This document shows, one piece after another, positions 1 through 64,000 of a stretch of DNA of 64,000 bases. The stretch is from positions 3,399,001 to 3,463,000 of the forward strand of contig CP126206.1 of assembly GCA_030272155.1 (NCBI GenBank). Direction: 5' to 3'. Within the stretch, counting starts at the first letter, position 1, and each line of letters starts with the position of its first letter. The DNA comes from Tetradesmus obliquus. Taxonomy: Eukaryota > Chlorophyta > Chlorophyceae > Sphaeropleales > Scenedesmaceae. The notes under the pieces were generated by a model that was not told the DNA's origin, did no database searches, and saw only the letters and a list, made by a program, of their open reading frames with translations. Both the position numbers and the translations under genes were made by a program.

Positions 1-340
1 TTGGCAGCGCTGTTGCGGTTGCTACCTGTTCACTGCACAGCAGCGCCTGCAGCAGCGGCAGGGCGTGTGTCTCTGCATTCCCCACTCAGGTACGACATGC
101 GCTGATAAATCGGCACGCCAGCAGCATTGAATGGTCAGCAGAGGGTCAGGTCCAGCGGAGCTGTTGGGCTGGTTTCTGGTTTGCTGTGTATCCCCTTGTT
201 TACCAAGGTGTGACTGCGGCCTGCTCATAAGTTAGCAGGGGTCGAAGTTCAGCACGGGTTGAATGTCCTTCCCCTTCGCGGCAGTGTTTTGAAGTTGCTG
301 CTGTTTGTAACTCCTTCTTTCTGCACTGGTGTTGACAGCC

Positions 341-371
<31 letters not shown>

Positions 372-388
372 TGTTGCTATACCTTGGC

Positions 389-436
389 TGAACCCCGTTG
401 CAGGTGCTTCAGGGCATGCTGTGGGTGCTATGCCTC
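389..436 (+). repeat. Partial copy of acceptor and start of first visible oxygenase exon
   Basis: The stretch carries a CAG acceptor followed by a diverged version of the exon at 543 (GTGCTTCAGGGCATGCTGTG). It breaks off after about 30 exon bases. It lies in the intron about 150 bp upstream of the exon it copies. Confidence 0.6.
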
Positions 437-466
437 ACAGCAACTGCTGCATTGGCACCAACTTTC

Positions 467-510
<44 letters not shown>

Positions 511-542
511 GCCTAAACTCTCAACCCTGAACCCTGCTGCAG

Positions 543-850
543 GTGCTGCAGGGCATGCTGTGGGTGTTTGCTGACTCATCTCCTGAGGGATGGGCGGAAG
601 CCACAGCAGCAGACGGCACGCCAGGTGAGCCCTCCACACGCCACACCATCTGCAACCTAGGCCATGTTGCACTGTACATGGAGAAGTGTTGACGGCCTAC
701 CCATGATGTAGCTACCCGGAAACAGACATGTTGCAGAGTGCATTGGTGTTTGCTGAATCTTCACTCGCATGAGGCACTTGCACAAATCATGTACTGCATT
801 TCCCACTTATCATTAGTTTTCAAACTGTGCAAACTGCGTGTTCCTGCTGC

Positions 851-898
<48 letters not shown>

Positions 899-2744
899 AG
901 CGCCCCCGGCTGCTGCTTCCTCCGAATTGACCCAGCAGGGCTGGGAGATCAAGAGCCCCTGGTGCCAGCGCGACGTGCCGCTCAGCTTTGACATCTTACT
1001 GGAGAACATGACAGACCCTGCACACGTGCCCCAGTCACACCATGGCGTCGTGGTGAGTGTGCTCTCGTATGTTGAATAGTGTTTTTTTGCGCAGACACTA
1101 TGACACATCTGTGCAATGAAGATCTTTCTGGGTCTTTTCCGCTGCTTGGGCTGAAAGTCAAGATCCCTGGTTCCAGCGCGGCGTGCCGTTCAGCTTTGAT
1201 TCCTTGCTTCTTGCTGGCGAACGTGGCACGCCCCGGACGCGTGCCCTAGTCACGCCGTGGCGTCGTGGTGGGTGCCGTTCTTGCTTTTGCGCTGACACGT
1301 GTGGTTGCATTACTGCTGGAAGGAATGTTGCAGGGTGACCTGATGTGTGTTTCCTTTGCGCAGGGTGACCGCGAGAGTGACCAGCGCATGACAATCCAGA
1401 TGACGACACCTGTCACCAAGGCAGGCTTTGGCAGCCTGGTGTCACCAGCGGCTGCATTAGCTGGCAGGGGCGACTATGAAGTGTCGTACACGGCACCCTG
1501 CCTGGTCAAGTAAGTGTCTCGCACACTGATTTTGTTTTCTTCATTTCAACTCAGTGTTGGTGAACAAAAGTGATACGTGGCTGGTTCAGGCCAACGCGAC
1601 CTGTCTTACATGGCACCCTGCTTTGCCAAAAGCATGATTAAAAATGCGTGCTGCCCATAAAATGTGCAGCATGCACAGCCAGGCTTTGGCAGCCTGGTGT
1701 CACCCGTGGTTGCGTTGGCTGGCAGGGGTCACTAGAAGTGTCCTACACGGCACCCTGCCTGGTCAAGTGAGTATGAACGCTTGAAGCTGCTTGCGCTATG
1801 TGTGTGGGGTTTCGCCTGATGTCACCAGCGGCTGCATTGGCTGGCAGGGGTCACTATGAAGTGTCCTACACGGCACCATGCCTGGTCAAGTGAGTGTACA
1901 TGAGCATAAACACTTCAATGCTGCTCGCGCTTTCTATATTTGGTTACGCCTGGTGTCACCCGCGGCTGCATTGGCTGGCAGGGGTCACTATGAAGTGTCC
2001 TACACGGCACCATGCCTGGTCAAGTGAGTGTACATGAGCATAAACGCTTCAATGCTGCTCGCGCTTTCTGTATTTGGTTACGCCTGGTGTCACCCGCGGT
2101 TGCATTGGCTGGCAGGGGTCACTATGAAGTGTCCTACACGGCACCATGCCTGGTCAAGTGAGTGTACATGAGCATAAACACTTCAATGCTGCTCGCGCTT
2201 TTTGTTTGTGGTTACGCTTGGTGTTACCTGCGGCTGCTTTGGCTGGCAGGGGCGATTACAAGGTGTCTTACACCGCACCATGCTTGGTCAAGTGAGTGTG
2301 AACGCTTCCACTGCTGCTTGCGTTAGTGGTGGTACTCTTGGTGTCACCTGCGGCAGAGGTAGCGGGCATGGTGACTACAAAGTGCGGTACTCGGCACCCT
2401 GCCTGGTCAATTGAGGATGAAAGCTTCAGTGCTGCTTGCGCTGTTTGTGTTTGGTTGCACCTGGTGTCACTAGCGTCTGCCTTGGCTAGCAGGGGCGACT
2501 ACGAAGTGTCCTACACGGCACCCTGCCTGGTCAAGTGAGTGTGTTTGGTCGGATCGTATCGTGTATTTTGCAGTGCTGGTCACCTTATGTGATGCTATAT
2601 GAAGTACCATCAGAACAACGGAGTGAGGAATGACGCAGCTGCACTTGCACACCAATCCTGTTGCACACTTGCCTAAAAGGACTACGGACACAGCAGGACG
2701 CCATCTCACATTGCTTGCCTCTCTCTTGAACTGCACTGCTGCTG

Positions 2745-2829
<85 letters not shown>

Positions 2830-3546
2830 AGGTACCAGTTCCCTGGCCCCACCATGCTGCTGTACGCATCGCCTAGCGCCAAGGGCTGGAGCCGTGTGGT
2901 GATGACTTTCGTGGGTCCACCTGACAGCAAGCAGTCACGACCCGTCACGCCGCAGCTGCCGCCTGCGCTCAACTGGTAAGAGAGATATTCCAGCACAATG
3001 TTGAGGCTGATGAATCAGCATCATGTGGATGCCTACAGCTTCTAAAGGGTGGGCTTTTGAGCACTGCAGCAGCAGGAAGCTGTTTTGGTTTGTTATGTTC
3101 GCAGTGAATCAAGTCCACTGATCTGCTGACACTGGATCAACAAGTTTGCAGTGAATCTGCTGACACTGGATCAACAAGTTCGCAGTGAATCTGCTGACAC
3201 TGGATCACAAGTTCGCAGTGAATCTGCTGACACTGGATCAACAAGTCCGCAGTGAATTAAGTCCACTGATCTGCTGACACTGGATCAACAGCAACTCAAA
3301 CTCAGATGCTGCTATCGCCTCTGCTGCCTGCAGGTTCATTGACAATGTTGTCCAGCGCTTCCCTGCGCTGCAGCGTGCGCTGAACCGCGACTCGTCGACA
3401 CAACCATTGCCGACGCTGCCGCTGCTGCTGCTGCTGCTGCTGCTGCCACTGCTGCTGCGGCTGCAAATTCATCATCAACGTGGTCGAGTGCTTCCGTATG
3501 GTGCAGCACGCGCTGAACCGCAACTCGTCAACACAACCATTGCTGA

Positions 3547-3582
<36 letters not shown>

Positions 3583-5476
3583 TGCTGCTGCCTGCAGGTT
3601 CATCGACAATGTGGTTGAGCGCTTCCCTGCGCTGCAGCACGCGCTCAACCGCAATGCAATCATTGATGGCGACACTTACTTCATGCACGCCTCGGTAAGT
3701 GGCGCTCTGTGGCACCTGTGGCGACAGCACTGAGCACTGGGCACTCTGTCATATTTGTTATGTTCTCATTTTTTGAAAGTCCTCAGCCTGGCGTCATTGA
3801 TAGGGCCCATTGTGGAGACACCTACTTCATGCACGCCTCGGTGAGTGGTGCTGCCTTGCAGAATTCCGCTAGCTGACCTTTACAGCCCTGTTTACAGCGC
3901 TCAGCACTGTCAGTGTAACCCAACAAACCATGAAGCGAGCGCTGCTAGAAGCCCAGAAGCCCAGAAGCTCTTTCGCATGCGCAGGAGCGCACGCTGTATG
4001 AGCGCGGCAACCACACCTCCTGAGCAGGCAGTACTACATGCCCGCAGCACACAATAGCTCCCCAACCCAACAGAAAATGTCCTGCTGCAATGCTTTTGCA
4101 TACGGCCACACGCTGCTTGAGCTGGGCAGCCACACTCCAGCATGTTTTTTCGTGTGTGCCCTGAACCCCGTCTTGCCCTGCTGCTGTTTCTTTGTCCTCT
4201 ATTACTTGTTGCAGGAGCGCACGCTGTATGAGCGCGGCAATCAAACCTCTTGGAGCAGGCAGTACTGCATGCCCGCATCACATAAACGAAACTGCCCCAA
4301 ACCAACACGCCTTGCTGCTGTGCTGCCCCGTAGGGCCGCACACTGCTTGAGCGGGGCAACCACACTCCAACAGTTATGTATGCCCTGACCTCATCTTGTT
4401 TTGCTGCTGTTTGTCACATTGGATTGTTGCAGGAGCGCACTCTGTACGAGCGGGGCAACCACACATCCTGGAGCAGGCAGTACTGCTTGATTATAATGTT
4501 TGTTGCTGTCTTAAACTGCTGCACAGGAGCGCACGCTGTACGAGCGCGGCAACCACACCTCTTGAAGCAGGCAGTAAATCCTCACATTAGCTGCACTGAT
4601 ATGCCGAAACCTCTCTGTTGTGTCTTTTCTGCAGGAGCGCACACTCTACGAGCGCGGCAACCACACCTCCTGGAGCCGGCAGTACTACATGCCGGCAGCA
4701 GCAGACGCAGCAGTGATGTCTTGGCGCAAATGGATCGACAAATTTGGCAGCAATCTGCCGGTGCTGCCGAGCAGTGCGGCGGACCTGCCGCCGATGATGG
4801 CACGGGAGCAGGTCTTTGACAGGTGGGTTTGGGTGTATTTCAGCGTCCCCTGTTACACTGTTACTTCTGTACTTTAGCCTAACGTGTTCTATCCCAGGTT
4901 GTGAGTGATTGTGATTTATTCGGGTGCAAGGGCTTGTATGGTGGCCTGGTGCAAAGGGATTGACAAGTTTGGCAGTCTGCCGGTGCTGCTGAGCAGTGTG
5001 GCTGACCTGCCGCCGATGATGACACGGGAGCAGGTGTTTGACAGGTGGGCGCTGGCTTCACTTCTGTTACCCTGTTGCTTTAGCCTCGCGCTTGCTGTCT
5101 TAGAGGTATAAGGTTGCGAGTTGTTTTGTGTGTTGTTTTGGGCTGCCAGCCTGTGCTTCAGTGCAGGCGCTTGGCACAGCGCCAAAATGTGTGTGTTGTG
5201 TTTTGAAGCGCCTTGCCCAATATTTATTATTACTGTTGAATAAACATATATTTATTATTGTTTTTGATTGTTTACTTATCTATTATTATTTTATATATAT
5301 TATTGTTATTATCTAATAACAGTATTACAATATTCATCAAACGCAGGTACAACCAGCACACCAAGGACTGCCCGCACTGCAAGGCTGCGCTGCGCAACAC
5401 AGAGCTCGCCATCGGGCTACTGGCCATCCTCGGAGCAGTAGCAGCAGGCGCGCTGGTTGTCGCTGCTGTCAATGCG

Positions 5477-5512
<36 letters not shown>

Positions 5513-5665
5513 GGGTCGACCGGAGGGCTGCTGCCGCTGGGCGCTGCGGGCAAGCTGGCAGCAGCAGCGGCGGCTGTTGCTGCTGCTGCTGGCGCTGCTG
5601 TGGCTGGTCTGCTGAAGTTTAGGCAGCTGTTTATCTTCAATGATTATGTGCATGCAGGGCATTGA
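543..5665 (+). CDS. Pheophorbide a oxygenase-family Rieske oxygenase, C-terminal part (gene begins before window)
   Basis: Seven exons join in phase: 543-624, 901-1052, 1364-1509, 2832-2975, 3598-3694, 4635-4822, 5347-5665, giving 375 residues. The Rieske cluster itself must lie upstream of the window. Exon 1 reads QGMLWVFADSSPEGW, as after the Rieske domain of PAO/TIC55/PTC52 proteins. Exon 2 holds the mononuclear-iron motif ENMTDPAHVPQSHH (E-x3-D-x2-H-x4-H). Exon 6 has WRKWIDKFG and the exon 6/7 junction RYNQHTKDCPHC, the C-terminal CxxC of PAO-type members. The last exon has two hydrophobic, Ala-rich segments and ends FIFNDYVHAGH, the usual family end. Members are chloroplast-membrane oxygenases of chlorophyll breakdown or protein import; which subgroup this is I cannot tell. 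Nearly every exon has intronic partial copies, listed separately, so the exact exon choice (above all exon 3) is uncertain. Confidence 0.75.
1158..1260 (+). repeat. Decayed copy of oxygenase exon 2
   Basis: The segment matches exon 2 (about 955-1052) over the region coding for the SPWCQRDVPLSFD and HVPQSHHGVV parts. It has several substitutions and length changes that destroy the iron motif and the reading frame. It sits in the intron directly after the true exon and keeps the following GTGGTGGGT donor-like sequence. Confidence 0.65.
1680..2535 (+). repeat. Seven tandem copies of oxygenase exon 3 with its splice donor
   Basis: After the exon at 1364-1509, seven copies of its 3' half (the part ending in YEVSYTAPCLVK) follow at about 1680-1769, 1808-1890, 1948-2025, 2086-2159, 2211-2294, 2336-2410 and 2458-2535. 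Spacing is roughly 125-140 bp. Most keep the GTCAA|GTGAGT donor; the sixth has lost it. Early copies have a one- or two-base deletion (GGGGTCACTATGAAG instead of GGGGCGACTATGAAG) that changes the frame, while the fifth and seventh are intact in frame. None has a convincing acceptor of its own. Confidence 0.85.
2734..2830 (+). repeat. (CTG)n run ending in a splice acceptor
   Basis: About 31 CTG units, with one CTA near the start, run directly into the CAG acceptor of the oxygenase exon at 2832. The run therefore supplies the pyrimidine-rich tract of this intron. Confidence 0.95.
3333..3842 (+). repeat. Partial copies of oxygenase exon 5
   Basis: The exon at 3598-3694 starts with GTTCATCGACAATGTGGTTG. 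Two upstream copies of acceptor plus about 65 exon bases lie at about 3333-3400 and 3466-3535, each followed by its own short CTG run. A copy of the exon's 3' end with donor (GACACCTACTTCATGCACGC, then TCGGTGAGT) lies downstream at about 3818-3842. Confidence 0.8.
3985..4575 (+). repeat. Five partial copies of oxygenase exon 6, 5' half
   Basis: The exon at 4635 begins GAGCGCACACTCTACGAGCG. Copies of this first 50-60 bases lie at about 3985-4035, 4215-4270, 4335-4372 (strongly decayed), 4433-4488 and 4528-4575. Most keep a preceding CAG acceptor. None extends into the second half of the exon. Confidence 0.85.
4939..5044 (+). repeat. Copy of oxygenase exon 6, 3' half with donor
   Basis: This block repeats the part of exon 6 that codes for WRKWIDKFG to EQVFDR, with one residue deleted and several substitutions, and keeps the donor GACAG|GTGGGC. 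It lies about 115 bp after the real exon end. Confidence 0.8.
5215..5345 (+). other. AT-rich segment of the last oxygenase intron
   Basis: About 130 bp made almost entirely of A and T (TTATTATT and TATATAT runs) ends at the acceptor of exon 7. It contrasts sharply with the GC-rich surroundings and with the CTG-type intron ends elsewhere. I see no terminal repeats, so its origin is unknown. Confidence 0.7.
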
Positions 5666-5869
5666 TTGCTGCCCTGCTGACATTGGAGCGGTTGTTGATT
5701 TGATGATGATTGTTGAAGCACGTGTGTCTTGCTGTGCGACTGTGGATGGTAGGGCCTACTATGTGCTGCGGCTCGCAGCCTGCGAGTGACTTTGCACATG
5801 CGGCTGCTGCATGCTGCTGGCGCTGGTGCTGCTGCATGCTGCTGGCGCTGCTGCTGCTGACTTTGCACA

Positions 5870-6346
5870 TGCCGCTGGGCGCTGCGGGCTAGCTGGCAGC
5901 AGCAGCGGCTGGCGCTGCTGCTGCTGCTGGCGCTGGTGTGGCTGGTCTGCTGAAGTTCAGGCAGTTGTTTATCTTTATTGATTACGTGCATGGGGGCACT
6001 GCATGTGTGTCCAAGGTTATCAGATCAAAGCAGCCGTGTTCCAAGGTCATCAGATCAAAGCAGCCAAGTCCTGCTGCGCGGCTGTTGCTGGTGGAGCAAT
6101 TGTTGACTAAGAGATCGCAAGCTGTTGTAAACGGAGAGAGTGCAGTGTGATATATGAGCGTGCGAGCAAATTGTTGTGTGCCGCTGATGCATTGGAAAAT
6201 CGCTGTGCTGCTGCTGCCGCTGCTGCTGCTGCTGCTGCGGCGGCGGCGGCGGCGGCGGCGGCGGCTGCTGCTGCTGCTGCTGTGGCTGGGCTGCTGATCT
6301 GCAGGCGCCTGTTCATATTCAATGACCAAGTGCATGCAGGGCACTG
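5870..6346 (+). repeat. Two downstream copies of the oxygenase terminal exon
   Basis: After the stop at 5665 the 3' part of the last exon recurs at about 5870-5998 and 6208-6346. Both recall the Ala-rich stretch and the KFRQLFIF-x-DYVHAGH end. The first has TTTATTGATTACGTGCATGG and has lost the stop. The second reads ICRRLFIFNDQVHAGH followed by TGA. They could act as alternative 3' ends or be inert. Confidence 0.75.
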
Positions 6347-7280
6347 ATGTTGCTGAGCTGCTTATGGATATTTTTATATATGTTTCTTATGGTGTTATTG
6401 ACAAGCGGCACCTTGCCTGCGGTGTAGCGTGGGCTAGTGTGTGAGGTTTGGTCACCTGCTGCGTGCCACAGTTGCTGTAGGATGTACGTGAACTTGCTGA
6501 AGTGTGGTAGCAGTTGCTTTTCTCTTGAACTTGCCAATTGTGCTGAGATGCATTCAGGTTGGTGTGAAATTGTTGTGCTGCAGGCATAGCTCTTCTGTAG
6601 ATACATGGCATGCCATGATTTTACGTAAAACGACGTACTCTAGACAAAGCCAGGATCCCGAAGGACGCTGGCTATGTGGGGGCGGTTGCGGCACACTGAT
6701 TCCGTGCCTGGAACATGATTTTTGTCCGAGCTCACGTGCTTATTCTGTAGTGCGCATTTGAGTGGGTGATTCAGCTGCAAAATGACAGTGTTCAGCTGTG
6801 CCGCTTGCGCTTGTGGTGTGCTGCATGCTGCGTCATTTGCAGTTGACTGAAAAACAGGTTGGATCTGCATGGCCGGATACATTGGTGTAACAACATTGTC
6901 GGCAGATTGACATGTCAGCAGACACTCACAAGCTCGAATCTCTGTAACATGCTGCTCATGTGAACTGAGTATGGCCTCATGCCGTCACTGCACCGTGAAG
7001 TTGGGGTTCTGCTAGGTTACTGGTGTCTAGGACCATTGCTGCTTTCCTTGAAAAGGCTTGGGGTGTGCGAAACACTTGCCAACATGATGGTGTAGTGCTG
7101 CTTCTTGTTGCCACTACATCGGGTGCGAGCTGATGGCATAACATGAGGATGATGATGACCGTGCAGTGCACTGGCGGCGCACTGTCATGTGACTTTCCAG
7201 GCCCACACACGAAGCAACCCAACAAGGCTCTGCATACTCCGTATGTGTGTTGCAGCCAGCATTACATGCATTTACTGTAG
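6347..7280. other. No recognisable gene
   Basis: This intergenic stretch has only short open frames without coding character. I see no repeats or RNA genes in it. Confidence 0.4.
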
Positions 7281-7409
7281 GGATTGGTCCTCAAAAGCAC
7301 CTGCATCAGTGACGATGGCGACATCACCAACCCGCGAGTGCTGCACCTGGCACAGCAATGCAGTTGCTGGGTGTACACGTACAGCAGCAACATGTCCAAG
7401 TACATGTAA
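7281..7409 (+). CDS. Possible orphan terminal exon, unrecognised
   Basis: A TTTACTGTAG acceptor is followed by 43 codons ending in TAA, containing SDDGDITNPRVLHLAQQCS. Third positions are strongly G/C biased, like the real exons of this window and unlike the surrounding spacer. An upstream piece at about 7201-7250 ends in a GTATGT donor in a compatible phase, but I could not trace the gene further back. No family is recognised. It could be a remnant of a lost gene or part of an unannotated one. Confidence 0.3.
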   Translation, partial: GLVLKSTCISDDGDITNPRVLHLAQQCSCWVYTYSSNMSKYM

Positions 7410-8162
7410 ATAGACTAAAATTTAGACCATGCAAAAAACAAACAAGTCTAACATTAACACGCATCTGTTGAGGCACTGGAGAGCATAATGGTATTGGAAC
7501 TGTGCCCTTCGCCGATGCTGCGAACTTTGCTGTCCTGCTGCGCTGCTACAACGCTGTTTTTATATGTTTGTTGCCAAACAGGTTGTTCAGCCGCAAGCAA
7601 ATGGATATTTAGCATATGACAAGTCCACGGGGTGAACGTTCGTAGGGTCGCCGCGTCCGGACCCAGATTCAGCATGCACCCTGCATGCTGCGCACTGACC
7701 ATCTGCAATGACTAGTCAGAACGTATCCTTATTGCTTCTATCAGCGTTTCAACTCAGCTAATAGACACGTAGCAGCATCTAGGCGTGCCTGCCGTCCTAT
7801 TGACAGAGAGAACCAGCAGAGGCCCACGCAATAACAAACAAAGTATGCAGATCAACAGCAAGGATCATAGTGACTCTGGAGAGGACGTTTCCCTGTCTGC
7901 TGGTAGGTCCAGCACTACAGGGTCCCTGTAGTCGCTACTGCCACACAAACTTTACTGCTGCCCAAACGGTGACTCGCCTGGTCGCCTTGACAGACAGTTA
8001 AATGCGCCCTAGTTATGTAGTTTCAAGGGCAGTGGCAGCAGGTACTCGCCGGTAATGGGGCCACACATGATCCGGCGAGCGATTCGCGGAAGCCGTGCTG
8101 CTAGGCAGGTTTGGCATCAGTGCAGCGCCCTAGCGACGTTTGACTTTATCCACTAACTTCAG
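7410..8162. other. No recognisable gene; may hold 5' exon(s) of the SBP gene that follows
   Basis: I see no coding pattern or repeat. The next exon begins after CTAACTTCAG, a good branch-site and acceptor pair, so at least one upstream exon with the start codon of the SBP gene should lie in or before this stretch. Confidence 0.4.
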
Positions 8163-9614
8163 GCGCAACCGCATCTCCATTGTGGCGCTGTGCAGGATGC
8201 GTGGACGGGGAAGTGAGCTGCACGAATGACCAGGGAGCTAACAAGAGCAAGCAGCAGTCCATCCAGAAGCAGTGTCAGGTGCGCACAGCTGGACCCGGCC
8301 CCTCGCAGCAACACTACCGAATAACCATCGCCACATGTTGCAGCATAATTAGTTTGGTTGGCATGCTGGGGAAGAGAGCAACATGGTACCAGCAGCAGCA
8401 GCGCTTGCATCAGCGTACAAGGCTTGCACAAAACTCTGGCACGCTAATGCTTTGCTTCACTGCTTTGATGCAGTACAATGTATCCCTTTTGTTGGTTGGG
8501 TGTTTTCTGCAAAGGTTCTGCCAGTGCACACCATCAATAAAATGCTTGTTACAATTCCTGCTGTGTTCCTTCCTGCAGGCCGTTGGCTGTGGCACTGTTC
8601 TGACCAAGGCCTACTGCGTGAAGAAGAAGCTGTGTGAGAAGCACTTGAAGGTGAATACACTGCCGCTGACTTAAGTAACAGTGTTATAACACTATAACAT
8701 GACAGATACAGCACAGGTGCCCTGCCAGCGGCTTGCAGCAGCTGGCAGCATAATTGCAAGTCGCGTGCAAGCTCCATTGTGTAAGGAGTTGCAGCAACCT
8801 TTTGTTTTTAAAGCGCACTGCAACATCTTTGCTGACTCACATGCCGAGATGTGGCCGCCGCATCATGTGCTGCTGTGCATCTGTACATCAGCTATTATGC
8901 CGCTAAGCAATCGAACAGTAACAGCCCGATGACACCATACGGTGTAAAGACATTCACGCCATGTGTGGTGTGGTGTGCTGTGCTGGCGATGCAGGTTGAA
9001 GCAATCCAGATCATCGGCAAGCAGGGCTTGTGGCGCTTCTGCCAGCAGTGCGGCAAGCTGGAAGATCTGTCGGCCTTTGCAGGCGACAAACGGTGCGTTT
9101 GAACGTAACATGTTACATTTGTAACGCAATTTTCTTTTCTGCTTGATTTGTGTGGTACGGGGAAGGTCTGTGGCGCTTCTGCCAGCAGTGCAGCAAGCTG
9201 GAAGAGCTGTCGGCACTCGCAGGAGACAAGAGGTGCGCGACCAAGATAACATGTGACCTGTTACATTTGTTACAATTTTGTCTTGTTAAAAAAAAAAAGG
9301 TTTTTGTACGGAACAATGGACCCAACCTGCCGCATTTGATTATTTGGCTATCCTGCAGGAGCTGCCGGCTAGGCCTCCAGAAGAAGCGAGAGCAGTCGGC
9401 GCTGCTCACAGCACAGAAGCGCCAGCAGCAGCAGCTGCACAAGCAGCGGCAGCAGCAGCAGGCCTGCAGCGCCCCTGCTGCATGCTCCTGCGGCGGTGCA
9501 GCAGCAGCAGTGGCCGCCGCAGCAGCAGCAGCAGCTGGCACGCCACACTCCTGCCACTTCAGCAGCACCCCAGCACTGCATACCATGCACACAGGCTGTC
9601 ATATGACCTGGCAG

Positions 9615-9649
<35 letters not shown>

Positions 9650-9937
9650 TGATGGCAGCAGCAACCTGTTCAACCATCTGCCTCAGGCTTTCACTATGCA
9701 GCAGCCTGCCGCCTTCAATCTGTCAGGGCCGCTGCCAGGTCAGGTTTTAAATCAGCTGTCAGGCCCGCTGCACAGAAGTGTCTCAGCCATGAGCAGTCAG
9801 CCTGCAGCAGGAAACATGTTCCTGCAGCAGCAGCAGCAGCAGCGCACGACAGGCATGGAACAGCAGGGAATGTGGATCCAGCAGCAGCAGCAGCAGTGCA
9901 ATGTGGCAATGCAGCCGCCAGCCTGCATGCTCCAGCC

Positions 9938-9969
<32 letters not shown>

Positions 9970-10409
9970 TGCTGCTGACCATGGCCAGCAGCGTCAGCAG
10001 CAGCAGCCAGGGGGGCGATGATGATGCTGCTGCTGCTGCACCAGGTGCGCTGGACTTTCAGCTTCAGGACCTGGAGCAGATGATTATGGCCGAGCTCTGG
10101 GAAGCACGCACCTCAATAACACAGCAGCAGCTGAGTCAGGCTGGTCAAACACCCGGTCAAACGAGCGCCGGGCTAAACATGTCTGGAGCGCAGGTGGCTG
10201 CCGGCATGGCGTATGGAACAGACATGGTTGCACAGCAGCAGCAGCAGCAGCAGATGTACAGGGCAGCTTCACCCTTTTCTGGTGGGGCTGCTGCTGCTGC
10301 TGCTTACCCTGCAGCAGCAGCAGCACCAGCGCAGGCTGTGCTGTCACGCCTGCAGCAGCTGACCTCTCAGATTGCTTCTTTGCAAAATGCAATTGTGGGT
10401 CAGCTGTAA
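8163..10409 (+). CDS. SBP-box transcription factor (first paralogue)
   Basis: Exons 8163-8278, 8579-8650, 8995-9092 and 9359-10409 join in phase; the start codon is in an unseen upstream exon. The SBP DNA-binding domain spans the first three joins. Zinc site 1 is CQAVGC...KKKLCEKH (C-x4-C-x14-C-x2-H). Zinc site 2 is FCQQCGKLEDLSAF...KRSC, with spacing C-x2-C-x3-E-x11-C, so the usual His ligand is Glu. The basic end SCRLGLQKKREQ follows. SBP proteins are plant and algal nuclear factors that bind GTAC cores. The last exon codes for about 350 residues of poly-Gln and poly-Ala low complexity and ends in a short amphipathic helix (VLSRLQQLTSQIASLQNAI), a plausible dimerisation segment. The gene at 17730 has the same intron positions and is a clear paralogue. 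The family call is secure; targets are unknown. Confidence 0.8.
9166..9232 (+). repeat. Copy of SBP exon 3
   Basis: It reads GLWRFCQQCSKLEELSALAGDKR and ends at a GTGCGC donor in the same phase as the real exon 8995-9092. The only nearby AG (GGGGAAG|GTCTG) would put it out of frame, so as it stands it is not a clean alternative exon. Confidence 0.8.
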
Positions 10410-13400
10410 GTGCTGCATCATGGGCTGGTGGCTACAGGGGCTGCTGACTGAGTCAGTTCAGCAGACTGTTGTCATCAACATAAATGAATCGAAGCAGCCA
10501 ACAGTCACGTTCGTGGTTGTGCATGCATGCTGGTGTAGTTGCTGTGAGGAGTGCTAGTGGAGCCTGATTAGTGAAGGTTTTCCTCTACTGCTGTTTCCTT
10601 GCCGCAAGTGCAGGGAAACGAGCTCCGCATAACTGCTGCAACAGTGGCTGCACAGCACGATCTGAGAGAAAGGACGAGAAATCGGAGTTGCCGCACATCA
10701 CTTCTGCATAACTGCCAGGACTAGGTACCTCTCTGTTATATTGCTCATCACCGTTGCTTGTCTGGTTGCTTGTTCCTGGAATGTTGTTCATGGCTTAATC
10801 CCTTTGCGGTTGCTTTTGATGCCAACATGCATGCCCTGCAGGCTGCAGTCTGGCTGCCATAGATCTGCAGGAATCGGGGGTTTGTGGCTCCTCTGGGTCC
10901 GCGGTTTAGGATCAGTCATAAGCACGCTGTGCAACACAAATCAACATGCCTGGTTGAGCAGTTCGCCACTAGGTGTGTATGTGGCAGTTTTCAGCAGGCT
11001 GTTTTGATTAGCCTGCCTTAACCCTGTGTTGCTGGCTAAGCAGGCCAGTTGAGAGCCCAGACAGGATGTGGAAATCAGCCCGTCTGTCCAGCTGAAACTG
11101 TGTCTGCAGAGTTGCACCATGCATGCATGCAAGATTGTCCTGAGGGGTTTTGTGGTTTCTTTGCGTCCGTGGTTTAGCATCAGTCATGAGCTTGCTGTGC
11201 TGTGTCTGCTGTGCTGCTGTCTTGGCAGGCGTGCGGCACAGCACACGCTGCCTAGCAAGCCGGCCACGTCCTTGCACCTTGCAGGATTGCATGTTGCTGT
11301 GCAGTCCTGCAAGCGCACATGCATGCATGCATGGGTGTGCTTGATTTGCTTGATTTGCTTCTGCGACGCGTCTGTGCAAGGTGCTGCTGCAGCTCCCAGT
11401 GTACAGCATGCACACCAATTGTTTGCCGAATGGGTTTAATGCAGGAATCTTTGAAAGACTGCAGCTGCAGCTGCTGCTGGTTTCTCATCAGCAGAAACTG
11501 TTCAGCAGCTGTGGCTTTGCAGGCCTGCAAACACGCGCCAGCAAAAGTGAAAGGGGTGGTAGGCGTTGAGCAGCCAGCTTTGAGCTGCCAGCTGGAGGAG
11601 TGCATGTGTGCTGTTTGCTTGTCTGTGACAGTAGCTGTCACTAGTTTGAATCTTGCAGGACTGTCAAAAGGTGATTGTTGCTTGCACTTGCAGTCCAGCA
11701 GCAGCACTGCATCAGCTGTGCGGCCCAACTTCTGTTTGTTTGAAAATCACACTGCATTGTGTGTTTGGCGCCGGTCAAAGCTGGTCAAACACCAACTTGT
11801 ATTTGGCTTTTGGTAGCGTCACAATGTCTTAAGTTTGCAAGACTGTCAAAGGCACACCTCGCTTGACTCTGCACACCACTGGTCTGCTAGCATGTGGTTT
11901 TCGGCGTTCTGGGCGCTGCGGTTATTTTTATGCTCTGCTCAGCTGCTCTGCTGGGCAGAAGCAACACACGCTACTGCGCCGGCCTGCTAGCATGTGGAAG
12001 TCGGCGTTCAGGGCGCTGAGGTTTTTTTTGAACAGCATCTGCTGCAGGCATCATGGCATCTGCTGCTGCCAGGAGCAGTAACCATGTTACGGCCTTGCAG
12101 GAGATGTGTACATTGTCGCATGGCGGCCTGATTGGGTTGAGATGCAGCCACCGTTGTTTTATCTCGATAAACATCTGCCTCTATGCCTTGGTTTTGCTGC
12201 TGGTGACTTGCGGCAGAGTTGGAGTTATAACGGCTGGGTTCGCTTTTGCAGTTCAATCTGCCACCAGGGCAGTTTATCGCTGTTGCTGCGACTCGGTATC
12301 TGTGAGTTTCCTTGAAACTCATGCCTTCAGCTGCTACTATCATGAGCTTTTTTTATAGATGAGCATCGCCTGTTTTGGTTCTGATATTGTAGCAGGGTTG
12401 TGCTGCACGGAACGAGTCATTGCTGCTGTTGTTTGACTCAAGTCTGACCAGCACAAAGGCAGGGCGCGGCACACAACAACAGCAGCCTGCATGAGCTGCT
12501 CTGAGCGAGCCACTCCTGCTGTTGTTTGGCTTCTGTTTGGCCAAACCTGGGGTATGCCAGTAGCTTGCGCAGCACGCGCCAGCATGGTTGCAGGAGCACT
12601 GCCAAACTTCTCGCTGTTGCACACGGTTTAGCTGGAATTGCGAAAGAGGCGATACTTATCAGGGCTCGAATTTTAGCGTTGCGGAAGAGGTTGCTTCAGT
12701 GTGCTTGCATGTGCTGCACTACACATGACGCTGCTGCTGTTGTTTGACCAAAACTGAGGCATGCCAGCAGCTTGCGCAGCACGCGTCAGCACGCTTGCAG
12801 GAGAACTGCCGAATTAATTTCTTAGTGTTTGACACGGAATGGCTGGAATTGTGAAAGAGATACTTATGAGGCCCGATTTCAACGTTGCGGCTTGTTTCAG
12901 CGTGCTTGCATGCGCTGCACAGCGCATGGCGCTGCTGCTGTTGTTTGGCTTTTCTTTGACCAAAAACCAGGCATGCCAGCGGCAGGCTTGCAGGTTTTTT
13001 TCATCAAACCTCTGGTTCAGGTATAGGTGGAGTGCACACTGTGAAAGCGGCAATACATTCACAACCTTAAGGGTTGAACATGTTATTTAGGGTTGTGTCA
13101 GCACTTGTATAAGCATGGGAACGGCTTGCTTGAGGGCCAGCCTACTTGTGCTTGCCTGCTTGTGTGCGGGGCTCTCATGTGCGACTATGGCGGACACGGT
13201 GCGATGCCTGCTTTTGACCTTCTCGCATGCTATGCAGCAGCACTGTTTTGCTTAACGCTGTGCTGTGCTGTGCTGTGCTGTGTCGTGTCGTGCCTGGCTC
13301 CTGTGAGCTCCCTGCAGCACAGAGCAGGCTGATAGTTCTTGTGCAGCAGCGAGAGGCTGTCACTGTGTGTGGACTCAGCTGCAACTGTGAAAGGGACACT

Positions 13401-14759
13401 ATTTCTTAGGGTTTGAGTCTGAACGTTGCGGCAATTGAATTCGCATGTGAACAGGCTGCCTGAGAGCTCTGTGCCTGGTTTGTTTGGCTTGGTGATAAAC
13501 GCAGGCACTGCAGCAGCACTGTTCGCTTAACGCTGTGCTGTGCAGTGCCATACCTGGCTCTTCAGATCCCCTGCAGCAAAAAAAGGCAGCCTTGGAGAGC
13601 ATGCGAGTTTGTGTGTGACAATGGTGCCGCCCTGCGATGGGGGCAGCGCTGACGCACCCAGCTTGTGCAGTATCAAGGGCTCTCTGCATCTGGTTCGGGG
13701 TCTGTGCAGTGCTCTGGCTCTGTTTGGGAAGATCCTCTGCTGCAGAACATCATGATCAAGAGGCAGAGAACAGGCAGCCCATAAAAAAACTGTTGAAGAG
13801 TGCAGCTGTTGAGGCAGCCAGTGGAAAGCACGCGGGTTCGTGTGTGACAATTGGTAGCGCTGACACACCCAGCTTCTGCAGCATCAAGGGTTCTGTGCAT
13901 TTGGCTCAGGGTCTGCTGTGATCTGGCTCTGTTGTGATAAAAGCTCTGCTGCACGATGTATACATCTACGCGTGCCAGAATGCAGAGCAATATGTTAAAG
14001 AGGCAGAAAAGAGGCTGCAAAAATGTGTTGAACAGTGCGGCTGTTGAGACAGCCATGGAGAGCACGCGGTTTCGTGCGTGGAATTGGCGCTATGGCAGCG
14101 CTGGCGCACCTAGCTTGTGCAGCATCAGGGGTTCTGTGCATTTGGTTTGGGGTCTGTGCTGCGCTTTGGCTCTGAGGTTCTGCTGCACGATGTACACATC
14201 TACGCGTGCCAGAATGCAGAGAACAGGCTGCAACAAAATGTGTTGAACTGTGCGGCTGTTGAGACAGCACGCGGGTTTGTGCGTGGAATTGGCGCTGAGT
14301 CAGCGCTGGCGCTGCTGCTGCTGTTTGACCTGTGTTTGACCAAGGTTTGACCAAAATTATGGTCAAACCTGAGGCATGCCAGCAGCTTCCCCGGAACGCG
14401 CCAGCGCTGGCGCGTCGTGAATGGTGCCTTCTGATAATAATCGATGTAGTGTTTGTAGCGGGGATCTTTCCAGGGTTTTTTTACCCGAAGTGTCCAGAGC
14501 ACTAATGTGCATTGTCTTGCGTTCTGTGCTGGAAAGGCTCAGGCTCTGTGCTGCAATCCAGTTGGGTGCAGTGTTTGATTGATCTGTTGGGAAGTAGCTC
14601 TGCTGCACGCTGTGTACATAGAATGCAGAGCATCAGGGTTTGAAGGCACACGCTGCATGAAAGACGGGCGTGAGTAATCCATCACCAGGGGCTCTGCTGC
14701 ATGGCACACGCTTTGCTTCTGCAGAGCAAATGTCTATTTGAATAGATGGATGTTTTGGT
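10410..14759. other. Gene-free spacer with decayed repeats
   Basis: No exon is supported here. The stretch holds old duplications. One block with CCGCGGTTTAGGATCAGTCA recurs at about 10880-10925 and 11145-11190. A block with GGCATGCCAGCAGCTTGCG and GCTGCTGCTGTTGTTTG recurs at about 12420-12600, 12725-12800, 12925-13000 and 14310-14400. A GTGCTGT/GTCGT simple stretch lies near 13259-13292. Confidence 0.6.
13640..14180. repeat. Three diverged tandem copies, about 210-240 bp apart
   Basis: Blocks starting near 13647, 13858 and 14098 share AGCTTGTGCAGTATCAAGGG-like and GGTCTGTGCTG-like sequence. They show 10-20 % difference by eye and no open frame common to all copies, so they are read as noncoding. 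Confidence 0.65.
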
Positions 14760-14895
14760 GTGCACAGGATGACACATTTGATGGCGCTTGTGCACAGGAT
14801 GACACCTTAGATGACACCTGTGCACAGGATGACACCTTTCAAAGGTTGGTGTGCACAGGATGACACCTTGTTTTGGTGTGCACAGGATGACACCT
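14760..14895. repeat. Five copies of GTGCACAGGATGACAC
   Basis: Copies start at 14760, 14790, 14820, 14851 and 14878, about 30 bp apart, with differing spacer bases between them. It is a small minisatellite in the spacer with no coding frame. Confidence 0.85.
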
Positions 14896-15239
14896 GTGGA
14901 CAGGAGCTCTGAGACTCTTTGGAACATAAGCATGATGGAAACAAAAATGGTGGAGAAGATGTATGGTTTTTCTGCCTTGGTAACAAAGAAAGATGATGGT
15001 TGTTAAGCAGCCGAGGAAGCGGCAGGCCGGCAATACAATATGATAGTGCCCTGAGACTTTAGCCGGACTTTAGCACTTTCACCACAAGTCCGGAGGGTAG
15101 TCGAATGTGCTGCATCGTGACTCTGCAATGTGTATTACCTGATATTTATTGGGCAACACTAGTCCACACTCGGCTGGTTGACTACTGCTGGACATGCTGC
15201 GCAGTCACTGCGCAGCAGTGATTACACTGGCAGCGCGCC

Positions 15240-15512
15240 CATGGCATTCCATTACCCGCGATTCTTTACAGCTAAGAGACCACCACTGTTACCCGTGTAA
15301 TGAAACCGCCGACCTACTTAATGAATTAATTCTTGGGCTGCGATCGCCGAAAATCACCATGGAATCAGAATGAACAATACGAACCTATTGCCGTTGAAAT
15401 ATCATGCGTGCGCCTTGTATTCGCTCCGTAATCACCATGTTACCCACTCTACTATCACACGTTTTCGCTTAGCTGAAGCTGTAAACTTTCGCGGGTAATG
15501 GAATGCCATGCC
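15240..15512. mobile_element. MITE-like element with about 22-bp perfect terminal inverted repeats
   Basis: CATGGCATTCCATTACCCGC at 15240 continues as GA and is matched exactly in inverse by the sequence ending at 15512. Beyond these 22 bases the inverted match continues imperfectly (TTTACAGCT). The 273-bp body carries no open frame. Its middle is AT-richer than its surroundings and holds two ATCACCATG-type motifs. I cannot define a target-site duplication with certainty, so an inverted-repeat structure of other origin remains possible. Confidence 0.55.
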
Positions 15513-15577
15513 ACCATGTGGGGGGCGCTGCCAGAGGCACCACTATGATCACCAGACAATCAAGATGCAAGTCAAGG

Positions 15578-15722
15578 CACGTCCAGTTGCACATCATGCA
15601 ACTGGACGTGACATGTGGCTCGTCAAGTTGGGACTGGACGTGAGCACGTCCAGTTGTGCACTGGACGTCGAGGAGGCAGACTGGACGTCAAACTGGACGA
15701 GCACTGGACGTGCAACTGGACA
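15578..15722. repeat. Perfect 14-bp hairpin followed by ACTGGACGT repeats
   Basis: CACGTCCAGTTGCA (15578-15591) is followed by a 5-base loop and its exact reverse complement (15597-15610). The core ACTGGACGT then recurs in both orientations about eight times up to 15722. Several copies form ACGTG or GACGTC palindromes, which resemble bZIP/bHLH sites, though no function is shown. Confidence 0.8.
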
Positions 15723-16443
15723 CGTGTTACAGCACCAGAAAAGCTGTAACAAAAGCACTATATGCGTATCTCTGTGTTGTACTGCTGGTGCTGCTATCAT
15801 GTAACGTGAGCCGCAGTGCTCGTGTGGGGACCCAGGTGCTCACCAGCAGGCCTGCTGGTGCCGCACGGCGGCTGACAGTAGAGCCGGATGGCAAGTGTGG
15901 TACATATTGAGGCACAACATGCATCAGCGGCAGCCCTGTGCCGCACATAGGCTATGGGGTGTGAGAGTGCTGGGTGCTACGCACAGCTAATTGGTGCTTT
16001 GCTGCTGGTTGAATTGAAACGCATCTTGATGTAGAGCATGAATTGGTGCCGGATTTGCGTATGTAGTATTATGACAGTTTTTGGCATGGTAAATGCACAA
16101 CTGCGCACCTTGAAGCAATGCTGGACCAGAGGTAGTGTGAGCCGCTTGTACAATGTGCCGCAGTAGTAATAAATATTTCATAATGGATATCATATCTCGG
16201 AGCTGTTGCAAGAGGAGTGGCGGCAGCCCTATGCTGTGGTGCCTGTGTTGCGCAATACGTGCTGCTGCCGCAAGTTGGACTCAAGTTGGACTGCTGCCGC
16301 CCAGTGGGGTCTGTGTTGGAACTTGAAGGTTGATGCACCGCTTGCTTTGCTGATGATGGTGGTGCAATGCCCAACACCCATACGGGATGTTAGCAGCTGG
16401 TAGGGTTGCCTGTGTCAACACAGAAACGTTTCTGCGAGGCTAT

Positions 16444-16795
16444 GGCACTTCAAGTGCTTCAAGTGTAGAAGTTCTACAAGTACAGTACTTGGAAGTACAA
16501 CGGGTCACTGCTTTAAGGTTGAAAGCTTGCAGGCCGCCTGCCTCATGAGGCAGGCCTGACTCAGGCCTGATGATCAGGCTGAGGGGGGTCACCCCACAAC
16601 GGTTGTGTGAGATTGCTCGTGAGTTGGGCCGACAGCTACAGCTGCACAGTGTGCTAACTAGCATCAGTGTAGCGTGAAATTATGCTTCGAGCGTGGCATT
16701 GTGTGACGTTCAACTTCAACTTTGAAGTTCAACGCCGTTTAAACGACAAATTTGAACTTCAAATGAACTTGAAGTTCAACCTGGGTGAACTTTAA
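16444..16795. repeat. Cluster of palindromes
   Basis: A perfect 20-bp palindrome GCCTGCCTCATGAGGCAGGC lies at 16536-16555. Around it are further inverted repeats: AAGTACAGTACTT-like at about 16479-16497, CCTGATGATCAGG at about 16565-16577, and a run of GTTCAACTTCAACTTTGAAG and its inverses at about 16708-16780. No open frame spans the region. Confidence 0.75.
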
Positions 16796-17729
16796 TGCAG
16801 CATCACCAGTGTACTGATCATGCATGCTGCAGCCCTGCATACTGAGCTTATATGATACTTTAATCGTGATGTAGCGGCTTGGATGCACGCGTACGGGCCT
16901 TATTAGTGGGTGTCATCGCATGGCTAAGGCAGGAGGGCCCTGCCAGGTGGCCATGCTGGTGATTACTCAATGCTGCGCAGGTAAATTCCTGCTGACCAGT
17001 AAACAATCGGTTATATGTAAAAGTAAAATGGGAATTGCTGGTGCACCGCAGGCTGCAGGCTGCGCCTGAGGCCTGATGATGCCTATATATACACGCTGGG
17101 TGAAAACGTAGATGGCGAGCCTTGTTCGTGCAGGGAATTGCATCCAGATGTATCTTCAATTTGTTTGGTAGCACCATTCAGCAAGGCGGGCCTGTGGTCA
17201 CACTGATTACGCGCTCTGGCCAAGCGGGTTCGTCGCGGTGCAACTGCTGCACTTCCCTACGTGCTTCCTGCTACCCATACTTGCACCATCAGAAGCTCTC
17301 CGCCTCATGGGACGTGTTTTGTGTTGTCTTTTAGCCTTACATCCCACAGCACACCGATTTGCGCATCATAAAGGTGGCACCGCTTTCTGCTCGGACAGAA
17401 CCTTAAGACGTGCCTGGTCATCAGAATAACTCTTTTAATCGCATTATAGCTTGTGTTGCGTGCTGGCGGGCAAGCAGGTGGGTGACAATGCCGTGGGCCG
17501 GGCTGAGTTGTGGTGACAGCAGAGCAAGGCTGCACGACATGCTCGCAAAGCACTTCAGGAACAGCAATCGTTTTCATGCTGAAGTTGCGTGGCCATCACG
17601 CACGTGGTACCGGCGCGGCCAACAGCTTGCAGCAGCAGCACTCTCCTGCACAGCAATGCTCCTACGCTCGCAGCCCACGCACCCAAACGCCCGGCTGCTG
17701 TCCTTTTGCTGCTGACGTAGGGCTCAGCT
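16796..17729. other. No recognisable gene; upstream region of second SBP gene
   Basis: I see no supported exon and no clear repeat. The 3' end of this stretch should include the promoter and 5' UTR of the SBP gene starting at 17730, but no defined motif stands out. Confidence 0.4.
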
Positions 17730-18401
17730 ATGGGTAGCAAAACGGACGAGTCAGACAACAGCTCATGCAGTGCGCCTACAACGCTGCAGAAAGCTGGGCG
17801 CAGCAGCAGCGGCAGGGGCAGGCTTTGTCAGGTGAGGCTCAGCAACTGCAGCCTGCAGCCAGAACGGGTGCTGCTTTTGAAATATGATAATCAGCAGCTG
17901 TTTTTTTCGCACCCTGTAACAGCTTGCGCACGTGTTGGGGCGGTTGATGCGCCCCCATGAACGGTACAAGTGCGCAGCTTGGCACCTGTTTGCCCCAGCA
18001 GGCAGGCAGCAACAGCAGAAGTGCTGCAGATCAGCCGCCAGGCGCATACATTGCTGAAGCAGCATCAAGTAGGATGAAGCCTTGCAGGAAAGTTACCCCT
18101 AACAATTAGAGTTAGCATGAAGCCTGGCATACATTGCTCAAGTAGCATCAAGTAGCATCAAGCCTTGCAGGAAAGTAATCATTAACAATCAACCAGAATC
18201 AAGCCCTGCATACGTTACTCAAGTAGCATCAAGCCTTGCAGGAAAGCAACCATCACCATTAACCAGCATCAAGCCCTGCATACATCGCTCAAGTAGCATC
18301 AGGCCTTGCAGGAAAGTAACCAACAGCACACGCCTGTGTGACTCGCTTCTACTCTTGAAGGCCAAGGGATGCAGTGTCAGACCTTAACTGGCTGCTGCTG
18401 C

Positions 18402-18434
<33 letters not shown>

Positions 18435-19528
18435 GTTTCTACTGTTGCAAGCCAAGGGATGCAGTGTTGACCTTGACCGGCTGGGCAAGGCACATTTCAA
18501 GCAAATATGAGGCTCCTTGCAGGAAACCAGCAGAATCAACAAGCAGCACATACAATTACATATACCTGTGTTTATTTCTGTTGCAGGCCAAGGGATGCAG
18601 TGTTGACCTTGACCGTCTGGGCAAAGCCTACCACAGCAAGAAGCGCCTTTGCGAGGACCACATGCGCGTGAGTATGCGTGTTACTTTGTTATGTTATGTT
18701 TACATGTTGCTATGTTACAAATGGGTTACTTGTCACTTGGACATGCTGGCAGTGCCTGCTTGAGACAGGTATGCCATGCACCTGACCAACATACTGTTGC
18801 CAGATGCTATGAGAAGCATGGCAGGGAAGGGCTGTCAGCTTGCTGCTTCCTCGTAGCATCATAAGCATCACTAACAAACATGTTTGCCTGTGCCATGCAG
18901 TCTGAATCTATTGAGAAGCGCAATGGAGACGGCCTGTGGCGCTTCTGCCAGCAGTGCGGCAAGCTGGAGCCGCTGGCAGCCTTCGATTCAAACAAAAGGT
19001 GGGCTGACAAAGCAACATGTTACTTTATGAATTTGCAGGCCTATGCATCTCCTGCATTCTCGTGTCACTGCTTTATTTGCAGGAGCTGCTGCAATGACCT
19101 GCAGCGCCACAGGGAGCAGTCTGCTGTACCTGTTGTAACAGCTGGCTGACAAAGTCGTCATTTCCCGCACTTTTTGCCTTTGCTCAATTTGCAGGAGCTG
19201 CCGCAACGGCCTGCAGCGCCGCAGGGAGCAGTCAGCTGTGCAATCCACGCAAAAGAAGCAGCAGCAGCAGCAGCACAACCAACTGTTCACAGAATACATG
19301 TGGCTGTCACAGCAGCAGCAGCAGCAGCAGGGCAGGTGCAGCAGCAGCAGCATGTGGCAGCAGCAGCAGCAGCATGAGGCGATGATGGCGGCAGCGGCAG
19401 CAGCAGCAGCGATGCCAGTGCCTCTCACAACAGAGCTCCCTTCAATCGCATTGTCAAAGCTGGCAAAAAGCAGCAGCAGCATGAGCTTGATGGGTTTGAT
19501 GCCTTCCACTGCTACTGCTGCATACGAT

Positions 19529-19569
<41 letters not shown>

Positions 19570-19707
19570 TAGCACTGGTTTAGTGATGCCTGCTTCCATG
19601 TCACCTGAGCTGCCTCACACTGCAGTTGCTGCAACAGCAACAGCGCTGCAGCTGCAGCAGCAGATTGCGGCTCTGCAGGAGCAGCTGGAGCAGCAGCAGC
19701 GGCTGCT

Positions 19708-19738
<31 letters not shown>

Positions 19739-19990
19739 ATGCTGCCACCGCGCGCGGCGAGTGCGAGTGCGTGCAATGGCGCTACACAGGACCTCTGGAG
19801 TATGCTTGCTGAGCAAAGACCCGAAGTGAAAGCTGCAATGGGCCGCAGTGCACCTACAGTAGGCAGCTCAGGACCAATGCGGTTTGACAGCATCACAGCC
19901 AGCAGCAACGCAGCAGCAGCAGCAGCAGCGGCGGCGGCAGGAGGTCTGACCAGCCAAATGAGTGGTGTGACACACATTATGCAACTTCAC

Positions 19991-20023
<33 letters not shown>

Positions 20024-20229
20024 GCGCCGCCGTTCAGTACAGCTATGCTTGAGGATGCTGAAATGGCTGCTCTGGATCATATCGAGCTGCTGCTGCAGTC
20101 TGAGCTGAGTTCATCCATGCAGATGCAGCAGCAGCAGATGCAGCAGCAGCAGCAGCAGCTGCTGGCTGGCGCTGCATCGCCTGGACAGTTGCCAGCAGCA
20201 GCAGCAACAGGAGGCAGTTGGACCTTCGG

Positions 20230-20260
<31 letters not shown>

Positions 20261-20651
20261 GGCAGTGGCGGCAGTGGCAGCGGCAGCGGCACAGAGCTGA
20301 TGGGAACGTCAGGCATCCCTACACCCCGGGCTGTCAGCGCGCCAGCTGTCCCGCAAAAAGCCACAACTGCATCATCAGGTGCGATAGCTTCCATGTTCAA
20401 CATGTTTGTTTTGTAGCCAAGAATGACAGTCGCATCAGGGCAGTTGTGCAGTGAGAGAGGGTAGTTACAAGTGGCGCAATCCACAATGGCATGAGCCACC
20501 GCGAAGTACCTGCAGTAAAGTTCTTGGAGCGAAGTTCTTGCAGTGAAGTTCCTGCAGTGAAGTTCCTCCTGAGCTAGAGTGAGCATGGACTGCAGCTTAT
20601 GCTGAGCCATGCTTGTGATACTGGCAGCTCTCACTCATCTGTTGCCGCTGC

Positions 20652-20684
<33 letters not shown>

Positions 20685-20696
20685 CGCTGCTGCTGC

Positions 20697-20728
<32 letters not shown>

Positions 20729-20853
20729 CTGCTGCTGTTACTGCAGGCATCCCACCAGCCAAGCGTCCCCATGCAGCAGCGCTGATGGCCAAATTCAGGG
20801 ACTTGACTGCAGAGTATGCTGCACTGAAGCAGTCACTGGATGGCTTGGCTTGA
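17730..20853 (+). CDS. SBP-box transcription factor (second paralogue)
   Basis: Exons 17730-17831, 18587-18667, 18901-18998, 19195-20378 and 20747-20853 join in phase to give 523 residues. The start ATG opens MGSKTDESDNSSC. The SBP domain reads CQAKGC...KKRLCEDH for zinc site 1 and FCQQCGKLEPLAAF...KRSC for zinc site 2, again with Glu in place of the usual third-position His. SCRNGLQRRREQ gives the basic end. The long fourth exon is Gln/Ala-rich with a Gly-Ser run. Reading on without the last splice would stop at 20416. The splice 20378 to 20747 is in phase and adds KRPHAAALMAKFRDLTAEY, a helix like the end of the first paralogue, so I prefer it. Role: presumed nuclear transcriptional regulator; targets unknown. 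Confidence 0.8.
18050..18330. repeat. Four tandem copies of a roughly 65-bp unit in an SBP intron
   Basis: The unit contains AAGTAGCATCAAGCCTTGCAGGAAAG and CATACATTGCTC-type sequence, at about 18060, 18125, 18190 and 18255. The core CCTTGCAGGAAA looks like a splice acceptor and is also present, inverted, in the minisatellite at 45371-45650. Confidence 0.8.
18363..18505 (+). repeat. Two partial copies of SBP exon 2
   Basis: The exon at 18587 starts GCCAAGGGATGCAGTG. Its start recurs at about 18361-18390 and 18452-18505, each after a TCTACTCTTG or TCTACTGTTGCAA tract. The copies stop after 20-50 bases and lack the zinc-binding CEDH. Confidence 0.8.
19083..19146 (+). repeat. Partial copy of the start of SBP exon 4
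   Basis: It has the acceptor TTTGCAG|GAGCTGC and reads SCCNDLQRHREQSAVPVVTAG before a stop. It lies just upstream of the real exon at 19195. If used it would give a truncated protein ending right after the SBP domain. Confidence 0.75.
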
Positions 20854-21271
20854 GCCTACTGCACAGGGCAGGGGCTTGCTTGCTGATATGGAATGATTCT
20901 GGACTTGAAACAGGCATCCAGCATGGTTGAGCTGTGTGGTACTACTTCACCCACAACAGTATTGATCCGCATCCAGTGCAAGCCACACGCAGTGGATGGC
21001 ATGCCAGCTCTTTTTTGCATGCAATCTACAGCCACGTTGCAGGCGCTATGTCGCCTCCTGCTGCCGCGCGCTGCTTGTTTTGTGTGTCCGCAATGATGTC
21101 CCCTCCTTTTGATAACGATGCGCCGATGCCTTACAATATCAAAAACTGCCAAAGCAGCGGTGGCGGAGTTGATGTGTATGGGAAGCTCCGCTCAGAGCTT
21201 CTTGCTGACTCCTGCTGCTTCTGTTGTTATTTTGTAATTTTATAACAATAGTACTTATTCCGATACTGGTA

Positions 21272-21800
21272 TGTGCACTGCCAAATTCGTGCCAAGGCTT
21301 GCTGCCGGTTCACATGTGATCTGCTGCGCTAGAGCATCTGCAGAGCTCATGCGTCCTCAGAGGCCGTTTGTGCTTTTTTTCAATCTGGGCTGTGTGTTCA
21401 AATTGTACGTGTGTTACTTATGCCATTCTGGTACGTGCAGTGCCAAATGCATGCCATGGCTTGCTGCCGGTGCACATGTGATCTGCTGCACTAGCGCATC
21501 TGCAGAGGTCATGCGTCATCAGAGGCTGTTTGTGCTTCTTTCTAATCTGGGTTGAATGTTCAATTGTGCGCGTGTTTCTTGTGCCATTCAAGTCCGTGCA
21601 CCGCCATTTGCTGCCATGGCGTGCTGCCGGTTCACATGTGAATTGCAGCGGTTGCCCACCTGCCTAGCACCAGATGCATCCTCCGAGGCTGTTTGTGTTT
21701 CTTTTCAGTCTGGTCTGCTAGTACTCCTTCTACTTATGTCACTCCCGGTTCCGATATATGCACTGCCAAATGTATGCCACGGCTTGCTGCCTCGAGATGC
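21272..21800. repeat. Four diverged copies of a roughly 160-bp unit
   Basis: Units with TGCCATGGCTTGCTGCCGGT and CACATGTGATCTGCTGC begin near 21272, 21432, 21595 and 21757. A fragment (CCGAGGCTGTTTGTT) continues to about 21960. Frames are not shared between copies. Confidence 0.75.
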
Positions 21801-22359
21801 TCAGGGTTGAGGGTTTGCTGCTCAGGTTTCAATACACCTGTGACTGCAGCGCTTCCAATTCTGCCTGCAAATCTGCCTAGCACCACATGCATCTCCCGAG
21901 GCTGTTTGTTGTTCTCTTCAATTCAGTACCCATGTGCACCCTGGTCCGCTTTTCCATGTTGGTGTTGTGTAACAAAAGCCTGTTGCTGCATCTGCAGACA
22001 GGTTGGGGTTTCAACAGGCTGCTGCAGTGTGGACGGCTGTGCCTATCTGCCCGTGTTACTCACTGCCGTACATGCTGCATGCTGTCAAGATGATGGCAGT
22101 GTGGCGTGATCGGCCTTCCAAGCACTTGCCTCTGCACACACGTCGTATGTGTTCCTTACGTCTCTCTTCTTGGCCCTTGCACGTTGCTGATTGCATGTAT
22201 GGCTCGCTCAATGACTGGTTATTCAGCAGCAAAGAGAGCCACATGTCTGCTTGTGTCTCCAGTTTCATCACACTTGAGGAAGCGCTGTTTGTGCAGTGCT
22301 TGTGTCTGCTGCAGAGATAACTGTTCACGGCAGTCGCATGTGCATGGCGCGTGCAGTGG

Positions 22360-22392
<33 letters not shown>

Positions 22393-22480
22393 TGCCGTAT
22401 TTGGTGGACAGGAGTGTCTGCAACACGGGCTGACAGGTGGTGGGTTTGGGACCGCGTAGTCTGCTGCGCTTTTGCTGTTG

Positions 22481-22960
22481 CAGCGGACTGTTGGGTTTGT
22501 GGCATTGCTGAAGGTCTTCTGGGTTTTGGACTGCGTGTTGTTCTGCGCTTCTGCTGTTGCAGGGGACTGTTGAGTTTGCGGCATTGCTGAAGGCCTGCTG
22601 GGTTTTGGACTGCGTGTTGTTCTGCGCTTCTGCTGTTGCAGGGGACTGTTGAGTTTGCGGCATTGCTGAAAGGTCTGCTGCATGCGTGTGTTACCTGCAT
22701 TCCCCTTGCTACCTCACAGTGATCAATGCTGTGTGTGGTGATAGCAGCAGTGATTCGCAGGTGGTGTGATTGGAACAGGGCGGTCTGCTGCGCTACTGCT
22801 GTTGCAGCTGACTTACGTGTATGTGGCATTGCTGAAGGCCTGCTGGGTTTTGGACTGCGTGTTGTTCTGCTCTTCTTGCTCCAGGGGACTGTTGAGTTTG
22901 TGGCACTGCAGAAAGGTCTGCTGCATGCGAGGGGTGTCCCATCATAGCCTTTCAACGGCT
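22481..22960. repeat. 79-bp tandem repeat, about two and a half close copies plus diverged ones
   Basis: Starts at 22481, 22560 and 22639 give a 79-bp period containing GGGTTTTGGACTGCGTGTTG and CTGCTGTTGCAG. Further diverged copies lie near 22795-22960 and 23090-23150. The unit end CTGCTGTTGCAG resembles a splice acceptor. Confidence 0.85.
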
Positions 22961-24555
22961 TGTGACTTATTTGCAATGCTGAAATGTCTCCTGCATGCGC
23001 GTGACATGTCCCTTCATACCTCTAGTGATTGGAGCTCTGCGTGGTGGTAGTGGCTGACAGGTGGCGGGTTTGAGACTGGGTTTGGTGGGAGAGTCTGCTG
23101 CGCCTCTGCTGTTGCAGCGGACTTACGTGTATGTGACATTGCCGAGGGCCCTCTCTTTTTTCCCATAGCTGTGCATGTTGTGTGTGTGCCTGTTGCCAGC
23201 CAGTTGTTGGAAGGTCTCGCAACATGTGCACCTGGCCGTGGCGCTGCGCTTTGGTTATTTATGTTTGTTATTTCTATTTGGATGCGGGGTCCGGGACCTG
23301 GGAGGTGATGCAGCGCATAACAGCCAAAGGGTGGTGTGTACACTCGATGTGGTTGAGGGGCACTCGCGTCTTGATTGATATCAATGGCAGCGCTTGCGTG
23401 GACAGCAACATGGATTCTGCATGTGTGTTGCGGTGTCTGCGCAAGTGCTGCTGCTGCCGCTGCTGCTGCTGCAGACTGATATCACTGGCAGCGCTTGCGC
23501 GGACAGCAGCATGTGTCCTGCAAGTGCTGCAAGTGCTGCTGCCGCTGCTGCAGACGCACATGGCGCGGCAAGCAGCTGCGGTGTTTGTGGGTGGCTGTGG
23601 CGCTACAGTTTGGTTATTTCTGTTTGGATGTGGATCCGGGATATGGGAGTTCCCGCACGCAGCATAACAGCTAGAGCTACAATGTGTGTATGTGTGGGTT
23701 TTGTCCACACGATGTGATTGAGAGGCACTTGCGTCTTTGACGTTTGGTGGAACCCTTGGCAGTGGGGCAGCGCTTGCGCAGACAGCAGCATAGTTTTTTT
23801 TTCTGCAGGAGCTGCGGTGTTTGCGCTGTTTACTGCGGTGTTTGCTGCTGCCGCTGCTGCTGCCAACACACACATGGTATGATGAGGTGTGTGGAATCTC
23901 TGCAGAGTTTTCAGAGCTGCTGAGCGAAAACAGGTGATACACTTGGGTGATAAGGTGCGTCATGATACGGCACGCAGCCACGGGGTTTTTATCTTTGGGA
24001 AGCTGGACCCGATAAGAGCCTGATAAGGATCATTCAGTGATGCACAGAAAAGAATGTGTTCACAGCCCTCACTGTCTGACTGTGCCTCTTGCATGTACTC
24101 ACAAACCATCTTTTTTTCTCAGCAGTTGGGTGAGGATTGTCGAAGCTGTGTGGATTTTGGGGACTGCCTTGTATCGCGGCCAGTTGTTGTGTGGCCGCGG
24201 TGGTTAGGCTGGGTCTTTGGGCTTTACGCGTGGACCAGTTTACTGGCATGCGCGCTCTGTGCAACAGCGCATGACATTGATGCTGATGCAGCCAGTTGCT
24301 GTTTTGTGTGTGTTTTGGAAAGGTTTCATGCTATGAACCTTCTATCTCTAACAGGGTTGCGAGGTTGTCTGCTGCAATACGGGACTTCAGGGTGTGGTTT
24401 TACGAGGCCTTGTGATTTGGATGTTTGTTATAACACAGCTATAACAGTTATTCTGCTGCACTGCTGCCCAACTGGCCAGTGTTCACCCTGCATGCAGTGA
24501 GTTGTGGATCATTGATCCAATCGGACCGTATTCATGCTGCTGCAATTGGCTGTAT

Positions 24556-25245
24556 GCAGAGACAGGAAACAGCCTCATGTCATCTGCCTGGCCTTTTCCT
24601 GTGCCTCTCAGAGCTCATTCCACATGAAATCAGTGTATGCACACAGCTTCGGCATGATCTCGACATGCATGTTCTATGTGTTCTGCATGTGTATTGCACC
24701 ACTGTTGGCAGAGTCCAGCAGGGTCATCACTCAACGTCATGGGTGTACACACACAGCCTTGGCGTGTTCTTCACATGCATGTCCCATGTGTTCTGCATGC
24801 GTTTTTGCACCACTGGATCATGGGTTTCTGTATGCTGCCGCATTTGGCGGTATGCAGACAGAAGACAGCCCACATGTCTTTTGCCTGCCCTTGTCCTTTG
24901 CTTTCCTGTGCCTCTCGGAGCTCATTCCACAGGTGATCAGTGCACACACACAGCTGTGGCGTGTTCTTCGCATGCATGTCCTATGTGTTCTGCATGCCTC
25001 TTTGCACCAGTGAATCATGGGTTTGTTTATGCTGCCGGCTTTGGCGGTTTGCAGACAGAAAACAGCCGACATGTCCTCTGCCGGCCCATTCCCTTTGCTT
25101 TCCGTGCGCGTCAGAGCTCATTCCACAGGTGATCAGTGTCCACACACAGCTGTGGCGTGTTATTCACATGCATGTTCTATGTGTTCTGCATGCGTTTCTG
25201 CACCACTGTTGGCAAAGTCCAGCAGGGTCATTGCTCAACGTGTTT
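24556..25245. repeat. Three copies of a 200-300-bp unit
   Basis: Blocks with GAGCTCATTCCACAGGTGAT, CACACACAGCTGTGGCGTG and CATGTGTTCTGCATGC begin near 24556, 24853 and 25050. A block with GTCCAGCAGGGTCAT at 24712 recurs at 25217. All are diverged and noncoding. Confidence 0.75.
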
Positions 25246-25764
25246 GCTGTTGTTGAGGTTGCTAGGGTCATCACCCGACACGTGTTCAGCTGCAGCTGCA
25301 TCCCACCAATGCACGCTTGCGGGTTGTTATCTACCCACAGCCCTGTTCTTGCTGCTTAGTATTACACACTTTCTACGCATCCGCCCGATTGAGGCGGCTG
25401 TGCCGTAACAGCATCAGCAGCAGCAGTGTTTGAAAGCTGCGATGCTGTTGCTGCTGGCATTGAGACAAACATCACACACTATTTCAGCAAAGGCACAGGG
25501 GCCTCTTGTATGTTGCCCCTCTTGAGTCCGCATCCTACTTCTAACCCTCTTCCAGGGTTTGGCCCTGTGAATGGATTGGCACTGTCCAAACATAACATAA
25601 CACTGTTCCTAAAGTATTACTAACAGCTGCCTAGATGCATCATTCCAGCCTGTACCAGCCTCTGCTGCTGTTGCACGGCCTACCTGGTTGCATCTGCATC
25701 TCGAGAGATCCCTCGTTTGGCTTTTCTATTCACGTGTTGCATGGGGCATGCGGTGGCATTAGAT

Positions 25765-26540
25765 CTGTGTGCATTGCAGACTTGGCCGAGCTGAGTCTGG
25801 AGCAATTGCAGCCTGTTGCTGTGTCATGTTCTGACTGAACCACTCACAGCCAATGTGTGGAAAGGAGCTTGCGGCTGCACACCACATCTGTGTGCATTGC
25901 AGACTTGGCGCGCATTGCTTGCTGAGCTGAGGTGAATGCATCCTCAGCCTGTGTGATGCTGTGGCATGTGCTCACCGTCACACCACATCTGTGTGCATCG
26001 CAGACCCTTGGCTACTTGCGGTTGCTACAGTTGCTTTGCCTTGGTATCTCCCCGTGAAGTCGCCAGAATTGTATGATTTGCATTTCCAGGCAGCTCTACC
26101 GCAGCTCGTGATGTTGCCCTAGCCCTTAGGCATTGTCTTGCAGCTGAGTTTGGAGCATCCGCAGCCAGTTGCTGTGCTGACTGAACACTGACAGCAGCAT
26201 GGTGAATGGAGTTGGCGGCTGCACACCACATCTGTGTGCATTGCAGACTTGGCGCGCATTGCTTGCTGATATATGAGTTGCAGTTCCTGCCTGCCTAGTT
26301 GCCAGTATGACTTGCATTTTCAGGCAGCTCCACCGCGGCTCATGCTGTTGCCTTAGCCCACAGGCATTGTCCTGCAGCTGAACTTGGAGCATCTGCAGCC
26401 TGTTGCTGTGTCATGTCACATGACTCATGTGGTCCCCGCACCACTGACAGCAAAGATAGGTGTTTCAATGTGGCATGTGAACGCACCGCGCATGCAGCTG
26501 CAGGGCATCTGTGTGCATCGCATACCTTTGGCTGCTGCCT
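25765..26540. repeat. Dispersed copies of a CTGTGTGCATTGCAGACTTGG unit
   Basis: The motif occurs near 25765, 25890, 25988, 26233 and 26508 with variable spacers, along with GCAGCCTGTTGCTGTGTCAT blocks at 25808, 26397 and 26766. It reads as an old, shuffled tandem array. Confidence 0.65.
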
Positions 26541-28504
26541 GGTGCTGCAGATGTTGTGTCTCAGCACCTTCTGCGTGGTTGTTGTTATATATAACAGTCA
26601 GTATGACTTTGACTTCCTGCAGGCGCTGCTGATGCTTCGCATTGGTATCCCTCTGTGGAGTTGCCAGCAAGGCATGACTTGCATTAGCAGGCACCTGTTT
26701 GATCTCTCGGTGTTGTTGTTTCCATCCTACAAACTTTGCCTTTGCGCGAGAGTCGGGTGCATCTGCAGCCTGCTGCTGTGTCATGTGCTGTGTCATGTGC
26801 CGCTGACTGTTGACAGCGGGGAAGGAGGCACTGCTCATGCTGCTGCACTTCCTCTGCACATGAACTTGAGTATCTACAAATAGCTGCAGAGTTCAGTGCT
26901 GCTGCAGTCTGTAGTCATGCTGCCTGAGGTGTACTGCTGCCGCTGTGCTTGCCGGCAGCTGCCTGCCTTTGCTGCCAGTTGCAGTGCTGCACTGCTGCAG
27001 ATTATCATCCCTGCGGTAGTTGGTTGGGCTGTTGTTATGTTGCTACTGCTGCTCAGCAAAAGTACTGTACACATTCCAGCTGTCTGCTTGTTCATGGTCA
27101 GCCGCTGATCATCAGCTGTGGTTATTATGTGCATGCTTTATCAGCACAATTTGTTGGGGTGGTGCTGTCGCTCCTGCTGGTCCTGATCTTGGAGTAATCC
27201 CGTGCATGAGTTGCTCTGCGCAGCGGTACACACACTGTGCAGCATGATAACATATTATATTGCTTCTGAATTAGAGCGTCATATGCATAGTCGTAGCTGA
27301 GATGGCTGTCACAATACGGCTTTGCATCACGCTTGTCTATGCTTGAATCGAGGACTGTCTGCAGCATATAAAACATGCGCAGGATACCCTGCAAGGCACT
27401 TGGTGCGGCAGCTGTACTGCAATCACTGTTCTATGACTGTTGTGTGACTGCCACACTGCTGCAGCAGCCGCCGCTGCTGGCTGTTGGCAGAGCATGACGT
27501 TGTGGCAGAGATTGCTGATGCATGCAGCCTATTTTATTATATTCATCACCTCTCACAGATCTCTTGGTGCACTGTATGGCTTTCCAAGCACAAAGACTTG
27601 TTTGCGAGTCGGTATTTTCAGGCAGGCTCGAGCCTGCTTCAGCTGCGCATGACTTGTATGACTTGTATGCATGACTTGTGAGTGCTCTCCCTGCTTCAGC
27701 TGCGCATGACTTGTAACTGGCCACATATTCAAAGTGTGCAAAAGCAAGACAGCACGTTGCTCTGAATGGTTACAGCAGGAAAATGTCGCTATATTCCGGA
27801 AACCCCAAGTTCAACACACCTATGCATAACATGCGTAGTCATATGACAGGCGCATCAGGCGAACACCCCAACAACCCCGTACCAAATTGATTTATCTTCG
27901 GGTGCAACAAATGTGCATCAGCCTGTCTGCATAACGCCACTGGCATGGCATGTCTTGACCCCAGCTTGTATGTGCCTAATTGCATGCAATGTCTTGATTG
28001 CAGCTTGTACAACTTGAGAATGTTGATCCATCCATTAACCTTGAGCAAGGCTCATCACCAAATGCCGAGCAAGAAGCACAGCAGCCACGCTGCCAACCTT
28101 GCTATCAATCAAATGCTTTGAACAGCACAACCTGCCATCATCCGGGGCTGCTGCTCCTCCCTCCATCATTCTTCTGCTGCTGGCATTCCCATTCAATGGG
28201 AGCTAAGTTGGCTGCCGTACAGCACAGCCACCCACCACTGCAGTCTCAGTGCTGCGGCCTGCACAGAACAAACCAGCCGCCTCCATCCGCTGCCCAGCTG
28301 CTGCTACCGCACAACCCAGCTTGTCATGTTTGACACTGCTGTTACGTAACATCTCAGCAAGAAGCTGACGCCAGCAATCCTTAGGGGCAGCAGCCATATA
28401 ACTCAGGCCCCGCCTCGCCGCACACATGGCTTGTTACTTTTGGTGATATTCTGTTACTTTTTGGCGGGCGGCGCCAGCAAGCCCTTCAGGGCAGCAGACG
28501 TCAT

Positions 28505-28547
28505 TGCACCGGCCTCGGCTGGTGAGGGCAGGGGCGCATTGGCGGCT

Positions 28548-28610
<63 letters not shown>

Positions 28611-28740
28611 CAATGTGAGTGGCGGTAAAGTGTGCCAGCTTCAGCTGGGGAGGGCAGCGGCGCGTTGGTTGCTGCAGCATATGAAGAAACAAGAAGAGAT
28701 CACAGCAGCAGCAGCAGCAGCGGCAATGTGAGTGGCGGGC
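28505..28740 (+). repeat. Two copies of a roughly 110-bp unit with CAG runs
   Basis: Unit 1 (about 28510-28630) and unit 2 (about 28640-28740) both go from GGCTGGTGAGGGCAGGGGCG-like sequence through a GCAGCAGCA run to CGGCAATGTGAGTGGCGG. The AAT|GTGAGT looks like a donor, so these may be copies of an exon end of the gene whose last exon is proposed at 28805. Confidence 0.7.
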
Positions 28741-28804
28741 AAGATGATGCGGCATTTCTTACAGTTGATTATGCGCCAACATCTGGCGACATTAGGACTG
28801 CTAG

Positions 28805-28924
28805 CGCAATAATGAAGCAGCAACCAGACATGCGAGTATGTACTACAATGCGGCTGTCTTCAACAGCTACAACAGCATTTACATGCAGTGCAAGGTCAAG
28901 GCTGCGCACTGCAAGCCACACTAA
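28805..28924 (+). CDS. Possible terminal exon of an unrecognised gene
   Basis: After an AG acceptor at 28804, 40 codons run to TAA and include YYNAAVFNSYNSIYMQCKVK. Codon third positions are mostly C or G, as in the real exons here. Upstream exons are not resolved; one may end at one of the GTGAGT donors near 28617 or 28728. The stop overlaps the stop of the convergent minus-strand gene (28921). No family is recognised. Confidence 0.35.
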   Translation, partial: RNNEAATRHASMYYNAAVFNSYNSIYMQCKVKAAHCKPH

Positions 28925-31808
28925 CAGCCAAACTCATCAGACCACTTACCTGAGCGTGCCACTGGCGCCTGCAGCGCCTGCATCGCTGCACTCTGCGCCT
29001 CAGCCGCCCGCGCAGCAGCAGCAGCCTGCCGCGCAGCCGCCGCTGCAGGGTCCTCCACCGCCGCCGCTGCTGCTGCTGACTCGCCATCTGCTGCTGCTGC
29101 CTTGCCGCCCCCGCCCGAAGAAGCCCTGCCACCACCCCCTGAGGGCTTGCTCCTTGTGCCACCGTGCTCCGCATGCGCTGCATTGTTATGTCCGGTGTTA
29201 TTTCTGTGGTCTCTGTGATCGCGAGGGTCTCTGTGGTCCCGCGAATCCCGGTGGTGGTGCAGTGCACCGCCGCCGCCGCTGCTGCTGTTGGCGTGATCAC
29301 GCGGCTCCCTGTGCTGTGCTGCGCCGCCGCAGCCGCCGCCGCCGCCGCCGCTGCTGCTGATGGTGTGATCACGGGCGTCCCGGTGGTGTGCTGCGCCGCC
29401 GCTGCTGCTGCCGCCGCCGCCACGCGGCCTCGAGCTGCCCACAGCAGCAGCAGCAGCAGGCGCTGCAGTGCTGGCGGCTGCGCTTGCGGCGGCTGCTGCT
29501 GCTGCCGCAGCCGCCGCCGCGTCGATCTGCTGCTGCACGGGCGAGCCGGCCCTTGCAGGAAAGTGGCCGCCGCTGCCGCTGCTGCTGCCGCCGCCGCCGG
29601 TTAGCTCCTGCAGCTGCAGATAGTTGACCAGATCCCGCAGGTATGCATGCTGCTGCTGCTGCTCGCGTGGGGAGGGTAGTTGCAGCAGTGCATGGCTGCT
29701 GTGGGGTCCGAAGATGGCACGCGCCTGCAGCGCTGCAATGATCTTGGCGAATGCTGTTGCCTCAAAAGGCCTGTTGATTGGAGCAGCAGGCAGCCAGCAG
29801 TGCCAAAGGCAGCAGTGACACATACAGCAGTGAGTAGCTGGCCAGAGGTACAGTGCATGTGTCCGCAGCAGGCAGGCAGCAGCGCGCAGAGCAGCACGCA
29901 GAACAGCAGACAGACAGCAGCTGCAGCAAGGCATGGCTGCTGTGGGGTCCGAAGATGGCTTGGGCCTGCAGCGCTGCGATGATCTTTGCGAACGCTGCCG
30001 CCTCAAAGGGTCTGTTGCGATAATGTGATTGCAGCAGGCGGGCATCAGACAGCAAGTGGGGCAGTGAGCGTACTGTTTGCCATATACAGCAACGAAAAAA
30101 AAATGCGCAAAGGGCCTGTAGGTTGTGCAGCAGGTGCACAGGGGTGTGCAGAGCAGCAGGCATACGGCAGTCAGTAGAGCAGTTAGTATGGCTGCTGTGG
30201 GGTCCGAAGATGGCTCGGGCCTGCAGCGCTGCAATGATCTTTGCGAACGCTGCCGCCTCAAAGGGCCTGTGGGGCAGCACATACAGCAGCACATATAGCA
30301 GCACAAACACCAGCAAGCAGGCAGCCAACATACTGCTTATGTGTCACATCAGACGGTGCGTGGGAAGCCCAAAGGGCCATGAATCAACCAGCGCATCGCA
30401 TGTCTGTGCAGCAGGCATGCAGCAGCACAGGCAGCAGCGCACGTACTGTATCAATCGTGCCGTACTGCAGAGACCGCACCACTGCAACGATATAGTCGTC
30501 GGTTACAAGACCCCCATGCTGTTGCTCACAAGTAGAAGCGGCCCGCCTCGTCCTGCAGCAGCTGCTGGCTGCTGCTGGGGCACACAAGGGCACAACACCA
30601 AAAAGATATCGGCGTATAATGATTATTCAAAACCACCCTCAGAAACTTGGGATTTTCACTGATGCTCACAGGTAGGAGCGTCCCGCCTCGTCCTGCAGCG
30701 GCTGCTGGCTGCTGCCGGGGCTGAACATCTGCGCCAGCCTGCTCACAGGCATCTGCAGCAGCAGCAGCAGCAGCAGCGGCGGCAGCAGCAGCAGCGGCGG
30801 CAGCAGCAGCAGCAGCAACAGCGTTACATTATGAAGATCCACAGGCTCCTGCATGCTTGCGCTAGTGCGGGACCACAAGACGTCGCCACACAGCATCAGT
30901 GGGGCGCAGTGCTACTGGGCAGGGCTTTCCTGGTCCAGCGTTGCTTGAAGGTGCATAACCATGCATTCACCATGCGTTCAATATGCAAACACGCCGGTTC
31001 TTCAGAAGTCCAGGCGCCTATAAACTTGTCCTCTTAGATCAAAGGGTGCACAGTGCTACCAGAGAACTTGGGACCGCAGCTCTGCCAGGCAGGATCCACC
31101 ACACCTCCAGTTGCAGGAAACACAGCTGGCTGCAGGAAAAGATGCTGCAGGAAAGATACTCAGCTGCTGCAGTGCTGATCAGACACAAGGCCGCCAGCCG
31201 GCTGCCCCATACTTTGCGCCCTGCGCAAAGTTGCTGACTGTACAGCACATGTGCAGTGTCTGGCATGCGATCCCATCCCTTTGATGCCGTAACAGCATCC
31301 ATTTACACGTCTGTTTGTTTACGATAGCCTTGCATAATCAGCAAGTTCAACTACAGCTTGCACATGCCAGCATGCAGCAGCGTCACCCACCTGCATCACA
31401 ACAGACAGCGGCACATGCATGGCGGTACCACTGACATTCAGATGCAGCAGCCTGTCCGCGTTTCCGCCGTTGCTGCTGCTTGCTCCCCTCCTGCTGCTGT
31501 CTTTGTCGCCTTTCCTCGAAGCCCTGCCGTGCGCTGCACCAGCCTGGGACTGCTGCAGCTGCTCCTGCAGAGCCGCGTTCTCTTGCCGTAACTGCTCCAA
31601 AAGCTCCTGCGAAATCAAATCTAAATGGTATTATGAATATAATAACGATCGGACCACAGCTCAGCTCGCAAAGCACGACTATTGCTGGCACCTCGGGGTC
31701 CTGGCTCGCTTTCTCCCGCAGGATTTGCAGCTCGCGGTCCTTCGCATCTACTATGCACTGAAGCTGAAGCACTTTCATGGACAGGTTCTCGCCCCCGGAT
31801 GAAGACAT
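28921..31808 (-). CDS. Coiled-coil protein with BTB/T1 (KCTD-like) domain
   Basis: Exons 31808-31692, 31606-31391, 30752-30670 and 29770-28921 join in phase to give 421 residues. Residues 5-60 form a coiled coil (LQLQCIVDAKDRELQILREK, LLEQLRQENAALQEQLQQ). From about 92 the pattern LLHLNVSGTAMHVPLSV, RLAQMFS, PLQDEAGRSYL, FAKIIAALQ and YLRDLVNYLQLQEL follows the order of a potassium-channel-type T1/BTB fold. Such domains tetramerise or dock to cullin-3. The tail is Gly/Ser/His/Asp repeats (HRDSRDHRDPRDHRDHRN) and Ala/Gly low complexity. A possible extra exon near 30500 (LVTDDYIVAVVRSLQ) was not included. The acceptor of exon 3 is fed by a (CTG)n run. The BTB assignment is from pattern only and the fold is weakly conserved. 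Confidence 0.55.
29931..30271 (-). repeat. Two partial copies of BTB-gene exon 4 start
   Basis: The exon start (PFEATAFAKIIAALQARAIF) recurs on the minus strand at about 30010-29931 and 30271-30187, each with acceptor and about 80 exon bases. Both copies read PFEAAAFAKIIAALQA. They lie in the intron upstream of the real exon. Confidence 0.85.
30524..30580 (-). repeat. Copy of the end of BTB-gene exon 3 with donor
   Basis: The minus strand reads LQDEAGRFYL followed by GTGAGC, matching LQDEAGRSYL at the end of the exon 30752-30670. The copy is in the following intron. Confidence 0.75.
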
Positions 31809-32502
31809 GATGCTGCGTTGCCTCTGCTACGACACGAGCTTGACTGGGTACGCTGCTGCAACGAACGCCTGGCACACGAACGCACATTGAACATAAGGCT
31901 GTAAAGGGCTGCGGCGCTGGCACTCTGCTTCGTGATGGGGCCTTCGTCCCATTCTGTCACTTGTCACTGAATTGCCAGAGCACTGGCAGCAGCGCTCTAG
32001 GTCTCGCTGACGGCTACTAACATGCCACAACTCTACTTCCAGGTGCAAAGGACGCTGCTTGCCGTTCGTTGCAGGAAGTGATCTGACATCAGCCTGTCTG
32101 TGCTCTTGCCAAAACACGAGGCGGAGGACGCTCCTCTATAAGCTATTTTGCAGCCGTGAGTGCAACTTTGAAGCATTGAGGCGCGCTGACATGTGCTGTG
32201 GAGAAAGCTGCTGCTGTGCACGACAGTATTTCCTGCATTTCCGCACGATGCATGCACACGGGGACTATCAAATAGACGATTGTCGTGTTTGGAATCCGTC
32301 TGTGTCTCAGGGACGCTCCAGATCGCAGCAGGAGCGCTAGAGACAGCAGACTGCAGCAGCACTGCCAACCTCCTTGCACTCATACAGAAGCCTTGCCCTG
32401 CAGCCAGCAGCAGCGTGCTGACACAGCGTCAGATGTTGACCAAATAATAACCTATTGTTTGACTGTTCTCGCAGGTTGTCCAGCTGAGCAGCAGCAGCCA
32501 TC
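31809..32502. other. Divergent intergenic region
   Basis: The 694 bp separate the start codons of the BTB gene (minus) and the 98-residue membrane-protein gene (plus), so both promoters should lie here. I see no defined TATA-type or repeated motif that I could name. Confidence 0.5.
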
Positions 32503-32886
32503 ATGCTTGAGGAGGCTCTGCCCATTGCTATTGGTGTGGGAGCAGCGCTGCTGCCCGCTATGGCATTTGGCGGCGTGGCAGCTGCACGCGCCTTCATCTA
32601 CCTAGGCGCAGGTGAGACAGTGTCTTCACCGCGGTTGCTTTCATATTGAAGAGCAGCAGCAGCAGCAGCATCAGGGGTATCAGTTGCATGGCAGCTGCAT
32701 GGCCAGCAGAATGGATAGCAGCAGTGTGGCAGCTTGAGATATCTCATCTGCGCAAGAGCAGGTGTGATGTGATGCAAAAGTGGCTTGCTGTGGCAGCAGC
32801 AGCAGCAGCAGCACCTGCACCTGCAGCAGCAGGAGGGCAGTGCAACCGGTTGCATTTGCAGCAGCACGTGATGCGCGTGGTTCATA

Positions 32887-32925
<39 letters not shown>

Positions 32926-34282
32926 GCAGCAGCAGCAGCGACAGTAGCAAACACACGCATATGGTGTAAGCTGCCTGTATCACGGCCATTTGCTGCGCTG
33001 ACCAGCAGCAGCAGCAGCAGCAGCAGTAACGGCAGCAGAGTGGATTGTGCAGCAAGCGGCAGCAGCAAGGGTGGTCAGCAGTGCAGTTAGTGGGCTGGCG
33101 ACGGCTGTTTTGATGTCCACAGCAGTAGCGGCAGCAGCGTTAATAGCAGCAGCAGCAGATCTGTTCAGCAGCAGGTGCACACTAGTATCCATGGAGTTTG
33201 CAGCAACCAGCAGTGCAAGCTATACCTGGCTGTTCTTGGCATGCTGCTGCTTGCAGACATCACGTGCTGCACCCAACCTTTGAGCGTTGCTGGGTGCTGC
33301 TCCCCTACAATCCACAACACCCTTCATTTTATAATGTTACATAACTTGTTACATTGTTATTTTCCTGTCATGCCCTGCAGCCGAGTCTGGTGTGCTGGCT
33401 GCCCTGGAGCAGGGCAAGAGTGAGGAGGATGCACTGAAGCTGGCTGACACACATGTTACATTCCATTTCAACAATGTCATACCACTACCTAACCCCTTGT
33501 TACAAAGCTCATCTTGTGTCACCGTCGTTTCCTGCAGCCGAGTCTGGCGTGCTTGCTGCCCTGGAGGAGGGCAAGAGTGAGGAGGAGGCGCAGAAGCTGG
33601 CTGACATATCTGTCACCTCCACGTCACTTATGTCATATATGTTACCTAACCACTGTTACATTGTTATTTTCCTGTCACTTCCTGCAGCCGAGTCTGGCGT
33701 GCTGGCTGCCCTGGAGGAGGGCAAGAGCGAGGAGGAGGCACTGCAGCTGGCTGATGCCGGCGCAGTGGCGAGTGTGATGGAGCGCGGCCCAGGTGGGTAC
33801 CATATGCAGTAGCATTAGCATTGATCATACTTATCATTACCATATGTAACGCATCAGTGTTGGTGGTGTAATGATGATGAGGAGGCTCTGAAGCTGGCTG
33901 ATGCTGGCGCAGTGGCTAGCGTGATGGAGCTTGGCCCAGGTGATTGTTATTGAAGCCATTTCAACATGATGTACTAATGTTGCTTGATGAGTATCCAAGG
34001 TTGATGACGCTGGCGTAGTGGCCAGCGTGATAAAGTGAGGCCCAGGTGAGCGATAGATCAAGAGCGCATGCACAAGCAGCAGCAGTGGAGAAGTTGAACA
34101 ATTTCATGTACGGCTTCACCTCGCATACTTCCCAAACCAATACTGACAGAACGTCTGCTGCTGCTGCTGCTGCTGCTGCCATGTTGTTTGATTGCGCAGC
34201 CCCCAAGGCGCCTGCAGCAGCAGCAGCAGTGGAGAAGCTCAACAAGCCCATGTACGGCTTTGCTGCCAGGTTCCTGCAGTAG
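32503..34282 (+). CDS. Small single-pass membrane protein, 98 residues, unrecognised
   Basis: Exons 32503-32611, 33688-33792 and 34200-34282 join in phase (1/1) to exactly 99 codons with the TAG. The N-terminus (LPIAIGVGAALLPAMAFGG) is one hydrophobic segment followed by Arg, so a membrane anchor or organelle signal is likely. The middle is acidic and helical (AALEEGKSEEEALQLADAGA). The C-terminus is Ala/Pro-rich, then VEKLNKPMYGFAARFLQ. Clean phase, strong codon bias and repeated exon copies all support a real gene. I do not recognise the family; small organellar membrane subunits look like this, but that is inference. Confidence 0.6.
33381..34130 (+). repeat. Copies of exons 2 and 3 of the small membrane-protein gene
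   Basis: Acceptor plus 5' exon 2 (AESGVLAALE) is found at about 33381-33447 and 33538-33605 before the real exon 33688-33792. The exon's 3' part with donor (ADAGAVASVMERGP) recurs at about 33870-33941 and, decayed with an internal TGA, at 33998-34047. Exon 3 is copied at about 34068-34130 (VEKLNNFMYGF) before the real exon at 34200. The duplicates thus flank the real exon on the side of the splice site they carry. Confidence 0.85.
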
Positions 34283-35020
34283 ATCATGCGCGGAGTATAA
34301 AGCAGTTTGTTAGGTCTGTATCGTGGGGCCCGGCAGTACAAATCAACCTCTTGAACAGCACAGGTAAGGCACAGCTGCATATTTAGAGCGTGCGGCGCAA
34401 GGGCTTGAGACGCCTGGTGGGCTCTGTGCAGCAGCAACAGCAGCTGCAGCAGCAGCAGCAGCAGCAGCAGGGTGACAGCTGGCTGCAGTGCCAGTGTGTG
34501 AGGGATGCTGCTTTGCTCTTCTGCAGAAGAGGCCAGCTGTGGGGGAGGGTTGGTGTGTGTGCTTGTTCTGCAGAGCAGCAGGGCATACTGCTGCTGGTGC
34601 TGCTGCTGCTGCTGATTTTGCTGCAGTGTGCGTGGACGTGTGCAGCAGCAGCAGCAGCAGTGAGCAAGCTGGTGTTGTGTGTTGGGGTTTGACGTCTGCT
34701 TGGTGCGTTCAACGCACAAGTTATGCATGCTGATGCTGCCGTCAGGTACATCTAGTTGAAGTCTGTAAAGCTACTAAACAATTTGCTGAAGTGGCCTTGA
34801 CGTCAAGTGAGCTGGTGGTTGTTACATTACAACTTGTAGTGTTTTGAAAACACACTCCACTCCCTGAGTTGCCAAGGACTGGGAACCGTTGATGAGCCAA
34901 CAAGAAGCTACAGGGAGAATAGCCAGGGCATTCAACAGCCAAGCATAACTGCACCACCACATACCCAGTACTTGCACTAGCTCTCCCAACGCTTGCAGGC
35001 ACAGCGCTTGCAAGCAACTG
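34283..35020. other. Convergent intergenic region with CAG/CTG runs
   Basis: The region lies between the 3' ends of the small membrane-protein gene and the minus-strand gene ending at 35021. It has CAG runs near 34447-34470 and 34641-34661 and a CTG run near 34590-34615. No exon is supported. Confidence 0.5.
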
Positions 35021-37505
35021 CTACTCTTCAGCAGCGGGGTCAGGTGGCACGTCAACGCCATAGTGCTGCAGCACCATCTCAACCCAGCCGCTGACAAGCT
35101 CAAATGCCTTGTGCTGTGCTGCTTGAGCAGCTTAAACGACCTAGCCATCTTGCTGGTCCTGGACAGGGCTGCATGGGCACCCCTGCCACGCTGCAGGTTG
35201 TCAAGCTGGCTGTTCATCTGGTTGAGCAGCGCCTGTGGAACATCGACGTCTATGCTGTAACTGACGTACTGCGCTGTGGAGTATGAGCCTTGCCAGCGCC
35301 TCGTCTGCAGCTCGAATGCCTCTCCCCACTGCTCAGCAATGGCTAGCCTGCCTTGGTTGAAATCCAGCACGCTGCAGCTGCTGATGAAGTTGAAGCCATC
35401 CACGTGCAGTCCAATCATGCGCACTCCCAGGCAGCCCACATGTGCGTCGCAGTTGGCTCCAGGGAAGCCCAGCTGTCCCATGTCTTGATGTCCTGCTGGC
35501 TTGGCAGTCCACAAAGATGGTTCAATGTTTCAGCTTTCGCGTACAGCAGGGTTTTGTGGCTGTGGAACGAGGGGGAGGCAGCGTAGCCTGCGAGAAGTGG
35601 CTGGATGCGGTTGGGTGCTCGCTGGTTCGCCTGCGCATGCAAGCGGCAGACAGGACATGAAAAAAAAACATCAATAACAAAGCATTACATACTTTTGATT
35701 ATGTTTGGTGTGAACTAGACAGCTGCAGCAGGCACAGCAAGCACAGCACGCACAATCGGCCAGAACTCGAGGATGCTGGCATGTATTGCAACATACCTTC
35801 AAATGCGACATCAATCACAACTAAGAACACTTCTGTCTCAAACAGCAAGCCCAAGCACGCACCATGGTGCTGTTTGTCTTGAAAGTTCACACGAAAGTCC
35901 GGGACGGTCCTCCTGCTGCAGCTGGCTACAGCGCTCTTGAAGTCTGATGAAGGCAAGGTGCCGGCGAATTGCAATAAGAAGACGTTTACATACAAGTTGC
36001 AAGACATTTCTGGAAGAGGAAACTTCGTTACATAAGAGTTTGAACTCCGAGGCAGCAGCGCTGCTGCTTCGGCCAGTCGAAGACCTGTGCGTACGCGTAC
36101 ACGGGGCTTGCGCTCCCTGCCGTATCGCAGAACGATGCTAAAACACACATTCTAGATGACTGTTAGTGCCTCGCCATCATCACATCGCTGACCACACGCT
36201 CGCTGCACCAGGCTGCAGTGAGTACAGCTACAGTCACTGTGCTTGCAGTAACCTATGGTAGGAGGTGTGAAGGCGTATGGGGTTTCCTCATCGTCACACA
36301 CACACACACACACACACACACACCATCCCTTAACTTACGCGGGTGGCGAGTTTTAACACACCGCGCGTAGCTCATTCATTCATTCATTCATTCATTCATT
36401 CATTCATTCAGCAACCTGCAGGCCTGCAGCTGCACGCTGAGCAGCGAGGCCTGGCATTGCGGGGCAACTGCCCATACCTGGCGAGTTGGCTGCCAGTGCA
36501 GGCTGCCCTGTGTGGTGTACTTCGCAATCGTACATGTACAGTGATCCAGCATGCTGTGCGCACCGTTTCTGTCACACACCCAACATGGGCAGACGCAGCC
36601 CATGACAGCCAGGCCCTGGCGGCCAGTGCCCCAATCAAAACTACTGGCACACATTGGCAATGACGACACCAAGCTCCACGCGTCTTCCACCACTCGCATC
36701 TTATAGCTCGGCCACAACCACTGTAAGTAAAGCCCAGTGTGATGATGCATGACGTTAAGCCACCCTAAGTGTCGCCCTAGGACGACGATGCCAGTTTCAC
36801 CCATCACATACAGTACATAGTGTGCTGCAGTCAATATAAGCAACACCTCAGCAGCCATCAGGCGGACAGCAGACCCAGCAGACATCCATCAAGAAGACTC
36901 TGCCGAGCTGTCACAACAGGTGCACGGCTGTAATAAAAGAGTACTGAAGTGGGCCCCTTCAGATGCTGCGGCGCCCAAATGAACCCCCACGCTACAAAAT
37001 ACTCACATGCACGCATGCCAGACAAGCTGCACATGAGCAGCACAATGAAACCCGTCAACGACCACAACGCCCCGCATCAGCACGGACGCATCGGGCACGA
37101 TACGTCAAATGTAACGGTTGTAACTAAAGCCTGTACAACATCGTACCGCCAGACAAGTTGAACACAAGCAGCACAATGAAACCCGTCAACGACCACACAC
37201 GCCGCATCAGCACGCAAGCACCGCGCGCGACACGTCCAATGTTAACGTCAATGCAACTGTTGTGGCTACGTCCTGTGCAACATCATACCGTCAATAGCAC
37301 CTCAACCATTATGGTACAGCAACTCGTCCTGCTCGCTCTTCCACCTGCTCACCCCACCCACACAATGGTGTAAATTAGTAACAAAGTAACATAGTAACAT
37401 GGTAGGTAACGTCATGCTCAAGCGCCAGCGCTAAAGCAAAAGAGTCTACAAACTGGGCAACCTTACGGTAAGGCCTATATCAATTTCCTCAAAGGCTGAA
37501 TACAT
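35021..37505 (-). CDS. Unrecognised multi-exon membrane protein (rough model)
   Basis: Several minus-strand segments look coding. 37505-37467 reads MYSAFEEIDIGLT up to a GTAAGG donor. About 37070-36900 has a membrane span (WSLTGFIVLLMCSLSG) and RACEYFVAWGFIWAPQHLKG. About 36870-36470 has MAAEVLLILTAAHYVLYVMG and SYKMRVVEDAWSLVSSL. About 36000-35800 reads DFRVNFQDKQHHGACLGLLF up to a GTATGT donor. About 35500-35160 reads GFNFISSCSVLDFNQGRLAI. The likely end is YGVDVPPDPAAEE with its stop at 35021-35023. Several exon borders are unresolved: one acceptor is missing and one frame change lies near 35120. So the product is at least two-pass membrane-bound, but the family is not recognised. A longer upstream start (open from 37655) is possible. 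Confidence 0.4.
36294..36323. repeat. (CA)n microsatellite
   Basis: About 14 CA dinucleotides, inside the minus-strand gene's intron. Confidence 0.95.
36372..36410. repeat. (TCAT)n microsatellite
   Basis: About ten tandem copies of a TCAT tetranucleotide. Confidence 0.95.
37141..37205 (-). repeat. Copy of a membrane-protein exon
   Basis: The minus strand reads WSLTGFIVLLVFNLSGG, a copy of WSLTGFIVLLMCSLSGM at about 37070-37015. The copy is followed by a further TCAACG-rich repeat. It is the usual pattern of an upstream partial copy of an exon. Confidence 0.75.
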
Positions 37506-37740
37506 CCGTGAGACCTGCTCAGATACTTGCTGTGGCCGATATTGTTGCGAGCTCAAGACATGTGCTGGTCCACCCTTTCGAGCTGCTGACACAGCAGCAT
37601 CCCACAGACTTGTACCGGCGCCAACCGCTGCTGGCACAGCAGCACTCCCTGTCACACTTCCTAGTCAGCTCACAACTCACACACTCACTCTTCAATCGCC
37701 AATCTCCCACACTCACAGCTGTACACAGCAATGCAACATT

Positions 37741-38945
37741 CACCCCTGCCGAAACTCTGCCCTGCCCTGCACATGTCTCGCCACAGCGTCGTATCCCGGG
37801 TCAGCACACCACAGCCATCAGTGACGCTGCTGCTGCTGCTGATAACAGCCTGCAGCGGCGCATCACTGCTGTGGCTCCTGCACTACTGGCTCCCTGTGCG
37901 GCATCAGTGCATCTTCTTCCGCCACCACCCTGCACATGTCCTGCAGTGAGGCGTCAATCAGGGCTGTGGTGCCAGCCGCTGCTGCTGCTGCTGCTCCTCC
38001 TGCACTACAGGCTCCCTGTGCGGCATCAGTGCATCTTCTTCCGCCACCACCCTGCACATGTCGTGCCACAGCGCCATGTCAATGTTCAGCATGAACTGGT
38101 GCGCGCCGCTGCTGGCCCCCGCTGCTGCTGCCGCCTGCTGCTGCTGCTGCACATGTCCCTCCACAGCACCATGCCCAGCGTCAGCACAGCACAGCCAGCA
38201 GTGCTGCTGCTGCTGCTGCTGCCGCTGCTACTCCTGCTGCTGCTGCTGCTGCCGCTGCTGCTGCTGCTGTGGCTCCTACACCACTGGCTCCCTGTGCGGC
38301 ATCAGCGCCTCCCCTGCTGGTGCAATCCTGCACATGTCGCGCCACAGCGTCAACTAGGGGTGGTGCCAGCCGCCGCTGCTGCTGCTGCTGCTGCACCCTG
38401 CCGCTGCTGCTGCTGCTGCTGCAACCTCTGCTCCTTGGTCAGGCAGGTCACCAGCAGCTCATGCCCTGCTGCTGCTGCTGCTGCTGCTGCTAGTGCTGCT
38501 GCTGTGGCTCCTGCCCTACAGGCTCCCTGTGTGCCATCAGCGCATCCTTTTCCGCCACCACCCTGCACATGTCGCGCCACAGCGCCAAGTCCAGGGTCAG
38601 CACAGCACAATCAGCGGTGATTCTGCTGCTGCTGCTGCTGCTACTCCTGCTGCCGCTGCTGCTGCTGTGGCTCCTGCCCTACAGGCTCCCTGTGTGCCAT
38701 GAGCGCATCCTTTTCCGCCACCACCCTGCACATGACGCGCCACAGCGCCAAGTCCAGGGTCAGCACAGCACAGCCAGCAATGCTGCTGCTGCTGCTGCTG
38801 CTGCTGCTACTCCTGCTGCTGCTGCTGGTGCTACAGCTGTGGCTCCTGCACTACTGGCTCCCTGTGCGGCATCAGCGCGTGCCCTGGCTGTACGACCCTG
38901 CACATGTCCTGCCACAGCGCCATGTCAATGTTCAGCATGAACTGG
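37741..38945 (-). repeat. At least six copies of the NSE4 terminal exon 3' half
   Basis: The segment coding for DMALWHDMCRVV to HREPVVQE (real exon about 39215-39088) recurs at about 38945-38847, 38750-38667, 38580-38508, 38350-38272, 38095-38005 and 37945-37868, with a further fragment at 37790-37741. Copies are joined by CAG/CTG runs of variable length. Several read MCRVVAEEDALMPHREP, slightly different from the real MCRVVAPGDALMPHREP. They all lie beyond the stop at 39065. Confidence 0.9.
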
Positions 38946-39064
38946 TGCGCGCCGCCACTAGCCCCCGCCGCCGCTGCTGCTGCTGCGGCTGCACATGTCC
39001 TGCCACAGCACCATGCCCAGGGTCAGCGGTAATCCTGCTGCTGCTGCTGCTGCTACTCCTGCTG

Positions 39065-42000
39065 CTACTGCTGCTGCTGCTGCTGCTGCTCCTGCACTAC
39101 AGGCTCCCTATGAGGCATCAGCGCGTCCCCTGGCGCCACCACCCTGCACATGTCGTGCCACAGCGCCATGTCGATGTTCAGCATGAACTGGTGCGCGCCG
39201 CCGCTGGCCCCCGCTGCTGCTGCTGCTGCTGCTGCTGCGCCGCCCTTCTGCTCGTGCTGCTGCATGGCTGCTTGGCGCTGCTCTGTGGTCAGGCAGGTGA
39301 CCAGCAGCCCTCGCTGCGGGTCCTTCTCCAGCTTGCACCACATGTCCCTGCAGAAGACGTCACAAGGAGGTGCACAGGTTGCAGTGCATGTGTTGTGTTT
39401 GAGTGCACGTGCTGTGCGCAACTGTGCAGCAAAGGGTCAGGCAGGTCACCAGCAGCCCCCGCTGGGGGTCTTATTCGAGCTTGCACCACATGTCCCTGCA
39501 GCAGACAACGCATCAGCTGCAATGTTGATGTTTTGATTTCAGAGCCTGCATGCAGAACTGCAGGCACCAGCAGCCGCTGGGGTCCTTTTCCAGCCTGCAC
39601 CACATGTCCCTGCAGAAGAAGTCACAAGGAGGTGCACAGGTTGCAGTGCTTGTGTTGTGAGAGAGCATGTGCTGTGTGCAGCTGTGCAGCAAATGGTGAG
39701 GCAGTTCATCAGCAGCCCAAACAGGGCTTACAAACAGGGTCTCAACAGCCAATCAGAACGGCATGTGCCATGCATGTGTGAAAGTTTGCAATCAGCTCCA
39801 CATTCATTCAACATGAATCTCAGCGCGACGATGTATTCCACGGCCTGGCTGCAATGGTTGACCACTAGCTGACACCACAACTTGCCGCCCCCTTGCCAAA
39901 CTTCACACTCAAGTTCACGGTCAAAATCCTACTCACTTGACCAGGAAGCTCAGCGCGAAGATGTTCTCCACGGTCTGGCTGAAGCTGCGGTGGTTCACCA
40001 CCAGCTGACCACACAACTCGCCGCCCCACACGCGAAGCTTCACAGTCAACTTCACAGTCAAACTACATGGTCAACTTCACACTTACTTGACGAGGAAGCT
40101 CAGCGCGAAGATGTTTTCCACGGTCTGGCTGAAGCTGCGGTGGTTCACCACCAGCTGACCACACAACTCGCCGCCCCACACGCCAAACTTCACAGTCGAC
40201 TTCACAGTCAAACTACATGGTCAACTTCACACTTACTTGACGAGGAAGCTCAGCGCGAAGATGTTTTCCACGGTCTGGCTGAAGCTGCAGTGGTTGACCA
40301 CCAGCGCCACCAGCGTCACCCGTGGTGGGCAGCGGCTCAGTACCTGGAGCATGGTCTCCACCCACTTGTCAGTTTCCTGCAAGCAGCCAGCCACAGAAGG
40401 ACAGCAGCGGAATCCTGTCAGTTTCCTGCAAGCAGCCCAAGCCAACGCGTCATGAAGCGCGGCTCATCACCTGGCGCATAATTTCCACCCACTTGTTGGT
40501 CTCCTGCAAGCAGCACACATTGGCGTGAAAAGCCGCAAGCATCAGCACTGATAGCGCATCACCACAGCGGCAGAGCCACATCATCAGGCTGAGCCGCAAC
40601 GCCACAAAGGGCATTCAAAACAACTCAATCAACAGTGCCACCAGCAGCCCACCTGCGTCTCAGCGGTCTTGGCATGCGTGCGTCACAAAAGCAGTTTTTT
40701 GGTGAACAGCAGGCCAAAAACAGCAAAGCACACCAGTGTCACCAGCAGCCCACCTGCGTCTCCGGCGGAGACTGAGTCACTCAGTCTCCACACTCTTGTC
40801 ATGCGAGTTTTCATTCGGCGTCACCCAATCAGTGTCATGACAATCAGCATGTCAACTAACAAACCAAGCACAGCAGCATCTCGACCGTACCTGCGTCTCA
40901 GCGGTCTTGGCGAGCGGGTTTTCATCCGGCGTCACCTGAGCCGCCACAGGCGCCCGCTGGCGCCGCTGCAGGCACATAAGCAGCAGCAGCAGCAACAGAG
41001 GTTAAGCTAGGTGAAGAGGCTGCCGCAGCCGTATACACAGCTAGCAGCTCAGCGCCCTGACGGTCCTGGCAGCAGCACATGCTGCGGCCAGCCATGCTGG
41101 GTCGCGCCCAGCACATCCAAAACGTCAGCAGCTGGGCCCTGACCAGCCTCACGCACACATCGACATAAGATACGTTGCTAAACTGCACATGTGCATGTGA
41201 ATGTGATGACATGTGAGCGCCGCTGCAGCCGCACCTGCGCCGCATTGCGCACTGTCGCCTCCTGCTGCAGCGGCCCCAGCATGCTGCTCACGCCCGGCGT
41301 GCCGCGCCACACGCCATGTTACAAGCGTCATATCGTCATGTTGTCATATTGTCACACAGCATAGCTCACCTGCGCCGCCTTGCGCACTTTCGCCTCCTGC
41401 TGCAGCGGCCCCAGCATGCTGCTCACGCCCGGCGCGCCGCGCCACATGCCCGCGGCAGCAGCAGCTGCGCCGATCCCAGCCCAGTCCAGCGCCGAGGCGC
41501 CGTGCTGCTGCTGCGGCTGCTGCAGCAGGCCTGGCTGCCCGAATTGGCGCTTGAGGGCGGTTAGGAGGTCCACAGGGCGCTTGCCTGCTGTGGTTGACCT
41601 GTAGCTGGCGATCATGCGGCTGCCCAAACCCGCAAAGGTAGCCAGCACGCCTGCAGGGGTTGTGTGTTCAGCAGGGAATGCGATACAAGGGTGAGTGAGG
41701 CGTGGTTGACGTGATGCAGGTTTGACGCAAGTTGCATGCTGTGGTTGACCTGTAGCTGCCGATCATGCGGCTGCCCATGCCGGCAAAGGTGGCCAGCACG
41801 CCTGCAGCATTCAGAATTCAGAATATTCAGAATATTCTGCGCCGTAACCCTCGCTCAACCGTACCCAAAAACAGGAACCATCTACACAAGCCTCCCCCAC
41901 ACAGCGACACACCAAACGAAGTACGCACACACGCATGCGCGCACCTGTCTGCACCGCGTTTTCCCTAGGCCGCTCCGCGCTCTTGCCTAGTGCAGTCGCC

Positions 42001-42374
42001 TGCTCCATGTAGCTCATCAGAAGGCCACTCTTGGGATCTGTCAGCGCCTCCTCCTGCTGCAGCGCGCTGTCTTGCAGCTCACTCCACCACCCCAAAGACA
42101 CAAGGAAGCACACAAAACGACCTGCACAACGACTCAAATCCAGGTGCATTACTGCGCATAACAGCCGCACCTGTCTGCACCGCGTTCTCCCTAGGGCGCT
42201 CAGCGCTCTTCCCGAGTACAGCCGCCTGCTCCATAAAACCAATCAGCCGGCCGCTCTTGGGATCTGTCAGCGCCTCCTCCTGCTGCAGCGCGCTCTCCTG
42301 CAGATTGTGCAGCTCAGCACGCAGCTTGCGGTTCAGACGCTGCCGCGGATCACCTGGCTCCGGGGCAGCCAAGC

Positions 42375-42408
<34 letters not shown>

Positions 42409-43735
42409 GGGCGGTGGCTGCTGCCTTGCGCGGGGAGGTGGCGGCGCTGCTGGTCTCCTGCAGGGGCAGCATGAGAGGTGCAGTAGTTGAGCTTGATGAG
42501 TATATGTGAGGACTGCTTTGAAGCCACCAGCAGTTGTAAGCTACACGACCGTAGAAACAGGATAAAACTGTTGGTGTGAGGGCCCTGTTGTACACTGGCA
42601 CACCGTCAAAATGCCAGATGCGCACGGTAGGCTGGTATCAGGCGCTGCATTTGTACTTGCCTCAAGCCGCATGTGCTCAGAGCTGGCGCAGGCACCTTCA
42701 AAGCATCAAAGCAGGCTGGAGCAAGACACCACGCAGCAGCATGAGGCCCAGCACACAGATTCACGCCAACAACAAACACTCCTAGCTGCTGCCAAGATAT
42801 GCACATGCCCACCTGCGGCGCCCCGCTGCTGCCGCTGCCGCTGCTGCTGCTGCCCCTTCAGCAGGCCGCTCCTGTTGCTGTCGTTGCCGCTGCCGCTGCT
42901 GCTGCTCCGGCTGCCGCTTCTGCGGGGGTTGCGGCTGCTGCTGCTGTGGCATGAACTCCGCATCTGAAGCTGACTCCTCCTCCGCCTGTGAGTCCTCTAT
43001 TACCATGTCTTCTTCATCTGCTGCTGCTGCAGCTGTTGCTGGCTGCTCATCTTCGCTGTCCAGTTCCAGCATGCCATCGCCTGCAGCTGCAGCTGCAGCA
43101 GCAGCGGCATCTGCTGCTTGCTCTTGCTCCAGCTGCAGTGCAGCTGCCATCTGCTGCGCCCTGTGCTCCTCGAATGCTTGCAGGAGAGCATGCTGCCTGC
43201 TGACGCCCCTCGAGCTGCTTGCAGCATTCTGCTTCCTGCAAGCCAGCTGCTGCTCTGACAGCCCATACAGCGGCAGGAAGTCAAACTCCGTGAAGTGCCA
43301 GCTGTTGTTTGACTGCTCTGGGTCGGGCTTTGGCTGCTGACTGCCTGCTATGCCCTTGCCCTTCTGCTGCCTTGCTGCCTGCGCTGCTAGCTGCTGTGGG
43401 CTTGGCTTCATTTCAAGCACATCATCTGCTTGTGTCTCTGACACCAGCAGCACGTCCGGTGCTGGAGTCTCTCCGATAATTTCCACATCGGAGTCATCCT
43501 CGCTTGCAGAAATGACCAGGTCTGGCTCGGATGCTGCAGCAGCTGCTGCTTGCTGAGCTGCAGCCTGCTGCTCTGCCCTGCTGCTGGCGCTATTGCCCGC
43601 CTCGGCATCAGGCTCCTGCCTAGAAGGCGTGAGGGTACGAAGGCGTTTGGGAGCAGGGGCCTCGGCCTCTGCTGCTGCTCGCTTTGATGCAGAGATGCCC
43701 TTGGGCATGGCTACAGCTTCACTGTCGAGCTGCAT
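39065..43735 (-). CDS. NSE4: NSE4, kleisin subunit of the SMC5/6 complex
   Basis: Exons 43735-42813, 42457-42171, 41650-41370, 40965-40891, 40376-40237 and 39347-39065 join in phase to 662 residues. Family landmarks in order: RQRLNRKLRAELHNL and ERPRENAVQTGVLATFAGLG (kleisin N-terminal helices that bind SMC5 or SMC6 and NSE3), DWAGIG...GVSSMLGPLQQE (the winged-helix hallmark), VTPDENPLAKTAETQ, ETDKWVETMLQVL, then NHCSFSQTVENIFALSFLVK, the core of the Nse4 C-terminal domain, and HQFMLNIDMALW. The complex acts in the nucleus in DNA repair and SUMO-linked genome maintenance. The first exon adds about 300 acidic, Gln/Ala-rich residues with three SUMO-interaction-like cores and a basic KRLR; this length is unusual and rests on splice phase only. 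Exon copies crowd every intron. Confidence 0.85.
39430..39720 (-). repeat. Copies of NSE4 last-exon 5' end
   Basis: The exon start (DMWCKLEKDPQRGLLVTCL) recurs on the minus strand at about 39496-39436, 39609-39560 and, as a shorter piece, near 39715-39690. Each keeps the CTGCAG|GGACATGTGG acceptor where visible. They lie in the intron before the real exon at 39347. Confidence 0.85.
39812..40160 (-). repeat. Three copies of NSE4 exon 5 3' end with donor
   Basis: The exon end (NHCSFSQTVENIFALSFLVK, donor GTAAGT) recurs at about 40160-40085, 40008-39936 and, diverged, 39866-39812. The first two are near-identical to the real exon (40376-40237), separated by a repeat of CTTCACAGTCAAACTACATG. Confidence 0.9.
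40407..40835 (-). repeat. Copies of NSE4 exon 5 start and exon 4 end
   Basis: ETNKWVEIMRQ at 40503-40471 and a fragment at 40437-40407 copy the start of exon 5 (40376). Exon 4's end (VTPDENPLAKTAETQ, real at 40965-40891) is copied at about 40835-40752 (VTPNENSHDKSVETE) and more briefly near 40676-40648. Confidence 0.8.
41225..42095 (-). repeat. Copies of NSE4 exons 2 and 3
   Basis: Part of the region lies inside the real exon 3 (41650-41370). The copies are: 41310-41241, the end of exon 3 (GVSSMLGPLQQEATVRNAAQ) with donor; 41803-41750, the start of exon 3 (VLATFAGMGSRMIGSY) with acceptor; and 42090-41947, most of exon 2 (SALQQEEALTDPKSGLLMSY to RENAVQTG) with donor. Confidence 0.85.
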
Positions 43736-45370
43736 GCCGTCCTGTTAAAAGGAAGATCAACTGCGTATTATTTGGACACTTAAGAGCATACTGTCTGTTC
43801 TCTGCCTACGAGCACAGCATGCAAGCGACAAAAGGCGAAGCTCTGGCGAAAATGTACACAGACTGCTGAAAATGTAAGCAAGACCAAAAAAACGTACGAA
43901 AAACAGACTGTAGACCTGTTGGCACCGTGAGGATGGTGCGAAAGAACAACACAGCACGCAGCATTCTATGCCCTTGTCACAGGCTGTTTAGCCCGCTTCC
44001 AAACTCAAGTTGCCTGATGTCGACAACATCCGCTTTTCGGTGTTGATTTCACTTCGTACGGCATGCTGGCAGCAATCCCAACAGGCAGGACGGGCATAGC
44101 TCACACAGCACAGCATGCATGCTGTTCCAGCACTGCTGGGGGACGCAGTGCCAGGTATATGCAGTGCAGGAGCATCCCTGCAATCCAAGCATAGTTGACC
44201 GTCACTTGCATTCCGACTGCATCGGTTGAACTGCATCTAAGCAAAGCCTGCAGCAACGTCCTGCTGAGCCACACTTGCTGCAGCCCGCACCTCAATGTCC
44301 GACATTGGTGGACTCCACCAGCACCTTTGGGTATGTGAAGGGTTGCAGGATACACACTTTGTAGAGCAGCATGCCACAAAACGCTTAACCACAATTCTAG
44401 GTGGCCCCCACCACCATGGTTGCATGTCTTGAAGCTCGGATGTTCTGCCCCTGCTTCACCAGTAAGCCTTACTGTGAATTTTCTAAACCAGCAAGCCTTA
44501 CTGTTGACAGTAACTGTTGCCTGCATTCGCCCGCCAGCAAGCACATAGCGCTAGCCCACCAGCACCAGTCAGTCAATGGCTGCCACAGGTAGAGGATGCA
44601 GTAGTACTGGCTCGCCACACAGCACAATTGAGCTCTGGATAAGGGTCTCCGCACCCACTCGGCACACCGCCTGATCACGCTGTGTGCAAAGTCATGATAT
44701 CCCAGGTGCGCCCACTCTGTTACAAAGCTGCCGGTTGACTTGATATACATGCACACAAGGTCTGTTGCAAGGATACGCCATGGTTACCAGGGGAAAACGT
44801 GATCCGCCGGCTGACCACGCCATGCTTTGAGCATCTGACCATGAAAGTGTGTGCGATCCCAATCTGCAGTACACTGCTGCCAGTGGCCGATCCCGCACGC
44901 CCCACACCACTGTAGTACACACGCACTAACAGTCCCGCAGCATTTGATGCGGGGCTGCTCATTCATTGATGGTGAATATGCAATGCCTCTGGAATGTGCA
45001 GCATATGCGCGCAGACTCGACCCACAGGTTTACACAGCACGTGATGTCTATCCTAAAGGAAACACACCAATTGCCGCACTGTTTCTGATGACGAAGATCT
45101 AGTAGTGTTGTAATGGCATGCCGCCACACAGCCAACACACCACAGGCACACACAACCACAAGCACAAGCAAAAGGAGGAGCGAGAACTAGCGCATGTTGA
45201 TACAGCGATGATGGTACAGCCACACGTAGCACGGGGGATTGCAGGAGCACATGAATTTGATGTGTTGCCAGTTTGAAGAAAGCTGATCACACAAAGGCAA
45301 GGTTTGTGCAGGCCGTCGTGCACATCAAGACAACAGACCATGCTCTCAGGCAAGCGAGAGGCACACAGAG
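43736..45370. other. Spacer with unresolved possible minus-strand exons
   Basis: On the minus strand about 44770-44600 reads LVCMYIKSTGSFVTEWAHLG and HDFAHSVIRRCAEWVRRPLS, and about 44950-44790 has similar coding character, but an in-frame TAA near 44786 and missing splice sites prevent a model. It could be a decayed gene. The rest shows no pattern. Confidence 0.3.
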
Positions 45371-45650
45371 CCAAGCACAAAGCATGCACTTCATTTCCTG
45401 CAAGGCCAAGCACAAAGCATGCACTTCATTTCCTGCAAGGCCAAGCACAAAGCATGCACTTCATTTCCTGCAAGGCCAAGCACAAAGCATGCACTTCATT
45501 TCCTGCAAGGCCAAGCACAAAGCATGCACTTCATTTCCTGCAAGGCCAAGCACAAAGCATGCACATCATTTCCTGCAAGGCCAAGCACGAAACATGCACT
45601 TCATTTCCTGCAAGGCCAAGCACAAAGCATGCACTTCATTCCCTGCAAGG
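45371..45650. repeat. Eight tandem copies of a 35-bp unit
   Basis: Units begin at 45371, 45406, 45441, 45476, 45511, 45546, 45581 and 45616 with essentially the same sequence (AAGCACAAAGCATGCACTTC and TTTCCTGCAAGG). The first five are identical; copies 6 to 8 carry single changes. The array is a head-to-tail minisatellite; 35 is not a multiple of three, so any frame rotates. Confidence 0.97.
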
Positions 45651-46126
45651 CCATGTGTGCAGCCAGACATACAACGCACCCGCAAGCAGACAAGGCGGAA
45701 GCAAAGTGCACTGTACCCACACGAATACAAAAAACCGCGAGCATTCAGGCATATGTACAAATGCGATACCCATTGCCACATGCTCTGGCCTGCGCCTCGG
45801 TTTGATTGCAGTGCGGAGGTTCCTGTGTGCTGAAATGGTTCCTGTGCATGGGCACTGCCTGACCTCCCTGCCTACCCTTTCTTGCGTCAGTGGGCAAGGC
45901 AATGCAGAAGCAATGCACAAGCGATGCGGATAGCGAAATGCTACCTGTGCTTTTCTTTGTCCCTGCCTTGCCTACACCAGCACAGAGCCCATCACCTGCC
46001 GAAACACGAAGCGTGTGCTGAGCTGCTTGTCTGCTTGCCTGCAAACACACACCTGGCCACTGCACCTAAACCAATCACATCACATGCCGGCCTGCCATAT
46101 ACTGCTTGGAATGGTTCCTGGTGCAT

Positions 46127-46297
46127 GTGCTGGCACACAATGCACGTGCTGGCACACAATGCACGTGCTGGCACACAATGCACGTGCTAGCACACAACGC
46201 AAGTGCTAGCACACAATGCAAGTGCTAGCACACAATGCAAGTGCTGGCACACAATGCACGTGCTAGCACACAACGCAAGTGCTGGCACGCAAGCACC
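46127..46297. repeat. Nine tandem copies of a 19-bp unit
   Basis: The unit GTGCTGGCACACAATGCAC starts at 46127 and every 19 bp up to 46279. Variants are GCTAGC for GCTGGC, ACGC for ATGC and CAA for CAC in the later copies. No coding role is seen. Confidence 0.97.
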
Positions 46298-46323
46298 CTG
46301 CAGGCATTTGCCATGCAGCACAC

Positions 46324-46324
<1 letters not shown>

Positions 46325-46366
<42 letters not shown>
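46325..46366. repeat. (CAG)n run
   Basis: About 13 CAG units ending in CAACAC, in the spacer 1.3 kb beyond the end of the JmjC gene. Confidence 0.95.
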
Positions 46367-46368
<2 letters not shown>

Positions 46369-46844
46369 CAGCTCCACAGCCGGACCTGCTCAGTTTGCGC
46401 CGCCAAGCATGAGTGGCTCACCACCACCGCCGCTGCTGCAGCAGCAGGCAAGGCACGCGTTGAAAGCAGACAGTAGCCCAAGCACCACAGTGACAAACAA
46501 GGCACGCGAATCAAGCAGAAAGTAGCTCAAGCAGCAAATCAACAAAGACACCAACCATACTCACAACGCATTTGGCGTGCAATCACAGCATAAGTATGCT
46601 GCAATGGATCACCCGGCCCACGCACAGCAACAGCCAAGCTAACACCGTTCACGAGGTTTGCCAACAGCACCACACGCACAGCCTCGACGGGGCTCTGCAA
46701 TCAACAAACCCTCGCCGCTCGTAGCACAAAACACCCGACAAACCATTGGCGCTGGTTGCAACAACTCCCTGCTGGCAATGCAGAGCAGAATCTGCATAAA
46801 GCCTTGATTCAGCCTCCTGCGCTGATACTGCAGCATCCTGCTAG

Positions 46845-47695
46845 CGCTTCACGCCGATCCCTTTCATGACCTGCTGCTGCTTTAGAGCTCCCCGCCTGCA
46901 ACCACACACTCTGCGGCGCCTGGCACACACACAGGACAGGCTGGTCTCGCAGCGCTAGCGCTTCATGCCGATGCCTTTCATGACCTGCTGCCGCTTCAAG
47001 CTCTTGGCCTGCATCACGCCAGCCGGCTCCCGCACTGCCACACTGCCACAGCACGCACACACACTGTCTGCGGCATATGCACACAAGAAAGTGCACCCGC
47101 TAGCGCTTCATGCCGATGCCCTTCATCACCTGCTGCCGCTTCAAGCTCTTCGCCTGCATCACACCAGCAGGCACGCTGCCACTCGGCCCGCGCTTGACCT
47201 GCCCCCGCACATGACCGCCAGCGCCAAGCCCTGCTGCTGCTGCTGCCGCATCCCCAGCAGCAGCAGCCGCACTCCCGCCGCGGCCGCGCCCGCCGCCGCC
47301 AGCCGCCGCCGCAGCAGCCGCCGCACCCCTCGAGCCGCCGATGCTGCCGGCGCTCCTGTTCTCCCAGCTGGCAGTGCCGGCAGATCCAGCATCAGGATGC
47401 GTCTCTCCCACAACCTCTGTCGTAGCTTCATGCGGCTGCCCTGCAGCGTCAACCCCAGCAGCAGCGCCAAACCCTACAAGGCCAGAGCTGCGCAGCCGCG
47501 CCTGCGCGGCCCGCCACTGCTCGCCAAACCCTGCAGGCATCTCGTCTGGTGCTAGCGGCTGCAGCATTAGCGGCCCGCAGCCCTCGCTCCAGCGCGCCGC
47601 TGCTGCTGCCGCCTCGGCCGGCGTCAGCTGCTGCTGTTGCTGCTGCTGTACCTCCCGCGCAGCTACAGCTGCACTTGCACTCATTACAGCGCGCC
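46845..47695 (-). repeat. Copies of the JmjC gene's 3' end
   Basis: Sequence coding for the final residues (LKRQQVMKGIGMKR and stop) recurs at about 46900-46845 (decayed) and 47030-46960. Nearly the whole last 590 bp of the gene is repeated at 47695-47101, with high identity to 48270-47707. In the large copy an open frame of 194 codons is kept, including PLAPDEMPAGFGEQWRAAQA. Confidence 0.9.
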
Positions 47696-47706
47696 CGCTG
47701 CACCCG

Positions 47707-49511
47707 CTAGCGCTTCATGCCGATGCCCTTCATGACCTGCTGCCGCTTCAAGCTCTTGGCCTGCATCACGCCGGCAGGCACGCTGCCACTCGGCCCGCGC
47801 TTCACCTGCCCCCGCACATGGCCCCCAGCGCCAAGCCCTACTGCTGCTGCTGCTGCATCCCCAGCAGCAGCAGCCGCACTCCCGCCGCGGCCGCGCCCGC
47901 CGCCGCCCGCCGCCGCAGCCGCCGCACCCCTCGAGCCGCCGATGCTGCCAGCACTCCTGTTGTCCCAGCTGGCAGTGCCGGCAGATCCAGCGTCCGGATC
48001 CGTCTCTCCCACAACCTCAGTGGTAGCTTCATGCGGCTGCCCTGCAGCGTCAACCCCAGCAGCAGCGCCAAACCCTACAAGGCCAGAGCTGCGCAGCCGC
48101 GCCTGCGCCGCCCGCCACTGCTCGCCGAATCCTGCAGGCATCTCGTCTGGCGCCAGGGGCTGCAGCATCAGCGGCCCGCAGCCCTCGCTCCACCGCGCCG
48201 CTGCTGCTGCTGCCTCGGCCGGCGTCAGCTGCTGCTCCTGCTGCTGCACAGCTACAGCCGCATTTATGCTTGCTACAGCGCGGCCTGCTGCATCGCCTTC
48301 TTCTTTGGCCCTTGTTGCAGCAACCGACTCCTCCATCTGCTGCAGCAGCCACTCAGGGTCAGTCATCCCCAGTGGTAGCTCAGCAGACTTTTCAGCCACC
48401 TGCTCGGAAAGATACTCGAGCAGGATCGGCAGCTCCGCAAGCTCCCAGGCACTGAGCTTGGTGGGCGGCGGCGGCAGCATCGGCGCCGGCTGCTGCTGCT
48501 GCTGCTGCAGCTGGGGGAGTGCTGCTGGAGCTGCTGCTGCTGCTGCTACTGCTGCTGTGGATGACGCGGCAGCTGCAGGGCGCGAGATTGCTGCTGGTGC
48601 TGCTGCTGCTGCTGGAGGATCCATGCTGTCACCCATGCCAGACGGCCGCCGCGCAACCATGCCAGCAGCAGCAAGCGCCGGCAGGCCCGCCGCCGCAGCA
48701 GCTGCTGCTGCTGCCACAGGCGACGCCAGGCAGTTGGAGCCAGCCCTACTGTCGCAGCCTTGCCAGCCACTGTCGCCTGCTGCTGCTGCTGCGTTGGCAT
48801 CCAAGCTGCTGGGGCGTGCCAGCGCAGCAGCAGCAGCAGCTGCTGCAGCAGCCTCCTGGCGCTGCTGCTCTGCAGCTGCTGCAGCCTCTGCTGCTGCTTC
48901 CTCGGGCTGCTGCCCCGCCCAGCAAGTGAAAGAAGGCACATCACGAAGACCGGATGGCGCCTCCTCTGGCGCATTCTCATCCTGCTGCTGCTGCTGGCGC
49001 TGCATGACATCATATGCTGCTGCAGCGGGCAGAGCATCTCCATTCACACATCCCGGCTCTGCTGCACTGTACTGCAGCTGCTGCTGCTCTGCAGTGCCAG
49101 CAGCAGCGGCATCAACGCTAGCGTCTGCAGCAGCAGCTGCAGCGCGTGGGCTGCCACTGGGCTGTGCAGCAGCTGCTTCTGCTGTTGCTGCGCGCAGTTG
49201 CTGCTGCACTTGCGGCTGCACTGCATGGTTCTTAGCGACAGCGCCTGCCTGGCACTGCTGCTGCTGCTGCTGCGGCTGTAGCAGTGGGCTGGCTGCGCCT
49301 GCAAAACCCGCCTCAGCAGCTGCTGCCAGCTGCTGCTGCTGCTGCTTGGCCATTGGAGGCCTCGCAGCCGAGTGCAGCATACTAGGCAGCGGCTGCAGCA
49401 CATCACTCTGTGTTGCGGCTGCCGGCACGCTGCTGCTGCTGACGCCTCCTGCTGCTGCTGCTGCTGTTGTTGTCCTGGCTGCCACTCCGGCCCTACCAGG
49501 AGACAGGAACC

Positions 49512-49543
<32 letters not shown>

Positions 49544-51404
49544 GGTGCAGCTCCGTTAGGTGCAGGTGAGGGCTGCATCACCAGCATAGGACCTGATAGA
49601 TTGGCTTGCCTGCCCTCATCTGCTGCACCGTCAACCTGAGGGATTTTGTTTTCCACACACTGCTGCTGCTGCTGCCTGCTGTGTTGCAGTGAGCTCTGCA
49701 GCTGCTGCCACCTGCCCCACAAAGCAGCCTGACTGCAGCCCTGCTGCTGCTGCTGCTGCTGCCGGCACAGCAGCTGCTGCATGGCATGCTGCCCTTGCAG
49801 CACTGCATGCTCTACGCCACCATCTTCAAAGCAGCAGCAGGAGTCTGCGCCATCAACTTGCGGAATGACGGCCTGCTGCTGCTGCTGCTGCTGCTGCTGG
49901 GGGACAAGACTACCCTGCTGCTGCTGCTGGGGGACAAGACCAGCCTGCTGCTGCTGCTGCTGGGGGACAAGACCAGCCTGCTGCTGCTGCTGCTGGGGGA
50001 CAAGACCAGCCTGCTGCTGCTGTTGCTGTTGCTGCTGTGCTGTGGGCTGATCTAGTGACAGCATCGGCGGCACGCCAGGCCCCGCCTGCGGCCCTGGCAG
50101 GCTTGCAAGCCTAGGGCTAGGGCTGGGCAACTTCAGCTTCAACTTCATACCAGACTTCACACCTGGGACCAGCTGTGAACTTCCTACCCCACCTGCAGCA
50201 GCAGCAGGACCTGGGGTAGGGGCCAGCAGCAGTGCCCGAGGGGTGCCGTCAGACGTCCTGCGCTGCACTGGCGGCATGCCTGATTGTTGCTGCTGCTGCA
50301 CCGGTGGGAGCTTTGCTGGTGTCTCGGCAGCTGCCTGTGTTGCTTTCTGCTGCTGCTGCTGCTCCTCCTCTTCCTCATCGCTGGTGGGTGACAGTACCAG
50401 CCGCCGCTGCTGCCTTGAAGCACCAGCAGCTGGCGGCAGCGCCTGCTGCTGCTGCTGTGGTGGCTGCTGCTTGTCCGAGCTTGTGTTGGTCTGCGCACCA
50501 GACACAGCATGGCTGCCTGCGCTGCTGCTGTCCGGCGACTTGCGCCGCTGCTGCTGCTGCTGCTGCTGCTCGCTGCCGACATCCTGCACAGTGGCAGCAG
50601 CAGCAGCAGCAGCTGCAGCGGCAGCTGGCTGGGCCTGGATTGCCGCTGCTGCGGCAGCAGCTCTGGCAGCAGCAGCTGCTGCAGTTGGCGTGCCCTGCCC
50701 CTTCAGCATAATGCGCTGCCCTGCACGTTTGGGCGTTGCACTGCCAGCAGCAAAGCCAACAATGTCAGGTGTAGCCGCTGCTGCTGCTGCTGATGCAGTC
50801 CAAGCGCTGCCCTCAACTGCCCGCTGCTGCTGCTGTTGCTGTGCTGCGGCAGCAGCCGAAGGCGGCGTCACCGCCGCACCCTGCTGCTGCTGCTGCTGGC
50901 CTGCCATGCCTGGCAGTGCAGGGATGCTGTCCAGATCGCCCCGCGTACCTTGGATCACTGGCGAATACATTGGCTGCGATCTGCCGGGCACGCGGATCTT
51001 CAAACTCTTGATCGGCTGGCGCGGCTCGCTGCCAGCACTCGCATCTGCTGCTGCTGCTGCTGCTGCTGCTGCAGGCCTGGCCACATACTGCTGCTGCTGC
51101 TGCTGCGCCTGGCCGCCAGCTACGTATGCTGCTCCCCAATCCATGAAAGCAGTAGGCTCTTCATCCATAGGGTCCGGCTCCGGCCTGCGCACCGGAGAGG
51201 TGTGGCACTCACCCTCGTCATCATCGTCATTAACAACGTTATGACGGCCGCCCGGCAGCTGCCGCTGCGGGCTGCGCCACTGCTGCTGCTGCTGCCGCCG
51301 CTGCTGCTGCTGGCCACCGCCGCCCGGGCCGAACGCTGCTGCCGCTGCTGCGCTGCGGTTGGTGCTGCGGGGGGTGGTGCCACCTGAGTGGCTCGGCAGG
51401 TTCC

Positions 51405-51436
<32 letters not shown>

Positions 51437-54400
51437 CTGCCTGGCAGCCCTGCCCTGTGTGGTGTCACCGGCTTGCCTGTATTAGCCCGCAGCCGCTTCA
51501 AACCCCCAGTAACTGCTCCACCTCCTCCCGCTGCTGCTGCTGCTGCTGCTGCGGCAGTGCCTACAGGCACAGCAGCCTCCCCTAAGCACAGCGCATCCAT
51601 CTCCTGCCGGCCCCGCTTGCCGCGCGCTGCTGCTGCTGCTGCGCTGCTCATAGGGGACCCCAGCACCCCGCCGCTGCTGCCCTCCAGCTGCTGCTGCTGC
51701 TGCTGTGTGAGTCCCAACAGCGGCGGCGTCCCGCGCTGCCCAGCAGCACCTCGCTGCAGCGCCGCAACCCCCCCAGCACCCACACTACTACCGCGCAGGT
51801 ACGGCGACAGCCGCTGCTGCTGCTGCTGCTGCTGCTCGCGCAGCTGCTGCTGGTTGAGGCTTGCCTCAGACCTACTGGCCCGTGTGGCACCCACGCTGCC
51901 GGCGGGCCGGCGCTTTGCGAATGCTGCGAGGCCGAGCCTTTCACGCAGCTGCTTTGCGTAATGCACGCCGGCGTACCACAGCAGCTGCCGCGCCGGCCCT
52001 GCAAAGCGAGGGGGCCGGATCTTCAAAGCGAGCTCCATCTGCTGCGCGCGTGCTGCATCGCCCAGCGCATAAGGGTGCCAGAAGAAGCAGCCGACTGCGA
52101 GGGAGTCGGAGGGGGTTGCGCTTGCGTAGAACCAGCCGCAGGGGATGACCAAAGCTTGGGACGCCTTGACCTGCAAGGCAGGGAGCAGCAGTAGCACAGT
52201 GACGACAGAGGTTGAGGTGGTGGAGAAGCAGCCGACTGCGAGAGAGTCAGCAGGGGTTCGCACTTGTGCTGCCCGCGATACGCCGCGCCAGGTGAGAAAC
52301 AGCCCCACTGCGCTCCCCCGCACACAACAACGGCAAACACATCACAACTTTGCAAACACCCCACCACTGCGCACCTCCACTTTTACTGCGCCCTCCGCAT
52401 AATCCGCCAGGAAGCACTCCGCCAGCAAGGTCTCCTCGTCCTGCGCTGCCGGACACACAGCAGGCATGCAACCTCACTCACATACGAAAACAATAGCAGC
52501 AGCAGCAGCAGCAGCATAATGCAACACCCAGCGCACCTCCACTTTGACTGCCCCCTCCGCATAGTCCGCCAGGAAGCACTCCGCCAGCAAGTTCTCCTGG
52601 CCCTGCGCCGCGCGCGTCACGCCGCGCCAGGTGAGGAACAGCCGCCTGTTGCGCTGCGTGGGCGGCAGCAGCAGCAGCACCTTGCTGCCGTGCAGCACGT
52701 ACAGCCAGCTGGCAGCGCCGCCCGGCGCCGTGCGGAAGTCCGTGTAACAATCCTGCAAGCACAACACAGTGCAACCAACAGTACACAGCATCGTGTTAGC
52801 CAAAGGATGTGTTGGTTCATGTCCTAAAAGGTTCGACTTCATTTAATGCACGCTGTGAAGAGGCAGGCGGGCAGGCAGGCAGGCAGCAGCACCTTGCTGC
52901 CGTGCAGCACGTACAGCTAGCTGGCAGCGCCACCCGGCGCAGTGCGGAAGTCCGTGTAGCAATCCTGCAAGCGCAGCGCAAATGTACATGACATTGTGTC
53001 AGCCCAAGAATGTGCTGGCTCATGTATTCCAGACCGGTCCAATTTCACTCATGCGCGCGTCAAGAGGCAGGCAGGCGGGCAGGCAGGCAGCAGCACCTTG
53101 CTGCCGTGCAGCACGTACAGCCAGCTGGCAGCGCCACCCGGCGCAGTGCGGAAGTCCGTGTAGCAATCCTGCAAGCGCAGCGCAAATGTACATGACATTG
53201 TGTCAGCCCAAGAATGTGCTGGCTCATGTATTCCAGACCGGTCCAATTTCACTCATGCGCGCGTCAAGAGGCAGGCAGGCGGGCAGGCAGGCAGCAGCAC
53301 CTTGCTGCCGTGCAGCACGTACAGCCAGCTGGCAGCGCCACCCGGCGCAGTGCGGAAGTCCGTGTAGCAATCCTGCAAGCGCAGCGCAAATGTACATGAC
53401 ATTGTGTCAGCCCAAGAATGTGCTGGCTCATGTATTCCATACCGGTCCAATTTCACTCATGCGCGCGTCAAGAGGCAGGCAGGCGGGCAGGCAGGCAGCA
53501 GCACCTTGCTGCCGTGCAGCACGTACAGCCAGCTGGCAGCGCCGCCTGGCGCGGTGCGGAAGTCTGTGTAGCAATCCTGCAAGTGCAGCGCATGCAACAA
53601 CACATGACAGCGTGTTGTACGGCCCGTGTCTGTGTAAGCTCATGTATTCACAGACCAGTCCAACTGGACGACTGCGCGCGGTGAAAACGCAGGCAGCCAG
53701 GCAACGCCTGCTTTCAATGGGGCAAAGTGTGGCGTCCACAGCACAAAATATTGAGCGGAACTCCTGTCAAGGGCACGACGAACAGCTGCTCACCTTTGGC
53801 GTCATCTGCAGGTGCAGCGTGTCAGCAGGCTTGATCTCCATATAGATGCTATGTTTGCTGCTGTCCTGCCACGCAACCACCACGCCACTCAACTACTAGA
53901 TTGACCTGTCATACCGCGCCTCACCTTTGGCGTCATCTGCAGGTGCAGCGTGTCAGCAGGCTTGATCTCCAAATGGATCAAATGCCTGCCAGCAGCAGCG
54001 CCGCCAAACCCCTCCCCAAGCGCAGCAGCAGCTGCTGCAGCCGCAGCCTCGCCAGCGCTTCCCTCGCCCATCCCTCCTGCTGCTGCTACGCCAGCTCCAG
54101 CGCCGCCTAACCCTGCTGCTGCTGATGCAGGGTGTGCCGCCGCGCTGCCGAATACTGCATTCGCATCCCGCAGCACCGGCCGCACTAGGTCCACGCTCTG
54201 TACAGCTGGCGGAGGGTGTATGTGCTGCGTGAGGCTACTGCCGTGCAGCGGCAGGCACTCGCCATCTAACAGGCGCTGCGCCTGCTCTGGAGAGATGCCC
54301 TGGCAGGCCCGCGGCGGCTGGTACACGTTGGTGCGCGCGCTGCAGGGATAGGATGGGAGCGGGGGGTGGCAGCAAGGTGCAGAGGGCGGACAGCAGCAGA

Positions 54401-56072
54401 GGAAGGCCAGGAGTGAGTGAGTGGGTGAGTGAGTGAGCGGGCACAGCAGGGATGGAGAAAACAAAATCGTGCTACCAAGTGTATGTATGTGTGTACCCAG
54501 GGCACTGCATAGCACAGGATGGATGACCTGTGCTAGTGGTGCCTCCGGTGCAGAGTGCAGCGCACAGCCACACAGCAACCAGCGATGCAGGCAGCAGCGC
54601 TGTCACTTGCCAAAGGCAATGAAATGTGCTAATTCTGGAGTCCATTGACCAGAAAACACTTGCGTGGAGAACACCATGTTGACCCCCGTTCAAAACAAAC
54701 GAAACGAACAGCACAACCCCACAAGCCAGTGGTCTTGCCATCCACCACTGCAGCCTGTTTCGTGGGCTACTGCAGTGTTGCAGAGTGTGCATGCATACAA
54801 GCCGTATGCCAAGGCACAGAGGCAAGTGCTGCAACACCTTCCAGCTCTTGACAAGAACCGCCAGCCACCCTAACAAATGCCTCAACATGTGCGCATGCCC
54901 GTAACGCAATATAGCATTCCCAGGCCAAGCCCAGGGGGCATGCATAATGCACAGAGGACGATAGTGTGCACGTGTTAATAACACACGGCTGCCTGCCCTG
55001 CTTTCGGCTGGCAACTGCCGGCCCTCACCAGCGCGCATGGCAGTGGGGACGTGAATTCCACTGGAGCATGGCGCCTGGGTGTGCGGTTCAGAACCCCTGA
55101 GTTTCAGGGCCGCGGCAAAACCCCGGGGCTGGGCTCGGCGTGCTTTGGAGGCGTGCCAACGGGCGCTCAGCCGCTGTTGCCGACTGCCGCAACTGGGCAG
55201 TGGTGGTGAGTCTCAGGGCGAACGTGCCTCCTGTGTGACACACCCACGCACACATATGTGTGTGTGCAAGGGCTGAGGGCTGAGAGGTTTGCGCTCTCTA
55301 CACCGCTGGCTGTGCAGCTGCGCGCGGCCAGACGCGCGTGTGCGTAGGCTGGAGATGTGCGTATGCATGCAGGCGGCTTGCAGGAAAGACCGCTGCCCCC
55401 AGCCGTCGCACATGTGCCAGGTGCTAGTGCATTGGCTGGCCGTGCTGTGTCCGGTTGTCAGGCCACAGATAGCATAGGCACCGCGGATGCTGCTGTTGCG
55501 GCAGCAACTGCAGCGGCGCAGCAGCAGCAACGCTACGCCAGGGCAGCAACTCACCTGGCACCAGCAGCGCAGTGCACTTGCAAGCTGCGCCCTGTTCACA
55601 CACCAACTTCAGTGATACTCACAACACCACACACCAGCACCTGGATGCAGGCTGCCACAGGGTGCCACCACGGCTACAGCACACGCACGGGAACACAGCG
55701 CACCGCGCGGCGCTGCACCCGCGCAAGCACAACCCAACCACCACTCAGCTATCAGCTTTTTTATGCGCACGCTTGAACGCCTGCATGCAAAATACAATCT
55801 TTCTGTCAACACCTGCCCAGGCACCCACGCTGCTCACCCTGCTCCCTGCAGCACCAGCACCCTGCAGCTGTCCACAACTTCTCCTTCGTCATCATCCTCA
55901 TCGTCATAGCCGCCAATGCCAGCCCTGCCCGGCGGCGGGCCGCCGCCATGCGCTGTCTGCGGCTTGGCCATGCGCGTGGCAGCGTCCTGGCGCGCGTGCC
56001 AGTAGGTGCACCACTGCGAGAGCGTCCAGGCGGGCCCAGGTTTCTGCTTCACCACGTCCCAGGTGTCCACCT

Positions 56073-56105
<33 letters not shown>

Positions 56106-56588
56106 CAACAGCCAGGTTGGCATGGTTAGTGCAACAGCAGGTGCACCACTGCGACAGCGTCCAGGCAGGCCCAGGCTTCTGCTTCACCACGTCCCAGGTG
56201 TCCACCTGCAGCAGCAGCAGCAGCAGCAGCAGCACAACAGCCAGATTGGCATGGTTAGTGCAACAGCAGGTGCACCACTGCGACAGCGTCCAGGCAGGCC
56301 CAGGTTTCTGCTTCACCACGTCCCAGGTGTCCACCTGCAGCAGCAGCAGCAGCAGCAGCAGCACAACAGCCAGATTGGCATGGTTAGTGCAACAGCAGGT
56401 GCACCACTGCGACAGCGTCCAGGCAGGCCCAGGCTTCTGCTTCACCACGTCCCAGGTGTCCACCTGCAGCAGCAGCAGCAGCAGCACAACAGCCAGATTG
56501 GCATGGTTAGTGCAACAGCAGGTGCACCACTGCGAGAGCGTCCAGGCAGGCCCGGGCTTCTGCTTCACCACGTCCCAGGTGTCCACCT

Positions 56589-56621
<33 letters not shown>

Positions 56622-58115
56622 CCGCCAAAACAGGCATGTTGAGTGTGCAAGTTGAACGCATAGTGAGCCACTGATGACACTAGGCCACAATGGCATGAGC
56701 ATTTGGCAGGCAGCAGTGCTTTCGAGAGTGGCGAGTGCCCGACTGCCAGCTCCTCAGGCAAACAGACTGTCGTTGCTGCGGGGCGCTGCTGGTGCCAGGT
56801 TGCTGCTGGTGCCTGCTGCTTTATGTCCATGCGTGCGGTCGGCACCCTATGCAGCTTTGCTGCATGCATCAGCAACCCTCTGTGCTGGCTAGTCAAAAAA
56901 TATGACAAGTGTGATTCACAGTACTGCTGCTACTGGCAGTTGCTCCATGCATTGATGGCAGACGGCCCAAAGGCATGCATGGCCATCCCTGCAGCTGCTC
57001 CTGCAAGCTGAAGCAGCTGCCACCATCTGCCTACGAATGCTGTGCTGCAATACATGATAAGATAGCAGGTAATGCTGCCGCCCAAATGCAAGTAAACACT
57101 GGGCAGCTGCAGCAGCTGCTGCTGACAAGCGCATGGCCCACTGCACAAGATGCATGCACAGCCTAGGGCTACCATATGCTGCGTTGCTCCTCATGTTGCC
57201 TTGCCAGCTGCAACTGCTGATGGTCCTGCAAGGGACGGTTGACTTCTCCTGCAACTGATGCCGCTGCTGCTGCAGGCACACACCTTGCGCTCGCCTCCAA
57301 TGTAGTCTGCCAGCACATCAACTGATATGCTGTGCACGTCAGGCCACATGAGGCCCATCTGTGGGTTCTCATTGAACCTGTCTCCTTTGACCAGCACAGG
57401 CTCCTTCAGGCCGCTGCTGCGGATGTAGTTTGCTGTGAAGCCGCCTGGCCGAATCACCTGCAGGAGAGCAGCACAAAAGGGCGGGAGGAAACCAGGATGA
57501 GATCTATCTGGGCTGCACCAAGGGTTGCTGCCGGCTGATTACGGAGTTTAAGCAGTTGAACCATCGGATTGAAGCTGCATGAGGCACATCAACACTAGTG
57601 TGGAAAAGTGCCTTGCCTCACAGGCCACCCTGGGAGTTGTGCTGCTCTGTCCCAACCGCGCCTGGCCTGCCTCAACAACACACCTGCAGCTTGTCAGCGT
57701 TTGGAGAGTTCCATCCAATCAGCCTCTTAGCAAGGCGGGCGGCGATCCCAGCGTCATCTGCGAGAGCGCCAGGCCAACTCGTGTCAGCACGGTCGGGGGC
57801 AGGGGCGGCCTGCCACATTGCATACTAGCAATTTTCCGGAAAACAAAAACGTTGGATAACTAAGCTTTTCAACATCAATCAGCGGCCGGTCAGGGCAGGT
57901 CGTGCGAACCATTGTCTGCTTTCACAAGCTCCACCATTGACGCTCCAACGGAGCGAATGCGGCCACGATTCCCTACCAGCCAACCATAACTACATGTAGC
58001 AGCCACGCCAGACAGGTCCGAGTGCAGCAGCTGAGAGAACAAGGCACTCACCGCACTCCGTGTGCTGCCGAGAAAGGCCAGCAACCACATCTTCTCCTTC
58101 ACTCAAACAAGCCAT
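47707..58115 (-). CDS. KDM2/JHDM1-type JmjC protein without iron ligands, with giant Gln/Ala tail
   Basis: Exons 58115-58052, 57757-57684, 57457-57284, 56070-55838, 54339-53925, 52752-52537 and 52170-47707 join in phase to 1879 residues. GGFTANYIRSSGLKEPVLVK and VDTWDVVKQKPGPAWTLSQW match the pre-JmjC part of KDM2/PHF8 proteins. The JmjC core follows: DCYTDFRTAPGGAASWLYVL, GSKVLLLLPPTQRNR, then ALVIPCGWFYASATPSDSLA. Where active KDM2 enzymes have H-x-D (TDFHIDFGG) and a second His (GWIHA), this protein has R-x-A and Tyr. The oxoglutarate-contact Thr and Lys are kept. So it should be a catalytically dead chromatin protein, though this is by alignment in the head. The remaining roughly 1400 residues are Gln/Ala/Pro/Ser-rich without a recognised domain. 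No PHD or CxxC finger was seen. The intron 54340-55837 is long and could hide an exon. Confidence 0.75.
52200..52450 (-). repeat. Copies of JmjC exon 6 and 7 parts in intron 6
   Basis: About 52450-52372 copies the exon 6 end (LLAECFLADYAEGAVKVE, with donor). About 52290-52218 has two fused pieces: one from the middle of exon 6 (LTWRGVSRAAQ) and one from exon 7 (DSLAVGCF). The fusion leaves a continuous open frame into exon 7, so long-ORF finders will extend the gene wrongly to 52323. Confidence 0.8.
52860..53590 (-). repeat. Four copies of JmjC exon 6 start, three in a 204-bp tandem
   Basis: Each copy has the acceptor CTTGCAG|GATTGCTACACGG-like start plus about 70 exon bases (CYTDFRTAPGGAASWLYVLH). 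They end at about 52967, 53171, 53375 and 53579. The units between about 52982 and 53593 are almost base-identical with a 204-bp period; the GACCGG/TACCGG change is the one clear difference between two of them. All copies preserve the R-x-A version of the iron motif. Confidence 0.95.
53794..53845 (-). repeat. Copy of JmjC exon 5 end with donor
   Basis: The minus strand reads MEIKPADTLHLQMTPK followed by GTGAGC, a copy of LEIKPADTLHLQMTPK at the end of exon 54339-53925. It lies in the following intron. Confidence 0.85.
56141..56586 (-). repeat. Four copies of JmjC exon 4 start
   Basis: Acceptor plus 65 exon bases (VDTWDVVKQKPGPAWTLSQW) recur with upstream ends at 56205, 56334, 56463 and 56586, against the real exon at 56070. 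Periods are 135, 129, 129 and 123 bp and differ mainly by whole CAG triplets. On the gene's strand each copy is preceded by (CTG)n. Confidence 0.95.
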
Positions 58116-58995
58116 TATCAGTCTCCTCCACCTCCCATGCTGCGTCTGGCGAGGACTTCCGCTCAGGCAATTTTGTTGCCAGCACTACTGATGTCTGCAG
58201 AATAGTCTCTCTTGTTGGTTTGTATACCCAAATATACCAGAACAAAGGCTGCCACTGCAGTACGCTTCAGTCGGGCCGCTTGAGCTTGAACACTTCTGCT
58301 CTGCAGTGCTGGTCGGTCTGCAAATTTTTTTGTTGGCGATGTGGAAGCCACGTATGCTGAACATCAAGATCATAACTGTGCAGCTGAACTTAATAATCCA
58401 AGAATCAAACAGACAGCTGCCGCTTCTTCAAATATCTCGCTTGTGCCAGAGTTGTGTCTCCGGCAAATGCAACGAGCACTTGACCTAGGTCAGCTTTATT
58501 AGTATTGACTGCTGCGTGTTTCAAAAGAAAGCATCACTTGTACCTGATGGGACGACTTCTCCAGCAAAGCTGCTGCCAGCAGCAGCAGCAGCTGCAACAG
58601 GCCAGGGCCCATCGGTGGTCATGTAGCAGCAGACAAAGCAAGCCATCAAGAGCATTTTCAAACCCCCGGATACATCAAGCTCAGCCAGTAGGGCAGCAGC
58701 TGGACGTGCTGCCTGCAAAGGTAGCTGCCAGCCTGACATGGCCTGGCCTGCAGGGCGTGCAATGCCAGACATCCAAATTCTGCAAACTTGCACACTGCTC
58801 GTCTGAGCAGTCCTGCAAGCAGCCCTTTGAAACAACAGACACACCTAGTGTAGTACACATCTTAATCCACTGTTATAATGCAATTGCTTCGGGCTGTACG
58901 TGTCAGCTGCACTGCAGCTGCCTTCACCGTGTCCCCGTGTCAATGCACGCAGCAGTTACTCACCCAGCCATGCCCTGCTGCCGCATGTTTTGCAG
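58116..58995. other. Divergent region between JmjC and phosphoesterase genes
   Basis: The 880 bp lie between the JmjC start codon (minus) and the first visible phosphoesterase exon (plus). The phosphoesterase start codon should be here in an exon I could not define; an open frame in the right phase runs from about 58900. Promoters of both genes are expected, with no motif I can name. Confidence 0.45.
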
Positions 58996-61196
58996 TCTGT
59001 TGCTGGAACCTTGGAGCTGTATGCGGTCTCAGATCTGCACACCGACTACGCAGCTAATCTAGAGTGGGTGCAGCAGCTGGACATGACAACCAGGGGCAAC
59101 AGCAGCAGCAGCAGCAGCACCAGCAGCACCAGCAGGGTGCTCATTGTTGCTGGTGATGTGTCAGATGACATAGGCATCCTCAGGTGAGCAGATCAATCAA
59201 TGAATACACGTTTTTCCTAGCAAGAGGTGAACCCAGAAAGGGAGCCACTCCCAAACCACCAAAGGTGATGCCTGACCAGTGAGTGCAAACCCACTGCTGG
59301 TGCTGCTGCTACTGGTGCTAGCAAAGTGCTTGGCCTGACACGGATTTCCTGCAAGCGGTCAGAGCACATCATGTTGCTGCATCTGCTTACCTGCACCTGC
59401 TCGTGCACTGCGCCTGCACCTGCTCCGTCATTACGCTTGCTGCCGCTCCTGCACTGCTGCTGCTGCTGCAGGGCTACCAGGGGCGCTCACAGTGAAGTTC
59501 ACCGTGGATGTTGCTGCATCCTTTCAGCTGCACCTGCACCTGCTGCTGCTGCACCTGCATTGCAGGGCGACTTCAGAGGCCCTCACAGCCGAATGTGCCC
59601 TGCGCCTGTTTCAATCATGTCGTGTGTCATATAGCCATATGCGCCTGCACCTGCTCCTGCAATGCAGGGCCACCCTGGAGGCCCTCATAGCCAAGTTCAC
59701 CGCAGAAGTTGCTGCATCCCTTTCACCTGCACCTGCACCTGCTTCTGCACTGCTCCTGCGCTGCAGGGCCACCCTGGAGGCCCTCACAGCCAACTTCACT
59801 GCAGATGTTGCTGCATGCTTTCACCTTCCTGCACCTGCTCCTGCATCGCTGCTGCACCTGCATTGCTTCTGCTGCTACAGGGCGACCTTAGAGGACCTCA
59901 CAGCCAAGTGTGCCCTGCGCCTGTTTCAATCATGTCGTGTGTCTTATATTTACATGCGGCTGCACCTGCTCCTGCATTGCAGGGCAACCTTAGAGGCCCT
60001 CACAGCCAAGTTCACTGCAGTCGCCTTTGTGCCAGGCAACCATGAGCTTTGGGTGAGGCGTGGTGTGCTAGCACAGCACTTTCCATTTTGGAATGCCAAT
60101 ACCAACACCAATACTAAATACCAGTGCCAACGCACAGGACGGGCCTGCCTCAGGCACTAGCTAGCGAGCCGATATGCCGCTGTTGAGGGTTGCAGTCATC
60201 ACCCAATGCCGCAGCAGCAGAGTCGCTAGTCAAGCGCTGAACGCATTGCCAGCTTGTACGCTTTGCTGCTGGCATTTCATGAGCAGCATTTGCTTTGCAA
60301 ACGCTGCACGCTGCTTGCTCAAGCACTTATGTGTGTTCCTCAAGGCAGCAGCCAGCAGCTAGCGCGGCCGCAGCATATTTTTTGTTAGTAACAGTGTTAC
60401 ACACGTTGAATGACACAAACATGCAGGTCAAGGGCGCAACCGAGCACGCCGCATCGCTGCGCAACGGCGGTGCCACAGACTCGATTGCAAAGCTGCATGC
60501 CGTGCTGCAACTGTGTGAAGATTTGGGAGTGATCACACAACCTATGCAGCTAGGAGGGCTGCTGCTGGTGCCGCTGCTGGCCTGGCACCATGCGGTGAGT
60601 GTTTTGCAATTACAGCAAGCTTTTTCGAGGTGACACATGTGTAACACAATGCGATTGTTGATCTAGGGCAAGCAGCATGCACTAGCAGCCAATGTGTGTG
60701 TGGTCAAGCAGCAGTATCAGCAGCAGACTCTTGGCAAAAGCTGCATGCTGTGCTGCAACTGTGTGAAGAGTTGGGAGTGATCACGCAACCTGCACAGCTG
60801 GGAGGGCTGCTGCTGGTGCCGCTGCTGGCCTGGCACCATGCGGTGAGTGCTTTTGCCTTAACAGCAAGGTGGTTTCAGGTGACTTGTGTGTGATACATTA
60901 CAGTTGTTGTGTTGTACGCTCAGGTAGGTCAGCAGCATGTACTGGCAGCTGGCATGTGTCGTCAAGCAGCAGTAAGAGCAGCAGGCTCGGTAGCAAAGCT
61001 GCATGCTGTGCTCCAGCTCTGCGAAAAAGTGGGAGTGATCACGCAACCTGCACAGCTGGGAGGGCTGCTGCTGGTGCCGTTGCGGTGATTGGGCCTGCAA
61101 CCACTGAACTGCTTCAGCTGCTGCAGTATGTTGCAGCAGTCACCAGGAACTTGGTGGCGGAATGCAGTGTGTGCTAGCTGGTAGAGGATGCTGTCA

Positions 61197-61230
<34 letters not shown>

Positions 61231-61461
61231 GCTGTGTGACTATCTAGGGGTGATCACACACAACCTGCACAGCTGGGAGGGCTGCTGCTGGTGCCGCTGC
61301 TGGCCTGGCACCATGCGGTGAGTGCTTTGAAGCCATGCACACAGCAAGGTGTTCTGATGAGAATTGTACTCAAATTACTCGATTCACAGTTGGTATAGTT
61401 GCAGCATTCGACAGTCACTCATTGAGGTCGCGCAATATGTGCTAGCAACTGAGGGCGTGCG

Positions 61462-61533
<72 letters not shown>

Positions 61534-63079
61534 AGAGTTTTGACAGGGAATCTGACATAGAAGCCATACCCAGGGCAAGCGCGATGACCATTGCGGTGAG
61601 CCGTTGCTGCAAACGCCACAACAGCTGCATCATCATCATCATCATGTTACCATTTAAGCCATAGCAACGTCGCCATCGGCCACAACAGCTGCATGTGGAA
61701 CTGCAATAGGAGCCCCTACGGATTCAAAAATAAGCACATGCGATGCACAGCAAAGCCATAGACAATCACTCAAGCCACCGGCTGCGCAAGCGTTGACTGC
61801 TTTTTGCTTGCAGGACTATGCAGCCTGCAAGTGGCCCCATGACTTCCCTAATGCTGGCCAGCTGGGCAGCAGTGACACTGCGGCGTGGTTTGATGCAGCA
61901 AACGAGTCACTGCAGCAGCCGGGCTGGTCACTGCTGCAGCAGGCACTGCAAGGTGGGCTGGTACAGATGCTTTCCGTGTTTTGCAGGTTCCCTGGGTTGA
62001 CATTGCATGCACCTTGTGGTACAAGTGATGCAAAGTAGCGGCAGTTATTTTTCAGGGCCACTGCTGTGACGCACCACTGCCCGCCTGGTGGCCAGCTAGG
62101 CAGTAGTGACACTGCAGCATGGTTTGATGCACTGCATTGCTGGGCAAACGAGACGCTGCAGCAGCCGGGCTGGTCGCTGCTGCAGCAGGCACTGCAAGGT
62201 GAGTTGAGCTGTTGATGGGTGTTGGGGTTCTTGACTGTCGGCATGTCTGACTGTGACACGTGTTACAAACGATTTCAAGGTTGTGGCAATGGCACAGTTT
62301 TGCCACATGGGGCTGTGCTGTGCCAGTTTCGCACTCATTCCTGTTTGTGGAAATTTCAACGGGCGTTCGCCGCTCTGTCTCATCCTCATTTGTGGGCCGC
62401 CTCACTCTTTCTCTGCAGGCGAACCCAGGCTGGACACTGTGAGCTTCTCACACTTCCTGCCACATCAGCACCTGCTGCCGGAGAAGCGCATGCTGTCCTA
62501 CCCCAACCTGGTGAGAGCTGCTGGTGTGAAGTTTGCTGTGAACATTGCTGTGAACACTGCTATGAACTTTTTTGCCACATCAGCACCTGCTGTCATGAAA
62601 GTGCATGCTGTCACACCCCGACCTGATGAGAACTCCTAGCCGGAAACTCAGGTGTGAAAGTTGCTGTGAACTTTTGCCACATCAGCACCTGCTGCCGGAG
62701 AAGCGCATGCTGTCCTACCCCAACCTGGTGAGAGTTGCTGGTTGGGGAACGGCTGTGAGCTCTGGCAGAAAATATAAAGGACTTGCAGCGCATTGATGAC
62801 ACAACATACAATGCGGCGCTGATTCCAGCTCCTGCAGTACAATGCGACAATTTCTGCCGTTACAACACTGAGAGCTGCTGGAAGAAAACAATACACGAGT
62901 TGCAGTTGATGACAATGAGCAATGCGGCAGCTGATGACAGCGTGTGCCAAATTTTGCATGACCCTGATTGTATGCTGCCTTGCGTTGCCTTTGTGTTGGT
63001 TCTGCTGGCAATGTGCAATCGGCTGCCAGGCTGCATGCGCATCCAACAGCGGGCTGTCTGCACGTCCTTTAAAACCCAC

Positions 63080-63163
<84 letters not shown>

Positions 63164-64000
63164 AGGCCAAGGCTGTGGGCTCAGACTTCCTCTGGCAGCG
63201 GCTGCAGCAGCTGCAGCCGCACATGCACGTGTTTGGCCACAGCCACTTTGCATGGGACATGGAGCTGCAAGGTGAGGCTGTATGATTCATGGTTCTGGGC
63301 CAGCAGGGTCAGCGTGAGGATGTTGTGTTTGGGCACAGCCAGTTTGTGCTTGGCCACAGCCGCTTTTCATGGGAATGGAGCTGCAGCCGCAAATGCACGT
63401 TTTGGCCATAGCCACTTTGCCTGGGACATGGAGCTGCAAGGTGAGGCTGATGGATTAGGATTGAGGCTTCAGGTTTGGGCTCTGTGTGTGGCCGCGGTCA
63501 CTTTGTGTTTGGGCCATAGCCCCTTCGCATATGACAGAGAGCTGCAAGGTGAGGCTGTAGGAGTCAAATGTAGAGTTCAGGGTCGCAGCTCTGTGTGTGG
63601 CAAATGCACTTGCTTGGCCACAGTCACTTTGCTTGGGACATGGAGCTGCAAGGTGAGGCTGCAACACACTGCTCTATCGTTATTGGTGTAGGTTGATCAG
63701 CGGCAGTTGCCTCACGTACAACTCATGCGGCTGTCCACCTTGCACTTGCCCTGCTGCACGCGGCAAAGTCATAAAATTGCCCGCTGAAAAGCATGTGTCA
63801 TCAAGCAAGTGGCCACATCCTGTGCATGCAGAACATCCACACTAAAAAACACGAATGCTCTGTTACAATGCAGGCATCAGATGCGTGCAGGCGCCGCTGT
63901 GCTACCCGGCAGAGCGGCTGCACCGGCTCAAGTCTGTCATACTGCACAACACACTTCCTGCAAGCAGCAGCAGCAGCAGTGGGAGTGACAAGAATGGCCA
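58996..64000 (+). CDS. Calcineurin-like metallophosphoesterase (3' end beyond window)
   Basis: Exons 58996-59183, 59983-60052, 60427-60594, 61536-61595, 61814-61952, 62419-62510, 63166-63271 and 63874 onward join in phase. The five metal-site blocks are in order: ELYAVSDLHTD (D-x-H), VLIVAGDVSD (GD), VPGNHELW (GNHE), LLVPLLAWHH, and HVFGHSHFAWD (GHSH). SFSHFLPHQHLLPEKRMLSY and GIRCVQAPLCYPAERLHRLK match the plant and algal cytosolic-type relatives of this superfamily, which hydrolyse phosphate esters; the substrate is not predictable. Start codon is not located (see 58116-58995). A poly-Ser stretch (SSSSSSTSSTS) interrupts the first exon. The last exon runs into a Ser-rich stretch at the window end. 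The gene is complete in all catalytic blocks, so likely active. Confidence 0.8.
59470..59960 (+). repeat. Five copies of phosphoesterase exon 2 start
   Basis: The real exon at 59983 begins with TLEALTAKFTA after its acceptor. Versions lie at about 59470 (decayed), 59568, 59666, 59765 and 59879, each after CTGCA(T)TGCAG or similar. Two copies share an extra tail (CALRLFQSCRVSY), so the array grew partly by duplicating pairs. A frame of 222 codons is open across much of the array. Confidence 0.9.
60732..61319 (+). repeat. Three copies of phosphoesterase exon 3 3' part with donor
   Basis: KLHAVLQLCEELGVITQP and GGLLLVPLLAWHHA, real at 60427-60594, recur at about 60732-60843, 60985-61085 and 61222-61319. 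The first is intact with donor. The second lacks the final LAWHHA. The third has lost the start of the unit and is out of frame at first. Confidence 0.9.
61461..61533 (+). repeat. (CTG)n run ending in a splice acceptor
   Basis: About 24 CTG units lead straight into TGCAG, the acceptor of the exon at 61536. Confidence 0.95.
62085..62730 (+). repeat. Copies of phosphoesterase exons 5 and 6
   Basis: About 62085-62201 copies the exon 5 end (GQLGSSDTAAWFDA to SLLQQALQ) with donor and an inserted LHCW. About 62675-62730 is a perfect copy of the exon 6 end (PHQHLLPEKRMLSYPNL) with donor. A decayed version is at about 62577-62632. Confidence 0.9.
63080..63163 (+). repeat. (CTG)n run before phosphoesterase exon 7
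   Basis: Two CTG blocks interrupted by CTCTG reach to the CTCAG acceptor of the exon at 63166. Confidence 0.95.
63340..63660 (+). repeat. Copies of phosphoesterase exon 7 3' part with donor
   Basis: The block coding for FGHSHFAWDMELQ and its GTGAGG donor is repeated at about 63370-63452, 63505-63556 and 63607-63657. Copies vary in the metal motif (GHSPFAYDRELQ and ATVTLLGTW-type readings in other frames). An extra GHSQFVLGHSRF piece precedes at about 63335-63370. Confidence 0.85.

Follow-up and report, generated by a model that had tools for sequence, protein, structure and literature searches.

Exon ends copied in direct orientation beside splice junctions in the green alga Tetradesmus obliquus

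Introduction

Are introns partly assembled from copies of the exon ends that border them? The question is raised by a 64,000-nucleotide stretch of the green alga Tetradesmus obliquus (OEZ86 assembly), hereafter called the window, and it touches on the old problem of intron lengthening and of lineage differences in intron size. Introns of this alga average 462 bp, compared with 230–302 bp in four other green algae, according to an excerpt of PMC5966456. The original prediction held that parts of exons, always with a splice site, have been duplicated in tandem in at least seven genes. Here, we report on these copies in the window and in further genes of the genome.

Results

Gene models and local repeats

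Protein-to-DNA spliced alignment yielded GT-AG models for four genes of the window, namely pheophorbide a oxygenase (PaO), Nse4, JmjC and a metallophosphoesterase (MPE). The queries were two named OEZ86 proteins of T. obliquus (P0003 and P0006), an entry without a name, given as a window-encoded protein (P0004), and a P0016/P0017 composite; counts leave out the first aligned PaO exon and the first two MPE exons, all of them weak. When the masked window was compared with itself, 170 of the 172 same-strand repeat pairs lay less than 4 kb apart, in 29 clusters, and local repeats occupied about 28% of the window. Minus-strand matches were nearly absent (5 rows), and Rfam returned nothing at gathering threshold anywhere in the window. 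Dispersal of the transposed or introner-like kind was not seen among these pairs, the two that exceeded 4 kb joining two SBP-like genes.

At the BLAST threshold, 33 local-repeat families touched the four modelled genes, 30 with exon sequence and three intron-only. Of the former, 23 extend to within 12 nt of a donor or acceptor, two reach the 3' end of a gene and five were tagged as exon interior. The predicted association with splice junctions is thus nearly constant and not, as had been claimed, strictly invariable. No family among the 30 was tagged with both exon ends, and no duplication of a complete exon with both splice sites was encountered.

Copies in the genes of the window

The last seven exons of the PaO gene (OEZ86_010468, plus strand, 543–5662; spliced alignment of P0006) lie at 543–624, 901–1052, 1364–1509, 2832–2975, 3598–3694, 4635–4822 and 5347–5662, and all their copies are on the same strand. 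An acceptor-side copy of exon 543–624 is located at 388–427 (junction 404), and a donor-side copy of exon 901–1052, with two stops and four indels, at 1148–1274. Exon 1364–1509 is followed by seven donor-side copies at 1677–2543 (junctions 1766, 1889, 2023, 2157, 2291, 2410 and 2534). Two acceptor-side copies of exon 3598–3694 (3331–3538; junctions 3334 and 3467) and one donor-side copy (3808–3852) were found, and exon 4635–4822 has four on the acceptor side (3978–4576; junctions 3985, 4215, 4433 and 4527) and one on the donor side (4939–5049). Parts of the last exon, its end included, are copied beyond the gene end at 5870–6362.

On the minus strand, the six exons of the Nse4 gene (OEZ86_010473; spliced alignment of P0003) span 39068–43006. 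An array at 37765–39205, with CAG/CTG tracts, copies the 3' end of the last annotated exon, and acceptor-side copies of exon 39068–39347 lie at 39435–39718 (junctions 39495 and 39609). Exon 40237–40376 has two donor-side copies at 39812–40155, a full-unit duplication with a 150-bp tandem unit, and an acceptor-side copy at 40459–40514. The donor-side copy of exon 41370–41650 (41232–41315) shows 95% identity, its aligned block ending 3 nt beyond the junction; the acceptor-side copy of this exon is at 41732–41807, and a donor-side copy of exon 42171–42457 at 41940–42077.

Eight exons were modelled for the JmjC-domain gene (OEZ86_010475, minus strand, 47710–58115; spliced alignment of the P0016/P0017 composite), with a doubtful 2.4-kb gap at 48555–50948. 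Exon 52537–52752 has a donor-side copy at 52369–52449 and four acceptor-side copies at 52884–53588, in units of about 204 bp, three of them almost identical. A donor-side copy of exon 53925–54339 lies at 53789–53847, and four acceptor-side copies of exon 55838–56070, in units of about 129 bp with a CAG tract, at 56135–56589. The 3' part of the last exon is copied past the gene end (46837–47627). All of these copies are again on the strand of the gene.

The MPE gene (P0004, PF00149; plus strand, 58996–63998; spliced alignment) has eight well-supported exons and is cut by the end of the window. Its plus-strand copies comprise acceptor-side copies of exon 59983–60052 (59482–59909) and donor-side copies of exons 60427–60594 (60717–61367), 61814–61952 (one, 62086–62201), 62419–62510 (two, 62573–62742) and 63166–63271 (63346–63661; junctions 63440 and 63652, with weaker copies at 63346–63385 and near 63550). 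A like layout was found in two SBP-like genes on the plus strand, where the 3' part of an exon is duplicated with its donor at 9029–9237 and the 5' part of an exon of the second gene with its acceptor at 19069–19239; the Pfam SBP domain is below cut-off in one of them and absent in the other. The predicted count of at least seven genes is therefore backed by four full models and these two genes.

In the four modelled genes, acceptor copies lie upstream and donor copies downstream, in direct orientation and beside many splice sites. All junction copies lie between annotated exons, none inside an exon, and creation of a new intron was not observed in these models.

Frequency, sidedness and spacing

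A sensitive test covered 14 genes, the four of the window and ten CCT chaperonin genes chosen irrespective of their repeat content. A significant copy in the adjacent intron was detected for 50 of 92 CCT exon ends, where about 2 are expected by chance, and eight of the ten genes had copies, which confirms that the copying of exon ends extends beyond the window. The other two, L033 and L036, had none (0/10 and 0/4 exon ends). A genome search with one CCT locus hit nothing beyond the neighbourhood of that locus and further CCT exons.

Pooled over the 14 genes, 72 of 142 exon ends had a significant copy in their own intron (about 3.5 expected), as opposed to 2/142 in the reverse-complement control. 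With a new control draw, copies were found in the correct-side intron for 74/142 ends and in the wrong-side intron for 4/114. Both the presence of partial-exon copies beside splice sites and their sidedness were as predicted. GT or AG stands at the aligned junction in 49 of the 72 copies, which again falls short of "always". The distance between copy and source was 100–150 nt in 33/72 cases, with a second peak at 200–250 nt (14/72).

Copies were absent from introns shorter than 250 nt (0/10 ends), as would be expected if introns grow by junction duplication. The mean number of copied ends per intron was 0.55 of 2 at 250–500 nt and 1.3–1.4 of 2 above 500 nt, and intron length correlated with copied ends (Spearman 0.53), a trend that is inflated because short introns offer less room for copies.

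Sequence state of the copies

Base-by-base comparison of 45 junction copies, which are not independent (nine donor +3 mismatches stem from only three exon ends), gave a synonymous divergence of 0.17–0.25 and a nonsynonymous divergence of 0.055–0.062, the latter staying flat as the former rises. For a neutral copy of the present exon, we would expect the nonsynonymous side at about half the synonymous value. Across 161 nt, one CCT copy (L032) and its exon differ synonymously in 10 codons and nonsynonymously in one. Of the 45 copies, 12 have a stop or an indel and 33 have neither over the compared block; 19 indels were spread over eight copies, and the seven stop gains among 134 nonsynonymous changes are near the neutral expectation of 5%. 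Because of these stops and indels, the copies are probably not coding, and the predicted steady supply of proto-exons and minor isoforms finds no support here.

The GT/AG dinucleotides are retained in 42/45 copies, while the intron flank has no recognisable homology in 22/45. Past the donor, identity in 23 copies was 0.91 at +1, 1.00 at +2, 0.61 at +3 and 1.00 at +5, and 0.13–0.52 at the listed positions from +9; intron-side identity thus tracks the splice consensus and then drops to background. Differences between copies comprised 43 synonymous, 32 nonsynonymous and 7 stop changes, and the copies may be under some constraint, since the synonymous share exceeds the neutral expectation of 27%. 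The kept dinucleotides could mean use of the copies. Both observations count against the explanation preferred below. Copy-specific changes (26 synonymous, 27 nonsynonymous, 2 stop, 1 unclassified) are confounded by changes in the lineage of the real exon.

The copies range from near-identical to strongly diverged, which agrees with the predicted range of ages. In the arrays at 52664–53592, 56000–56621 and 39899–40305, matches reach 92–94% and some units differ by 0–1%, lending partial support to the claim that the process continues.

Bias towards exon ends

When targets were equal and scores fixed, copies were found for 56/97 exon ends and for 18/90, 14/90 and 11/90 pieces of adjoining intron, a ratio of 2.9–4.7 (Fisher P 1e-7 to 5e-11); this comparison covered introns of 330–2600 nt and queries that were not of low complexity. 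The control-based test gave 76/138 exon ends against 33/114 near-intron tiles (ratio 1.9). By comparison, a neutral stationary duplication model yielded exon-end to near-intron ratios of 1.0–1.4 (0.97 and 1.08 in a separate run), and a non-stationary simulation left exon ends with fewer copies than the near intron whatever the settings. The simulations assume units of 90–170 nt, indel ratios and selection on 73% of exon changes, and do not include real intron composition. Generic duplication with detection bias was considered as a full account; the control-based test and the counts of intron tiles seemed to agree with it, but it is countered by the equal-target test and the stationary simulations.

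Near repeat ends of the window, a donor-like motif was counted in 24/162 cases, its reversed form in 14/162 and its reverse complement in 4/162. At 18 other loci, the donor motif (24/179) showed no excess over the reversed one (25/179; reverse complement 12/179), and this test, made without gene models, was dropped as genome-wide support. Codon periodicity of mismatches was strong for the four modelled genes (z 5.0, 32 blocks) and weak for the rest of the window (z 2.1, 32 blocks); two satellite-like loci, set apart, gave z 1.7 (16 blocks). Periodicity was absent from the 18 other 10-kb loci (z 1.0, 51 blocks), and therefore not all local duplication in the genome is visibly exon-derived. These 18 loci, like the copy-free L033 and L036, count against the explanation preferred below.

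Discussion

Short segments that straddle exon–intron junctions have been duplicated repeatedly beside themselves in direct orientation. Because the copies are close to their source, in direct orientation and in register with it, the underlying event is a local duplication that spans the junction; as long as the functional exon is preserved, tandem duplication by itself produces the observed sidedness. The original prediction knew of no standard system with this outcome; sidedness needs none, yet random duplication falls short of the excess of exon ends, for which copies were found two to five times as often as for adjoining intron, depending on the test, and of the drop of intron-side identity to background.

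Our tentative preference, held at somewhat less than even confidence and drawn from sequence comparison, is that exon ends were copied by local recombination, many from a diverged functional allele, and that most copies are non-functional. The copies would be by-products of local recombination or break repair, the unmodified exon staying in use while an extra exon end is left within the intron. Many copied ends may have been templated by a diverged functional version, be it the second haplotype in a heterozygous diploid or a former allele that has since been replaced. Such a template would suit the low nonsynonymous relative to synonymous divergence, the identity profile past the donor, the 22 copies whose intron flank lacks recognisable homology and the mostly synonymous differences of the L032 copy, while the stop gains and indels suit neutrality after copying. 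Recombination would start in the exon, because diverged versions still match there, carry along the exon end and splice site together with intron of the other version, and stop where the introns no longer match. Simple duplication inside a single haplotype also takes place and accounts for copies with a matching intron part, as at 40087, 39609, 59668 and 60842. OEZ85 and OEZ86 versions of one protein are both present, presumably the two haplotypes, and the excerpt of PMC12633428 cites a phased genome of diploid T. obliquus whose haplotypes are divergent. A bolder form, which we consider rather unlikely, is that introns grow by junction-bounded copying between long-diverged haplotypes: recombination could begin in exons only, its non-homologous resolution in introns would place the other haplotype's exon end and splice site next to the resident ones, and the copies may be a fossil record of past alleles.

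Random tandem duplication of units of about 100–150 nt anywhere, followed by neutral decay, is likewise an unlikely explanation, though it accounts for the direct, local and periodic geometry and for arrays with full-unit homology. Units crossing a junction would be hidden by splicing, and their exon part would stay recognisable for longer with one partner under selection; random units of 140–220 nt cross a junction in 32–47% of placements in three of the genes. In the sensitive search, intron-only repeats are indeed common (55/183 non-exon-like intron tiles, and 153/498 far intron tiles against controls). However, the observed exon-end excess lies above the modelled ratios, the decay model predicts 53–77% intron-only families where 3/33 were seen at the BLAST threshold, and nonsynonymous divergence fails to rise with synonymous divergence. 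Old arrays homogenised by gene conversion between the real exon and its copies, confined to the exon because the introns have drifted apart, would explain mosaic pairs such as 60842/61317 (exon 0.01 and 2 indels, intron 0.17 and 5 indels) and 39937/40087 (exon 0.03, intron 0.23), as well as the farther MPE copy at 62675–62742, which is 99% identical to its exon over 68 nt inside an array of about 73%. We regard this as doubtful, as other pairs diverged alike in both parts (1889/2410: exon 0.23, intron 0.24), and letting copies change 95% more slowly in the model, a rough stand-in for conversion, gave an end-to-near ratio of only 1.3–1.9. By our reasoning, the simple form would also reset both parts equally to begin with, and no rise in the synonymous share would be expected from it.

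That selection keeps the copies because they can serve as alternative splice sites or as parts of exons would suit the retained GT/AG, the donor positions +2 and +5 that never vary beside a variable +3, the many copies without stop or indel and the synonymous lean of exon differences. It is nevertheless improbable: the copies are partial, no family being tagged with both exon ends, 12/45 have a stop or an indel, their stop gains are at about the neutral share, and the annotated proteins behind the models omit them. Use of a downstream donor would moreover read into stops, such as the TAA that immediately follows exon 1364–1509. An assembly artefact seems very remote. Tandem repeats are a known hazard, and no specific sign of one was found; against it stand exon parts that differ by as much as about 26% from copy to copy, copies in CCT genes on eight different contigs and a telomere-to-telomere T. 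obliquus genome, reported in a title cited in the excerpt of PMC12633428.

Several known systems share traits with these copies. Intragenic minisatellites and VNTRs are direct tandem arrays whose units measure tens to hundreds of bases, some being nearly identical and hence recent, and head-to-tail arrays with units of 35, 129, 134, 150 and 204 bp are present here. By contrast, many T. obliquus families have just one or two copies, their spacers diverged and their boundaries shared with splice junctions, and for many single copies a head-to-tail array is indicated only by the 100–150 nt spacing. When staggered or paired breaks are repaired in plants, direct duplications some 100 bp long arise locally, with no junction preference expected; the present copies resemble these in locality, orientation and scale and differ in their preference for junctions. 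In intron gain by tandem genomic duplication (PMC3443670; potato, PMC4974935; Drosophila, PMC2891723), as far as the excerpts describe it, a direct duplication likewise includes splice-site sequence and is spliced out, and the direct duplication adjoining its source that characterises such gain is found here as well. There, an exonic AGGT-bearing segment becomes a new intron (excerpt of PMC3443670), whereas here junction-spanning segments lie in existing introns and about half of the tested exon ends are affected. Tandem alternative exons of the Dscam type also repeat exon sequence directly within one gene, but as usable alternatives, according to the excerpt of PMC3236188; the T. obliquus copies carry one end only, some with broken frames. 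Among the literature matches listed, as excerpted, the pattern is described nowhere, although the T. obliquus telomere-to-telomere paper may describe it.

Conclusion

With about half of the tested exon ends copied nearby, T. obliquus introns seem to consist partly of decaying copies drawn from their own genes, and gene prediction in this alga faces many decoy splice sites. In the 14 genes, long introns often contain copies of adjoining exons and the shortest do not, which makes growth by junction duplication directly testable. Should a diverged haplotype have served as template, the copied ends would record past alleles and the behaviour of recombination where only exons match. If introns indeed grow by copying between haplotypes, haplotype divergence itself would be the engine of intron lengthening.

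Exon-end copies in the window genes

Gene models were obtained from intron-allowing alignments of proteins to the window and comprised pheophorbide a oxygenase (protein P0006), a metallophosphoesterase (P0004), Nse4 (P0003) and a JmjC protein (P0016/P0017); being uncertain, one exon at the start of the pheophorbide a oxygenase alignment and two at the start of the metallophosphoesterase alignment were dropped. Thirty-three local-repeat families touch these four genes, of which 30 contain exon sequence and three contain none, and 23 of the 30 come within 12 nt of a donor or acceptor. Typically, copies upstream of a full exon comprise its first 25-80 nt, each preceded by an AG, and copies downstream comprise its last 25-130 nt, each followed by a GT. 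The copy at 62675-62742 is 99% identical to its exon over 68 nt in an array of approximately 73% identity, and it resembles a short tract of gene conversion or a recent insertion.

Since the window genes had drawn notice partly through their copies, ten CCT chaperonin loci were tested irrespective of repeats. All had at least three exon matches in a Pfam search (a locus with one match was excluded), and short pieces of three of the ten had already been examined before. As exon positions were taken from profile matches, the CCT exons are incomplete and the "introns" between matches may contain some; four copy-like matches were not counted as exons. In the BLAST comparison, with these four still included, 48 of the 80 CCT repeat families touch a profile-matched exon, although such exons make up only 10-23% of each locus.

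For both sets, each exon end, taken as 45 nt, was compared with the adjacent intron and with 40 control pieces of intron from other genes. All controls were beaten by 50 of 92 CCT exon ends (approximately 2.2 by chance) and 22 of 50 window exon ends (approximately 1.2 by chance). The reverse complement of the own intron achieved this in just 2 of 142 exon ends, and the intron at the opposite end of the exon in just 4 of 114. Of the 72 significant alignments, 65 extended to 6 nt or less from the exon end; GT or AG was present there in 49. Copy distances peaked at 100-150 nt (33 of 72), with a second peak at 200-250 nt (14). Repeat coverage was high at exon ends, dropped in the first 15-45 nt of the intron and, on both sides, rose again at around 90-150 nt. 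This is local, direct and in-register duplication across splice junctions. Longer introns carry more copies, from 0 of 10 ends below 250 nt to 1.3-1.4 of 2 ends in introns longer than 500 nt; the smaller space in short introns contributes to this trend, and exons may be hidden in the CCT gaps.

Copying activity seems to differ strongly from gene to gene: CCT genes ranged from 0/10 and 0/4 up to 11/12 exon ends with copies, the two genes with none being L033 (contig C2) and L036 (C8), despite gaps of more than 1.5 kb between their exon matches. Among kinesin genes, a single array of seven units was examined.

Repeat landscape of window and genome

When the window, positions 3399001-3463000 of contig C16, was compared with itself with simple repeats masked, 170 of 172 same-strand matches were less than 4 kb apart, local same-strand matches covered 28% of the sequence, and inverted matches were nearly absent. 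The sole matches further apart (96 and 100 nt, 76-77%) connect two SBP-like genes at 8144-10406 and 18359-20413, approximately 10 kb from each other. Both are similar to the SBP protein P0015; for the Pfam SBP domain, the first remained below cut-off and the second gave no match. The stretch between the Nse4 and JmjC genes contains a 35-bp and a 19-bp minisatellite (45370-45653 and 46122-46296). CTG/CAG tracts are very dense across the whole window (e.g., 2736-2829, 28548-28609 and 63081-63162), some directly upstream of acceptors and others in reading frames as poly-Gln or poly-Ala, and may supply matching ends for duplications. Telomere-like words (CCCTAAA/TTTAGGG and relatives) were seen by eye, uncounted, between copies in introns of loci L029 and L031 and in the window at around 500-560.

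Elsewhere in the genome (104.7 Mb, 17 contigs), 20 further 10-kb stretches were inspected: four had no near pair, 14 had 2-27, and two were satellite-like, with 119 and 79 near pairs plus many far and inverted ones. Loci L013 and L028, with 78-81% repeat coverage, numerous far and inverted matches and a lower GC content (0.48-0.49), are probably satellite or centromere-like DNA.

Exon ends compared with intron sequence

Within the window genes, 120 of 308 intron tiles are similar to a flanking exon; among 183 tiles with no such similarity, 55 possess a local copy. Intron sequence itself is rich in local copies, and duplication is therefore general. In the control-based test, copies were found for 76 of 138 exon ends, 44 of 123 exon interiors, 33 of 114 junction-adjoining intron pieces and 153 of 498 far intron pieces, a ratio of exon end to junction-adjoining intron of 1.9. 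When targets were kept identical and score limits fixed, 56 of 97 exon ends were found copied, compared with 18, 14 and 11 of 90 near-intron pieces (10-55 nt past the junction), which corresponds to ratios of 2.9, 3.7 and 4.7 (Fisher P 1e-7 to 5e-11; control rate 0-0.8%). For far intron, the counts ranged from 62 down to 47 of 331 (CCT) and from 44 down to 34 of 126 (window). In a stationary model in which 90-170 nt units are duplicated at random and their copies evolve neutrally, the ratios were 1.0-1.4, and with the copies slowed by 50-95% they were 1.1-2.1. Set against the observed ratios, and within the limits of this model, plain duplication therefore does not suffice.

Sequence and origin of the copies

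Across 45 junction copies, which are not mutually independent, synonymous divergence from the real exon was 0.18 where the intron flank was clearly homologous (n=11), 0.17 with a weakly homologous flank (n=12) and 0.25 with a non-homologous flank (n=22). Nonsynonymous divergence was constant at 0.055-0.062; for a neutrally decaying copy of the present exon, we would expect approximately half the synonymous value. Past the junction, donor identity at +1 to +8 was 0.91, 1.00, 0.61, 0.87, 1.00, 0.74, 0.61 and 0.65, and positions listed further out gave 0.13-0.52; acceptor identity was 0.91-1.00 across TGCAG and faded by about position 18. Functional splice sites have such a profile, although the variation at donor +3 comes from three exon ends only. 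A stop or indel was found in 12 of the 45 copies, and stop gains were about as common among nonsynonymous changes as by chance. Given the differences between copies (43 synonymous, 32 nonsynonymous, 7 stop), the copies may themselves be under some constraint. Some units differ by only 0-1%, so some of the duplication is recent.

That introns can be gained by tandem duplication is accepted (PMC3443670); there, the new intron arises inside an exon, whereas the present copies sit in existing introns. Among the literature hits listed, none was seen to describe their frequency and boundary pattern. A text passage and the title of a cited work in PMC12633428, together with the finding of both versions of one protein, suggest that OEZ85 and OEZ86 are the two haplotypes of strain UTEX 3031.

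The splice-like profile and the stops and indels would both fit copied ends that belonged to a lineage diverged from the present exon, kept their function there until recently and decayed neutrally afterwards. The copies may be by-products of recombination, and many of them would have been templated from a diverged haplotype.
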